Notes under the pieces: model-generated
Databases searched by the model: none
The model's input: the letters and a program-made list of their open reading frames with translations, nothing else
Told to the model about the DNA's origin: nothing
Translations under genes and position numbers: made by a program
Shown here: positions 1-64,000 of the stretch, one piece after another
How positions within the stretch are numbered: position 1 is the first letter of the stretch
Layout of the letters: every line of letters starts with the position of its first letter
Assembly (NCBI GenBank): GCA_018902385.1
Contig: JABSSW010000074.1
Coordinates: 105,394 to 169,393, forward strand
Length of the DNA stretch: 64,000 nucleotides
Reading direction: 5' to 3'
Origin: Physcia stellaris
Taxonomy: Eukaryota; Ascomycota; Lecanoromycetes; Caliciales; Physciaceae

Positions 1-1662
1 TTTGGTAGGTTTGTAGCCCCCGATGCTTTTCCTGAATCCAGTGGCAGCCCGATTAAGACGGACGTCCGGCTCGGCGGAAGGTGTCTGAAGCTGTGTTGGG
101 TGATGTGGCTCGGTCTGTGGTGGACGGGGATTAGGATGTGAGGTTGAATGTGTTGGTGTCGTAGGAGCTTCTGCTGGGGCAGGATATGATGGGGGGGCGC
201 GAGTCTGTGCGACGCGCCCTAATCGAGGAATGAAGCGAGATGCAGTGTTGAGAAGACTTCCCAGAACCCTAATCTAATCAGCCAGAGGAATAGAAGGGTA
301 CGAAAAGAATTGCAGAAGTGCATGTTGTAGCATTGGACCTATGAATCAGGCGGAGTAGATCTCTGCAAGAGGGAATACTTACGAGCGAGTACGAGGAGTC
401 TCTGGTATGCGAGGAGTAGGATCTTCCCGAACGACTAGAGCGCCTTCCTCAGGATCCAGTGTGTCGGCACCAATAGAGTCTGCTAATGCGGGAGAAGGCT
501 CGCTCTCCACGGCCCCGGTTTCGGGTTCTAAAGGTATATTTTCCTTGAATGAACTGCTAGCGTTGTCCAGCTCCGTATCCAGATCTGAATCATCCTCATC
601 GCCAATGGGTACGAATATGCCATCCACGGCTGAGTTTGTATAGTTGCCGTTCTCGTCGTATACCGGGTTCACCTTGCGGTATTTCTGCGAGTGACCTGGT
701 TTGTCCTGTCTCGTTTGGTAATATTCACCGCGAATGAAGGCATCGTCATAGGTGGCTACCCTGCCTGTTTGGGTATTCTCGACGCGTATGGTTTTGCAGT
801 TTTCTGTACTCAATGTAAGCTTAGGAGGGTTCTCGATGGTACCATATTTCTCAGTAAGATCGCTAATAATTCCACGCAACGCTTTTGTGGGGATATTAAA
901 TGCAAGAGAACGCTCTTCATCAGAACCTCTGACCAGTAGATAAACGGTATCAGTTGTTTCATTGGGGTCTGGGCGCTCAAATGTGAATGCTAGGTGGGAA
1001 CGGATTCGAACACGACCGTTGCGATCCCTCCAACCAGCAATTGATACTCTTTCTTTACCTCCAATACTTGGAGCTTCGGAAGAAGTCACATCTGATGGGT
1101 AAATGGGACCATATGGGGACATCCCTACGGGACCCTGACCAAGAGCAGTAGAAGCAGGGATTGCATTGAAGGAAAAGGAAACGCGGGGCTTCTCACGGCT
1201 CGATTGCTCCGTATCATCCTGTTCGGGACCATTGGTATCTTCGGCGTTACCCTCCTCGTAAGTCTGCGCAGGTTCTGGGGTGGAGTCGTTGGAAGAGTCC
1301 ACAGTAGGTTCCACGCTCGCGCGGTCTGCTTCAAGGGCAGGTTCTTCGGCAGGCTCGTTTGTGGATTCTGGGCCTGTTTGCTCTACCTTAGCCTTCGGTT
1401 TCCTCCCTCGCTTTGATTTAGCGGCAGTAGCTCGCGCGCCATTTGCTCGCCGACTACGAGTCGGTTGACTAGCAGTAATCGAGTTATCGATAGGACTCCG
1501 AGCAGGTCGACCAGCAGCAGTGGGTGGGTATGGGGCGAGTCTCGCTGAAGTGGCAGTTTGATTGCGAGTTTGTCGAGTAGTGGTGGTAGGTAAGGCTACT
1601 GGCGGTGTCGTCGGATTACCCAGGGCAAGTTGTCTCTCGATCTGGGCTCGAGTTTTAGGCAT
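1..1662 (-). CDS. Unknown basic, proline-rich protein gene, two exons, C-terminus cut by window edge
   Basis: I do not recognise a family. Exon 1 (1662-383) starts at the ATG at 1660-1662 and encodes 426 residues. The N-terminal ~100 residues are rich in T/A/P/R and contain an AT-hook-like KRGRKPK. An acidic E/D/S-rich stretch follows, then a more ordered part (about 205-350) with a folded-looking motif ERVSIAGWRDRNGRVRIRSH. A perfect donor GTAAGT lies at 382-377, so the TAA at 379 is inside an intron. An acceptor ending at 269 (TTAG, 114-nt intron) restores a frame that stays open to base 1 and is proline-rich. The product is therefore longer than about 510 residues and its C-terminus lies outside the window. 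The donor is clear; the acceptor is inferred from phase and open frame. The AT-hook-like motif hints at a nuclear or DNA-associated role, but this is weak. Confidence 0.6.
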
Positions 1663-2406
1663 TGTCGCGTTGGGCGCCCGCAGGCCGAGGGCTTGAAAGT
1701 GTCAGCTGAAGGAATAATTCTGATGGTATTGCTCGCCAGATCACAATACCAGAGTGTTAGTCAATGTAGTTGAGATGGGTTGTGCAAGCCGGATTGCGCG
1801 TGTTTGTTTTGATTGTTGTGTTGGTTGTCAGGTCATGAAATAATTCAATGTTATTATTATTATTCTGGCGGTGGTGTTGAACGAACTTTGCCCGATTGCC
1901 GGATTGCCGCTTTAGGCTAGCGTGAGATGTGAAGATGCACGTCAACAGAACACACGAGATGTGCAAGTTTGATGAGTGGGCTGCTCTAGAGTATCTAAAT
2001 AGCGGAAAACAGAGGAGATTGATCGATTTTATATTGATCTACTCGCAACTCAGGTCTATCTACAATGAACAAACATGTCTGAGACATGCGCTAGAAAGCG
2101 CATCACCAATCAGCATGACTCTTCCCGATGAAGAATTTCAAAGCGCAAATCCAGTATGCTCCTTTCAAACTCGAGACATTTCAAAGGTAGTGTCTCAGAG
2201 CTAAGCGGAAGCATGGTGGAGTCAGCGCGCCGCCCCATTTATCAGTAGAGAAGAAGCTCTGCTGCATGAGCTGAAGAATTCGCCCGGAATGCCCAGTGTC
2301 GTGGCTAATTTGGAGAGTAGCCTTTATGCCTTAGCTGAGTGCAGCTACCATTTCCCTGGTGATTGTAGTGTGAGACCAGGTCGTGGGTGAGAAGCGTTGT
2401 CTTCAA
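1663..2406. other. Intergenic region between two minus-strand genes
   Basis: No supported gene. It contains a short ATT microsatellite (about 1850-1863) and small open frames that look random. The part next to 1662 should hold the promoter of the upstream unknown gene. The part next to 2407 should hold the 3' UTR of the ribosomal protein gene. Confidence 0.4.
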
Positions 2407-3540
2407 TCACCGAACTTCGATCTCGCCCTTCCATGTTGCTTCTGTGAGACCCAGCTTTTGGATCATGTTCTGCCATCGATCGCTCCCCCTCTCTTTCTTC
2501 TCCATGTATTTGAGTAGCTTTTGCCTTCGATGCAGGAGTAATCGGAGATTCCGCTTGTTGACCTTATCGTTTCGATTCTCTCCTGCATAGCGATCCGCTA
2601 GAATTCGAATCTTCGCCGTCAATATACCTATTTGGACTTCCGAAGAGCCCGTGTCGGGCCCAGCCCTCTGAGTATGCTCAGGAAGGGAATTCTTAGGCAT
2701 TGTCGAGTTGAGCCTTGCCAAAGATGGTGCCTTAGGTCTGAGATAGGTGTCGGTATTATGCCGCCCAAAAGTATCAACAATCCTCCGAACATTGGCGCGC
2801 GTACGCTCTTGACTACCTGCGTTTCCCAAGCTCACAATCCTGTTCACCGCTTCGCGCGCAGATTTGTCCTTGGATTCATGCTCTCTGACTGCTTCAGCTT
2901 CTTCAGTGGTGTCGGCAATCGCACGATCGACCACCCCTATCGGCTCAGTGAGGTTCTTAGAGTATTCAAGTGCAGCTTCAAGCTCTGCTTTTGTCAAAAA
3001 ATGGTTGAGAAGCACTTCCTTTTCCGCATGGGCAGGGGAGGCTGATGGCTGATCTTCATCTCCAGACTTTGGCTTGTTTGACATCTGCTCTACGGTAGGC
3101 TTGACCTCTGGTGGCAGACCAGTATCAAGCGATTCAGTGAAGGGTGTAGTGACTCCTCGAATAGGATCCCCCATGGCTGCTGCGCGCTGTTCACGGAGTA
3201 CGGCCTGGCGATTGATGTTCGCAACTCTGCGTTGTTCCGCCTGGTTTGCCGCATACTGATCTCGGGGTTTCTGTCCTTTCAGCCGCTTCGATGATGGGCC
3301 CTTGTGTCTCTGTACTGTAGTATAGGTACGACGGCAGAGCTTAAAGGTTGATTCGATATTGAGTGATGAGAGAGGGGGATGCTGCAATGATCCTACGGAT
3401 GTGTCAACAGAGGAGTCTAGAAAGATGGAGATTGAGAGATCTTGCCTGTATTCATGCAGCTTGAAAGCCACGAAGACGCTCGAAGTACCATTTCCGGCAA
3501 ATGACAATCGCGTAAGTGGAGGTCGGAGGTCATAGATCAA
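2407..3540 (-). CDS. MRPS28: Mitochondrial small-subunit ribosomal protein uS15m
   Basis: The C-terminal third is a ribosomal S15 domain: TGSSEVQIGILTAKI, then a helix ending RILADRY, then RNLRLLLHRRQKLLKYMEKK, the conserved helices that bind small-subunit rRNA. The long N-terminal extension with an RRTYTTVQ stretch and many Arg/Lys is typical of fungal mitochondrial forms and suggests a targeting sequence. The stop is TGA at 2407-2409. The start is unresolved: the frame is open to 3540 but begins with TTG there, and the first in-frame ATG falls after the presequence-like part. A short 5' intron or an upstream exon between about 3350 and 3640 is likely. It is divergent from cytosolic RPS0 with a short shared upstream region. 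Family assignment is secure; N-terminal structure is not. Confidence 0.85.
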   Translation of the reverse strand: MIYDLRPPLTRLSFAGNGTSSVFVAFKLHEYRQDLSISIFLDSSVDTSVGSLQHPPLSSLNIESTFKLCRRTYTTVQRHKGPSSKRLKGQKPRDQYAANQAEQRRVANINRQAVLREQRAAAMGDPIRGVTTPFTESLDTGLPPEVKPTVEQMSNKPKSGDEDQPSASPAHAEKEVLLNHFLTKAELEAALEYSKNLTEPIGVVDRAIADTTEEAEAVREHESKDKSAREAVNRIVSLGNAGSQERTRANVRRIVDTFGRHNTDTYLRPKAPSLARLNSTMPKNSLPEHTQRAGPDTGSSEVQIGILTAKIRILADRYAGENRNDKVNKRNLRLLLHRRQKLLKYMEKKERGSDRWQNMIQKLGLTEATWKGEIEVR

Positions 3541-3710
3541 GAGACTCCCAAAAGTCGAAACGAGACTAGCGGGAGGAGCCGTTCCAAGGCTCGCTTACTA
3601 GCGTACATTTGGCGGCACAAACATCAGAATATTTCCAACAGCAATTGTACTTCATATAAAAGCGCCAGCCATTGGTATCCTCCAAGCTTCGAGATATCAA
3701 GACCGCAATT
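3541..3710. promoter_or_regulatory. Divergent promoter region between MRPS28 and RPS0
   Basis: Short spacer between two divergent ribosomal protein genes, one mitochondrial and one cytosolic. A TATA-like CATATAAA at 3653-3660 lies about 50 bases before the RPS0 ATG. The region probably also holds the real 5' end of the uS15m gene. Shared regulation of the two genes is an inference from layout only. Confidence 0.4.
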
Positions 3711-4698
3711 ATGGCGCCCAACACTCTGCCCTCCATTTTCAATGCGACATCGCAAGATATTGAAATGCTTCTTGCGGCACAATGTCACTTGGGATCTAAA
3801 AATCTCCAGGTCCACATGGAACCCTACCTGTGGAAGACCCGTCCTGATGGGATCAATGTGATTAATATCGGCAAGACCTGGTGAGTAGGCTGCACAAGCA
3901 ACTGCTGTCTACTTTGGATGTCACTGATGACTGGCGACTCAAAGGGAGAAAATCGTTCTGGCAGCCCGCATCATTGCGGCTGTGGATAATCCAGCTGACA
4001 TTGCTGTCATCTCCGCTCGCCCCTACGGTCAACGTGCTGTGCTCAAGTTCGCCGCGCATACTGGTGCTGTCGCCATTGCCGGACGTTTCACGCCCGGAAA
4101 TTTCACCAACTACATCACTCGCTCCTTTAAAGAACCCCGTCTCATCATCGTCACTGACCCTCGCACCGACGCACAAGCTATTAAAGAAGCCTCCTATGTC
4201 AACATCCCCGTCGTTGCGCTCTGCGACACCGACTCTCCTACTGAATTTGTCGACGTCGCTATTCCAACTAACAACAAGGGACGTCACGCTATTGGTCTGA
4301 TCTGGTGGATGTTGGCACGTGAAGTTCTGCGACTACGTGGTACACTTGCCAACCGAGAGACCGAGTGGGATGTCATGGTGGATCTTTATTTCTATCGTGA
4401 CCCTGAAGCCGAGGAGAACAAAGACGCGACGGGCATTGAGGAGGAGAAGGTACCGGGCGTTGACCAGGTCGGCCCCGCGGCTGTTGATCAAGGCTTCGGT
4501 GGTAACGCGGAATGGGAAGTTCCAGGTGGTGCTCCCGGTGGTGCGGCCTTCACCGCTGCTACTAACACAGCTGGTGGGCAAGCTGCATCTAGCTGGGAAG
4601 CGGACGGTACGGATTGGGCTGCAAGCTCTCAACCAGTGCAAACTGGTAACGATGGTTGGAGCGCGGAACCGAATAAGGCCGGCGAGACTCAGTGGTAG
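3711..4698 (+). CDS. RPS0: 40S ribosomal protein S0 (uS2), two exons
   Basis: Cytosolic small-subunit protein needed for 18S rRNA 3' maturation and 40S assembly. Exon 1 is 3711-3880, the intron 3881-3944 (GTGAGT...AAAG, 64 nt), exon 2 3945-4698, giving 307 residues. The junction rebuilds the conserved [17 protein letters not shown]. Other uS2 hallmarks follow: [67 protein letters not shown]. The C-terminal tail (from about residue 215) is the usual low-complexity acidic and Gly/Ala/Trp-rich extension (repeated E/D-W motifs). ATG at 3711 is the family start ([13 protein letters not shown]). Intron position and phase are certain from protein continuity. Confidence 0.96.
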
Positions 4699-5441
4699 AG
4701 TTGCTGAGATCGATGCCATGTAGAGATGGAGCAGCTGAAGAGGAGCTTTGAATTCTTTTGAGACCATTGAGAAGGAGAAAAGAACGATGGTGCTTATGAG
4801 GGAAAGATACTCGATAGGCATCTATCGAGGGAAAGCCCTGTGCTGTCTACGGGTGGACTTGAAGGTTGCCCTATCCTAATCAAGAAATCTCAAACATCCA
4901 GCATCATCGGTGAAAAACGCATCTCATAGCAGTTTTGCAGATGTTTTAGGCAGAGGTTTGGAACCCAATTTCTCTTTCATCGTTTTTGTTTTTCTTTTCC
5001 CAACGATTATCCTATAGGCCCCGAACAGGACGCTCATCGCAACTCGTACTACGCATAACAGCGAAATCTAATGTATGAAAGCATTCCAGAGTCAATACCA
5101 AGTCGGTAGAGTCCATGGGATGAAAGCCCGCAGCTGGCGAACTCCTAGACATCCCATCTCTCACACGTCGCCGGAGACAAGAAACCATAGATCGCTGCAT
5201 CAGCCGTACACTGGTCGACCCAATGGATTCAAGCCATTGTCTCACTCTTTGTCTCAGCGCCAATCATACAAAGAAGCCATTCGGTTTCAACAATAACATT
5301 ATGATCCACCCCTTTGTTCTCCTTCAAGTCGTATACAAGCTACTAATCGACAGCCATGCTCATCCCTCACCTCCATCGACCACGCAAGCCGTGCTCTACG
5401 AACCAACCATTCAAACCAAACGAAATCGCCATCTACGGAAG
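4699..5441. other. Intergenic region between RPS0 and the amidoligase gene
   Basis: Holds the RPS0 3' UTR and the promoter/5' UTR of the next gene. Small open frames on both strands lack recognisable domains. Nothing else supported. Confidence 0.4.
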
Positions 5442-6945
5442 ATGAACTTACCAACAGAACCCTTCCCAGAATACATCGACCCGTACACCACCACGCCAAC
5501 AACCCTCGAGCCACGATCGACAAACCCGACACCCACATCCAAAACCGCAGTGCGTCCCCCAACCTCACTCCCAACCCGCAACCCCATCCCCCATCCCATC
5601 CACCAAAATCCTCTCCGCCCTGCACGCACCCACCTCACCCCCACAGCACCTAACCTTCGGCGTAGAATTCGAATTCATCCTCGCCATCCCCATAGCCACA
5701 CTCCCCCCACCCCCACCCGCCTCAAAGCCACCCACCCCATCCTCCCTAACCGCCTTCCACGACTCGCACATCTGCGCCCGCCTAGCACACATCCTGCGGC
5801 GCTCCGGCCTCGCCGTAAACCCCTGGGAAGGCCGCGTAGTGGACTACAGCCTCTGGACCGTGGACCAAGACGCCTCGATCACGGCCTGCGCGCCCAGCGG
5901 GAAGTGGCGCGGGTACCATTTCTGCGGCGTGGAGCTCAAGACGCCGGTGCTGGACTTTTCGGTCGCGGGACTTGGGGCGATTGCGTACGCGCTTGAGGTG
6001 CTGGGGGAGGAGTACGGGGAGCGGGCGTTTGTGAATGAGAGCTGTGGGCTGCATGTGCATGTTGGTAGCCTGGGTCCCACTTCCTATTCTAGTTTTAATG
6101 GCAGTGGCAATGGTACTGGGGGAAGGGGAAAGGGGGAGAGCGTAGGCTTCCCCCTCAACACCCTAAAGAACCTCGCCACGCTAGTAACGGTCTTCAACCG
6201 CGCCTTCAACTCGCTGCATCCCAGCCACAGGGTCGAGAACGCGCACTGTCGCTCCCCGGCCGCGAATTTCAGGGCTCTAGACCCGTGGGCTATGGCGGAA
6301 GCGATCAACCGAATCACGAGCGTGGACGCGCTCGCAGCGCTCATGTGTCGCGACCGCGAGGGCGAGGAGCGCGGCATGGCGTACAACTTCCTGAATCTCT
6401 CGCGCGCGCTGGGTCAGGGCGCGGGCCTCAACACGCTGGAGTTCCGGCAGCATGCGGCGAGCCTGGATGCGCGGAAGGTCGGGGTGTGGGTTACGCTGTG
6501 CTGTGAGTTTGTGGCTGCGTGTGGGCGGCTGAGTGCGGTGGGGATGGTGAGTTTGGTGGTTGATCATTTGAAGGTGGGGATGGGGGAGGATGTTTATGGG
6601 ATTTGTGAGCTGCTGAGGGATTTGGATCTTGGGGCTTTGGCGCGGTATTTTGAGGGGAGGGGAGTGTATCGGCATCAGAAGATGGAGTGGGAGGTGAGGG
6701 ATCCGAGGATGGTTGGGGTGGAGATGGTTGTTAGGGATGGGAGGGCTGAAGCTGAGGCTGAGATGGAGGCGAGGGGTTGGCCTGTCAACAGTGTAGATAC
6801 TGAGGTTGATGAGGAGATGGAGGACGATCTAGAGGAATGGGGGATGGAGAATCTAGGTGAGAGTGACGTTGAGGAGGATACCGATGTCATGCTCGATAGG
6901 CTTGATGCCGATCTTAGAATGCAGCAGAGAGGAGTCTGGAGGTAG
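5442..6945 (+). CDS. Putative amidoligase (Amidoligase_2 family), two exons
   Basis: Amidoligase_2 proteins are glutamine-synthetase/GCS-like ATP-grasping ligases predicted to form amide bonds; substrates are unknown in fungi. The core motifs are seen: LTFGVEFEFILA (about residues 38-49), ELKTPVLDF, NESCGLHVHVG (about 166), HRVENAHCR, and LEFRQHAASLD (about 301). The domain frame has no ATG. ATG at 5442 opens a different frame, and a predicted intron 5550-5646 (GTGCGT...CCACAG, 97 nt) joins exon 1 (36 codons, phase 0) exactly before HLTFGVEFEF, giving 468 residues. The C-terminal ~70 residues are acidic (E/D/M-rich). The intron is inferred and its donor is not the commonest type. Codon use is strikingly GC-rich and C-rich at the 5' end. 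Confidence 0.8.
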
Positions 6946-8159
6946 GTCTTCGCTTTAGTCTCTTCTCTGTCACGCTTTGCGTATTTCATAGTCGTCGATC
7001 TTCCCTGATATATTAAAATGCCCTTCTTCGCTGTTCAGTCGGCCTTCCTTCGTCACTGAGTGAAGTGATAATGTAAGGATATTATCTCTGAATATGATAC
7101 TTCTCCTAGACCCGAGTAGATGTGACTGTTGATTTTCTCGGATCGCGTGAGAAAAGGGGCTTGGAGCACTTTCTCTGCCTGAAGCGAAGTAATGTATGCA
7201 TTTAATCTTGCATGTTTATCTCTCACTGTCAGTCCCGAGTGAAGATATACCTTTGCGTTCTACTTTATGGCCATATCCTTCCGTGGCCACATCTTCGACC
7301 TCAAGCTGATACAGTCCGTATGAGGATGCAACACCATCCACTTCGCGAGGTGATGCTAATGATGACTCTGGAGCATAGGACTAGGTCGTTATCAGATGAG
7401 GCCATATCCCGTTACACAAAGGCATTGGTCCACCACGTGTCCATATCGAGATCGAGAGCCGACGTGTCCGAAGATGGAATCCTCGTTTATGTTCAAAAGA
7501 TGACTGATATATCAAGAATTAAAGTTATCTTGAGTTCTATCATATTGTTCTTATCAAACCCAACAAATCCACTTGAAGAGCACCTATCCCATGGCCTGAT
7601 ACTAAGTAGTGTGCTCCGACCCAACCCATGGTCTGGTAGTAAGTGTTGCTAATTTCTATGACATACTGACGGACCTCCGAGTACCCGACTTGGGACAAAA
7701 ACGGAAAAAGATATCACCTTCATGTCGTCTCCATATGCTTTATGCCAAATACGGGTACGCGTTTTGCCATAAAGGATGTACTAGTGGCGATGCGTCAGAG
7801 GCAAGATAGCACCACACCAGACCATGGGATACCCTGACAAACCTGGGATTACCCGACTTGGGACGAGAACTGAAGACGATATGCATGGAAGGCAAAGACC
7901 GCATCACATCAGGCCACGGGATATGTATCCAATTCGTCGGCTAATATTGAAATTTAGATTGAGACAATGCTATTGTGGGAGATGTGCATTGCTGTTATCA
8001 GAAAACAACGGAGCTGTTCTGTTAGTTGAACGGACGTTTTCTGGGGCTCGCGCCTTGTTGGCTATTTGGCTTGGTTGACTCGTCTCTCTGTGCTTTGATA
8101 GGGTTCTCCTTAGGCTTAACGATAACTATCGGAAATTGAGCATCCTGATACTATTTCCG
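6946..8159. other. Gene-poor interval with degenerate repeats
   Basis: No credible gene. Open frames up to 146 codons lack domains and carry no splice support. It contains two diverged copies of a ~50-bp sequence (listed separately) and several looser echoes of CCATGG and CACGGGATAT words, as in a decayed transposon or minisatellite. It lies beyond the 3' ends of the two convergent flanking genes. Confidence 0.4.
7665..7884. repeat. Two diverged direct repeats of about 50 bp
   Basis: The copy at about 7667-7715 and the copy at about 7834-7882 share the exact core ACCCGACTTGGGAC and align over their whole length without gaps. They begin CTGAC and end GATAT. The spacing of ~168 bp suggests either an old tandem repeat or two pieces of a transposon end. 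Confidence 0.5.
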
Positions 8160-11100
8160 TCATGATGCCGATAAGACACCATCGTCGATACCCAAAATTT
8201 CGGAGTGGTCTTCTTCGTCAATTGAACCGGAGTGGTCTTCTTCGTCATCTAAATCGGAGTGGTCTTCTTCGCTATACATCAAAAACTGATCTTCTTGGTC
8301 ATCTAAAGCTTTACTTTCCATCAACAGCTGAGCAAGACGAGAATTGACTGGTTTACTATCCATCAACAGCTGAGCAAGACGAGAACTGACTGGATACCCA
8401 GACCGGTTTCTCATAGTCATTGAGTCTATATCAGCGGCTCTAACTACGGCTCCTTGCTCTAACAGCAATACTGCAATAGAGTCATGGAAATACTCGATAG
8501 AGCAAGTTAACGGAGTGAGCATATCCCCAGTGCTAACCGACCACTTAGCATTGAGATTAGCCCCGTTCTCAATGAGTACTTTGGCTAAATTGCAGTGTTG
8601 TGAACGTACTGCATCAAACAACGGAGTATGGAGGTTAATATCTCTCGCGTTTGCATCGGCTCCATGCTCAAGTAGTAGTTTCGCCACTTCATCATAACCG
8701 CCTTTTGCTGCTCTATGCAACGGTGTCTGGCCAAAGGGGTCACAATTCTTGACGCTGGCCCCATGATCCAAAAGAAGCTTAGCGACGGAGGCATGTCGTG
8801 CTGTGTGTAGCGCAGTTTCTTCAATGGACCACTCACGAGTATCCGCAGGGACTCCAAGTTCGAGTAATAGCTTCATCACGCTGACTGCGTTGGCTCCAAG
8901 ACTTGTCGCAGCAACAAGTGCCCTTTGGCCAATTGGGTTCTTTCTGGTGCCGAGTGTCTTATCTTCGAGTAGCATTTGCATCACATTCAGACTCTTGAGA
9001 CTTATCGCCACCAACAGCGGCGTGGAATACTCGAAATGTATGCTGCGTCTGCGTCTGCTTCTGTCAACCTCGGTTCTGTCAACGTCGGCGTCTGTTCGCA
9101 ATAAAAGCCGCGTTATTCCGACGTGATCCTTCCAGGCAGCATAGTGAAGCGCAGACAACTGACCCGTCTCAGCGGTAACCTCATCTTCGACCAATTGAGC
9201 GCATATGCTCTCCAGTCCCAAAATAATGGCGACATTCAATCGCGAAACGTTCTTAGTCGGGAAGGCATCCGAGAATTCATCGAGTTTTGCCATATCACAG
9301 GATCTTACTTCTCTATTCTTGACGATAAAGCTGCCTCGAACAATGTCCTTACTCAGAAAATCGATGATTGCTGAAACCGCCCTTGAATCCTGCTCCAGCT
9401 CTCCACGGGCATAGAGAGGCCAATTTTGAGTGGCATAATCGTGGAACAAGAATCTATTGCATTCGCGACACCTCTGACATTCACACCTCAACCTCGACAT
9501 TGTTCTATTGCTAGTATTGCTAGTATGGCAACCTGTGCAAGGACACCCTGGGTACGTACCCCTAAACGACCTTACCCAATTCAAACACATATCCGACGTA
9601 AACGTTGTTTCTTGGAGATAAGTCAGACAAGAGACGAGGATGTCAAGCTTCGCGTTCTGAAAGAGTTGCTCTCGGACTTTTGCAATATACTCTTGGGCAG
9701 TGAAATGTACCAGCCGAATGACGCGGCTTTCGATTTCAATGGTCACTAAGCCGCCACAAACGGAAAGCAGGAGATTCTCATCAACGATAATATCAAAGTC
9801 AAAGGACTCCGTGTCAGGCTCTATAGCGAGTGCGTGCTGGAGCTCTTCCACCGTCATAGGCTGAGGCGAGTAAGAAAGCCACGACAGGATCCTATGAGCA
9901 AGCTTTACGTCGTCGGGATCCTGAGTTGATATTCTGTCCATTGTTTCTCGATAGATGCCATCCAGATCCTTGGGTAAGCTCTCCAATGCCCTGAGGAGAT
10001 CCCTCTTGTTTTGTTTCTTCGCTAAAGCCAGCAGGTGAAGCTCAACGCTTAAAAACCTTGAGAATATCGGGACAATTAGCCTCTAGACTGACTGAATCAC
10101 AGTGCTCGACTTACATTCCTTTGGCATTATTCGCCAATCTATCGATGATCAAAGTCTTTAGAGTTGCGTCAATACGGACACGAAATTTGATGGAAGAATT
10201 ACTCAAGACCCTAGAGCGAAGATACTCCCTGATGTCTGCGTCCGAGGCTCGGATTTCGATATGTTTTGCATCAGAGAAGCTGCATTCAACGTTATGTCTT
10301 GATGTGATCAGCAGTCTCGTAGGATCTTGTTCCAGAATTGTTTGAAGCTGGGTCATGAGATTTTCCCTGTTGCCAGTCTCCGAGTTGAACTCATCCAGAG
10401 CATCCACCAGCACGAAGACCTGGGTGAATTTAAGAATTTGCGCACACAAAAGACCACAAAGCTCATCATCAGTTGCTCGGGTGTTTGCGTTCTGATGTTT
10501 TTGATAGAGGTCTATGACCTCTTCTGAGACACTGCTTTGATTCAGCAATACTTGGCTCAATAGGCTACCAATCATATTGGTTGCTGACTGAGCTTCATGA
10601 TCTAAAGGTACTAATATCAACTTTCATTACTCTCATAGCTTTATTCCCGAGGCGAATACAGACCTTTGTAATTATTGTAGACGAAAAGAACTGCAGTGTC
10701 TTTGTGTGAAGCGTACAGTCGTTGGAGATGATCAACAACGATCGCCCTAGAAGGAGCAGTCAGCTGTTGAACCAATATTCTCCGAAGAAAACCGTAGGCC
10801 ATTGAATTTGATCGAATGAAGAAGTCGCAGCTGAGCACATGAACTCGTCATCTGCTACGGAGTTCACGAAAATAGCCGAAAACTAACAGCTATCAATCCG
10901 TATCACCATCTAATTTAGACATTTAGAGTGGCGTCAAGCGCACAATATGTATGAAGACGTATAAAGGAAACCTTATGCCTTGAGAATTAGGTGCACCAAA
11001 GGAGCTGTTAATAAAATTACAGTTGAAAGCCACTTACGTGAGAGTTGTTTTGCCCGCACCAGCTAATCACAGCTACGTCAGCACCTCATGAATGCACAAG

Positions 11101-11999
11101 AGCCAAGTGGTCTTCCATACGCATGCCTGCACACCATAGCATCCGCTGCCGCCCTGAAGACCAATCTTGAAATTCAGCCGAGTCAATAAGCCATTCTCCG
11201 GTGCCTTTCTGACGTCGACTCATGATATCTGCGTGTCTAGATGCAAAGTTGAGAGGTGACAACCAGTCAAGCACCTTTTGATGCATGTGGCTAAGATTCA
11301 ATTTTGTGATCTCCGAAGACAGATTACTAAGTTCATCTTTGAGATCCGTAACATCTCCTTGGATAGCTTGAGAAAGATCTGTCAGATTTTTAAGATCTTC
11401 CTTTATGGCTTGAGACAGTGCACTGGTCGCCATGATTATCAGTGCAGAATTCCAAATGAGATTGCCAGAACCACTTACAAGTTGTCTTCTTGAAGCGCGA
11501 TACTGATTAATGACTTAAGTCGCTCAACCATCGTTAGAGCGTCTCTTATCCGCTTCTTATCAAATGACCAGAGTAGGTCTTTTCCAAGGCTCTTGCTCCC
11601 CACTTTGGCAAGGAGGATAGCTAGCTCTTCGAGCCTCTGTTTGTACAGGTCTAAAGCGCCTCCCGGCTGGCCCAGGGAGTGAAGTCGACAGAACCAAGGA
11701 CTTGCACGATCGGCATTTTTGACCTTGTCCTTGAGTGTGATCAAGAGACTCAAAAGGCCAAGGATTTCTTGCGCCAGCTGCGACTGCTCCTTGGGAGCAT
11801 TGTGTAGGTCATTGAGATAGCTACGGTAAGCCAAAGTCAATCAGCATCAAGTGTTCACAATCTGTATCATACCAGGCACAGCCAGGGCCAGTGATGTGCT
11901 CTTTCAATTACTTGAGTAGGCTTACCCAAAGGTTTTGTTGACGACTACGATTAGTTGGGTAAGGCTGGCTGCCAGACCGATAACTGAGACCGGATCCAT
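8160..11999 (-). CDS. NLR (STAND) receptor-like protein: HeLo-like N-terminus, NACHT, ankyrin repeats; seven exons
   Basis: Fungal NLRs sense non-self or cell damage and can trigger regulated cell death. My model has seven exons: 11999-~11927, 11820-11479, 11422-11121, 11062-11038, 10746-10664, 10601-10115 and 10056-8160, about 1069 residues. Every junction after exon 2 is phase-consistent; the exon 1-2 junction needs a base-level check. The N-terminus MDPVSVIGLAASLTQ with the following ~120 residues resembles fungal HeLo/Ses-like death-effector domains. NACHT: P-loop MPGAGKTTLT (about 239-248, across exons 3-5), IVVDHL, Walker B FVLVDALDEF (about 338-347), sensor RLLITSR. The GMFLSVELHL and LPKDLDGIYRETMDRI motifs follow, then a winged-helix part, a Cys cluster (609-637), ankyrin repeats (about 711-981) and an acidic repeat tail. 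One intron (10747-11037, 291 nt) is unusually long here; the others are 56-107. Confidence 0.85.
8201..8281 (-). repeat. 27-bp in-frame minisatellite, three copies, NLR C-terminus
   Basis: Three consecutive units start with CGGAGTGGTCTTCTTCG on the plus strand. They encode the acidic nonapeptide repeat beginning EEDHS near the end of the NLR protein. Unit length is a multiple of three, so copy-number change keeps the frame. Confidence 0.85.
8310..8393 (-). repeat. 42-bp in-frame tandem duplication in the NLR gene
   Basis: Two adjacent 42-bp units, differing at only about two positions, encode two copies of a 14-residue unit containing NSRLAQLLM(D/E)SK. It lies between the ankyrin region and the acidic 27-bp repeat array, so the receptor tail carries two separate expandable repeats. 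Confidence 0.85.
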
Positions 12000-13766
12000 A
12001 GATGAGAAGCATCTGATTTATCGAGGTCTCATCAGATTGTCGAGATGCCCACTAAGGAGGACACAGGGAAAAAGCTTGATAACCGCACTTTCGGGCAGCT
12101 CGTGGCTACTTCAGCTTTGATTGAAGGAGCTTTGAAGGACAAGGCTGATCTTGAGGCACAACAATAATAGCCAGAACCTCACTGGAGCCCCTGAGGGGGC
12201 AAACTTGGCGGTACCCTCAACCAAAAACTCGACCCCGCAAGACTTTGGCAAAGAGCTTTGAGCGTACCCAATCAGAACGAGGACAGACAGGCAGTACTCA
12301 ACATTGGCATCAACTTCTACTGAGCTTGAGTTTGAGGGACTCTGCCCTCATAGTCAAATCATTTCTTTAGATCCCGGCGACCATAGACAAGATCGGCCCT
12401 GACCGCCTTGTTTCTTCAACGTTTCGCCACCAAGTCAATGACCATCTTCCCAGGAATTACTATACCAGGCTTCTATTGGGCTCATTACACCGAGATTCGA
12501 CCGAAAAGGTTAAGATGAAATTAAATTATGGGTCAAACCGGTTAAAAGCGGAACTTGCCGCTTCGCGCCCTACGCAAAACCCGGCTAAGTAATTGGACCC
12601 AGTATGTATATCTTCTTCAGCACCTCTTCATCCTGAAACGCTGCCAACTTCCGAAAACGGGAAGCCGCTTCGCCGCATGCAAAAAGGTCCGACAAACCAG
12701 CAAGAAGAAGGCCTAGTGAATCTCGAATTCAAGGTCCATCATCTACTGTTTTGCCCTTTTCGTCAATGACCGAATGTCTGGTCACTACCCAATTGTCAGA
12801 AGGCTGAGGTAGATGGTCCTGGATGTTGCTCTCTCCCCACTGATGACCGCTTGCAGTGGGATTTCCCTACCGTGATAGCTCACGAAAAGACGTTTTGTCC
12901 CTCATTGCCCATAAACGACCGACATCAATCATGGGCGCTGGGGTCTTGTTCCGTGTGAACGTACGCGAAAAAGTACTAGTAGTACCTCTATGCGTACCGT
13001 TTTGGGGATCTTAAGGGGAGAACAGCATCGGACTTCCAATCATAATTGCTCCTATTTGCGGTCTTGACGATAATTCTAATCGCTTCCGACCAAGAAAGGA
13101 GGAAAAAGAGGGGATGAGTTCGAGGGTTATGTACCTGAGCCCATAGCATCGATATAAGCCGCATGATTAGGATCGAAGTGGTGAAGAAGATTTGCTGCTC
13201 GAGCGCCTATATAGCCGTGCCGGTTACGAAAAAGGCAGTTGGTTAAGGAAGAGAGCAAATAGATAGGAGACATAGGGTGTAGCTAACCCAATCCCGTAGA
13301 TTATACGTGATGAAATCGTAGAATTTGACCGTGGAGGCCTACCGGGGGGAGCTCTTCTGATATCCATAAAAAAGAACGTATACGTGAAGAGAGCCCTTTA
13401 CGTCTGCCATCCAATTCCCATCTTACCTACTCAAGTATCTTCCAGTTGCAGATATGGTCTGAAATTGGGGACTTCTGCGATTTACAGTCATACGATTCCT
13501 CGAGATCAGACTAGGTATTATTCCAAAGTCGGGAACATGTCTTGTCATCCCATCCAGACCCTGGAAACTGCATGTAAATATCATACTAACCTCAGGACAT
13601 CAGAATCGGAGAATTTCGCTTGAGCATCATGCCCACAACCGCTGACTTGGGGCTAGTAAGTCGCATCGGCGAGCGATACTAGCTGGTCGCGGAAGTTGCA
13701 ATCGTGGCCCTGATCTGGAAGCGAACGTACTTCTACGTGGCGCCAGATACAGCTCCATCGATAACC
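12000..13766. other. Gene-poor interval upstream of the NLR gene
   Basis: No supported coding region on either strand; open frames are short and without motifs. The portion next to 11999 must hold the NLR promoter. I see no complete transposon, no tRNA and no clear repeat. Confidence 0.4.
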
Positions 13767-14027
13767 TTATTTCAACACCAAGATCTCGGGCGCTCCGCCA
13801 GGTCGGTTGATGTAGCGACCAACCTCAATCGAATGTCCCATGAAAGTCATCTGTAAGCATATGTAGCAGGTTAGTTTTTCGAAATAGTCTCTTTCAAGCT
13901 TGCGCCGAAAAATGCCAATTGGCATCAAACCCAAGATTGTCTCGCGGAAGTCGTGAGCTCCTAAGTGATGAGATTTGCGTTTGATCGAGCCCTGGCGTGT
14001 TCCGGACCTCGCAGTGGCAGGAGACAT
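13767..14027 (-). CDS. Uncertain 86-codon open frame
   Basis: An open frame with balanced amino-acid use, ending in MGHSIEVGRYINRPGGAPEI. I recognise no family. No splice partner or neighbour supports it, and it could be an exon of a decayed gene or chance. Included because it is the only protein-like frame in this 3-kb interval. Confidence 0.2.
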   Translation of the reverse strand: MSPATARSGTRQGSIKRKSHHLGAHDFRETILGLMPIGIFRRKLERDYFEKLTCYICLQMTFMGHSIEVGRYINRPGGAPEILVLK

Positions 14028-14154
14028 GCTTCCTCAAACATCTTTTCCTCCCCTGACTATCCCGATACCTCCTTCCATTGGAAATTTATCTCCTCCTCTT
14101 CGCTCGAATTGTGTTCTTGGCAACAAATCTGCAGAAGAATCTTGTTTGTTCCAG

Positions 14155-14361
14155 ACAACAAATCTTCCTCACTGCTCTTCTTTCTCACTGCTCTTCTTCC
14201 TCACTGCTCTTCTTCCTCACTGTTTTTTTTCCTCACTGCTTTTTTTCCTCACTGCTCTTCTTCCTCATTGCTCTTCTTTTTCACTGCTCTTCTTTCTCAC
14301 TGCTCTTCTTCCTCACTGTTTTTTTTTTTTCCTCACTGCTCTTCTTCCTCACTGCTCTTGA
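14155..14361. repeat. 16-bp CT-rich minisatellite (CCTCACTGCTCTTCTT)
   Basis: About a dozen units of CCTCACTGCTCTTCTT in tandem, with variants where CTCTTCTT has become a T run. A last partial unit (TCTCACTG) sits after a short gap at about 14371. One strand is almost pure pyrimidine, so the tract could form non-B DNA. It is open in two frames, giving Leu/Ser/Phe-rich pseudo-proteins that I do not consider genes. Confidence 0.85.
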
Positions 14362-15467
14362 GGAGAACTCTCACTGTTTTGTGTCTCGTTGCCACAGGCT
14401 GATCGCTGAGTGGTTGGCCTGTGGTCGTCGACACTATAGCAATATAAACCTCCTTTCAATCAACAGTCCGACATAACTGTAATAGAATTCATTGTTAAGG
14501 ACGCCGGCACCAGCATTGCATATGTTTTCAAAGGCAATGAAGTCCACAGAATCGCTCAGACCGATTCATCAATTTGAAATGTGTTTCCTCCACGTCCAAG
14601 ACCAGGAAGAGGCCCCGTAACATTCGCCGTGGCTATCGCGGCCACTGTTAGAGAGTCCCCTCGATCGTACATCAGACAAAACCTTTCATAGCGGACGACA
14701 GCGCCAGAGTGTTGATTCTTGCCTGCGTGCTCATCTCTTGTGGACTCATCTCAAACTATTACGATGGTCTTTGATTCATTCTATAGGAAAAGCACTTCAT
14801 TCAGTAGTACCTTCGGTCTCCAAATTCCCAGTATGGTATTCAAGGTCTGAACTTTCTCTTCAATTTGAAATCTGTTCAGACGTAAAAGCGTGCTGACCCA
14901 ACATGGGTACGAGACCAACTCCAAGGGTCTCTTCCGATCAAGTGCAGCTTGATCCAGCTTATGTTAGCACGCAGCGTCCTGATATGAACGCATGGTAAAC
15001 TAACAATGCATAAGATCGTTTCCAAAGTTCCCTTCTTATCATGTATTCTTAGTGCTCTTTGGATCACTATGCCATATCAACTGTAGTTATGCTCCGTCGC
15101 CAGTGAGAGTTGGTAGTGGGGTTGTTGGCGCACCAGACCCCCGAAATAGGGGTTCGCGGACTTCTAAGCGGAGGACTGCCAGTAATGCCCGCAGTCTGCT
15201 CTCCTGATCTCGGGGATATCACCCTGATTAGAAAGCTCCTGCTGCACTGGATGCTCAGTGTTATATACTTGACGAGTACGGTGAACTCCAACGGCAAGCT
15301 TTGGACTGAGGCGAGCAACCTCGATGCCGAGTGATTAGTAGTGAGTCCCGAGCGACCCCTAACCCCTGACCTCTGACCCCTAACCCCTATGATCTATCCC
15401 TCACCCAGCCCCCTGATTTTCTTCGAATATATTTGTCAACTCAACTATTTTTACCATAAGAACCCAC
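14362..15467. other. Gene-poor interval upstream of tRNA-Glu
   Basis: No gene supported. It contains a short degenerate telomere-like string at about 15354-15390 (listed separately). The remaining open frames are short and motif-free. Confidence 0.35.
15354..15390. repeat. Degenerate telomere-like CCCCTAA repeats
   Basis: Several near-repeats of ACCCCTAACCCCTGACC occur in a row just upstream of the tRNA gene. They resemble variant fungal telomere repeats (TTAGGG/TTAGGGG on the other strand) but are short and imperfect. They may be an interstitial telomeric remnant or simple C/T-rich slippage. Confidence 0.45.
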
Positions 15468-15556
15468 TCCGAAATGGTCTAGTGGTTAGGATTTCCGCCT
15501 CTCATCACCCTGAGAAATGTCCGCGGAAGGCCGGGGTTCAATTCCCCGTTTCGGAA
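15468..15556 (+). tRNA. tRNA-Glu (CTC) with a 17-nt intron
   Basis: The acceptor stem TCCGAAA (15468-15474) pairs with TTTCGGA (15549-15555), with discriminator A at 15556. The D-arm holds the A-box TGGTCTAGTGG. The anticodon stem TCCGC pairs with GCGGA, with anticodon CTC at 15501-15503 in loop CTCTCAC. An intron of 17 nt (15505-15521) sits one base 3' of the anticodon, the canonical nuclear position, and contains CTGAGA that can pair with the anticodon. The T-arm has GGTTCAATTCC. Mature length is 72. Intron ends are inferred from stem pairing. Confidence 0.93.
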
Positions 15557-16060
15557 CATTACATTTTTTGGAATTTTTTGGGAATTCCTTGCATGTGCGG
15601 GATTATGATTTGGGAAGGGGGATTTAGGTTGAGATATTCACGTAATATTGCTGGTTATGCACTTTTTAGGTTTGAGGTAAGGCTGATTTGTAGCGCGATG
15701 AGTACTATGGGTGAGGAGTGTGTGATTTAAGATGGCTGAGGCGAGGCTGGGGCCTTGTATGTGATCTGGCAGGGTAGGTATTGGTTTTGGTCGTTGGTGA
15801 GGGTTCCAGAGTCGTTAAAACGGATTTTCGTCTTTGGTCGGTACTGTAGTCAGAGGGGGCTCCTATCGCACGCGATGGATTGTGCGCCATCAAACAAATA
15901 AGACTTGCAGAATTAACATTTACTATGTACTCATAGATCCTTACACCCTTGGGGACGGGGCCTCATTCGACCAAATGAGTTGGTCGCTCCCCCAAACCAA
16001 ACGCCTCCTAAACCGCGGCTGGAAAAGGCCGGAAACTCCCAAGCTACTACATCAATGTCA
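15557..16060. other. Intergenic region between tRNA-Glu and the TLC-domain gene
   Basis: Contains the Pol III terminator and the 3' UTR of the minus-strand TLC-domain gene. No other feature seen. Confidence 0.4.
15564..15569 (+). terminator. RNA polymerase III terminator
   Basis: A run of six T residues lies 8 bases after the tRNA-Glu discriminator base, as expected for Pol III termination. A second T6 run follows shortly after. Confidence 0.75.
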
Positions 16061-17270
16061 CTACGCCTTCCTCTGCCTGACCTGCGTCTTGTGCAGCTTA
16101 AGCACCTTTCCTTCCTCGTCAATCTCCATATGCCCGCTCTCCTTGAATTTCCCATTAGCACCCAGCATAACCCCATCAACGACCCCATCCACGAGCGCCA
16201 CGCCCTCCACCAAAACCGGATCTTCCTCCTTCGCCTTCCCATTCGCCTTCCCCTTCTTCTCCGTGAATCGCTTCTTGATCGTCTCGATCATCTTCCCGAA
16301 CCAGTAGAAATTAAGCGTGTTCAGCACCACATTGCTTCCCAAATAAACGCAACCCAGCCAGGCGGGCACGTTCGCCCCAGTCGCATATTTCATGACCTCA
16401 TCGCCAACACCCCACGCTTTCTCCAGTACCCCGGCGTTGTCAATGTGGAGTGCGGACCAGACGTCGGCGTAGACGCGGAGAGATTGGTAGGAGCCCCATA
16501 CAAGGCGGCAGCTGAAGAAGGAGGTGAGGAGGAAGATGCCGTTGTACCATTGGGGCTTGGAGCCGGTCATGTGGAGTTTGTCGAAGAACCAGTGGAAGTT
16601 TAGGAAGGGGGAGGAGAGCTCATAGAGGATGAAGGTGGGGCCGTAGAAGTTGACAAAGGGTCGCTGGAAAACATTAGCCCGGGATCCTTGTAGGAATCAC
16701 CTCCTATGCCGTGCTGTAAAGCCAGGCTCCAAAGCTCGACGCTTGGATCTCGCCAGTGATGCAGATGTAGTGCGGAGGAAGACTTACGAAACCTAGAGAA
16801 AACACTATTAAAGCGGCAACAGCGTGTGCCAGCAGTCCCCATCCGAAGGTCGCAACATGCCTCAAGCATATCACCAGATCCCACAGAAAGTATCCGGCCG
16901 CAAAACCCTGGATCATGCCTCCAGCTCCCGTGTAGCCGAATACCCTCTCTTCCCATTGTTGGGTCTTTCTTTCGGAATCAACTCGCATCACCCAAAGCGC
17001 TAGACTGCATATCGAGACACTCTGCACCAGAGAAACGACGTGAACGTCCCAATTTAGCCGCGTGCGCGGTGGTAGATGTGGATATATGGAGGGGAAGAGT
17101 CGCGAAGATAAGAACGGTGAGAGGTAAACACATATGAGATGGTATGTCAGAGTGGCAAAGAGGATCTCATGGATGTGAAGAGGCAACGTTGGGAGATCGA
17201 GGGCGTTGGCTAAGGGTCTGGTGAGGTCGGCGAGGAGAGGCGGGCACGGTATTGGAAATGGGTCGTGCAT
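16061..17270 (-). CDS. TLC-domain integral membrane protein, two exons
   Basis: TLC (TRAM/LAG1/CLN8) proteins are multi-pass ER or Golgi membrane proteins linked to lipid synthesis, sensing or trafficking. Exon 1 is 17270-16788, the intron 16664-16787 (GTAAGT...CTAAT...TTCCAG, 124 nt), exon 2 16663-16061, giving 361 residues. Seen: N-terminal hydrophobic segments, a central stretch IQGFAAGYFLWDLVICL, RHV and a Gly/Ala-rich membrane segment, then across the splice site FVNFYGPTFILYELSSPFLNF followed by HWFFDKL. The order of aromatic, Asp and His residues is typical of the TLC core. Further membrane segments follow and a charged cytosolic tail ends the protein. It lacks the extra domain of ceramide synthases, so it is more like the TMEM56/TLCD group. 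The ATG at 17268-17270 is the first in frame. Confidence 0.85.
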
Positions 17271-17663
17271 CGCTGGTATAGGGAAGAAGACAATCTTCTT
17301 GATGTTATCGAGACATTGTGATGAAAGACCTTATCTTCACTTCGAAGAGGAAGAAGCCTGATGCGTCTTGTGAGTAAGTCAGGCAGACAAAGGGCACACC
17401 GGATTTGTCGGCGATAAAGCCAAGATAGCACTAGGGTTAGTGCCATATCTATCAACGTGCCTGCTTTAGAGACACTGAGGTAATATGACGGTGTTCTTGG
17501 ATGAGACTCATATATCTAAGATTACAGAGTTATTAGGTGGAAAAAAATCAGTCAAGGCTCCGTCGTGGTTCTGCATGCATCGGTCATGCGTTCTCGCGTG
17601 CCTTCATGCAATGCCCAAACGCTTACATCAATTTCACATGCTAACATCTGATCTGTCATTACC
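17271..17663. other. Intergenic region between TLC-domain and EAF genes
   Basis: Promoter side of the TLC gene and 3' UTR side of the EAF gene, both transcribed on the minus strand. No other feature seen. Confidence 0.35.
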
Positions 17664-18850
17664 TCACTCTTCTTCGCTCTCCTCCGAGCTTTCCTCATGT
17701 GCCGCATGGCTCACGCCTACTGGACCTCCATGCCCATTGACTTGCACTCCTTGAGCGGCACTGTCTTCAATATCTTCTTCTCCCTCCAGAGCCATCTCCA
17801 GTTCTGCTTCCAAATCAGCCTCTTCTTCGGCCTCCTCTTGAGGTGTACGAGGAGGCGGAGCTCTTTGTGGCGATGGTAACTTGAGATCCTCTAAGACGTC
17901 CATGTCATCTGACCTGTCGCTCTCCACGCTCGGCGGACGTCTGATCACCCTAGCCGCAGGGCTCATAGAGCTTGCCGCGGAACGCAATGAGATTGGCCCC
18001 GTGCTTCCTGGATCCCCATCGAACGCACCCATGAAGCGGTTTCGTCGTTGATTTGTCTCTGGCTCCATCTCGATGATGAGTCCACCATCATCCGAATCTT
18101 CATTATCCGCATCGGCTTCCTCTCGGTGGAGGTGACGCTGGTCGTTTGGGTTGAGGCCGCGGACGAGGCTTGGGCTTGTTTGGTATCGGTCGCTGTAAAG
18201 GAGACGCTTCGATGGAGGGACGGGGAACTGGTGAAGACCCGAGGTTTGACCCTGGCTCTGGCGAAGCCGTCCTTTGCCGTTTGGCCGCTTGGAGAAAATG
18301 TCTGTAATCGTACGGGTTGTTAGGATCACCTATCTCGCTTCCAGCATCGTCGCCGAGCTCTGTCCCTGCATTATTTTCCTGAGCAGGATTTCCGGTTTTG
18401 ATATGGGGGTACTGCTGCTCTAAAGTCCTGGAGTTGGGATTCGTGGGTGTGGATTGTAGGTTGAAGGTAAATTCGGCATCAAGCTTATCAAGAGACAGTG
18501 TTTGTGTGTTTGGATCATAGATCAACAGACAAGAATCAGTCGGCCGCTGGGAGCCGGTGTATGCGTACACGCTATCATCACCATCGATCTTGATTGAGAG
18601 ACTGTAAGCTTCAGGCTTGGATAAGGGCTTGATGGTGCTGGTGGTCACGGATTGAGAGAGCTTCGGCTTGTGGTTGACTGATTCAAAGTTAGCATTATCT
18701 TAGAGAGGACCTATCGCTCGCTTTACGTTCGATTGAGGCATTATGCCTTTTCCTTCGCTGATTGTTTCGTAAAAGCTGGTCTGCAATCTTTATTGGGTAT
18801 TTGGCTCCTTTGGCAGGATCTATAGACATAAGCGGCATGGCTGCTGCCAT
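17664..18850 (-). CDS. ELL-associated factor (EAF) family transcription elongation protein
   Basis: EAF proteins bind ELL and stimulate RNA polymerase II elongation. Exon 1 (18850-18727) starts with MAAAMPLMSIDPAKGAKYPI. An intron at 18678-18726 (GTAAAG...GCTAAC...AATCAG, 49 nt) leads into NHKPKLSQSVTT and then the EAF core: YSLSIKIDGDDSVYAYTGSQ, LLIYDPNTQTLSLDKL, EFTFNLQSTP. The rest is disordered and Pro/Arg-rich, with EDSDDGGLIIEME near the C-terminus, a recurrent acidic motif of the family, and a glutamate-rich tail. The C-terminal part lies in another frame from the N-terminal domain. The switch occurs at about 18100-18170, where I see only weak splice signals, so it is a short atypical intron or an indel. 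Divergent from the mitochondrial SerRS gene. Confidence 0.75.
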
Positions 18851-19096
18851 ATCCAAGAAGTCCAGAGATTCTTGAGGGGTAATAAGATAGGATTTGGATT
18901 CACGACTGCACAAGTTGGGCCTTCTTGCCTCATCTTGGCCAAACCAAATGCAGACAAAGCGGCTTGCGGGCGCTCCCGTGTCCCTGAATTTTAGCGCTCA
19001 GAGCTGATTGCAGATCAAAAGCTTATCAGTCAAACTCTTCTTTAGCTTCGTAAACTTTCCGATACCTATCAGGCTATCACCCACCCACTTGAGGTC
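18851..19096. promoter_or_regulatory. Divergent promoter region between EAF and mitochondrial SerRS
   Basis: About 245 bases between two divergent start codons; it must hold both promoters. No recognisable TATA element or binding-site repeat. Confidence 0.4.
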
Positions 19097-20602
19097 ATGG
19101 TAAATGGAAGACCCAATCTACTGTTACGGGCCTACCACGTCCCCAGATGCAGTCGCGGCTTCTCTTCGTCCCCTTTGAAACAAGACTTACCGTCGATAGC
19201 TCCCAGACCGAACATCAATGTCAAGTATATCCGGCAGAATCCAGACCTCTACGCCAAGAACGCGGTTCAAAGAAATTACAAAAATGTAGAGGGAAACCCT
19301 CTGAAGATCGTCCAGCTCTTTGATGAGTGGAAACTCTCTCAATCCAAAGGACGTGGTTTGCGGGAGCGGAGCAACGCCATTCGGACGAAGCTTTCACATG
19401 CCAAAACCTTCAGCGGTCGTGAACCTGATAAAGAAGCAAGCGAAAGCGAGAGCAAAGAATCATTGCAACAAGATGCTAGGGAGTTGAAAGAACAGATTGC
19501 TGGAATAGAAGATGTCGAGGACGCGTTGAATAAGCAGATATTTGCTCTTGCTTCCGACCTCCCCAATCTCACTAGCCCCGAAACACCTCTTTCAAAGACT
19601 CCGCAAGTCGTCGATTACATTAATAAGCCGGCTTCCAAAACCCCACCGTCCCATGACCAAAGATGGCGTAATCACGTCCATCTAGGTTCAGAGTTCGATC
19701 TCATAGATTTTGCCAGCGCTGGGACAACAACCGGGTGGGGATGGTATTATCTGAAAAACGAGGGTGCACTTCTCGAACAGGCTCTTGTACAATATGCACT
19801 TCACGTTGCCCTCAAACACGGATTCACCGTCGTTTCGCCTCCATCAATGGTCTACAGTCACATTGCACCAGCCTGCGGATTCAAGCCTCGTGATCAAAAT
19901 AATGAGCAACAAATCTACACAATAGCTCAAAGCGAGAGTGACAAACAAGCAGCCAAGCCCGGACATAGTTTGGCTGCGACTGCTGAGATACCCTTTGCAG
20001 CCTTGAAAGCCAATACCATCTTTCATGAGGTGGATCTCCCCTTTCGCATCGTGGGTTCGTCACGCTGCTACCGGGCTGAAGCTGGTGCTCGAGGTGCGGA
20101 AACCAAGGGGCTATACCGTGTACATGAATTCACTAAAGTTGAGATGTTTGCTTGGGGCATGAAAGACAAGTCTTCGGAATTGTTTGATGAGATGCTCGCA
20201 ATCCAACGTGAGATCTTGACGTCACTTGGGCTTTACTGTCGGATTCTAGAAATGCCAGCATTCGACCTTGGAGCAAGCGCCTATCGAAAGCGAGACATCG
20301 AGGCTTACTTCCCAAGCAGGAGGGACATAGATGAAGGGTGGGGGGAAGTTACCTCTACTTCCATGTGTACTGATTACCAAACAAGACGGTTGTCCACAAG
20401 GGTTCGAGTCAAAGATGGATCCCTCGAATTTCCTGAGACCGTCAATGGGACTGCGCTGGCTGTGCCAAGAATTCTGGCCGCATTGCTAGAACATGGTTGG
20501 GACGAGCATGAAGAGGTTATCAAGATACCGGAATGCTTGCAACCATGGGTAGGAAAGGAAAAGATCAACAAGAAACAAAAAGGATCATTGCAGGAGCCAT
20601 GA
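19097..20602 (+). CDS. DIA4: Mitochondrial seryl-tRNA synthetase
   Basis: Class II aminoacyl-tRNA synthetase charging mitochondrial tRNA-Ser. 501 residues, intronless. The N-terminus is Arg/Ser-rich (RCSRGFSSSP), as in a mitochondrial presequence. A coiled tRNA-binding arm follows (about 35-150; RSNAIRTKL, ELKEQIAGIEDVEDALNKQI). Catalytic core: motif 1 area WYYLKNEGALLEQALVQYAL (about 217-236), the TAEIPFAAL serine-site motif, motif 2 FRIVGSSRCYRAEAG (about 316) ending RVHEFTKVEMF, and motif 3 NGTALAVPRILAALLE (about 449). ATG at 19097 is the first in frame. Length fits fungal mitochondrial forms. Confidence 0.95.
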   Translation: MVNGRPNLLLRAYHVPRCSRGFSSSPLKQDLPSIAPRPNINVKYIRQNPDLYAKNAVQRNYKNVEGNPLKIVQLFDEWKLSQSKGRGLRERSNAIRTKLSHAKTFSGREPDKEASESESKESLQQDARELKEQIAGIEDVEDALNKQIFALASDLPNLTSPETPLSKTPQVVDYINKPASKTPPSHDQRWRNHVHLGSEFDLIDFASAGTTTGWGWYYLKNEGALLEQALVQYALHVALKHGFTVVSPPSMVYSHIAPACGFKPRDQNNEQQIYTIAQSESDKQAAKPGHSLAATAEIPFAALKANTIFHEVDLPFRIVGSSRCYRAEAGARGAETKGLYRVHEFTKVEMFAWGMKDKSSELFDEMLAIQREILTSLGLYCRILEMPAFDLGASAYRKRDIEAYFPSRRDIDEGWGEVTSTSMCTDYQTRRLSTRVRVKDGSLEFPETVNGTALAVPRILAALLEHGWDEHEEVIKIPECLQPWVGKEKINKKQKGSLQEP

Positions 20603-20887
20603 GACGTCCCAAGCCGGTCCAGTTTCAGCGACTTTGAGAGACATCGTAGGTCCATTGTAGATTGGCTAATGAGCACTACTTATTAATCATCCATAATCTT
20701 GGTGCTCTTCCATCAACTTAACAATCACCCAGTACAAGAGTTCAACTAAAAGTCATGCCAGCCGGTAATCTCCCTTCCCCGCATCGCAAGTTGGCCAAAA
20801 TGAAAGGCTCGCTTCAAGCGCATACAAATGGCTATTATACTCCTCAACCTTCAGCAACCCCTCTCGACGACTTTCCATGCGACACAA
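20603..20887. other. Intergenic region
   Basis: SerRS 3' UTR and promoter of the secreted-protein gene. In-frame ATGs at 20828 and 20888 both precede the next gene. No other signal. Confidence 0.3.
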
Positions 20888-21542
20888 ATGATGAAGCTTC
20901 CAATGCTCGTGCCACGCTGGGGGTTTTTCATTGTTTTGCTATGGCTTCAACGGGTCCTTGCAGTTCCTGCTTCTTACGACTTACCCCCAGCCGTCAGCGC
21001 TTCTCTCAGGAATGCAAGCACGCGGGGTTCTCTTAGATCCGCCTTGTAAGTGAACACTTCAAGAAGCTATGCGCTCCCTGGTTGAGAAAATCAGCAGCGC
21101 CAGCAATGTCCTTTCACTCCCTAAACCGGGTCTCCTTGAGCACGTCTACCGGTATCGGGTCCCCGACACTCACATCACCCTGTACATATCCTTTGTGCCT
21201 TCACAGCCTATCACCAAAGCTGCCATGGGCGTGACGATCCTTCGCACACAACAACGCCTGCGAGACTATATGCAAAGGTATGATCTCGAAGACACACCTC
21301 TTCGTCGAGATCGAGGCGAAGACCCCTACGAGTCAGAGGAGAAATACAAGGGCTGCTTCGTCGGCGTCGCCAGTTGGCCGCTGAACACCAAGCTCTTGAC
21401 TTATGGGATGGTGGAGGATGTGCTACAGGGGCTGTGGTTGTTTTTATATCGAGAGGAGAGATTTGTGGGGGCGGTTTTTGAGGTGGGGACTGATCAGTAT
21501 GGGATTGTAGGGATTGGCAAGATTCAACCTCATAGACCCTGA
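20888..21542 (+). CDS. Small secreted or membrane-anchored protein of unknown function, two exons
   Basis: No family recognised. Exon 1 20888-21045, inferred intron 21046-21094 (GTAAGT...AATCAG, 49 nt, weak branch site), exon 2 21095-21542, giving 201 residues. The N-terminus MMKLPML plus a hydrophobic core FFIVLLWL and an RVLAVPAS cleavage-like site look like a signal peptide. I chose the ATG pair at 20888/20891 for that reason; ATG 20828 in the same frame would add 20 residues. The mature part has one cysteine (KGCFVGVASWPL), so it is not a typical cysteine-rich effector. It contains VYRYRVPDTHITLYISF and a C-terminal sheet-like AVFEVGTDQYGIVGIG. The frame is open without any internal stop after splicing. 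Confidence 0.6.
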
Positions 21543-23271
21543 TTGAGAGGCATGGTTTCTTATTACATCTAGCCGTGCTCCATGAATGAATTGAACTTGC
21601 AACGTATTATGTCTGAGCAATAGTCTTGATTGGATCACTTCCAGGGCATAACCCTAAGTAGGTAATCAACTTGATTCTGCCACTGGCCCTAAACATTACC
21701 TACACACCTCATGATCAGCTTACTGGCACTGACTCATTACCAGTGGGTATATATAGATCCTTCAACAAGCTTGCTGTCATGAGAACGCTCATGTTATCCT
21801 GCTCAAGGTAGTCCACAAATCAGACCACTTCGACTACTCCGTACAAGCTTTCTTTCACAGATGATCAAGTTCATGAAGCAAAGTGGATCCCACAAACGCT
21901 ACTGCAACACTGGAGCAACCGAGAGGCGCGGCTCCGTGGCAAGAGGACAGATGACATTCTTCCTTATTTAAGCTTCTGCTGCGATCATAGCGCTTGTCCC
22001 GGACTCAACCCCGAGGGTGTTGGCTAGCACGAAAAGCCTTCTGGCATCGGGGGGGTGTACTCGGGCATAATCCTACTATTGGTGTGTGGGGTTAATTTTT
22101 GAGGGTTGCATACCCCCTCTAGATGCTGTTTGGCTGCCAGAACAGCTTCTGGTACACCCATGCTCGCCAAGAAGCCATTTCATTTGGTGTGCACCTCCGT
22201 TTAACGCTGGGGCGTAAGGCCCGCCTGGACTTCCGCCATCGCCAGCCGCACATGGCCTGCAAGTCAAGGACCTTTCAGCGCAGTTCATCAGGGAGAGCGC
22301 TGGAGGTTGCTCCGGAGTACGCAGATCTATAATGCCGTTCTATGATACTTGGTGGGAAAGGACCGATTGCCATGAGGGCAACTGACGGTGATTGAGCAGA
22401 AGCAGGGAATCGTAGGTTTAGCTGGGACAGCCAACGCCGCAGACGGATGCAAATCTCAACGGTCGCGATCCCTGCAAGTGCATTAAGCTGTCGGGAGACC
22501 ATGTGGAACAACCAGCAGTGCTGCACCGCCGTCCGTAGCGGAAAATGCTGGGTGTTTTCAGGCCACGACGGTGAGGGTTCCAACTTCCAAATCAGAGAGG
22601 CTCCCATCGTGGCTGCTGGACTGTCTCTGCTCAAGCCTCGGTCTTTTATTTCTCCAACAAACTCTGCACGAGTCTCGATGGAGACTCCTGAAACGGACAG
22701 TGGAAGGGCTAATACCAAATACTACTACTGCAAGCTGCAACTTGCTGCAAGTCACCGAGCGCTGCCAAGCGACTGGCGGATAAGAAAAGGTAGCGAATTT
22801 CCATTGTCCACAAACCCTGCCCGAACTCATCGAACGATCTGGGCCCAGCGACTACTTTCGTCCAAACACTTTATTGTTATTGGCCTGAGACGACACTACT
22901 ACTCCTCCACTGCCCGCACGCTTCCGGACGTATCTGGCTTCTCGATAATTCCTTCCCTCACCTGTTCTGTATTCTTCGCTATCATCCCGTTGTCAATCGT
23001 TGTGCTCTTTCTACGAGAAGGCACTCCTGACTCTATCTTTCCTAATATTTCGACCAGTACATCACATTCTGAAGAAACAAACAAAATCAACTCCAGTGTC
23101 GTGAAGGACCAATTCATTCCAACACTACAACCTGTTGGCATTGGAAGAAACGTCATACCGCAATTGCGACTCACCGTTATGCTTAAGACTCGGTGACATT
23201 GACTCACAGCCCGACCGTATCTCTTTGCTTCCTTGGGAACAAGAGACGGGAGTGGGATCGGATCAGGAAGA
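21543..23271. other. Gene-poor interval
   Basis: A long frame at 22447-23196 (plus) is open for 249 codons, but it overlaps equally long frames on the other strand and has no recognisable domain. It may be the 5' UTR of the next gene, or chance in GC-balanced DNA. No tRNA, repeat or transposon end recognised. Confidence 0.4.
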
Positions 23272-24950
23272 ATGGACGTGACCGAGCAGGAAACGGCGTC
23301 AGTAGCCAACATGCCGACGAGAAACTCCGTCATGCCTAGGCCGGTTCACGAAAGCTTTACAGGAGACGAGATACTAAGACCAGATGATCAAGCTATTGCG
23401 GAGCCACAGTCACCGTGTCAAGTCAGGTCAATGAGCATGCCTATCATCGAGACCTTGGGGAGTACTCCGGTAATTGCTTCAGCCAACGCAGAAGTTCCGC
23501 ACAGAAGCAAGGATCGTCATGAATTACGGCTACCATCTTTCAAAGCTTTAGGCATTGCCGTCCCACACCCCGACCAGTTGCTTACACCACCCGCAGAGTC
23601 GGATCAAATAGCCTGGCATCCAATGTCTCAGCCATTACCACATCGCCAGGACTACGAGAATCCATGGAGCATGACAAGGCCGGCGGAGAGGATGACTCCC
23701 GAAGATGACCAAACCATACCGGTCCCTATTGACAGCGAGAATGTGGATCCAGGCAGCGGTGTCACATCAGTTCCTCAGGTAGTTGAGCCTGAGGAGACAG
23801 ATGCGACGATGCGCCATAACAGCAGCAGCAGTGAGGGGGAGAGTACTGGTGAACCCATGTGGTTCGAACATGCCGTTGACGCCGTCGGTAAGTCACTCAA
23901 GGCCATAGTCAGGGATTTTCTTTGCACAAGCTAATTTTTAAAGTATCCACCGTACCTGCAACTGGCTCTTCGAGTAATGTTGTAGTCACTCTATGCCATG
24001 CCCAGCCATGCCCGCTGTCGACGGAGAACGAGGCAGGCCCAAACGCGTTCAAAACCCTTATCACAACGCTACAGACCAAGCTCGAACCAGGCCAATTCAT
24101 TGAAATCACATACGCGGTACCACCGAAATTCAACATGGAGCTTCTGCCTCAAAGCCCTATGGCCACGCCGAATGCCACGTCTGGAGAGGGCGATTACTTT
24201 TCGATGAATGTCTTCTCCAAGGCCGTCGCTGCCGTAGACCATTCGACTGCGATAAAATCTTCAATTCCGTCATCCCCACGCCCCGTTGTCCCTCCATCGA
24301 CCGTCAGCATCACTTGCCTTGAACGCTTCATACCACCTTCTACCGCCCAAGAATACGCAGATCTCTTCTCTATCGACAGACCCTCTGTACTCGTCGACCG
24401 CCTTACCGAACTCTCTCCACAAGGAGGCAACCTTATATTCATCTATCCAACTCACCTTGGCGCGGCGACCTTCACTTCGAAGTATGTCAATCCCCTCCTT
24501 GACCCGTTACTACGAACCATGATCCAGATCCATGGGTTGTCGGCGGATCTTGGTCGTGACGTTGGGACGATGGCTGCCGTGCCCCAGATGCTGGCTTTCG
24601 AACCCATGACGCGTCGCATCAGCACCCTCTTGAAAAGGCTCGGCCGCATGCCGCAGGGCTCGATGGCACAACGTCCCCAATACACGCTGGTGCAATGGAG
24701 CAAGGAGAAGGTGGATCTTGAACGGGATGTTTGGATGGAGTGGTGGACCCATCAAGAAACGCCGCGGATCAAGGAGGTGATGAAGAATTACTTCAAGCGC
24801 GGCTCCCGTCTGCCGCAGAGCAAGGAGAAGACGGAGAGTGCGCTGGTGTGGGAGATCCTGGACAAGATGAAGGTGCGGGAGTACGCTCCGTCTGACCAGC
24901 CGACGGAGGGGATCGAAGTCGGTGTCTTTGTCATTAAGCGGACTGCATAA
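23272..24950 (+). CDS. Unknown protein with disordered N-terminus and folded C-terminal domain, two exons
   Basis: No family recognised. Exon 1 23272-23887, intron 23888-23943 (GTAAGT...GCTAAT...AAAG, 56 nt), exon 2 23944-24950, giving about 540 residues. The first ~200 residues are low-complexity, rich in P, S, T and E. The C-terminal ~330 look folded: SNVVVTLCHAQPCP, a glycine-containing strand GGNLIFIYPTHLGAATFTSK, a long helical part with ISTLLKRLGRMPQ, and YTLVQWSKEKVDLERDVWM. This gives the impression of a conserved fungal domain rather than a chance frame. The gene may have a nuclear or regulatory role, but nothing in the sequence proves it. ATG at 23272 is the first in frame. Confidence 0.7.
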
Positions 24951-25731
24951 CGGGAAAAAGAAGAGGATTCATGCTGTTTTACAAGCGAAAGCGAGCGCTG
25001 GAGTCACGGATTGCGCGGATACTCGCGAATACGAAAGATATATGTATCACGATAGTTCCTAATAATATCAACCATCCATATCCATGTCGCTGAATCCATT
25101 CTTCAATTCGGCGCCGTCAACCCACATAGAGACGTGTTGACGATCACCCTGTCAGTTCTCAAGCTGCAGGTCCGAGTCATTGATTCTGATACCGTAAGCC
25201 CCTCCTACCGACTCCTCCGATTCCGACAATGATGTTACATGTAATGAGGGCGACCTGAGTCATGAAGGAGAAGGAGTCAGACCGATGAGCCTGACTCGTG
25301 CGACCCACAAGACAAGGGAATTCCATTGGCTCGGTGGGGCTCGTCCAGCTAACTGAACTCGGTTAGAGTCCGATAAGATACTGTAATCGAGGGCGACGCT
25401 GAGAATGTCCAATTGCCGGTAGAACCGAGAGGGGACCCTGGCCTGCTTCGAAATCAACAATACAGTAAGTAATAATCGCTCAGGCCGTGAGACGGCAGAA
25501 TGACGTGGACTCGCTGCAGCGTAGATCAGATCACTATGACCACCATCACTCTTGTCCGAATCCACCTTCAACACCTCCCTCTACACAAAGACCCCACCAC
25601 TACCACTCAGAGGCTCCCACCTTGATTGCATGTACTCAAGCCTCGCTTCACACTTGCACTTCAATCATTCCACTCCGGTGTGCCTGACCGAAGATAAAAC
25701 CTCTCTCGAACCGTAATTCCCTGATCACACA
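24951..25731. other. Intergenic region upstream of the ABC transporter
   Basis: Contains the 3' UTR of the preceding gene and the transporter promoter. I looked for palindromic TCCGCGGA drug-response elements as in yeast PDR genes and saw none. No gene supported. Confidence 0.4.
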
Positions 25732-28700
25732 ATGTTTGGTCAACATGATGCTCAGTATTATCTGCAGCGATCAGAGTCCTCAGGTAAGATACTCAATCCC
25801 CTCTGTGTTGCCAGAACGACCACTAAACGCCACAGCACCTGACGCAAACCTACACAATATATTACCACCCACCGAGCGACAGGCCAGCGGGTCCGAAGAG
25901 AATGAGGATGTTGAAGCCGCTGCTACCGGAACCACAGGAACCGCTGTCCCAAGCACCGAGACATCTTCAACATCGCAAATCGATGGAACATGGGGCGAAC
26001 GGGACGCTGGAGGTCCAGTCACCCATCGGATAGCCATGGAGGAGTACGAAGAGATGCGCCGGGAGCTCACCAACCTAAGTCAAACACGGTCTCGGTCGGG
26101 CAGCAGAGCCAAAGACGGGCTCTTCCGCACAATAACCAGTGGTAGTGCAAAGTCCGGACGAAAAACACCGCGTCGCACTAGAACAACGTCCACCACCGAT
26201 CACACGTCAATCGAGGATAAGGATCTCGAGATTGGAGATGCTGGAGCTGTGGCGAAACAAGAAGAGGACTTTCAGCTTGGTCATTTTATTAAGGAGGGTC
26301 ACTTTGAGAAGCGGACCGAGGAAGGCTCATCAGCGAAAAAGGTTGGCGTCGTCTTCAAGAATCTGACAGTGAAGGGTGTCGGTAGCACAGCAAACTATGT
26401 TCGAACATTACCCAACGCGATTTTGGGCACTTTTGGTCCCGACCTCTACCGCATCCTCTGCAGCTTCGTACCAGCATTGCGTTTCGGACGAAACCCCCAA
26501 ATGCGGACTTTGACCAATGACTTCACCGGGGTCGTGCGAGACGGCGAGATGATGCTTGTACTTGGTCGGCCAGGCTCAGGGTGCACTACCTTCCTCAAAG
26601 CCATTGCTAATCAACGAGGCGGCTACGCTGAAGTAACCGGTGATGTTTCATATGGAGGTATTCCGGCTGAGAAACAACATGCTCATTACCGTGGTGAAGT
26701 AAATTACAATCCTGAAGATGACCAGCACTTCCCGACCTTGAACGTTTGGCAGACCTTGAAGTTTTCGCTCCTGAACAAGACAAAGAAGCGTGAGAAAGGA
26801 GAGATCGCCATCATCGTTGACGCTCTTATGAAGATGTTTGGTATCAGCCATACCAATAAGACTCTCGTTGGCAACGAATTCGTCCGTGGGATATCAGGAG
26901 GCGAACGGAAGCGAGTGTCCATTGCGGAAACTCTGGCGACGAAATCAACTGTAGTCTGCTGGGATAATTCAACCAGAGGCTTAGATGCGAGTACAGCTTT
27001 GGATTACGCCAATTCCCTTAGGATCATGACCGACGTCAGTGACCGGACTACCCTAGTGACACTTTACCAGGCTGGGGAGGGCATTTACGAGCTCATGGAC
27101 AAGGTTCTTCTTATTGACGAAGGCAGGATGATATATCAAGGACCAGCAAAGGAAGCCAAACAGTACATGATCGACCTGGGTTTCCACTGCCCAGAACGCG
27201 AGACTACTTCAGATTTCTTGACGGCAGTCACAGACCCTAAGCAGCGCATCTTCCGTGAAGGCTACGAAGCAAAAGCGCCAAAAACTCCAGAAGAGTTTGA
27301 AAAGGCGTATAGAAATAGCGACACTTACAAAGGTGTGCTTGCCGATGTGGCGGATTACGAGAGTCACCTTGGCCGTACAGAGCATCAAGACGCCAGAAAC
27401 TTTAAGCAAAGCGTCAAGGAACAACAGTCCAGGCATGTGTCATCCAAATCCAGCTTCACTATCAGCTTCTGGCGACAAGTCCTGGCCTGCACGCAGCGCG
27501 AGTTTTGGCTGGTTTGGGGCGATAAACCTACCTTGTGGACGAAAATCTTCATCATCATCTCGAATGGATTGATTGTTGGCTCGCTCTTCTACGGCGAATC
27601 TTCAAACACAGCTGGAGCTTTCACTCGTGGCGGCGCAGTGTTCTTCTCGATCCTCTTTCTAGGTTGGCTTCAGCTCACGGAACTCATGAAGGCTATCTCT
27701 GGTCGAGTGGTCATTGCCAGACACCGCGAATATGCATTCTATCGGCCAAGCGCGGTCTCTGTGGCTCGAGTACTTGCCGACTTTCCTTTAATTCTGTTTC
27801 AGGTGGTCATTTTCACGATCCTTATGTATTTCATGACTAACCTTGACCGGGACGTGTCTAAATTCTTCATCTATGCCCTGTTCGTCTATACAATCACTAT
27901 CAATGTCACTGCGCTGTACCGGATGTTTGCTGCCCTTTCGCCGACTATCGATGACGCTGTACGGTTTTCTGGCACAGGCTTGAACCTGCTCATTATCTAC
28001 ACTGGGTACGCGATCCCGAAGCCGACGCTGATTGGGCAGAAAATATGGTTCGGCTGGATATATTACATCAATCCGATATCGTACGCCTTCGAGGGTGTTC
28101 TTAGTAGCGAGTTCTACCATCGTACGATGCCATGCTCTCCACAGCAATTGGTTCCCCAAGGTCCTGGAGTTCAGCCGGAATACCAGGGATGTGCGTTGCC
28201 TGGTACTTCCATAGGCAGTACTAGTGTAAGTGGAGAGCAATATCTCGCTACAAACTACAATTAGTAAGTTCAGCTTCTCATGCACGGTCTACATCATGCT
28301 CATCTATGTGTCAGTACACGATCGAATCTCTGGAGGAACTTTGGAGTCATCATCGCATTTACTGTCCTTTATGTGCTAGTGACAGCAGTGGCGTCAGAAT
28401 TGTTCACTTTCGTTGCAAGTGGTGGAGGCGCTTTGGTCTTTAAAAAGAGTGCCAAAAAGCAGATCTCGGCAAATCCCACGACCAAGGATGAAGAGAAAGG
28501 TGGAGATTCAGGTGATAGTAGCGACATAAGCCAACAGACACGGACGAGCGACGATGAAGAAGCCATCCCTCAAACGTCATCGAGTGACAGTATTTTTACG
28601 TGGACGGGAGTAAATTACAGCGTGCCTTATCAGGGTGGTCAGCGTCAACTGCTCAACAACGTCAACGGTTATGCGAAACCTGGTGTTATGGTAGCATTGA

Positions 28701-30634
28701 TGGGCGCTAGTGGCGCTGGAAAAACGACGCTTCTAAATACTCTCAGCCAGCGACAGAGAATGGGCGTGGTTTCGGGAGAAATGCTGGTCGATGGTAGACC
28801 TTTAGGTCCCGAATTCCAGCGTGTTACTGGCTTTGTCGAGCAAATGGACCTCCACGACGAGACGGCCACCATTCGCGAGGCAATCGAGTTCAGTGCTGTC
28901 CTTCGCCAGGAGAGGCATGTACCAAAGACAGAGAAGCTGGCCTATGTTGATGAGATTATCGATTTGTTGGAGTTGAGAGAGCTTCAGGATGCCTTGATAT
29001 CCTCGCTCGGAGTGGAGCAGAGGAAGAGGGTCACTATTGCTGTAGAGCTGGCAGCAAAGCCTTCCCTACTCTTTTTGGACGAACCTACTTCCGGTCTTGA
29101 CAGCCAATCGGCCTACTCTATTGTGCGATTCCTTCGAAAGCTTGCTCGTGCAGGTCATGGCCTCATCTGCACAATACATCAGCCTAGCTCTCTACTGATC
29201 CAGCAATTCGATATGATCCTCGCCCTGAATCCAGGAGGCAATACATTCTACTTTGGGCCTGTAGGTGACAATGGCAGCGCAGTCAACAAATACTTTGCCG
29301 ATCGTGGCGTGTATTGCCCGCCGCAGAAGAACATTGCAGAATTCATCCTGGAAACCGCCGCCAAAGGAGGCAAGCGTTCTGACGGTAAACGCCTCAACTG
29401 GAACGACGAATGGGCTCAGAGCGAAGAACAGAAAGCCGTCTGCGCAGACATCTCCCATATCAATACCGAACGCAGTCAACTCCCCGCTCCAAAAGCAGAC
29501 TCGCAGCATGAATTCGCTTCACCCCTCTGGCTCCAAATCACCACGCTAACCAGACGCCTCTTCACGCAGTACTGGCGCTCGCCCTCCTATCTCTACGGTA
29601 AACTCTTCGTCGCCGTGATAACAGGCATCTTCAACGGCTTTACCTTTTACTCGCTCGGCACCTCGATCATCGACCTCCAAAACCGGATGTTCACGGCCTT
29701 CCTCATCATACTCATTCCGCCCACCGTCGTCAACGCCGTGGTACCCAAATTCTATCAGAACCTCGCGTTGTGGCAAGCACGCGAACATCCTTCTCGCATC
29801 TACAATTGGTTCGCGTTCTGCACCGCCGCAGTCGTAACCGAGATCCCAATCTCCATCCTCAGCGCCGTCATCTACTGGCTACTCTGGTACTACGCCACCG
29901 GCCTGCCAACCGACAGTGGCACCGCAGGCTACGTGTTCCTGATGACGATGCTCTTCTTCCTCTTTCAAGCGAGCTGGGGACAATGGATCTGCGCCTTCGC
30001 CCCATCCTTCACGGTAATCAGCAACGTCCTGCCCTTCTTCTTCGTCATGTTCGGCCTATTCAACGGCGTCGTGGTGCCATACTCGACGCTGCCCGTCTTC
30101 TGGCGCTACTGGGTCTACTACCTCATGCCAAGCACGTACTGGATCGGCGGCGTCATGGCAGCCACCCTGTCGAAAATCACCGTGACCTGCGCCCCCGGCG
30201 AGACCGCCCTGTTCAACCCGCCGCCCGGCCAGACGTGCGCCCAATACGCCAGCGCCTTCGTCGCGCAGGCCGGCCAGGGCTATCTCACCAACCCGGACGC
30301 GCGCGCCGAGTGCGGGTACTGCCAGTATCGCACCGGCGTCGAATACATGCGTAATTTGAACGTGGAGCCCAGCGATAAGTGGAGGTTTTTCGGCATCTTC
30401 CTCGCGTTTTGCGTCAGTAATTGGGCGCTGGTGTATTTCTTTGTTTATACGGTGCGCATCCGTGGGTGGAGTTTTGGGTTTGGACCGCTGTTTGGGGGGC
30501 TGGGGAGGGTGGTTGATGGGGTTGAGGGGTTGTTTGCGAGGATGACGAGGGGAAGGGGAAGGGAGGAGATGGAAAGGAGAAAGAGAAGGAGTAAGTGTGG
30601 ATGGGAAGATGGTTTATTCGAGCGGGATGGGTGA
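25732..30634 (+). CDS. Full-size PDR-type ABC transporter (ABCG), three exons
   Basis: Plasma-membrane efflux pump family of azole and toxicant resistance transporters, (NBD-TMD)x2. Exons 25732-25783, 25836-28263 and 28315-30634, with introns of 52 and 51 nt (GTAAGA...CCACAG; GTAAGT...GTCAG). Phases agree and give about 1599 residues. NBD1 has the fungal degenerate Walker A GRPGSGCTT (about 263), signature VRGISGGERKR (about 369) and Walker B VCWDNSTRGLD. NBD2 has canonical Walker A GASGAGKTT (about 959), an altered signature LGVEQRKR and Walker B LLFLDEPTSGLD, the normal asymmetry of this family. Two sets of six membrane segments follow the NBDs. The start MFGQHDAQYY is in a 17-codon exon. 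A GTAAGT at about 30591 could start a last intron, altering the final ~15 residues. The substrate cannot be told from sequence. Confidence 0.93.
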
Positions 30635-31730
30635 TTGCGCGATCGAAGGCGAGTTGCGAGTTGGAATTCGAAGTGAGCGATTGCAGGGCGCTGGGTAGAC
30701 GGATGGCATCGTGGGTGGAGATATCTACCACATTGATGTGGTATCGGGGGCATAGAATTTCTGTTGAGCGTTGCTGATATCCATATAGATCGTTTAGATA
30801 GATGGTAGCTATGTACCTTTCCATAGATTAAACTAGATTAGACGAGCTCACGCTCGAGGTATGAACGAAAGTTCGTAACCTAGCAGCTGCTCCTTTTTTA
30901 TTCCTTCCAATTGGAATCTTCAATTAGCAATCCCGTCGATCTCGGTTCGTTCTCAATCTCGATCCCCTCCAACAAAAGGATTCGTTCTCTCTCCCTCCTC
31001 TCCACTCCCATATCTCTCGAGAATCGCATCGACAAAGCGCAAGATCGAAGCTTCGAATGTTATCATCATTCAAAACATCTCCGAGTTTCCCAGACTTTTC
31101 CTGTTTCGTTGCTCAAATTTCGATTCTTCTCGTTTCTCCTCTTCCCTCTCACCTCCCAATTTCTTCCAAACCCAAAAACAAAAACAAAAACAACAACAAA
31201 AAAAACAAAGTCTTCTTTCTCGTTTCGCGCTCTTGAAATCGTGAGTGTAAAAATCGTTGAAATCTCTCGAAGAAGTTTTGACGAGAAAGAAAAGAAGCTT
31301 TTTGAATTGAAAATTCGAAAATTTGAGATATGGAAAATTTCTCAAAGAAATGAGTTTGAAAATTGAGAAAAGTTTTTTTCTTGATTGTGACGAGAAAAAA
31401 AAAAAGAAAAAATGAGAAAATGAGAAAGAAAAAAATAGAGAAAAATAGAACACAACCTATAAAAAAATATCTATCGTTTCCTCTACAAAAAGTTTACTTC
31501 CTTATTGGGTTAGACCAATCTTGGCGAAGAACATCAAAGTTTTGGTGCAACTTTTTCGCACATTGCACACCAACCAAGAACTTGATATGATTTTTGTTTA
31601 TGTAGTCAAAGTTGTAGAGTTTAATGAGGGGAATCCAATACTGTAACGTTTGTTAAATTCTGACGTGGGCGCATCGAGTTATTGAAATGCGGAGTTTTGA
31701 TCGCATACAAATTGATGGATTCGGGGTTCG
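30635..31730. other. Low-complexity intergenic region
   Basis: Transporter 3' UTR, then T/C-rich and A-rich simple-sequence stretches (for example 31170-31205 and 31375-31445). Open frames here are biased F/S/K-rich by composition and I do not call them genes. It probably contains the promoter of the next gene. Confidence 0.4.
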
Positions 31731-33238
31731 ATGATCCAAACACCAACAACAACATCAACTTCAACTCCATATCAACTCAACCACGAGAATTTCAACGAAT
31801 CCCAACAAATCATGCAGCTGACGTTGGATTTAGGCCTTCCTACTACGGCGCGTTCGCGTGGTGCAGCAAATCGCCATGCCAAAGAGCGAGAGAAACGGGG
31901 TGCTCTCCAGAAACTTACTCCTACTTCTACGTCTACCTTTACTTCTGCTGCTGCATCGATCGAAATCAGCGCTCCCTACGAATGTCATTCAATGACTGTT
32001 ACACCTCAAACACCCGTCGAGTTTCGAGAGCCTCACTACACAATCAATGGCCGAAATGGAATGACGTTGGATAGACAAGAGCCTGGAATCTATCCGGTCC
32101 CACAGCCAGCTATTATTCAGGATCCAATGACTAAAGCACGTCCCATGTTTGACGTTGCATTCGATGTTTCAAAGGTTAAGACACATACGCGTTCTCAAGT
32201 GGAATCACAGCAAAAACTGCTGCAAAAGGATCAGGAAGCTTGGGAGGGTCAGATCTTTCAATACTTTTGGCGATTGGAACGATCTGAAATCATACGAATC
32301 AATGGAGAACTTTCTTCGGATCTCGAATATCGGTTAGGACTGTCTGGAGGGGCTTTGTTTCAAGAGCATTTTCGTTTTCAACCTTGGACGGAGCGTTCTG
32401 TATGGAGTGGTTATGCTCATTGCAAATTCAAGAAGTATTACTCTCCTCTTTCTACGGCTGTTCGAGCCAACGATGAGGAGAAAATTCGCTTGCATATGAG
32501 GGAGGAAATAGTCAGACATAGCAGTCGTTTTCTTCTCAAATCGTTGACGAAATACGCCTGCAATGCGATGCAAAGAAAGAGATGGAAACTTGATCCTCCA
32601 CACAATATCCCAACCCCGAAGAAGCTCAACTTGCAAAGGATATCAAGCGGGCGAAAAAGGCGAACGAAAGAGTGAAAGCGGAGGCAACAAGAATAGAAAG
32701 GGAAAAGCATTCAGCTTGGCCAGACGAGCCGGACGATTCTGATGAGTCGGACGATACATATATGACCGACGAATCGATCGATTCTGACAATCGTTCTGAC
32801 GACGACGAGGGAGTGCAATGGAGCGAGTTGGTTGAATTGAGAACCGAAGCAGACGAGCATAAATGGAAGCAAAAAGAGAGCTTTACTCGAGTATGCCATG
32901 GTCGATATAACCTCCACGAATTGCCCTCTTCAGGCCGAATCGACCTCCACCAAATGCCTTATCAAATGCTCCACCGAATGCTCCACCAAATGCCTCAGCA
33001 AATGCCTCACCGAATGCCTCACCGAATGCCTCACCGAATGCCTCACCGAATGCCTCCATGCGCGGATCACTTCCGCAGGCATACACCGATGCAAAGACTG
33101 CAGATTCGAGCTTTTCGAGCCTTAATAAGCCAGAAGACCTCGCTGGAGAAACAGGCCCGATTTGTATGGCATATTCTCGATATCTCTGCCGCAGATGGCC
33201 AGGCCAGTCAGAATTCTGGGACCAGCATATGTACATAG
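31731..33238 (+). CDS. Unknown protein gene with a frame break; Ser/Thr N-terminus, folded middle, acidic tail, tetrapeptide repeats
   Basis: No family recognised. The first frame (31731-32675, 314 codons) has a T/S-rich start, a basic stretch RSRGAANRHAKEREKR (possibly bZIP-like, no leucine zipper seen), and a middle with YRLGLSGGALFQEHFRFQPW. At about 32600-32620 coherent coding switches by one base to a second frame, which reads NPEEAQLAKDIKRAKKANER without an in-frame ATG and continues through an acidic D/E/S stretch into a 12-bp repeat. No splice signal explains the switch, so an indel (real or sequencing) is likely. A possible intron (GTATGC...CTTCAG, about 32890-32934) would change the frame used in the repeat. 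Treat as one damaged or mis-sequenced gene. Confidence 0.45.
32951..33058 (+). repeat. 12-bp minisatellite, nine copies
   Basis: About nine units close to AATGCCTCACCG. Since 12 is a multiple of three, each frame gives a four-residue repeat: PNAS-like, HRMP-like or TECL-like. All three plus frames stay open through the array. The last five units are nearly identical, suggesting recent expansion. Confidence 0.85.
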
Positions 33239-34362
33239 TATCCAGAATGGCCAATATCAGGGCAAATCTATCCTGATACCCTATTGCGCTATACCCAATC
33301 GAGAACCATGATATGCTTCGAAGATATGGTCAAATGACTGCAATTTCTGCAGTTCAGACTCCATGCCTGGCATTGAGACCCCCAGTTATGGACTTCAGAT
33401 TTGCGGCACTCTTTCCCGATTTAGCTAGCTCAGGGTCTACTTGGCGGCCAACCACCAAAAATGTAGTTTGTTGTTGCAGTTGATTTACAACCTGCACATC
33501 AATCAGCAATCAAGTATAATTTCCACTTATCTAGCCAGGATTGTAGAGCAGAATGAGCGCATTCCAATGCTGCAAAAATAACAGAAATCGGTTCATTATC
33601 GCAATAGTTCTGGGGCTTGAAAGGTCATGCTAGAAATGTGCCTGTAGAACAACTCCGCAACAACGCCTGCGAAGCAACAATGCCATATCCACCATAACTC
33701 AATGCGCACTCGCTCGATTTTCGATATTTTTGATTCTTTGAATAGTACTCACTTCGTGCTTCAAAACAAGCCTTCGAGTGTATGGTTTACTTACTGGGTT
33801 AAGAAGCTATTAAGGTGCGAAATCGATGAGATCGCAAGGGACCCTGATTTCGTAATCTTATCAGATTTGACCCTAACCCTAAGAGTTCTCGACAAAGTTT
33901 TTTTAAAAAAACTTCCGGGCCTACTTGTGAGAAATGAAAAAATAAGAAGAAAAAAAGAGAGAAATTGAGATTAAATATAGGGAACTGTTGAAAAAGAGAG
34001 GAAAGAAGAGAAGCGAGAAGAAAGGCAGAATGAGAGGAACGAAACCAGAGAAATTGAAGAACGAGTGAGAGTAAGGTAAATACAATAATCACTGCTTCTG
34101 CTTTTCCTTGCTCTCTGTCTTAGATCAAAGAGACGAACTACCCGCAATCAGAAGAAGGTAAATTAAACTTCACTGAAATTTTTTTCCGTCAAATCCAAAG
34201 ATAAAATCACAGATACAGAAGAGAAAAAGAAAGTGGAAATCTAGCTTGCTTCGAGTCCAGCTTGGGGAGTATTGCCCACGACCACGTAGAGGGTATTTAG
34301 ACTTTCGATGCATCCCATAGTGTCTGCTGTTATTATTTGCCAGATTGTTGAGAAGTAAAATC
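33239..34362. other. Intergenic region between the repeat gene and the COG7-like gene
   Basis: No gene supported. AC/T-rich simple sequence, purine-rich runs around 33940-34060, and a two-unit telomere-type string CCCTAACCCTAAG at about 33869-33881. Likely the 3' UTRs of two convergent genes. Confidence 0.4.
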
Positions 34363-35374
34363 TCAATCCATCCCCATCTCCCCCCTCAACCGCTGCAACC
34401 CCTCTAGAAAGCCCCTGCCCCCTCCACCACCGGCATCCTGCGCCCTGGTCTCCACAACAGCAGGTCTCCTCCCCTGCCCCAGTCCCTGGCTTCTTAAACT
34501 CTCCTCCTCCCTCCTCCTCTCCACCACCCCCTCCAAAACATCCACAACCCTCCCCCTGACCTTCTCCTCCCCCGTCCCCTTCCACACCCTCACCACCTCC
34601 CTCAGTTCCCTGATCCGTTCCTTCGCTCTCTGCTCTCCATCTTCTCCGGCTGCTAGCGCTTCGAGCTCTTGGTGCATGCTTTGGAGTGCTTCTTCTTCTT
34701 GCGGGTGGTTGGTTGGGGGTGTGGGGGCAGGGAGAGGGGGATGGAGGAACGAGAGCGCCGCGTTGAAGGTCTGCGTCGTGGAGGTTAGGAGCGCGCGTAC
34801 GTGCAGGAGGGTGCGGAGCTGAGAAAGCGCTTTTCGGGCTCCGTCCCCCTCTCCTCCTCCTTCCTCGCCTCCCACAATATCTCTCGAGAGCGCGATTATA
34901 GGCGTTTGGGCATCAATCTTCGGCTGTAGAGCTCCTTCCTGCGCGGAAGTAGGTGAGGCGGGCGGCATGAGGCCCCGCACCGCCTTCCCCAAGCCCCCAT
35001 CTCCATCTCCCTCTCGCTCCAAGCTCTCAACCAAGCCCAGCGCTTCCCCGCGCAAGAGCTCGACTTCGTACGCGAGCCGGGAGGAGCACCGGAGGATATC
35101 GTCCGTGAGCGCGGTGAGGGTTGTGGAGAGCCGGGCGGTTTGGGCGCTGAGGGTTGAGATTTGGGATTGGGTTTGGGAGGAGAGGGTTGCGAGGGCGGAG
35201 GGGTGGGGTGGGTGGGTTTGATTGCGAGGGGGTATTGGGTGTGGAGTTGGGGGTGGGGGTGATTGGTGGGAGAGAGGGGAGGGTGCTGTTGAGGTAGGTT
35301 ATGGCGGAGAAGGTGGGGGTGGTGAAGGGGGCGAGGAGAGGGGAGGTTGGGGTTGGGGTGGTGGAGGTGGGCAT
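34363..35374 (-). CDS. COG7: COG7-like Golgi tethering complex subunit, with frame break
   Basis: COG is an octameric tether for retrograde Golgi traffic; fungal COG7 is short and poorly conserved. The start MPTSTTPTPTSP...APF is followed by FSAITYLNSTLPSLPP (from ATG at 35374), matching the usual opening of fungal COG7. The main part then lies in another frame: LATLSSQTQSQISTLSAQ, then TARLSTTLTALTDDILR, YEVELLRGEALGLVESL, and LSQLRTLLHVRALLTSTTQ, followed by a long helical tail to the stop at 34363. The switch falls in a C-rich stretch (about 35190-35300) with no GT dinucleotide on the coding strand, so no standard intron can explain it. A sequencing error in C runs or a real frameshift is likely. 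Identification is from memory of the family pattern. Confidence 0.6.
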
Positions 35375-35700
35375 TGGTGGTGGAGGCGGAGGTTTTGTTT
35401 TGAGTGATGGGACGCTGGCAATTCGTTAAGTAGGTCAAGTACCTCCGTACTATGAGAGTAGATACGCGAGACGGCGAGGCTGAAATGGAAGAGCGGGCCG
35501 GTGCCGCCAAAGTACGCGCGCTGGAACTCCTCTAATAATACAGCCTAGACTACGGAGTACTACTATACCGAGGTGCACAATACTATAGAATCCTTGACAT
35601 CGAAAAATTTTAAATTTCTTTCCGCTCCGTCTCGTCCGCGAATCACAGAAAATCTCAATTATTGCGAAACAATTCGAACATAAATAGAATAATAGAAAAT
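35375..35700. other. Boundary between gene space and AT-rich block
   Basis: Promoter side of the COG7-like gene. CpC, CpT and GpG are normal up to about 35,590 and almost vanish after about 35,700, so the transition takes roughly 100 bases. No gene or target-site signature at the border itself. Confidence 0.6.
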
Positions 35701-36699
35701 TCATATAATTTATATATTTGTTGATTTGATATTTTAGTTATATAATGTTTGAATAGTTATTGAATATGTTATAATTTATTGAAAATAAAAAAATTTGAAT
35801 CACAAAAATTAAACTTATTTTAGCGTTTTTAGCGATCAATCGTGCGACTTGATTGATTGATTGATTGATTCATTAAACATTCGAAATTGATTTTAGAAAT
35901 TCGTTATGCGATTAAAAACAATCGAATCAATCATTTTCTAGAAAATTTTTGACTTTATACAAAATTATTTGTTTTTGATGTTTTGTTTTTTTATTCGAAC
36001 AAATCATTTCAAATATTTTTATTTTCATGATTTTTTTCATTTTCATTTTGTACGAAAATTTTCAATTTAATGCATTTTTTTGCAATTTTTATTTTTCGTC
36101 GTTCGTAATTGAAATTCGTAAATAATCAATGAATTCGAATTTTTCGATAAATATTGTCGTTTTTGTCAAATTGATCGAATTGATCAATACATTCATCAAT
36201 TTTATTTTTTTTTATTTCGTTTTTTTAATTTCGTCAATTCATAAATTTTTGCGAAATTTTTTCAGTTTTTGCATTCGAAAAGCACGTGTTTGATCGTTTG
36301 TTTGTTACACATGCATAAACACATAAAATTTTCGATTTGTTTTTTGTTGTATAAAAACGTTCGTAAATTTATTTTAATCGTGCGAAATTGTATTGCTATG
36401 ACGTTGAATTTTTTTGTGAATTTTTCGTGTAATCGCAATATTGTTTTATTGAATTTCGTTGTAATTTTGTACAGATTTTTTTTTATTGCAATTTTTTCAT
36501 TTTTGATTTCATTGTTGTTTTATCGATTTATTTATCACGATTTTGACGACGTTTTTCAGCATTTGCACGTTTGTTTGTTGTGTTTTGTGATCGATGTTCA
36601 TTTTTTTTTTCATTTTTTCAATTTTCATTTCGTGATTTGTTTGATCGCAACGTTTGATTGTTCGTTGTTTTCGATATCGATATAAATCGAAATTTAATG

Positions 36700-39070
36700 T
36701 AATTTTATTTCAATATATTTGTTTCGCAATTCGTTGATCAATCAAATTATTCATTTCATCAAATATTGATCGAAATTGATTTTTGAATTGTGCATCGTTT
36801 GAATTGTTATTTGATTGTCGATGCATATGACGAATTTCGATTTTTTTGCAAATTTTAAAAACGAATACAATCGTATGTTTATTGTTAAAACAATGTTATA
36901 TAATTCAACAAAATAAATCGTGTATGACGTAATAAATTTCAAATACGTTTTCGTTGTAAATAATTTCGTTTTTGCAAATATCGTTGTTGCATTCATTTTA
37001 TCGTTAATGTCGTTTTCGTTTGTGTATATGTAATTGATCGAATTCGTTTTTAATTGTATTTTGTGATATTTTTCGATTTTTTTTTTGTTTTTTATGATAC
37101 GTGTAATTGACGATTTTCATCACGACGATACGACAAAAAATAAAATTTTTTTCATATCGTGTGTTTTGATGCTCGTTTTTTTTTTCGAATTTATTCATTA
37201 ATTTTTTCAATAAATTAACGTTTTTCGATTTTTTGATGAAACGATCGCGTATAATCGTGTCGTATGTTGAATTTGTTATCAATTTTATTGCAAACGTATT
37301 GATGAATTTGTTCAAACGTAAATGCATGAATAATGAATTGATTTCGATGTTAAACGTTTTTTCGAAATCGTTTTGTATATTTTCGTTATGATTTTTTCGA
37401 TTTGATATTGAACGTTCGTTAATTTTTTCATTATTTTTTTGTTGTAATTTTTTTTTTCGTCGACGTGTATCATATCGAACATGCGTATGTAAATTGTAAA
37501 ACGAAAATCGTTTGCATCATTTGTTTCATTTTCGAAAATTTAATATTTCATGTAATGTCGTCAAAATTGCGTAATATTTTTATAAATTTCAATGTTTTCG
37601 TTTTGTTTTGATTGATTTGTGTTTTTCAATTAAATTTTTCGTTCATTATGACGTTCAAATATTTCATTTTTTTGTTTGTTTTGATTTTTTGATTGAATTC
37701 AAAAATAATATCGATTCGATGACGTTTGTTTTTTTTTCTTCGACTGAAATAAATGAATTGATATTTGAAAAATGCAAATTTCATTTCATGTTTCAATGTT
37801 CACGATACGCAAATTTTTTCGTGTGTTTTAATTATGATATCGTTGCGTTTTTCGACAATGTAATTTTTCGTCAGCATTTTTACATCGTCGACGAATTCGT
37901 TCGTTGAAATATTTTTTTTTTTCAAAACTTTCAATAAAAATACGTTGTAAAAAAAAAAAAATCAATAACATCGATGAATTTTGTGAAATTTCTATGAATA
38001 TTTTGAGTCATTCGATATCGTATTCGTTCGTTTTCAATATTGTCATTTTATTGAACAAAAAAAAATCAATATATCGTATCAGTTTCTCGTTTAAACGTTT
38101 CATTTTGAAATTGTGTAACAATTTTAAACGCGCTATATTGTCGAAAACGTTCATCACGTCGAAAAACATGATCACGATTATCAATTTTTTGTTTCATGTC
38201 GAATGTATTCGTTTCATCATGTAATGTAATGCGTGTTTCGTAAACACGATTTTTTTGATTTCGAAATGTGTGCGTGACAACAAATCGTGTTTTTTCGTCA
38301 AAAAATTGATTCGTTTGATCAATATGAATTTCATGAACTTGTTTATAATATTGAATAAAATTATTGATTTGTACGAAATCGTCATTGAATAAATATTTTT
38401 GTTTGATTTACGTAATGCGATCGTGATCGATTTTCGAAAATGTTTCGAACAATAATTTTCGTTCAAATTGACGTTGTATATACGTTGCAAATGTGATACG
38501 ATAATGTCATTTATTCATTTTCATATTTTATTGATTATGTCGTCGTCGTTTGAAATTTTGTTCGAATTTTGTTTGATTATGATTTTCGTCATTTCGTAAA
38601 ATTGTATGTTTTTTAATTTCAAATTTTGATTGTAAATGATTTTTGTATGTCGATTAAAACAATCGTAAACGACGAAAAAAAAATTTTTCAACGATATGAA
38701 TGTTTTTTATTGAATCAATTTCGAACAACATAAATGAATGATCGTGTAAAATCGACAAACAATTTTTTTGAAATTCGATTTTTAATTTATTTGTATGTTT
38801 TTTACATGTTGTTTGATGTATCACATTTTTTTTCGATTTTTTTCTGTATTGTGTTTTCATGATTTTAGAAATTACGTAATTCAAACGATTTTTTACTTTT
38901 TGTATGATTTTCACAAATTTTCGATTTTGTCGTTGTTTTGATATTTTTTTGATCGATTTGATCGTTTTCGATGTTTATTTGCATTTTTCGATGAATTTTA
39001 ATTTCGCGTAAACGTTCGATTTGTTAATCGAAATAATTGTTTCGATAATTGTTTGAATGATTTTTATTAA
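36700..39070 (-). mobile_element. LINE retrotransposon, RT and 3' part (Tad/jockey-like), mutated
   Basis: Minus-strand non-LTR element. Pre-RT helical region at 38914-38654. RT core at 38490-38194 with IALRKSNKNIYSMTISYKSI and LLSRTHFEIKK, then DVMNVFDNI (catalytic block A) just below 38,194, then FVDD (block C) at about 37,875. The C-terminal part at 37327-37004 has MHLRLNKFINTFAIKLITN, typical of the region after the RNase H-like domain. The frame is broken by TGA at expected Trp codons (38194-38196; 37800-37802). The 5' endonuclease half continues at 45552-46105, past a Gypsy insertion. Confidence 0.7.
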
Positions 39071-39075
39071 TTTTT

Positions 39076-39370
39076 TGTAAAACATTCAAAATTCAAATCG
39101 ACATAAAATATGATCGAATTTCGATAAAATCGAAATATGCATTATGATTATTTGCAAAACAAACATCGAATTCGAAAAAATGTTATTTGCATTTTTTTGT
39201 ATAACAACAAACAACAAGTCGAATGATTTGCAATTGAAATTTTTTATTTTTTTTATTCGTATATTTGTATATAACGAGCAAATAATGATTAAAATTTTTG
39301 ATTTTTTAAAAATTAATTTAATTATCAATCAAAAATTATACATTTTTGATGTCACATTTCGTATTTTACA
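39076..39370 (+). repeat. 5' LTR of Gypsy-1
   Basis: 295 bp, TG...CA ends with terminal inverted TGTAAAA/TTTTACA. Differs from the 3' LTR at about 15 positions plus one single-base indel by my reading. All substitutions are transitions: about eight in CpA/TpG and seven in CpT/ApG context. Confidence 0.88.
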
Positions 39371-39771
39371 TTTTAATTTTTATCATAATCATCAAATTAA
39401 CATTATTCGTGTATATAACACATCAAATCAACAACATGTTTTTTTTTTCACGAACATTAATGAATCGATTTTTGATTTTTCAAAATCAAACGTTATTTCG
39501 CAAAAATATCGAACATACATTTAACAACAAATTGTTCGATATGAAACATTACGCAATCGAATCATTTCATCAATTTTCAAAAAAAAATCATTTTACATCA
39601 AAATAATGAGCGACAAATCAAATTTATTCGCAAAAAACAATTACAAAAAATGAATTCAATACGTTTGAAAAATGAAAAATCAATTCGACATGAATCAAAC
39701 AAACGAATATGTCGATAATTCGAACAAAATCAAATTTTTTTTTGTCGTCATTTTTTTGAAAAAAAAATTTA

Positions 39772-40440
39772 ATGTTCAATTGTTGTGAAATGTTAAAATC
39801 AAAAACAATTCAAATAAAAAATATACATGAAAAAAATATGTTGACTTTCTCAAAAAAAACATTCAAAAAATCTTCAATAAAAAAAGAAAACAATTTTCAA
39901 AAATATAAAAATTATACACAACGAATCAATCAATCAATAAAAAATTACGATGTTCATCGTTTTGTTTTCGTTGCGAATTTGCATTCGATCATGAAATTTT
40001 TATTTGCAATAAAATTACAGAATTTCATTTTGAATTTCATTCAGAATAATCAAAATTTTTTCGCAAAACAAAATATCGAAAACAACAAAAAAAAAATTTT
40101 GAAACGTTTCAAATGTCGAAAAAATAACGAACGCAAAAAACAACGCAATGCAAACAAAAATAAATTTAAAAACAACTATAACAAACGCAAAAAAGACGAA
40201 AAAATTTCGACGAAAAAAAAAACAACAATCAATTTCGATTCAACAAAAATCGAAAAAAAAAAAACGATAAAAAATTCAAAATTGATAATTTTAATCAAGA
40301 ATCAATCAAATTCAAAAAATTATGACGTTGAATCAAAAACGAATTCAAAAATATAATCGACAACAATAAATGCAAAAATTGCGATAAATCAAATTGTATT
40401 TTCAAAAATTGTAAAAATAAAAAATCGAAAAAACATACAT
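39772..40440 (+). pseudogene. Gypsy-1 gag remnant with zinc-knuckle-like motif
   Basis: A lysine/asparagine-rich frame (39772-40356) followed, after a stop, by CKNCDKSNCIFKNC at about 40371-40412. The spacing CX2CX4CX4C is that of a nucleocapsid knuckle, with Cys where His is usual. The position before the protease fits gag. Mutation has replaced most residues, so the frame itself is only a remnant. Confidence 0.5.
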
Positions 40441-40489
40441 GAAAAATAACATTCGATTCGAAATCAAAAAAATAATCGATTTGATGATT

Positions 40490-40905
40490 TTCAATCAAAT
40501 TGACACAATGAAAAATTCTATATTGAATGACGAAATTGATTTTAATTTTGACGAATCGTTCACGATCGATATCGAAATCAAAAACGTCAAACGTCGTCGA
40601 AAAAAACTTCGCATAATTAAATGCAAAAAAACAATAATCAAAATAAACAAAAAATCAAACGAAAAAAACAAACTAAAGTTCGAAACAATCATGAATTCAA
40701 AAACAAAAATCAATTTGATAAATAATATTTTTGTTAAACAATTCGAATTAAAATCATTCAACGTGTTTAATTGCGAAACAATGATTATCGATAATCATTT
40801 TTTCAAAATTTATGACGTTTATTTCGTGCAATTCGAAATACAAAACGAAAACGATGTGAATCGTTTTTTCAATGATAATTTTCTAGAAACGAATTTGACA
40901 TGAAA
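40490..40905 (+). pseudogene. Gypsy-1 aspartic protease remnant
   Basis: The frame contains FETIMNSKTKINLINNIFVKQF, aligning with the retropepsin active-site region (I/V-D-S-G-A-T-x-N-L-I). The catalytic Asp-Ser-Gly is changed to Asn-Ser-Lys, as expected from G-to-A mutation. It lies between gag and RT. Confidence 0.55.
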
Positions 40906-41085
40906 TATAACGTTAAGTTTATCGTGAATGCAATTATCAAAAACACAAATAAATTGAAAAATCGACAAAATCGAATCGTGATCATTGATTGTAAAATCAA
41001 TTTTTTTCATCGTAAATCGTATCGAAAAAATCGAATCAAAAAAATTAATCAACGTTGTCGTTGATGACAAAAAACAAATTTTGTT

Positions 41086-42360
41086 ATGTTCGTACGAATT
41101 TTTCATGACGAAAAAAAAAACATGAATAACGTACACATCGAGCGACGAACACAAATTAATTCGATTTTTGCGAAAATGAAAAATAAATCAAATATCAAAA
41201 TCACAATATTCGAAGTTTTGAAAGAATTCGCTGATCTGACAGATAAAAACAAAACATACGAATTATCTGATCACGAATCAAACGATCATGTTATTGATTT
41301 GAAATCAAACAAGAAATTTTTACGATTTCATTTATTCATTGTCAAAAAACGAATTCAAAATATTACGAATTTATTTGAACAAACATTTCAAAAACGATTT
41401 CATCAAATTTTTCATTTTTTTTCAGTCGAAACATCAATTCTGTTCGTCAAAAAAAAAAACGAAACTCTGAAATTATATGTGAATTACAAAGACTTGAATT
41501 TCTTGACGATAAAAAATAAATATTTTTTGTCGTTAATCGATGAAAATCTAAATCGTTTGAACAAAATTCGCATTTATACAAATCTCGATATAATAGCAAC
41601 ATACAATAAATTGCGTATCAAAAAAAAAACGAATGAAAAACGACGTTCAAAACACGATATGAACATTTTGAATATATCGTTTTATTTTTCGATTTTATTA
41701 ATGCATCTGCGACGTTTCAGAATTTTGTCAATAAAATTCTGATCGAACGATTCGATCTGATTGTCATAATCTATTTGAACGATATAATCATATATTTCAT
41801 AAACGAAAAATAACACATCGAAAACGTCAAATGAATGCTAAATCGTTTACGAAAACACAAATTTTTCATCGATATGAAAAAGTGTAAATTTTCAAAAACA
41901 ACATTGATTTTTAAATTTCGTTGTATTTTCAAAAAAAATACAAATGCAAAAAAATAAAATCGATGTTATACAAAAATGATCGACGTTCAAAAACGTGTCA
42001 AAAATTTTGAAATTTTTTGAATTGTGCAATTTCTATAAACGATTCATCAAAAATTTCAATAAATTGACATTATTTTTAATTTCAATGTTAAAAAAATCAA
42101 CAAAATTTCATAAAAAAAAAATCAAACGAAAACGTAATTCGAACAAAAATCGAAACAAAAATCACAACAAAAAACGATTGTCGAATGATTTTTTGATTTT
42201 CGAAATTTACGAAATTTTCAAACGTTTACGAAATGCATTTTTGAAAACATTTATTTTGCAACATTTCGATTCGATTAAATTCATACGTGTGAAAATCGAC
42301 GTTTCGAACAAAACAATAAATGAAATTTTTTGTCAATTCGACGATCAAAATCATTGACAT
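41086..42360 (+). pseudogene. Gypsy-1 reverse transcriptase / RNase H remnant
   Basis: RT blocks in order: EFADLTDKNKTYELSDHESNDH, ILFVKKKNETLKLYVNYKDL (SLRLCVDYRGL-like), KIRIYTNLDII (F-T-K-L-D-L), then YLNDIIIY (YLDD active site with D to N) at about 41770. VKxMLNRLRKHKFF follows with TGA at the Trp position. The 41995-42357 frame has LCNFYKRFIKNFNKL and an RNase H start (ILQHFDSIKFIRVKIDVS). Several stops and frameshifts; inactive. Confidence 0.8.
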
Positions 42361-42576
42361 TCGATAATTTATTTTTTCAAAAAATTGATTTCAACGAAAT
42401 GCAATTATGAAATTCACGACAAAAAATTTTTGATTATAATTTTCGCATTCAAACAATAACGTCATTATTTCGAAAAAACGAAAAAACAAATATTCGTTTT
42501 GACGAATTATCGAAATTTCAATCGTTTCATGATTACAACGAAATTATCATTTCGACAAATACGATGAACGCAAAAA

Positions 42577-44350
42577 TTGTTTCGTTACAATTTCGTCATC
42601 GATTATCGTTTTGACAACAAAAATTTAACGAACGATTTGTTTCGACGATTTGATCATATGATCACAATTGAAAAAAAAATTGAAAATAATCGTCAAATTT
42701 TGACGCGTTTGCGACAATTTTTGCAATCGTTTTCGAACGAATTTCAAATTTGCGTGAACGAAATGAAAACAACGATGTTCAAATTCGATAATAATGAAAA
42801 AAACAAATTTGCGAATGATTTTTTTGATTTTCAAAAATGTACATCAAACGTGATTATCGATGAATGAAAAATTTTAATATTGAATAATGCAACGATTTTT
42901 CAATCGATCAACGAAATATTTGCAAAAAAACATATTCACGAACATGATACAATATACGACGATAAAATCATTGACAATTTCGTCGAATTGATACGTTTAT
43001 TGTTAAATCAAAATTCATACGCGATTCAAATGAAACAAAAATTAATTATTTTTGATATGTCACATTCGCATTGACAAAACGAAAAAAAAATATTGTAACA
43101 CGACGATTGTTTATACGTTTCGTCAAATTTGAAAAAAAAATGTTATAAAAACGAATCATAACAATTTTTTCGTCGATCATTTCGAAATAAAACGTATTTT
43201 TGAATTGATACGAAAAAAATATTATTGATTTAATCAAAAACGAAACAATTTCGAAAAAAACGTCGAACACGATTCGAACATGCGAACACAAATAAAAAAA
43301 TATTGCGAAACATGTGCAATTTGCAAAAAAAACAAAACATTTCGTCACAAATCATATGAAAAGTTTTCGTTTTTTTTCTATATCGAAATTCAAATGAATT
43401 GATTTTACAATGAATTTCGTAACAAATTTTTCAAAAACAAAACATGAAATGAAACGACGTATGATGCAATATTCGTCGTGATAAATCGTTTGATCAAAAT
43501 GACACATTATATTTCAATCACGAAAACAATGATCGCAAAAAATCTCGTCGAAATCTTAATTCGAAAAATCATTAAATTTCATGATTTTTCGTCGTCGATA
43601 ACAACAAACAAAAATTCGATTTTTATCGTTAAATATCATGACGTTTTGTGTTATGCTTTGAAAATAAAATTGAAATTATTCACGACTTATCATTCGCAAA
43701 CAAATGATCAGACGAAACGACAAAACTCAATCATGAAACAATATTTCAGAATTTACGTCAATTTCGAGCAAAACGACTGAATGAAATTATTGTCGATGAT
43801 TGAATTTGTTTATAACAATAATAAACATGCGTTCACGCAAATGTCATCGTTTAAAACGATGCAAAAATACACGTTCAAAATGTTTTTCGAAAATTCTGCA
43901 AATTTTAAAGTTAAATTCAAATCTGTTAAAAAACATGTCGAAAAATTGATCGAACTGATGAAAATACTGAAAATCAATTTAATTTACGCTCAAAAACAAC
44001 AAATCAAATACAAAAATGCAAAAATCAAATTAATGAAATTCGACGTAAATAATTACGTCAACGTCAACGTCAAAAATATTCGTATCAAACGCAACAAAAA
44101 ATTGAAATGAAAATTTTTCGAATTATTCAAAGTATTGAATACAATAAAAAATCAAACATATCGCATAAATATATTCAAACGTTGACGAATTCACAATGTT
44201 TTTCACGTTTCGTTGTTCGAAAAAATCATATTTAAAAAAAAAAAAAAAATTTCGTTAAAATTCACGTATCAATCAAATGACATCGACATCGAAAAAAACG
44301 AAAAATTCATCAATGAAAAATATTGAATCGAAATCATTTTAAACAACAAA
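42577..44350 (+). pseudogene. Gypsy-1 connection and integrase remnant
   Basis: YNFVIDYRFDNKNLTNDLFRR marks the end of RNase H. The integrase core is seen in 43478-43780: KMTHYISITKTMIAKNLVEI, then TTYHSQTNDQTKRQNSIMKQY, the catalytic Q-T-D-G-Q-x-E-R block with G and E replaced. The next frame (43781-44110) has IEFVYNNNKHAFTQMSSFK. RIHNVFHVSLFEK in the DNA-binding C-terminus follows at about 44187. TGA codons at 43778, 44108 and 44183 stand where Trp is conserved. Confidence 0.82.
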
Positions 44351-45069
44351 ATTTACAAAAAAAAAACAAATTTCGAACAAATCATATAACGAATCAAAAT
44401 TCTATTATTTCGTTCAATGAAAAAATTACGAAAAACGTATTTGAAAGTTCGTGTCAATAATCAAACATTTTAAAAATATGTTCAAAAAATTTCATATGAA
44501 AAATTCGAAAAAAAACGATATCAATAAATTTACGAATCGTCGACGCGTTCGACGTCAAATAAATGTAATTTTCACGATAAAATCGTTGACAATTTGATCA
44601 CGATACGAAATCAACATTTCACATTTGATTCGATGTTATTTACTGTCTAAAATTTACGACGCATGAAGAATTGAATCGTGTCAAAAACATTTTCAAAAAT
44701 TGTTGTTCGATTTGACTGAACGTTGAATATGAATGTGAAATATGATGTTGAATGCAACGATAAAAATATCGAAATTTGATATGTCAATTGCGATCGCGAT
44801 TATTCGACGTTTATTTCGTTTAACAATTTGCAATAACATATCGACTTGATATACGAAAACAAAAAAATGAAATATGCAAAAAAATTCGAATTCGATTTCG
44901 TTGTCAACAAATCAATTGTCAATCATCATATCGAAAATTGTGAATTGTACGAAATCAAATTATCGATATTGAAAGCAACAAACAATAAAATCATCAAATC
45001 ATGCTTTTTTTGAATCATTCAAAAAAATGTTTTTTCAAATTTTTAACGCAAATTGATTGTGAATTGCGA

Positions 45070-45160
45070 AAAATATTCGATGCGAAAATCACGATCACAA
45101 TGATTTTTCAAATCAACGATTTTCGATGCGAAAATCACGATCACAATGATTTTTCAAATC
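45070..45160 (+). repeat. Tandem duplication of ~50 bp near the Gypsy-1 3' end
   Basis: CGATGCGAAAATCACGATCACAATGATTTTTCAAATCAA occurs twice in a row, without differences over the core. The lack of differences in a strongly mutated element implies it arose late, after most mutation. Confidence 0.7.
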
Positions 45161-45250
45161 AAAAAATATTCAAATTTAAAAATTTCTGTTACAAAACAAA
45201 TGAAAGAATTTTGATCATTTCAAAAATTTCGATGTTAAAAAGAAAACGCA

Positions 45251-45546
45251 TGTAAAACATTCAAAATTCAAATCGACATAAAATATGATCGAATTTCGAT
45301 AAAGTCGAAATATACATCATGATCACTTGCAAAACAAATATCGAATTCGAAAAAATGTTGTTTGCATTTTTTTGTACAACAACAAACAACAAATCGAATG
45401 ATTTGCAATTGAAATTTTTTATTCTTTTTATTCGTACATTTGTATATAGCGAGCAAATAATGATTAAAATTTTTGATTTTTTAAAAATTAATCTAATTAT
45501 CAATCAGAAAATTATACATTTTTGATGTTACATTTCGTATTTTACA
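45251..45546 (+). repeat. 3' LTR of Gypsy-1
   Basis: 296 bp copy of 39076-39370 in direct orientation. It keeps slightly more C and G than the 5' copy. Confidence 0.88.
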
Positions 45547-45551
45547 TTTTT

Positions 45552-46105
45552 AATTTAATCGTCGATTTTTTTTTGTTTGATTATTGTGCATGTCGTTGTT
45601 GAAAATGAACGTTTCGTTATTCGTTATTTTCGTTTGCAATTTTTCGCGTAATATATCGATATTTGTTTTCGTTCAAATTTTTGTAATTTTCGACGTGATC
45701 GTTCTTGTACGCAAATTGAATATCGTTTTAATTAAACGATAATTCGAATGATTGTTCATGTTTTCGTCGATATCAATTTCGATTATGTTGTTTCGAAACA
45801 ACGATATTGCGTATGTGAAATCGATCGTGTTTTCGTTCGTGTGTTTATTTCATGTAATTAATTCGATCGATATGATTTTTTTTAATTTATATTTTTTCAT
45901 CGTGATTATGAATTCGTATGCGTTCGCGTTTGTTTTCACATGTGATTTTTTCAATTGAAATAATGCAAATTAAAATTCTTTACAACGACGTGTTTTTCGT
46001 TGATTTTTTTTTGCATCGCGTTTTTAAAATTGAATATCGCGTTGAGATTTTCGCTGTTTTTGTATAAATTATACATGTTGTGAATGTTGATAATTTTGTC
46101 GTTCG
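45552..46105 (-). mobile_element. LINE endonuclease half, displaced by a nested Gypsy element
   Basis: Reading on the minus strand from 46105, an INIHNMY segment is followed by KHVVVKNFNLHYFN and a TGA. This matches the VVGDFNLHHP-W block of LINE AP-endonucleases, with the Trp turned into a stop at about 45951. Further down, decayed frames resemble the link between endonuclease and RT. The same strand, and the adjacency to both Gypsy-1 borders, suggest it is the upstream half of the LINE at 36700-39070. It is itself cut at 46106 by another LTR. Confidence 0.55.
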
Positions 46106-46348
46106 TGTTACGAACATGTTTGACAGATAAATCTAACAAATAGATAATTGATATGATAAATGATTAGACAAATATGTTTGAATCGAATTATGTTTTAATT
46201 CTTTGACGAAATTAACGTGATTTGAAACTTGACGTTCAACATTGTTTACAATTTCATCATTTTGTATTTATTTGTTTCTGAAAAGACTTATTGTTTTCGT
46301 CTAATTAATCAATAATACGTTTATTCAAACACGATTCATGATATTACA
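46106..46348 (+). repeat. LTR of Gypsy-2 family (copy A) with adjoining leader
   Basis: 243 bp beginning TGTTACGAACATGT and ending ATATTACA, matched by 56227-56468. Similarity between the two loci continues 3' through the leader to about 46806/56946, so both are 5' ends of plus-strand elements. After about 46806 copy A diverges into unrelated sequence, so it is truncated or interrupted. It abuts the LINE endonuclease remnant. Confidence 0.75.
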
Positions 46349-46960
46349 ATAAGTTTTTCAATTTTATCGCTCGTCGTGATACGCGAACGTTCAAAAATAA
46401 AATTTCAAATCGATCAAATTCTTTTGACGAAACAAACGACGAAAAATTTTTCTGACGAGACACTTGACGAAAATCGTGAAATAACAAATCGAATTTTCAC
46501 GCAAACGACGATAAAAAACGACAAAAAAACGAAAATTGATTCGATTAATTTTTTTTCTTTTTATTATTTTTCAATTTTTCATTTTCATTATGATTCGAAA
46601 TCATTTCGAAACAACTTTTTTCGAATCATTTATTTCGATGAAACAACGTTTCAAAACGTTACGTTTCAATATTTTGAATCGTATTTTCAATGAAATCAAA
46701 TGACAATTTTTCGACGAAAATTTCGTCAGCAATTTAAACGTCGTCGATTTGTTTCAACGATCGAATTCAAAAAGTGAAAAATAATGAAATCATTCATTTT
46801 CTGAATATTTGTAATGAGACGAAGTCGATCAAACGAACGCTAAAACGTTGTGAATCTAATTGTCGCATTTCGTTTATATACTCGAAGTTTCAAACTTCTT
46901 TCTGTTTTTTAACAATTAATTCTATTATGTGTTTAAATTTATTCGAAATCAATTAATTTA
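46349..46960 (+). other. Gypsy-2 leader (copy A) and a less mutated patch
   Basis: 46349-46806 matches 56469-56946. The following 150 bases (46806-46960) keep clearly more CpT and ApG words (for example AAACTTCTTTCTG) than the surrounding block. This suggests unique or late-arriving sequence that escaped the mutation process. No gene is visible in it. Confidence 0.5.
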
Positions 46961-49900
46961 TTATTCGACATTCTAATCACGCAATTTACATTTTTACAGT
47001 TTTAATTGCTTTACATCAAAAATTGCTCGATTAAAAATGTTCAATTCAACAAATGCGTTTCGTCGTCGCGAAACTCGTTCGCAAATTCGTGATCGTGCGA
47101 TCGTAAAATTGCATCACAATCAAACATCATTTCATCAAACAATTTTTTTTATGCTTTTTTTTTATCAATCGAAATTGATTGTTTGATGATTCAATTTGAA
47201 AATTTGATAAAAACAATGATTTTTCGATTTTGATAATGTCGACGTTTCAATAAAACATTTCAATTTTCGAATTTCTGATTTCAAATGTTGATCAATTTTT
47301 CAATTCAACATTTGTTATAATTCTAGTCAAAATGAGACACAACGAAAAAATGATTTTGTTTCGTTGTCGTAAAATAACGATGTCGTTGTGTTTGATTTTG
47401 TTTCGATTCAAACGTGATTTTCAAACAAATGAAAATGCGTATCAAAATGTTGAAATTTGAATCAAAATTCAATGATTTTAAAATATTTTGATCAAAAAAA
47501 ACGAAACGTGATCGAAATCGTCGTCGTCGTCGCAACAACGATCGATCAATATGAAAATTCGTTTTCGCATATCAAAAAAACGAATCGCACGATCAAAAAT
47601 TTCAAACACGCAAAAATGTGAAAATTGAAACAATTTGAAAAGTTGATTGCGTGATTGCGAAAAAAATATATCGTTTTCAAATTTTCAAACAAAAAAATGA
47701 AAACATTTGATCGACGTCGTTTTTGATAACGACGTAAAAAAAAAATCAATGACGTAATTATGTTGATGTTGTTTTGAAAAACAAACATGAAAACAATATA
47801 AAAATTTTTGTTGACGTTGTTTTTCAATTCGATAATTCGTATCATGAAACGATTATTTTTGAAAATGTCGAACAATTGTTTCGACGAACATTTGCGTTTC
47901 GATATTTAGTTAAATTTGTGAAACAAATTTGAAACGTCACGTTTCGAACGAGAAACGACAAAAAAAATTGTTGATCAAAATTCATGATTTTTCATTCGCA
48001 TCAAGTGTGTAAAAATATTCAAAATCATCGAAAATCGATTTTTATTTCGAAAAATTAATCGTCAATTTTTGATTGCGAAGCATTGTTCGTTGACGATGAT
48101 ATTTTAAATAAATCGTCGAACAAAAAAGCAAAACAAAATAGTGAAAATGATCAAAAAAATCACGAAAATGACAATGACGATGACAAAAATTGTCAAAAAA
48201 ATTTCGCGTAACAGATTTGTTGAGTTTGACAACGGAAAAAAAAAATCAAAATCAATTTTGAAAAAAATCGCAACAAAATCGAAAAAAAAAAAAAAAAAAA
48301 AATCGAATTTTCAAAATCAAAATTTCGCATTTTCAAAATTTTATTTGTTGAAAATTTATCGACAAATCGAATCATATAACAAATGATTTTGCGTGCGAGA
48401 AATATAAAAATTCAAAAAAAAAATCAAAATCAAAATCAATCGTCGAAAAAAAAACGAATTTGATGTTTGTCGTTGAAACATTGAAAATAAATTTAAAACG
48501 AAATATTCAATTTCGTGTTTTGATAATCACGTTATCAATCAAAACATTTTTGTTACGCAAACAGAAAATAAACGACAATTATTTGTTTGATTGATTTTGA
48601 TGTCGAGACGAATTTTATATCACAAATTTTTGTCAAACAAAAATTGTTTGAATTCAAAAAAATTGTTAAACAACATGTAAAAGATTGTTGACGATCATTT
48701 GATTCAAATGTTAAAATTATGAAAACGTGCATATCATGACACGAAATAATGAAAAACATGTAAAAAAACAAAATGTTGATTTTTGAAGCGATTGACATTG
48801 CGTGAATACGACATGATTTTTGAATATTCATGATTGAATGTTGTCGATTTTGACATTCGTTAACAAAATCGTCGCTGATTATATCGTGATGATGATTAAA
48901 AAATTCAAACAAATTTCAATCGATTTTGTTTTGCGAAAAAATTCATTGAAAACTTCATTCATTTCGTTGATTGTCAAAATCGTTTTTTTTTGTTTAATTT
49001 TCTTGAACAATCAGATATCGATAATTTTTCGAAAAAAAAAACAATTTCGTATCAAATGATTGAAATTTTCACAACGATAACAATTTTTATCGATGTCATT
49101 TTTATCATAAAAATTTTCATGATCATTTTGATCGACGACGAAATAATTTTTTTTTGACGTTGAACATGTTATCACGAATTACGATTTTGACAATTGATGT
49201 TTTGAAAATAATTCGTGAAATATTTTTAAATGTCGAATTTTCGAAACGTTTTCAAAAAAATGTAATTTTTGATTCATTTTTTCAATCAATTTTTTTTAAA
49301 TTTTCGATTGTTTCGAATCGATCGTTATTAACAATGATTCGCTGTAATTTTTGAATTTTTCGCGAAATTCATCGATCAAATTTTGTTTTGAATAATGAAA
49401 CAATTGATTGAACAACAACAAAAAATTCGAAAAAAATTTCGAAAACGTTGATTGATACGCATCGATCAAAAAATTTTGAACTTATTGCGTATGTTTGTTT
49501 TTTGTTTTTTTTCAACATAAATCAAAAATCAAAACATCAAAAATCATTTGAAAATTTTTGAAATAAACAATGTCGATTTTACGTCGAACGAAAAAATGTT
49601 CGCGAATTTTGTTTTCGATTCAATTGATTTTTATTTTTGTCGTTATTTTGATATATTCGTCGACGAAATGATCAACATTAACAATTGAATTTGTTTTTGA
49701 TCAATTGCTTTCAAATTTCGAAAAAGATTTGAAATGTTTTTTGAATTTGAAAAAAAAAATTTTGACATTTTTATTTTTTTTATCGATGAAAGTGTCGAAA
49801 TTGAAAATTGACGTTGTTGTGATTTTTAAAAAATTTATCTCGTTTTGCAATTTTATATTACGATTGATCAATTTAACATTTTCGTTTTTAAATTTGTTAT

Positions 49901-51180
49901 CATTTTGAAAAATAAACGTTGTTGCAAAATTCATTCGAAAAATATTTATTTCGTCACGTAACGTTTGATTATTTTTTTTGAATTTTTCATTTTCAATTTG
50001 ATAAAAATTTATCGACGTTGAATTGATTTATATTTTTATTTTCTCGTCGAAATAAATTGACAATTTCTCGATTGTGTTTCTTGTTTTTTTTTTTTCGATT
50101 TTTCGAAATTTTTGATCAACGAATTATAATTTTTCGTGAGCGTTTCAATTTCAAACAATTTGAATTTTCGCGTCACGATCGATTTTCAATTGATTCAGCA
50201 TTTTTGTAATATCGTGAAATTTTTTTTGCGAATTTATAAAATGAAATTGTTCGACGATACAAATGTTTATCGCATGTTTTTTCGTTCGAATTGTAATTTG
50301 CGTTTTTCGAAAAATCGTAATTTAAAAAAAATGTTTTTTATCAATTTGAATGAATCGACGATAATTTGATCATTTTTCGAAAAAAATGCTAATTGTTGAA
50401 TTTGTTTAAAAATTTTGCGTTTAAATTTAAGAAAAATAATCACAAAAAAATGTTGATAAAAATAGACACGATTGAAACTTTAATGCAAAAAAAAAAATTC
50501 GTTTCAATGAATTCGACAATAAATATTCAAAAATAGTCGTGTTTTAAAAATTTGATCGTGAAAAACAACGAAAACAATTTTAAGTTAGCGTTATTTTCGA
50601 TCGAAATAATCAAATTTTACGATTTTGATAAATAATTTCTGATAAAACGATGAATGAAAATTTTCGATTTATCGTATAAATGTTTTTGATTGATAATTTG
50701 ACGATTATTTTTCAATTCGTTTTTCGATATATTCGATTTGAAACATCGACTTTCGCGATAAACATTTTTTGAAAATTATTTTTACAAATTAGAGCGAGTT
50801 AAATTTTCTGTTTCGAAAAATTGATTCGATGAAAAAACGAAAATTTTTCAAAACAATTTGACTTTGAAAATGACGTTTTAGTTTTTGATTTTGAGATTTT
50901 GTTTTACAAAAATTGTCGTATTTCGAACAGTTGAAAAAAATGAATCGATTTAAAAATAATTGAAATTTCAACATGTTGAATTAATACATTTACACGAGAA
51001 TTTCTAAGTGAAAAGCAAAACATGAAAATTTTAAATTTTATTAAAAGTTAAATCAATTGAATTGTCAAAAAAATTCGATTTAACATTTTTGATAAAATCG
51101 TCGTTTTTTTTTAATTTTCAAATTTGAATTTGCAAAATTTCGTCACAAGAAACGATCGTTTTTTTTTTACGAAAAATGTT
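46961..51180. other. Unassigned AT-rich mutated DNA
   Basis: No domain recognised. Frames are short, K/N/F/I-rich and composition-driven. Lysine runs from A-tracts (48240-48300) resemble gag or nucleic-acid binding remnants but prove nothing. Confidence 0.4.
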
Positions 51181-51189
51181 AAAATCAAA

Positions 51190-51490
51190 TGAATTTCGAC
51201 GTTTTACGTTTCAACGTCAACGTCAAAAATTTCGTATCAAACGTTATTCAAGAATTTTTGAAATGAAATTTTTTTCGAATCATTCAAAATATTTTTTACA
51301 ATAAAAATCAAAATATCGACAATAGATTTATTCAAACGTCGAAAATTTTTTTTTTTTTATTTTTCGTTTATCATAAAAAATTATTTTAAAAAAAGTTTCG
51401 TTAAATTCGTTGATATAATATTTTTCGAATAAAAATCGACATCGAAATAACGAAAAATGCGTTATTTGAATGACAATTTTAAACGATAAA
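51190..51490 (+). mobile_element. Decayed Gypsy-1-like integrase C-terminal fragment
   Basis: Nucleotide similarity to Gypsy-1 at about 44045-44330: the shared word GTCAACGTCAACGTCAAAAAT, then TCGTATCAAACG, TGAAATGAAA, ATTCAAA and a long A-run before TTTCGTTAAA, in the same order. Many small deletions relative to Gypsy-1 show it is an older copy. The rest of the element was not recognisable. Confidence 0.55.
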
Positions 51491-52541
51491 TTTGCGTGTC
51501 GAAACGTTTTAATTTCAAAAATTTTATTTGTCGAACAATTTTTTTACAAAAAAGATCAAATTTGTTTTAAATTTTTGATCGAATAAATCAAATTTTGTTT
51601 TTTACATTGTATGAAAAAATTCGAAAAATGTTTTTTTGTTGAATTTTGTTTGCGTTTCATTACATTTTGAAAATTTTTTTGTAATTTTTTCGTTTATCGA
51701 AAAATTTTGAAATTTTTACGAATCGTCGAAACGTTTTGTTGAACAAAATCGAATTTGAAATTTTTCACGAAATGTATTCGAACAAAATTTCAAACGAAAT
51801 TAATTCAATAAAATTTACGCAATTGTGCATACGAAAAATTATTAACGTGTCAACGAAATTTTCAAAAATTGTTTTGTTTGTGATTGCAAAAACATCGCAA
51901 ATAATATTTAAAAATAAAAATTTTGTTTTTTTGTTTGATCATTTGTTTGTAAATAAAAAACGATATTAAATTTGCGTTTAATTTTCGTTTAATAACACAA
52001 TGTTGATCAAAAATTGTTTGAAAACAAAAAAAAAATTCAAAAACGATTTGAAATTATTTTTTCGACAAATTATATTTCAAAAAATTGTCGTCGAAAAAAT
52101 TGTACAAATCACAATTTCGATTTTTGAAAAAAACGAAACGTAAATCGTCATTTTGATATATCGATTTATTATTATTCAAAATCGAATTTTAAATTTTTTT
52201 AACGTCAAATTTATTGAATAAAAATTTTTCGATCATAAAATCACGATAATTTTTTCACGATTTTGTCGAAATCGACAATTTCGACAATTTTTCAAAAAAA
52301 ATATACAATAGAATTTTTTTTTTTGACAAAAAAATCGAAAAAAATTTTTTGATATATTTTTCAAAAATTTTTTAAAAATACATTAAAAATTAAAATTTTC
52401 GTTGAAAATAAATCAACGATTTTTTAAATTTCGAAATGTTTCGCAAATGAATCGTCAAACAACGTCGCAAAATTTCGATTTTTAAATTTGTTTCATTTGA
52501 TACATATACAACATGTCAATATCGTAAAATATTGTTCGAAT

Positions 52542-54498
52542 TTAACGTTCAATTTTTAAATTTTTTTTTATTCGTATAACGCGCGACGTTTTACGAAAAT
52601 AATCGAACATTTGCAATTTTTCAATTTTTAAAAAAATTTTTGAAATGAATTTTCGTACGAATTTTTTTGTCACACGTTTTAACAATTTTTTTCGACGCAT
52701 TGTTTGACAATATCGCGACAATTTCGTTTTGAAAAAAAATTTTTTTGAAAATTTTTCGTCAAAATTTTTTTCGCATTGTTTCGATAATGTTGAAAACGCG
52801 ATATTCGATAAATTGCGTTGTTTCGAAATTTGTTTTGCAATGTAAACAAACAAATTAATTTTTTGTTTTCGAATTTTTTCGTAATTTGAACGTCGAAATG
52901 ATTCGTTTGTCGAATTAAAAAAATTTTCATTTTTGTATTTGATTTCGAAATCATATTGATTTAACAATCGTTTCATTTGATTTGTCGTTTGTTCAAAAAC
53001 GTAATAAACATGAAATATTTAAATTGTTATAATTGTGTTACGATGATCGTAAATTGATTATTTTTTAAATCAACAACGTTATTTTTGAAATTTTTAACGA
53101 TACGAAATAAAATTTGAAAAATCATACGTTGAAATATTTGATTTCGACGAAAATATAATTTTTTTGAATAAAAACGACGAATTGTTGTTTGCAAATTTCG
53201 ATTATAAATTTTTAAACGTTTCGAAATCATTTTTGCGATAACGCAATATTGTCGAAATTCGTTTTTCGATGTTGTTGATTATTTTTTCGAAATTTATTAA
53301 TTATTTTTGAATAAAAAATCGTGAAAAAATTACATTTTTTCGAAAATTTTGTTTCAAAAAATTTTCATCGATTTGTTTTTCGTTTTTGAAAATTTTTCAA
53401 AATTGAAAAATGAACGCGACACGAAAACGTATTTTACGAAAATTTTCGTTGTGATTTCAAAAAATTTGTTTTCGTTTTTGTTCAAAAATCGATAATGATT
53501 TTTTTGTTTTTCGATTATTATGCAAATATTTTTTTATAATCGATGATAATTTCAAAAATTTCGATGAAATTTTCGATATATCGATTTAAAATTGCGAAAA
53601 AAAATATAATCAAAAAAACGTTTAAAAATCGTTTTTGACGATGTTTTTTTTTGTTCGAAAATTTTAAATTAAAATCGTGACAATTACGTACGTATCAACG
53701 AACGATTTTGTATTGAATCAATAATTCACGACATAAAAAATTTTTTCATGCGATTAAATTCAAAAAATTTAACGTTAAAAATTCATGAATTTTTTTTGAA
53801 AAAAATTAACGATTAAAAAAATATCATCGTGAGCATCGAAATCGATTTTTGTAATATAAAATATCGTTTTTTTTAACAATACGTAAATACGCGATTTTTC
53901 ACGAAAATGAAATTTTGATTGAACGTTTCACGATATATTTTGCAATCATCGTTTGTTTTGTTAACGACGAAAATTCGTTCGTAAATTGATTCGTCAAATT
54001 TTCGATAACAAAATTTCGAATCATTTTTTTTGAAATAAAAAATATTTGTTTTTATATTGATGTTTCGTTATTATCGAAAATTTTGAATTCGACATACGAA
54101 TTAAAATGTCGATTTTGACGTTTTGAATTTCAAATTGAAATTGAATGAATGTTAAATTTTGATAAAATTTTTCAACAAATTTGACGAAAAATATTTTTTT
54201 GAAATTTCGAAAATTTTCAAATTTTCGACATTAAATCAATGAAAATTTTAATGTTTTTCAATGTTTTCGAATTTCGAACGTCAATGTTTCAAACAACGAA
54301 TCATAATCATATTTTTTTGTTATAAATTTCGTAATTGTATTCGATTGAAATCATTTTCGATTGTAAAAAACAACAAAATGTAAAAATTTTTTCGTCATCG
54401 ATTTTATATTGCAAAATTATTTTCGACAAAAATATCAACGAAAATAATTTAAAAAATCGATTTTTAAAATGATTTTTTGATTTTATCGTAAATGACAA
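52542..54498 (-). mobile_element. Minus-strand Gypsy fragment (RNase H), interrupted
   Basis: At 54498-54307 the frame ends MISIEYNYEIYNKKI, the conserved end of the Gypsy RNase H domain (compare 60,410-60,460). At 52976-52542 another frame has NQYDFEIKYKNEN followed by FRRSNYEKI, the segment that normally follows within about 60 codons. Here they are about 1.3 kb apart, so one or more insertions probably separate them, or they come from two elements. Confidence 0.5.
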
Positions 54499-56226
54499 AA
54501 TATGAAAATTTCGATCGAATCGTTTTTTTTGAATAAATTTAAATTTTTTTTTGTTTTCGTAATTTATTCGAATTTTACGAATTTTTTGATTATTCGAATG
54601 AAAATTTTAATTTTTTTCGAAAAATCACGAATGAAACGTCGATAAAAATTAACGAAATTCACGAAAATTTGTTTTTTTTTGAAATTCATAAATCGTGTTC
54701 AATTAACGATAATTTGTATTTTTTTTGAATTCATGAACGAAAAAATTCATCGAAAATATAAAGTTTAAAAAAATCATTTTTTTAAAAAAAAAAAAATTTG
54801 CATTTTTCAATATTCATTTGTAAATCAATTTTTTTGAATTTTTTCAATATTGTTTGAACGTAATATATTTTTTTTAATTTGTTGTAAATGAATATTCATT
54901 CAAATAAATTTGACAAAATTCGTTCAAAAAATTGAACAAAAAATCAAAAAAAATGTAATTTGAAAATTGAAATTTTTTTGAAAAATTGATTAATTCAAAA
55001 AATAATATTCGATATTTATACGATTTGAAAAAATGACGAACGTGATAAATTTTTCATTTTTTTTTTATTTATTCGAAATTTATTGAAAAATTTTGATATG
55101 ATATTCAATTTGATCAAATATTTGCAATTTTGAATTTTGATCAAAATTTTTTCGATCGAAAAAAATAAAATATCGATTACGTTTTTTCGTGATATGATTA
55201 AATCGACGATAATTCACACACAAACGTAATTAATTATTGAATTTAATCGCAAATAAAACAAATAAAATATATATCGTTTAATTAAATACGATAAATTTTT
55301 TTGCAAATTTTTTTTTAAATTTTTTTTAAATTTTTTAAATTTAAATTCGAATAAAAAATACATTCGATTGCGAAATAAAAAATTGTTATCGTTTCAAAAT
55401 TCAATTTTATGATCGTATAATTTATGAAAAAATAATTTGATAATTTTTTGAAAATTGAATATTTTTGATAAAAAATAAAAATATTTTGACATTTTTTATT
55501 ATGATGCGTTCGAATATCGATTTAATTTATTCATATTTCAAAAAAATTTTAATTATGACGATAATTTTCAACAATTCAAAATTCGTTTGTAATGTTTTGA
55601 ACGCGAAATCGATTTGATTAATCGTAATGAAAAAAACATTGAATTTTTTGTTTTCGATTTTTGACATCGATCAACAAAAAAATTACATTAATCATTGCGA
55701 TATTCATCGAATCGTTAAAATTCAATTTTGAAAACAACGTAAATTTTGATCGTTGTTTTTTCGTTTTTTATCGTTTATTGCGTTAATTTTTCAGTTTTTT
55801 TTTGACGAATGTCGTTTTCGTAATCGTCGTAATATCAATTTTTGAATTATTTGATTGATTGTTGACAATTTGTCGTCGTTATCGATTTTTGAATGAATTG
55901 AACATTCGAAACATTTCGAATCGAATACATCAAATTCGTTTTCAATAAAAAAAATGATTTGATTTTGAAACGTGATAAAATAATATATCGAAATTTAAAT
56001 TTGTTATGTGTTTTGTAACGTTTTTTTCGATAATTTTGTATCGCGACGTTAATTAAATACATTTTATCGACGATTTGATTTGAAAATTTTTAAACGACGA
56101 ATTTGCATCGTTTGATTGAATATGTTGTCGTAATCGATTCATTAATTTGAACGATTTAAAAATCAATTTATTGTAAATTATGTTCAATATAATTTCATGT
56201 TTGTTGTCATTTTTCAAAAATATTCA
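54499..56226. other. Unassigned AT-rich mutated DNA
   Basis: No recognisable domain on either strand. It would be the place for the RT of the minus-strand Gypsy fragment, but I could not align any RT block. Confidence 0.35.
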
Positions 56227-56468
56227 TGTTACGAGCATGTCTGACAAATAAATCTAACAAATAGATAATTGATATGATAAATGATTGAACAAATATGTCT
56301 AAATCGAATTATGTTTTAATTTTTTGACGAAATTAACGTGAATTGAAACTTGACGCTCGCACATTGTTTACAATTTTATCATTTTGTATTTATTTGTTTT
56401 TGCAAATTTATTGTTTTCGTTTAGCTAATCAATAATACGTTTATTCAAACACGATTCATGATATTACA
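56227..56468 (+). repeat. 5' LTR of Gypsy-2 (copy B)
   Basis: 242 bp, TGTTACGAGCATGT...ATATTACA, matched by 46106-46348 in direct orientation. Its differences from copy A are mostly transitions. Confidence 0.75.
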
Positions 56469-57040
56469 ATAAATTTTCAATTTTTATCGCTCGTCGTGAT
56501 ACGCAAACGTTCAAAAATAAAATTTCAAATCGATTAAGTTTTTTTTACGAGATAAACGACGAAAAAACTCTGTTGATCAAACAAACGATCAAAAAATTCT
56601 TTTAACGAAACATCAAACGAAAATCGTGAAATAACAAATCGAATTTTCACGCAATCGACGATAAAAAACGAAAATTGACTCGATTAATTTCTTTTTTTTT
56701 TATTATTTTCAATTTTTCATTTTCAGTTATGATTCGAAATCATCACGAAACAATTTTTTTCGAATTTTCTATTTCGATGAAATAACGTTTCAAAACGTTA
56801 CGTTTCAACGTGAATCGTATGTTGCATGAAATTAACGACAATTTTTTCGACGAGAATTTCGTTGATCAATTCAAACGTCGTCGATTTATATCAACGATCG
56901 AATTCATAAAAATGAAAAATAATGAAATTATTCATTTTTTGAATATCGTCATCATCAATCAATTGAAATGATAAATCAATCATAAAATCGTCGATTTTTT
57001 AAAAAAAATTGATCGATTACGCATCGATCGTGACAATTAT

Positions 57041-58100
57041 TTGAACGCTTTAATTGAATATCAAAATTTGTACAATATTGTCAACGTCGATCGTGACGAT
57101 TTGATCAATACGAATGTCGAATTAAATAAAATTCGTCGAAAATTGAATATTTTGAAAAACGAATACGAAAAACAACGTGATTTATTTCTGATCAAACAAA
57201 AAAATTACATTTTTTTGAAAAAAAAATCACGACGTTTTGTTGATCAAGATTCGCGATCGTGCACGAAATCTTGACGTCGACGATAAAAAAAACGACGATA
57301 AAATTAACGTAATTAATTTTTTTAAAAAAAAACAAACGACGTTTCAAAACACATTCAAATTTTTTTAAATTTATCGATCAAGTGAAATTTATTTAACGTG
57401 TTTAAAAAACAAAAATACACGATAAAATGACGATCAATATTGATCATTACGACACGAACATGATCGCAATCATTATTGTAATTGATTAAATTGAAAATAA
57501 TGTCGATAATCACATACAATCGATTCGTGATATTGATATGAATTATTTCAAAATTTGACATATGATGTTGAAATTTTTAAACATTATTTACGAAAATTTT
57601 GATTTCAAACGCAATATGCGTAATCAATTTCGAACATTGATCATGAATATTCAAAATTTTCAATTTTTTTATTTCATCTTTTTTCGTTTTAACAATTCAA
57701 TTGATTATAACGAAATCATCAAAATCGAAAAATTGATAAACAAAATTTTTTGAAATTTGAAAAAAACGATGAATGTATATTCACGTGAATTTATTACGTT
57801 CGATGAAATTCGAATCATTTTGCAACAAATATATAATCGACAATCGAATTTTCGAGAAAAAAAAATCGCGACACGTCAATAACGTTTTGAATTGTTTCAA
57901 TTCAAATCAATTTTTGTCGTTTCGATTTCGATGTTTTTTACGAAATTTGTCATTTCGATTTTTTTCGTGAAATTTACAATTCATTTTCATTTCAACGTTG
58001 AAATCAAAATTCGTGATTCGATAATCGACAAATTAATCGTCACGAACAAATGTTTCATATGTGATGAAATCGATTATGTTTGAAAAAAATGTTCGAACGT
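57041..58100 (+). pseudogene. Gypsy-2 gag remnant
   Basis: The first frame (57041-57274) is helical/coiled (NVELNKIRRKLNILKNEYEK), as in Gag N-termini. Near 58050-58100 CFICDEIDYV, a TGA, then KKC gives a CCHC knuckle (CX2CX4HX4C) with His changed to Tyr. It sits directly before the protease frame. Confidence 0.6.
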
Positions 58101-58219
58101 TCACAAACATCAAAAACGTCATTGACACAAAATGCAAATGTTTTATATAAATTTGATTGACGAATCGAGCGATTTTGAATCGAAAAATTAACAATTCACA
58201 TCAAAAACGCGATTGATGA

Positions 58220-58700
58220 ATGTTTAAAAAATTTTTTATTCACGATGATAATATGTTTGATTTTTTCATCAAACGATTTTTAATCATCAATTGTACGTTA
58301 TCATTCAACGATAATAAACATAAATTAAAAGTTTTAATAAATATTGATGCAATTGATTATGCATTCATTGATAAAAAAATCGCGCAATTTGTATGCAACA
58401 TGTTGAACATGAAATTTGTATTTTTATTGAAATCGAAATCATTGATTGAATTCGACGATCGTCAAATTTTTTCAATAATTCACGTCATATATTTTAAATT
58501 AACGATAAAGTTGCATTTCGAATTGATCGTTTTTTTGTTAATTATCGATTTGAATAATCATTCGATAATTTTAAAAAAATCGTGAATAAACAAACATGAA
58601 ATCATATTGAACATGATTTACGATAAATTGATTTTCAAATCGTTTAAATGCAATTATCATGACAATATATTCAATCAAATTGTTCAAATTCGACGTTTGA
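58220..58700 (+). pseudogene. Gypsy-2 aspartic protease remnant
   Basis: KVLINIDAIDYAFIDKKIAQ aligns with the retropepsin active-site loop (A-L-V-D-S-G-A-T-x-x-A-F-I-D). Asp-Ser-Gly has become Asn-Ile-Asp, so it is catalytically dead. ELIVFLLIIDLNNHSIIL follows, as in the strand before the flap partner (H-x-I-I-L-G). Confidence 0.65.
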
Positions 58701-59245
58701 AAATTTTCAAATCAAATCGTCGATGAATTGTATTTAATTGACGTCGTGATATCGTATTATCGCAAAAAAACAATTCGAAACATATAACAATAATAAAATT
58801 TCGATATATTATTTTATTTCGATTCAAAATCAAATTTTTATTTTTTACAATTGAAAACGAGTCAAATATATTCGATTCGAAATGTTTCGAATATTTAATT
58901 TCTTCGAACGTCGATGACGATGACGAATCGTCAATTATCGAATCAAATAATTCAAAAATTGATATCACGACGATTACGAAAACGACATTCGTCAAATTTT
59001 TTTTTAAAAAAACAACGTAATAAACGTTGAAAAATCAAAAAACAACAATTCGAATTTTTTTCATTTTCGAGATTGAATTCAAACGATTCAATAAATATCG
59101 CGATAATTGATACAATATTTTTTTGTTTGTTCGTCGATTTCAAAAATCGAAAACAAAAAATACAATTTTTTTTTATTACGATCAATCAAATCGATGTCGC
59201 GTTCAAAACATTGCGAACGAATTTTGAATTGTTGAAATTGTTGTC

Positions 59246-60720
59246 ATGATCAAAAAAATTTTGAAACACGAACAAATCAAATCGATTTTTGAACGTATAA
59301 TGAAAAAAATATCAAAATATTTCAAATATTTGTCAAAAATATTCGATTTTCAAAAAACAATTGAATTGTTATCGTATCGATTTTACGATCACAAAATCGA
59401 ATTTTTAAACGATAACAATACATTGTTTCGAAACAAAATATATTTTTTGTTCGAATTCAAATTTCAAAAATTCAAAAAATATTTGAAAAATAATTTTCAA
59501 AAAAATTTTATCGTATTCAATCAAATTGCATACGTTTCGTTCGTTTTATTTGCAATCAAATCAAATGATCAATTACGTTTGTGTGTGAATTATCGACGAT
59601 TTAATTACATCACAAAACGCAATCGATATTTTATTTTTTTGATCGAAACAATTTTAATTAAAATGCAAAATTGCAAATATTTGATCAAATTGAATATCAT
59701 ATCGATTTTCAACAAATTTCGAATGAATGAAAAAAATGAAAAATTTATCACGTTTGTTATTTTCATGAAATCGTACAAATATCGAATATTATTTTTCGAA
59801 TTGATCAACGAATTCGCAAATTGACAACATTACATGAACGATTTGTTATTCAATTTTTTGAACGATTTTTGTCAAATTTATTTAAATGATATTTTCATTT
59901 ACAACAAATTCAAAAAGAAACACATCGTTCACGTTCGTAAAATGTTGAAAAAATTCAAAAAAATCGAATGACAAATGAATATTGAAAAATGCGAATTTTT
60001 CAAAAAAATGACGTTTTTGAACGTCATATTATCGATAAATAATTTTCGCATGAATTCGAAAAAAATAAAAATCATTGTCAATTGAAAACGTTTTACGAAT
60101 TTGAAAAAAATACAAATTTTCGTGAATTTCGTCAATTTTTACAAACGATTCATTCGTGATTTTTTGAAAAAAATTCGAATTTTTATTCGAATAATCAAAA
60201 AATTTGTAAATTTTGAATGAATTGACGAAATCGAAAAAATTTTCAATTTTTTCAAAAAAACAATGACAAAAATTTTCATATTACGACATTACGATCGAAT
60301 CAAACAAATTATTTTGAAAATCGATTTTTTTGATTATGTCAACGCAAAAATATTGTTTCAATACAACGACGAAAAAATTTTGCATTTCGTTGTTTTTTAC
60401 AATCGCAACATGATTTCAATCGAATATAATTACGAAATTTATGACAAAAAATTATTAATCATTATTCGTTGTTTAAAACATTGACGTTTTGAATTCGAAA
60501 ACATTGAAAAATCGATCAAAATTTTCATCGATCACAAAAAATTGAAAATTTTCATGACGTCGAAAAAATTTATTTTTCGTCAAATTCGTTGAGCAATTTT
60601 TTTTTCGAAATTCAACATTGTTATTCAATTTCAATTCGAAATTCAAAACGTTAAAACAAATATTTTGATTCGTATGTTTGATTTTCGATTCAAAAACGAA
60701 ATTGATAAACGACATCAATA
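59246..60720 (+). pseudogene. Gypsy-2 reverse transcriptase / RNase H remnant
   Basis: RT blocks: YRFYDHKIEFLNDNNTLF, QLRLCVNYRRFNYITKRNRY, KYLIKLNIISIFNKFRM, then after a TGA YLNDIFIYNKF (YLDD with D to N) at about 59,880. The thumb/RNase H link reads NFVNFYKRFIRDFLKKI. RNase H has ILRHYDRIKQIILKIDFFDY and IEYNYEIYDKKLLIIIRCL. TGA codons at 60083, 60218, 60482 and 60590 all stand at positions where Trp is conserved in this family. Confidence 0.85.
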
Positions 60721-60733
60721 TCGAAAATAAATA

Positions 60734-61580
60734 TTGTTTATTTCAAAACAATTCGAAATTCACGCGATAAAATTTGACAAATTTATTTATGAGCGAATTT
60801 TGATCGTCAATAAAATTGACGATGATTGCACGACATATCGTGAAATCATCGAACAAAATTTCATTTCAATAAACAAAATCGATTTACGAAATTGCAATGA
60901 AAAAAACGATGTTTTATATCGAAATGATCGATTATGAATGTTTGTCGATGTTTTTTTATTCGTTGATTTTTTTCAAAAAAATTCACGAATTTTCGATTTC
61001 GAAACATTTAAATTTTAATCGTATAAAAAATTTTATACGTCGCGATTATTATTGATTCAATATGCGCAAATTCGTTCGTCGATACGTACGTAATTGTTAT
61101 GAATATTAACGAACGAAAATTTTCAAAAATTTTCAAAAATGAATTATTCATTTTTTGATTATTTTTTTGCAACGTTGAATCGACATATTTATAAATTTCA
61201 TTATCGAATTGTTCGATGTTCACGATCATAACGTCATTTGCACGATAATTGACAAATTTAATAAAAACGTCATTACGTATTTTGCATCGTCGACGACGAA
61301 AACATCAATGCGAAAATTACAATCAAAATATTTATTAATTACGTGTTTTATACGCATGAATTATTTTTTTCATAACGTCAAATCGAAAATTTCAATTTAT
61401 ATCGTTCGTTTGACAAACGTTTTGCAAAATTCTCGATATTAAATGTAAATTTTTTATCGTTTTTCATTCAGAAATCGATAAACAAATCGAAAAAAATCAA
61501 TTAAAATATCGAAAAACAATTGCGACAATATTACAATTACATGCAAAACGATTGAAACGTTTGATTATTCATGATTGAAT
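60734..61580 (+). pseudogene. Gypsy-2 integrase remnant, interrupted at 61580
   Basis: Begins with IDDDCTTYREIIEQNFI and RNDRLWMFVDVF (an upstream integrase segment). The core starts VHDHNVICTIIDKFNK (DVH-Y-N-A-I-x-x-I-x-D-K). The last visible part is LRQYYNYMQND, TGA, NV, TGA, LFMIEL, matching the Y-x-x-x-x-Q-D-D-W-x-x-W-L block with both Trp as TGA (61553 and 61562). Sequence similarity stops at 61580, where a new LTR starts. Confidence 0.75.
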
Positions 61581-61762
61581 TGTAAGATGTCATGCAATGA
61601 TATGAATAAACAACAGAATTCTAAACTGCAAAACTAACTATGAAGACCTGACAAAACATATGTAAATGATTAGATCATAACGAAATTCGAATCCGAATTT
61701 CGATGTGATAAGATAAAAATTCAAACATCTATCAGAAATCAACACATAATACGCTCGTCACA
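61581..61762 (-). repeat. 3' LTR of the gag-only element (left copy)
   Basis: The first 128 bases match 63873-64000 with six differences, all transitions. The inner end at about 61762 is inferred from a CA end (CGTCACA) directly followed by the polypurine-tract complement. The inferred length is about 182 bp. Confidence 0.6.
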
Positions 61763-62008
61763 TTATTTCTCGTTTCTTTTCAGCTTCGTTTCGAAACGAC
61801 TAATCATTTCTTTCACTTCTCTCATCGGTCGACGATTCGAGAAATATGATTGATTAAAGCTTGAGTAATTGAACAGGTCATTGCGAAAACTGAAATGATC
61901 GAAGCAAATGCAACAAACGTGATTTGAAATCAGAGATCGAAAGAACGACGAAGACGTAGACGAAAACGTAGACGAAAACGCGAACGAAAACGTAAACGTA
62001 AATCGAAA

Positions 62009-63297
62009 TCATGCGAATGAGAATCTTGACTGCAAAAATGAAAATCTTGATGAAAATCTTGATTGCAGCGAGATGTAGAAGATGTTTGACTTTTTGTATG
62101 ATGAAATGATCGATTTCTCTGACAGAGCAAAACGACAGAGCGATATCGATTTCGCGAACGTATATTGCTGAAAACTTTTCGAATTCGAATTTTTCAAATT
62201 CTGACTAATTGGTGTCTTCTGATTGACTGCAGACAGAAAATAAATCGTGATGCGAAACTGATATGAGACAGATGATCGAGCGTCGATGCTCTGCGAAAAA
62301 AAACGACGCTTTTGATGCTGACGTAAATCAAATGATCTAGACTTTTCACGAAACATGTGAATCAGATCATCGATGATGAGATAAGATTTCTGATGTTCTG
62401 ATACAGATGTTCGAGAAAATGTAAGCGAACAATTGAATGCAACAATTTCGACTCGCTTTGATGTGAAATCTCGTGTGACTAACATTGCTGCAATCTTCGC
62501 TTGCTTTGATGTAATATTGAGTGTCGCAATAGAAAGATGCGAACTCTTTGATGATATTGATTCAGATATTGATGTAGATGTTGCAAGAAAGATCGACGAA
62601 ACAAGCGAAACAGACGAGCAAATGACGCTGACTTCTTCTTGATTTTGTACGTGAATTCTGATGTAGAAAATCGGAGATTCGAGTTCTGAATATGCTGTTC
62701 GCGTATGTGATCGTGAAGCTTGTTCTTGAAATTGAAATCTTTCTCGCAATGTTTGCAGATCACTTTCGAACTCGTACAGTAATACTGAGCATGTTGCAAT
62801 AGACGACTCATTGACGAGAAAGTTGCAAGACATTCAGAACAGTTGTGATACTCGATTGAAAATGTAGAAATAATCGAAACCGATTTTATTGATACAGACT
62901 CGATAAAAGAAGTAGAAAATGCACATGCTAAATCGCGATCGAAGTCTTGTATGATGATGAAAATCTGATCTTTGAATCATGCGAATGCAAATTCTCGAAG
63001 ACATTTGAGTAACAAAGCGAGCACATCTGATTTTCGATATTAATGTTGACTTTGTTGACGCTCAAAATGTTGCAAAAAGTTCGTGACTTGACTATACAAT
63101 CCGAACTTCTGAATATCACATATGAGTGTTGAATCGAATATATCGATATCACGAAATGTTGATATAGATTTTGCAACTTCGATAATCTCTCTTTGAATTC
63201 GTCGTTGACGTAACTCTTGCAACCGTTGTTTGATTTTCAGAATTTCGACTTTCGCGATCTCGAAATCTGCTCGCTTTTCGATTTCTGAACAATGCAT
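62009..63297 (-). pseudogene. Gag-like protein with two C2H2-type zinc fingers, damaged
   Basis: Starting at ATG 63297 the frame reads IEKRADFEIAKVEILKIKQR, RRIQREIIEVAKSISTFRDI and YSQVTNFLQHFERQ. It has TAA at 63040-63042 and TGA at about 62978, then stays open to 62479. The capsid-like middle ends FA-stop-FKDQ, where Trp is expected. Two fingers follow: CSECLATFSSMSRLLQHAQYYC (CX2CX12HX4C) and CKHCEKDFNFKNKLHDHIREQH (CX2CX12HX4H). Near 62480 the coherent reading moves to another frame and continues to about 62009 (KSYLIIDDLIHMF). Fingers of this kind, instead of a CCHC knuckle, recur in ascomycete multi-copy Gag-like proteins as I remember them. Confidence 0.6.
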
Positions 63298-63299
63298 CG

Positions 63300-63872
63300 T
63301 TCGTATCGCGAAAATTGAAAAAAAACGATCGATTTGCTAAGTAAATAGATAAGATATCGAAAGATTCTCCAATAGAAATGATGAAGTAAATATTGAATAC
63401 TGATTGAATGTTTCGAGAAAGTCTTGTCTGAAAGATTCGACTCGTAAGATTGTGACTCGAAATGTTATTGAAGTTATCATCAAGACAGAAAACAAGTGCT
63501 GATTTGCTATGTAAATAAATATAATTCTGAATAGTTCTCGAAGCAGATAGATGATTCGAGTGCTGAGTTATCGTGACGATTTTGAAATCTGATATGAGAT
63601 TTCGAAACCGGCTTTCTGAAGAAAATGCATGAACGCTTTTGTTTAATCTCGCGTATCACAAACGAGCGATAGATAGATTGTTGTATTGATTTGAGTAAAC
63701 GTGTGAAAAAGAGAAATCGAAATTCGTTGATGATTCAAATATCTGATTCTGATCGACGAAATTCTGCTGCGAAATGAAGTTCGCAGTGCTCGATTCAACT
63801 GTCTGCCTTCAAACTATGATTGAAACATGTACGAAAACATATTTCGATGAGTTTGATAAGAATCTAGAATAA
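63300..63872. other. Leader of the gag-only element
   Basis: Non-coding sequence between the gag start (63297) and the 5' LTR (63873). It contains a short imperfect repeat (GATTTGCTAAGTAAATAGATA at about 63331, and a close match at about 63501). No clear primer-binding site recognised. Confidence 0.45.
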
Positions 63873-64000
63873 TGTAAGATGTCATGCAATGATATGAGTA
63901 AACAACAGAATTCTAGACTGCAAAACTAACTATGAAAACCTGACAGAACATATGTAAATGATTAGATCATAACGAAATTCGAACTCGAATTTCGATGTGA
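63873..64000 (-). repeat. 5' LTR of the gag-only element (right copy, partial)
   Basis: 128 bases of an LTR identical to 61581-61708 except for six transitions; the rest is outside the window. No sequence beyond it is available, so the target duplication (left flank TGAAT, 61576-61580) cannot be tested. Confidence 0.75.

Follow-up and report, generated by a model that had tools for sequence, protein, structure and literature searches.

Sequence composition at the locus

The window, by which we mean the whole 64,000-nucleotide stretch of Physcia stellaris DNA analysed here, comprises a gene region, a block of degenerate repeats and an element in an intermediate state (Table 1). A segment of the block was present in at least 40 copies (40 of 163 candidates were scored); such copy numbers are lower bounds, and further unmutated copies may exist.

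Table 1. Features of the window (conversion: CpY to TpY in silico)
Feature	Position	Strand	Remarks
Single-copy gene region, internal control	1–35,636		Ordinary dinucleotides
CpY-depleted block, nested degenerate repeats	35,637–61,580		No CC, one GG at 48,234, GC about 24%
Full-length hypermutated Ty3 retrotransposon in block	39,076–45,556	+	306-bp LTRs at 39,076–39,379 and 45,251–45,556
Surviving open stretch, reverse transcriptase region	41,068–41,739	+	224 residues, no Pro, Gly or Trp
Repeat	46,102–46,808		88% identity with 56,223–56,946 after conversion
2.6-kb repeat	53,680–56,205		Inverted copy at 58,589–61,097, 80% after conversion
Partial repeat element, intermediate state	61,581–64,000		CpC nearly gone, CpT kept; reaches contig end

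Between positions 35,700 and 61,580 (25,881 bp), the GC content was 23.9%. CC was absent and GG occurred once, where about 370 of each were expected, and the dinucleotide counts of CT and AG were 127 each. CA (1486), TG (1495) and CG (1479) were abundant; the observed/expected ratio (o/e) was 3.99 for CpG and 0.41 for TpA. The longest runs in the window free of CC and GG (12.6 and 13.4 kb) adjoin each other at 35,636–61,647, split only by the single GG. Per base, CpG was unchanged (0.057 in the block versus 0.055 outside) and CpA was slightly down (0.057 versus 0.067). The o/e values for window positions 1–35,699 were normal (CC 0.97, CT 1.08, CA 1.07 and CG 0.88). Full conversion of CpY in silico in positions 1–35,600 yielded the dinucleotide composition of the block with an L1 distance of 0.060, whereas eight other models gave distances of 0.34 to 0.82.

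We extended these counts to 507 windows of 500 bp, taken from the window and from loci L017–L032 and L054–L062, with windows containing N omitted. The sum of CA and TG never fell below 39, and its mean was 60.3 in CC-free windows versus 67.2 in those with normal CC. For the sequence examined, classical CpA-directed RIP as the main process is rejected by this minimum and by the low CpA conversion described below. The RIP indices of the block were 0.44 for TpA/ApT and 1.36 for (CpA+TpG)/(ApC+GpT). With the thresholds quoted in PMC3897900 (> 0.89 and < 1.03, respectively), the block is therefore scored as un-RIPed. Standard CpA-based RIP tests would miss heavily mutated repeats of this type.

The initial annotation had described CpC, CpT, GpG and ApG as nearly absent from the block, which the counts bear out, and its tally for 40,081–40,440 (30 CpA, 17 CpG, 1 CpT and 0 CpC) was exact. 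Two of the checks it proposed are answered here: CpT and CpC were far under expectation, and not near it as its refuting case would have had it, and the RIP indices were negative for standard RIP.

Polarised changes and the order of targets

L031, which lies elsewhere in the P. stellaris genome, is an unmutated relative of the Ty3 element in the block and encodes Pfam domains RVT_1, RT RNase H, integrase zinc-binding and core, Tf2-1-like SH3 and chromo. Because this relative exists, the direction of the changes can be set. The 5.5 kb of the Ty3 stretch at 39,072–44,592 was 93.8% identical to L031 after CpY conversion in silico. Across the mutated copies, identity to L031 rose from 0.708 to 0.905 overall upon such conversion, and locally up to 0.99. 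The alignment comprised 31 rows, with L001 and L033 (duplicate rows) and L030 (match too short) omitted.

The changes run from C to T on both strands, are governed by the 3' base with little influence of other neighbours, and have brought CpC close to saturation. From L031 to the window copy, C had become T at 111/113 CpC, 144/156 CpT, 9/140 CpA and 5/137 CpG sites. Twelve close copies gave 1234/1285, 1493/1767, 153/1574 and 94/1553, and the 26 youngest 250-bp blocks 429/441, 669/788, 72/766 and 7/458, in the same order of contexts; no CC+GG filter was applied to any of these three counts. Five more pairs of unmutated and mutated repeats showed the same order (CpC and CpT far above CpA and CpG). 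This comparison was limited to target stretches in which CC+GG made up at most 1%, a filter that biases its CpC value upwards. CpY was changed alike on the two strands (1208/1325, or 0.912, and 1519/1727, or 0.880), and in the alignments polarised by L031 neither the 5' base nor the second 3' base had any effect of note. In the youngest blocks, only 32 of 3314 A/T sites (1.0%) were altered; CpY mutation proceeded at a rate far above that of ordinary substitution. Decay of methylated CpG, or CpG mutation of the Masc2 type, is rejected by the 7 changes at 458 CpG sites and the unchanged CpG density.

A weak CpA component exists beside the main CpY process. CpA was changed at 9.4% of sites in the young blocks and at 19–24% in the two close copies with the highest AT content. 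The LTR pair of the Ty3 element had 8 of its 14 transitions at CpA. The direct repeat 61,581–61,708/63,873–64,000, a probable LTR pair, differed at six positions in 128 bp, all six at CpY. Together with the L031 alignments, in which most transitions were at CpC and CpT and not from CpA to TpA, this pair confirms the 3'-pyrimidine preference that the initial annotation had put forward, beside the option of two processes, with family alignments as the check.

CpC was exhausted before CpT. The element at the right end of the window, which lies outside the span given in the initial annotation, has 9 CC and 5 GG but 124 CT and 115 AG in 2,420 bp; its o/e values for CpC and CpT were 0.07 and 0.87, compared with 0.10 and 0.83 for L054 and 0.28 and 0.96 for L062. 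The elements at the right end and at L054 were about 6% diverged, so the CpC-only state is not simply a sign of youth. Among the 507 windows, 32 were CC-free but contained over 20 CT+AG, whereas the reverse (over 20 CC+GG, with CT+AG at 20 or fewer) was found once. No copy among those examined had lost CpT and kept CpC.

In the sequence examined, CpY mutation was restricted to repeats: the gene region of the window was normal, as were the flanks of the other loci examined, all of which were chosen for these repeats. L031 itself remains unmutated next to mutated DNA.

Candidate enzymes and competing explanations

The initial annotation had called for a search for RID and DIM-2 homologues and for unusual residues in them. 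The P. stellaris genome contains two RID-class genes, RID-A (contig C6) and RID-B (contig C5), and one gene for a DIM-2-like methyltransferase, named from its domain and length. RID-A and RID-B both have a PF00145 domain and keep the catalytic PCQ. RID-A is 36% identical to DmtA of Histoplasma and 38% to that of A. flavus (97–98% coverage), and it forms a long branch adjoining Eurotiomycete DmtA in a tree of 59 rows chosen from 114 and 120 listed hits. Among the best 120 of 2240 hits, this DmtA-type RID occurs only in a clade shared by Physcia, Heterodermia and other assemblies. The clade has changes close to fixation, of which two fall in the loop that follows PCQ and one immediately precedes the conserved C-terminal motif; the seven positions that mark the clade in RID-A are 246, 302, 309, 317, 344, 355 and 444 of a 515-residue model. 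A sequence search of the PDB for a RID structure returned only DNMT1, HhaI, HaeIII, DNMT2 and their kin.

We propose that the repeats of P. stellaris underwent a RIP-like burst with the order CpC > CpT >> CpA > CpG and a RID-class enzyme as candidate agent, and we put the probability of this reading at about 0.8. C would be converted to T on both strands of repeated DNA where the next base is a pyrimidine. The agent would probably be a RID-class cytosine methyltransferase acting in the sexual cycle, either alone or together with the DIM-2-like enzyme, and the changed target may reflect a changed enzyme. Counted against the reading were the weak hits at CpA, the share of CpA transitions in the Ty3 LTRs, the divergence of the two copies in the CpC-only state and the escape of L031. 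Judged from its sequence, RID-A would be the first candidate for altered specificity, with RID-B as an alternative or partner. A second RID exists beside RID-A, and no match could be made between the RID-A clade and the species bearing the signature. A tentative extension, to which we give somewhat less than even odds, is that the DmtA-type RID of the Physcia/Heterodermia clade swapped CpA for CpY in a natural switch of the RIP target.

A division of labour, in which one RID-class enzyme takes CpC and another enzyme (RID-B or DIM-2) takes CpT, is possible but rather doubtful. It would accord with the three methyltransferase genes, with elements that have lost CpC and kept CpT nearly intact, and with the lopsided window counts (32 versus 1). 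However, a single enzyme with a strong preference for CpC over CpT gives the same order, and independent enzymes would sometimes produce the missing class of copies, with CpT gone and CpC kept.

Slow deamination of non-CG methylated cytosines in heterochromatin, without a burst, is very unlikely. The affected DNA does consist of old, silenced repeats, and a DIM-2-like methyltransferase is present; but 97% of CpC and 85% of CpT were lost where A/T sites had changed by 1.0%, and CpG, at which methylation decay usually occurs, was changed there by only 1.5%.

We consider it equally improbable that a DNA cytidine deaminase, for example of the fungal OTT_1508 group, edited retroelement cDNA or single strands. 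The genome has three PF14441 genes and eight matches to PF00383; the PF08210 profile gave no match in the genome, and its control was also silent. The target of known AID/APOBEC deaminases is set by the 5' base, whereas here the 5' base had little effect and the 3' base decides, as for C5 methyltransferases. Other repeats, for which retroelement identity is not established, were hit too. One-strand APOBEC-like editing of cDNA is rejected, since both strands were changed alike.

An error of base calling or assembly, or a natural AT bias, has a negligible probability and is rejected as an explanation: although the published assembly combined Nanopore with Illumina reads (PMC7513301), the contig's genes are normal, about 30 copies each carry thousands of context-specific differences from the unmutated relative, 37 of 57 homologous proteins in other assemblies contain neither Pro nor Gly, and composition bias cannot yield zero CC alongside CpG at four times expectation.

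The RIP-like CpY process would damage coding sequence in its own way. In a simulation of full conversion on four window ORFs with 2,419 codons in total, CpA conversion created 6.0 new stops per 100 codons versus 1.9 for CpY and none for CpT alone, and residues were altered at 43% with CpY versus 26% with CpA. If the target switch is true, the lineage loses Pro, Gly, Trp and Leu-CTN codons instead of gaining stops derived from CAA and CAG, and it escapes all screens based on CpA indices. No DNA relatives were found in viral_contigs, and spread to other species is indicated by proteins, namely the homologues without Pro and Gly.

Comparison with known systems

Strong AT-rich compartments of RIP type are also reported for the lichen-forming fungi Cladonia rangiformis (PMC12542154) and Endocarpon pusillum (PMC3897900). 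Unlike the Physcia block, E. pusillum has classical indices (1.47 and 0.70; PMC3897900); in the accessible part of PMC12542154, RIP of C. rangiformis is defined by GC content and no dinucleotide is named. Microbotryum and other Basidiomycota show CpG-directed (TpCpG) RIP-like mutation (PMC4352252). They share with Physcia a repeat-directed change of C to T outside the CpA context, but CpG is the most protected context in Physcia.

The initial annotation had taken CpT for only a minor RIP context. This was wrong in view of what we found in PMC4352252, PMC2621366 and PMC7882544: CpT-biased RIP is described for Magnaporthe oryzae, Botrytis cinerea and Sclerotinia sclerotiorum (PMC4352252), alignments reveal CpT changes in Neurospora and Stagonospora (PMC2621366), and such changes also occur in the RIP-capable fungi of PMC7882544. 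Physcia resembles the CpT-biased fungi in that CpT to TpT ranks among the main changes. It differs in that CpC is hit first, above CpT, and CpA hardly at all; in Table 2 of PMC4352252, CpT is accompanied by CpA, and CpC is not among the targets. The suggestion of an undescribed variant of repeat-directed genome defence stands, within limits: CpT bias as such is published, and for a CpC-first, CpA-sparing form of RIP no published report was found in a search outside subscription papers and supplements.

RIP in Neurospora crassa and other Pezizomycotina is likewise a near-saturating change of C:G to T:A on both strands, confined to repeats, that leaves sharp-edged AT-rich blocks in genomes with RID- and DIM-2-like genes; in Neurospora, RID and DIM-2 both have a part in it (PMC11969663). 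Physcia shows these general marks of RIP, both-strand C:G to T:A changes and genes of the RID/Masc1 class or DIM-2, without the preference for CpA, the enrichment of TpA or the depletion of CpA and TpG of the Neurospora type. The Physcia case bears on how RIP picks its cytosine and whether RID fixes the context, and it points to a few genes and residues for swaps into Neurospora. Unlike Neurospora, Physcia targets CpC and CpT and largely spares CpA and CpG; with the opposite choice at CpC versus CpA, near saturation, it amounts to a natural specificity mutant.

Composition of the block

Between 35,700 and 61,580, the block contains no CpC, one GpG, 127 CpT and 127 ApG; surviving are 1486 CpA, 1495 TpG and 1479 CpG. 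The near-absence of CpC, CpT, GpG and ApG noticed in the initial annotation was thus borne out, and its sample count (40,081-40,440: 48 C, made up of 30 CpA, 17 CpG, 1 CpT and 0 CpC) was exact on recount. The single GG, at 48,234, is the sole CC/GG across 35,636-61,647. Dinucleotide ratios are normal in 1-35,699, a region of ordinary genes that we take, from translated frames, to encode a mitochondrial seryl-tRNA synthetase, an ABC transporter and others.

Using 1-35,600 as the starting sequence, we applied the change to both strands, at all CpC and at 94% of CpT. The resulting GC was 0.252 (block, 0.239) and the dinucleotide L1 distance to the block was 0.060, compared with 0.34 to 0.82 for eight alternative models (including no change, CpA, CpG, CpA+CpT, CpH and all C). 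Starting from an unmutated Ty3 stretch, the distance was 0.18 for the CpC plus CpT (CpY) model and 0.35-0.82 for the others. A simple CpY rule reproduces the dinucleotides of the block.

Direction and order of mutation

A DNA search of the P. stellaris genome with 40,000-41,200 gave at least 40 copies (40 of 163 candidates scored). The copy in locus L031 was the one unmutated among those fetched (GC 0.456; 113 CC+GG and 156 CT+AG in 1.2 kb); the remaining copies had only 0-7 CC+GG each. This mutation-free Ty3 relative (L031:1-5600) directly adjoins hypermutated DNA, and its reading frames are fragmented. Compared with L031, the window copy had T at 111/113 CpC, 144/156 CpT, 9/140 CpA and 5/137 CpG. 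The fractions for all 30 rows other than L031, a pool that takes in a second, more diverged subfamily, were 0.888, 0.787, 0.196 and 0.132, respectively; 12 close copies gave 1234/1285, 1493/1767, 153/1574 and 94/1553. The family alignments therefore uphold the 3'-pyrimidine preference that had been proposed. Most transitions were not CpA to TpA: in 26 blocks of 250 bp in which A/T sites had changed at 32/3314, the changes were 429/441 CpC, 669/788 CpT, 72/766 CpA and 7/458 CpG. Since 97% of CpC was gone at 1% A/T-site change, mutation came as a burst relative to ordinary substitution. After in silico conversion of both sides, identity between the 5.6-kb Ty3 relative, taken whole, and its mutated copies rose from 0.708 to 0.905 over 69,363 aligned sites and reached 0.99 locally.

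Five more stretches that have mutated relatives, but are themselves unmutated or mutated to a lesser degree, showed the same order (table). Targets in these five were filtered for low CC, which biases their CpC values upward; the L031-based counts (30 rows, 12 close copies, 26 blocks) had no such filter.

Sequence features, with sites changed/total for the five additional stretches
Feature	Position	Remarks	CpC	CpT	CpA	CpG
Repeat stretch	L022:700-2300		161/170	180/249	70/482	26/345
Repeat stretch	L022:8400-9100		7/7	14/20	2/24	4/20
Repeat stretch	L062		9/9	121/155	44/205	17/176
Unmutated stretch	window 31,200-31,750	in gene region; hypermutated relative in L021 (265 bp)	17/17	16/24	3/36	3/18
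Unmutated stretch	window 33,200-34,000	in gene region; hypermutated relative in L017 (about 470 bp)	27/35	34/55	9/63	4/36
DIM-2-like frame	C3	1118 residues; PF00145
RID-B	C5 (P0001)	932 residues; PF00145
RID-A	C6 (L013)	515-residue model; PF00145
GACCCCTAACCCCT array	window 15,354-15,389	internal to contig
12-bp tandem repeat (CACCGAATGCCT)	window 32,945-33,058	within open frame
Telomere-like CCCTAACCCTAA	near window 33,870	internal to contig

Among 507 windows of 500 bp, CC+GG was absent with CT+AG above 20 in 32, and the reverse pattern occurred in one. The element right of 61,581 (o/e 0.07 for CpC, 0.87 for CpT), its relative L054 (0.10, 0.83) and locus L062 (0.28, 0.96) are in an intermediate state, with CpC lost and CpT kept. 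In seven further relatives that were cut out, CC o/e was 0.00 in six and 0.03 in the seventh, and CT o/e was 0.14-0.44. Identity between the element right of 61,581 and L054 is about 94%, with no concentration of the differences at CpY. Youth alone thus does not account for the CpC-only state; an element may have lost its CpC first and multiplied later.

The LTRs of one element are identical when inserted. The direct repeats 61,581-61,708 and 63,873-64,000 differ at 6/128 sites, five CpT and one CpC, and nowhere else. The saturated Ty3 LTRs (39,076-39,379 and 45,251-45,556) differ at six CpT, eight CpA and no CpG, with two additional mismatches at a ragged end. The eight CpA differences indicate that CpA is also a target, weak and late. 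When the 507 windows were grouped by CC content, TA rose from 21.8 to 29.9, consistent with a weak CpA component. Mean CA+TG was 60.3 with CC gone versus 67.2 with CC normal, and CpG was near 55 in most classes (range 50-59; 44 in one). CpA change per close copy ranged from 3% to 24%.

Homologous proteins and candidate enzymes

Used as a protein query, the open stretch 41,068-41,739, whose composition itself favours Pro/Gly-poor matches, gave 57 matches: Pro and Gly were both absent in 37, together made up 0.5-1.6% in seven and reached several percent in 13 (P0125, P0160-P0171). The first 45, all taken from 'ena' records of other genomes, retain His, Gln, Met and Arg codons removable by CpA or CpG mutation. 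About a third of these 45 have some Trp (e.g. P0124, P0132 and P0133, without Gly or Pro); we suspect that gene calling in AT-rich fungal contigs may have translated TGA as Trp.

The RID/DIM-2 homologues that the initial annotation had proposed to look for are present: a PF00145 profile search of the genome found three genes, one DIM-2-like and two RID-class (table). RID-B has a 99% match to a P. stellaris protein, and its group in the tree comprises 20 rows spread over many Lecanoromycetes. The RID-A group (17 rows, including Heterodermia and Physcia; stem 0.46 changes per site) has Eurotiomycete DmtA as its sister group (99/93), and the short RIDs found in Blastenia, Caloplaca, Psora and Lecanora fall elsewhere; this placement of RID-A may reflect an old paralogue, transfer or a long-branch effect. 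With four distant rows excluded, the RID-A clade has a different, nearly fixed residue at seven positions (F246L, H302Q, D309F, F317L, H344N, F355L and T444A). The loop that follows PCQ (catalytic Cys 295) contains positions 302 and 309, and 444 lies shortly N-terminal of a conserved C-terminal motif. It is a guess that these seven might set target specificity. Further candidates are three PF14441 (OTT_1508-type) deaminase genes, on C38, C34 and C17, and eight PF00383 matches.

Comparison with known systems

A survey of 1,239 fungi, in the portion available, concludes that RIP-like defences share CpA preference, and the 130 species that it lists as strong belong to four classes that do not include Lecanoromycetes (PMC12543289). 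CpT has already been reported as a main context, according to the accessible text of three papers (PMC4352252, PMC7882544, PMC2621366). The available part of the P. stellaris genome paper gives a GC of 43.32%, and we found no RIP analysis of the species there (PMC7513301). From that value, with 50% GC in genes and about 24.5% in blocks, we infer that block-type DNA makes up roughly a quarter of the genome.

CpY mutation in the P. stellaris repeats is real, strong and well polarised; judged by its target in these sequences, it would be a new variety of RIP-like mutation. At CpY, the changed fraction was 0.912 for the element's top strand and 0.880 for its bottom strand. In the close copies, change ranged with the 5' base from 0.94 to 0.99 at CpC and from 0.78 to 0.88 at CpT, and with the base after the dinucleotide from 0.81 to 0.88 at CpT. 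It is the 3' neighbour that decides the target cytosine, as in C5-methyltransferase-based RIP and unlike in the known AID/APOBEC deaminases.
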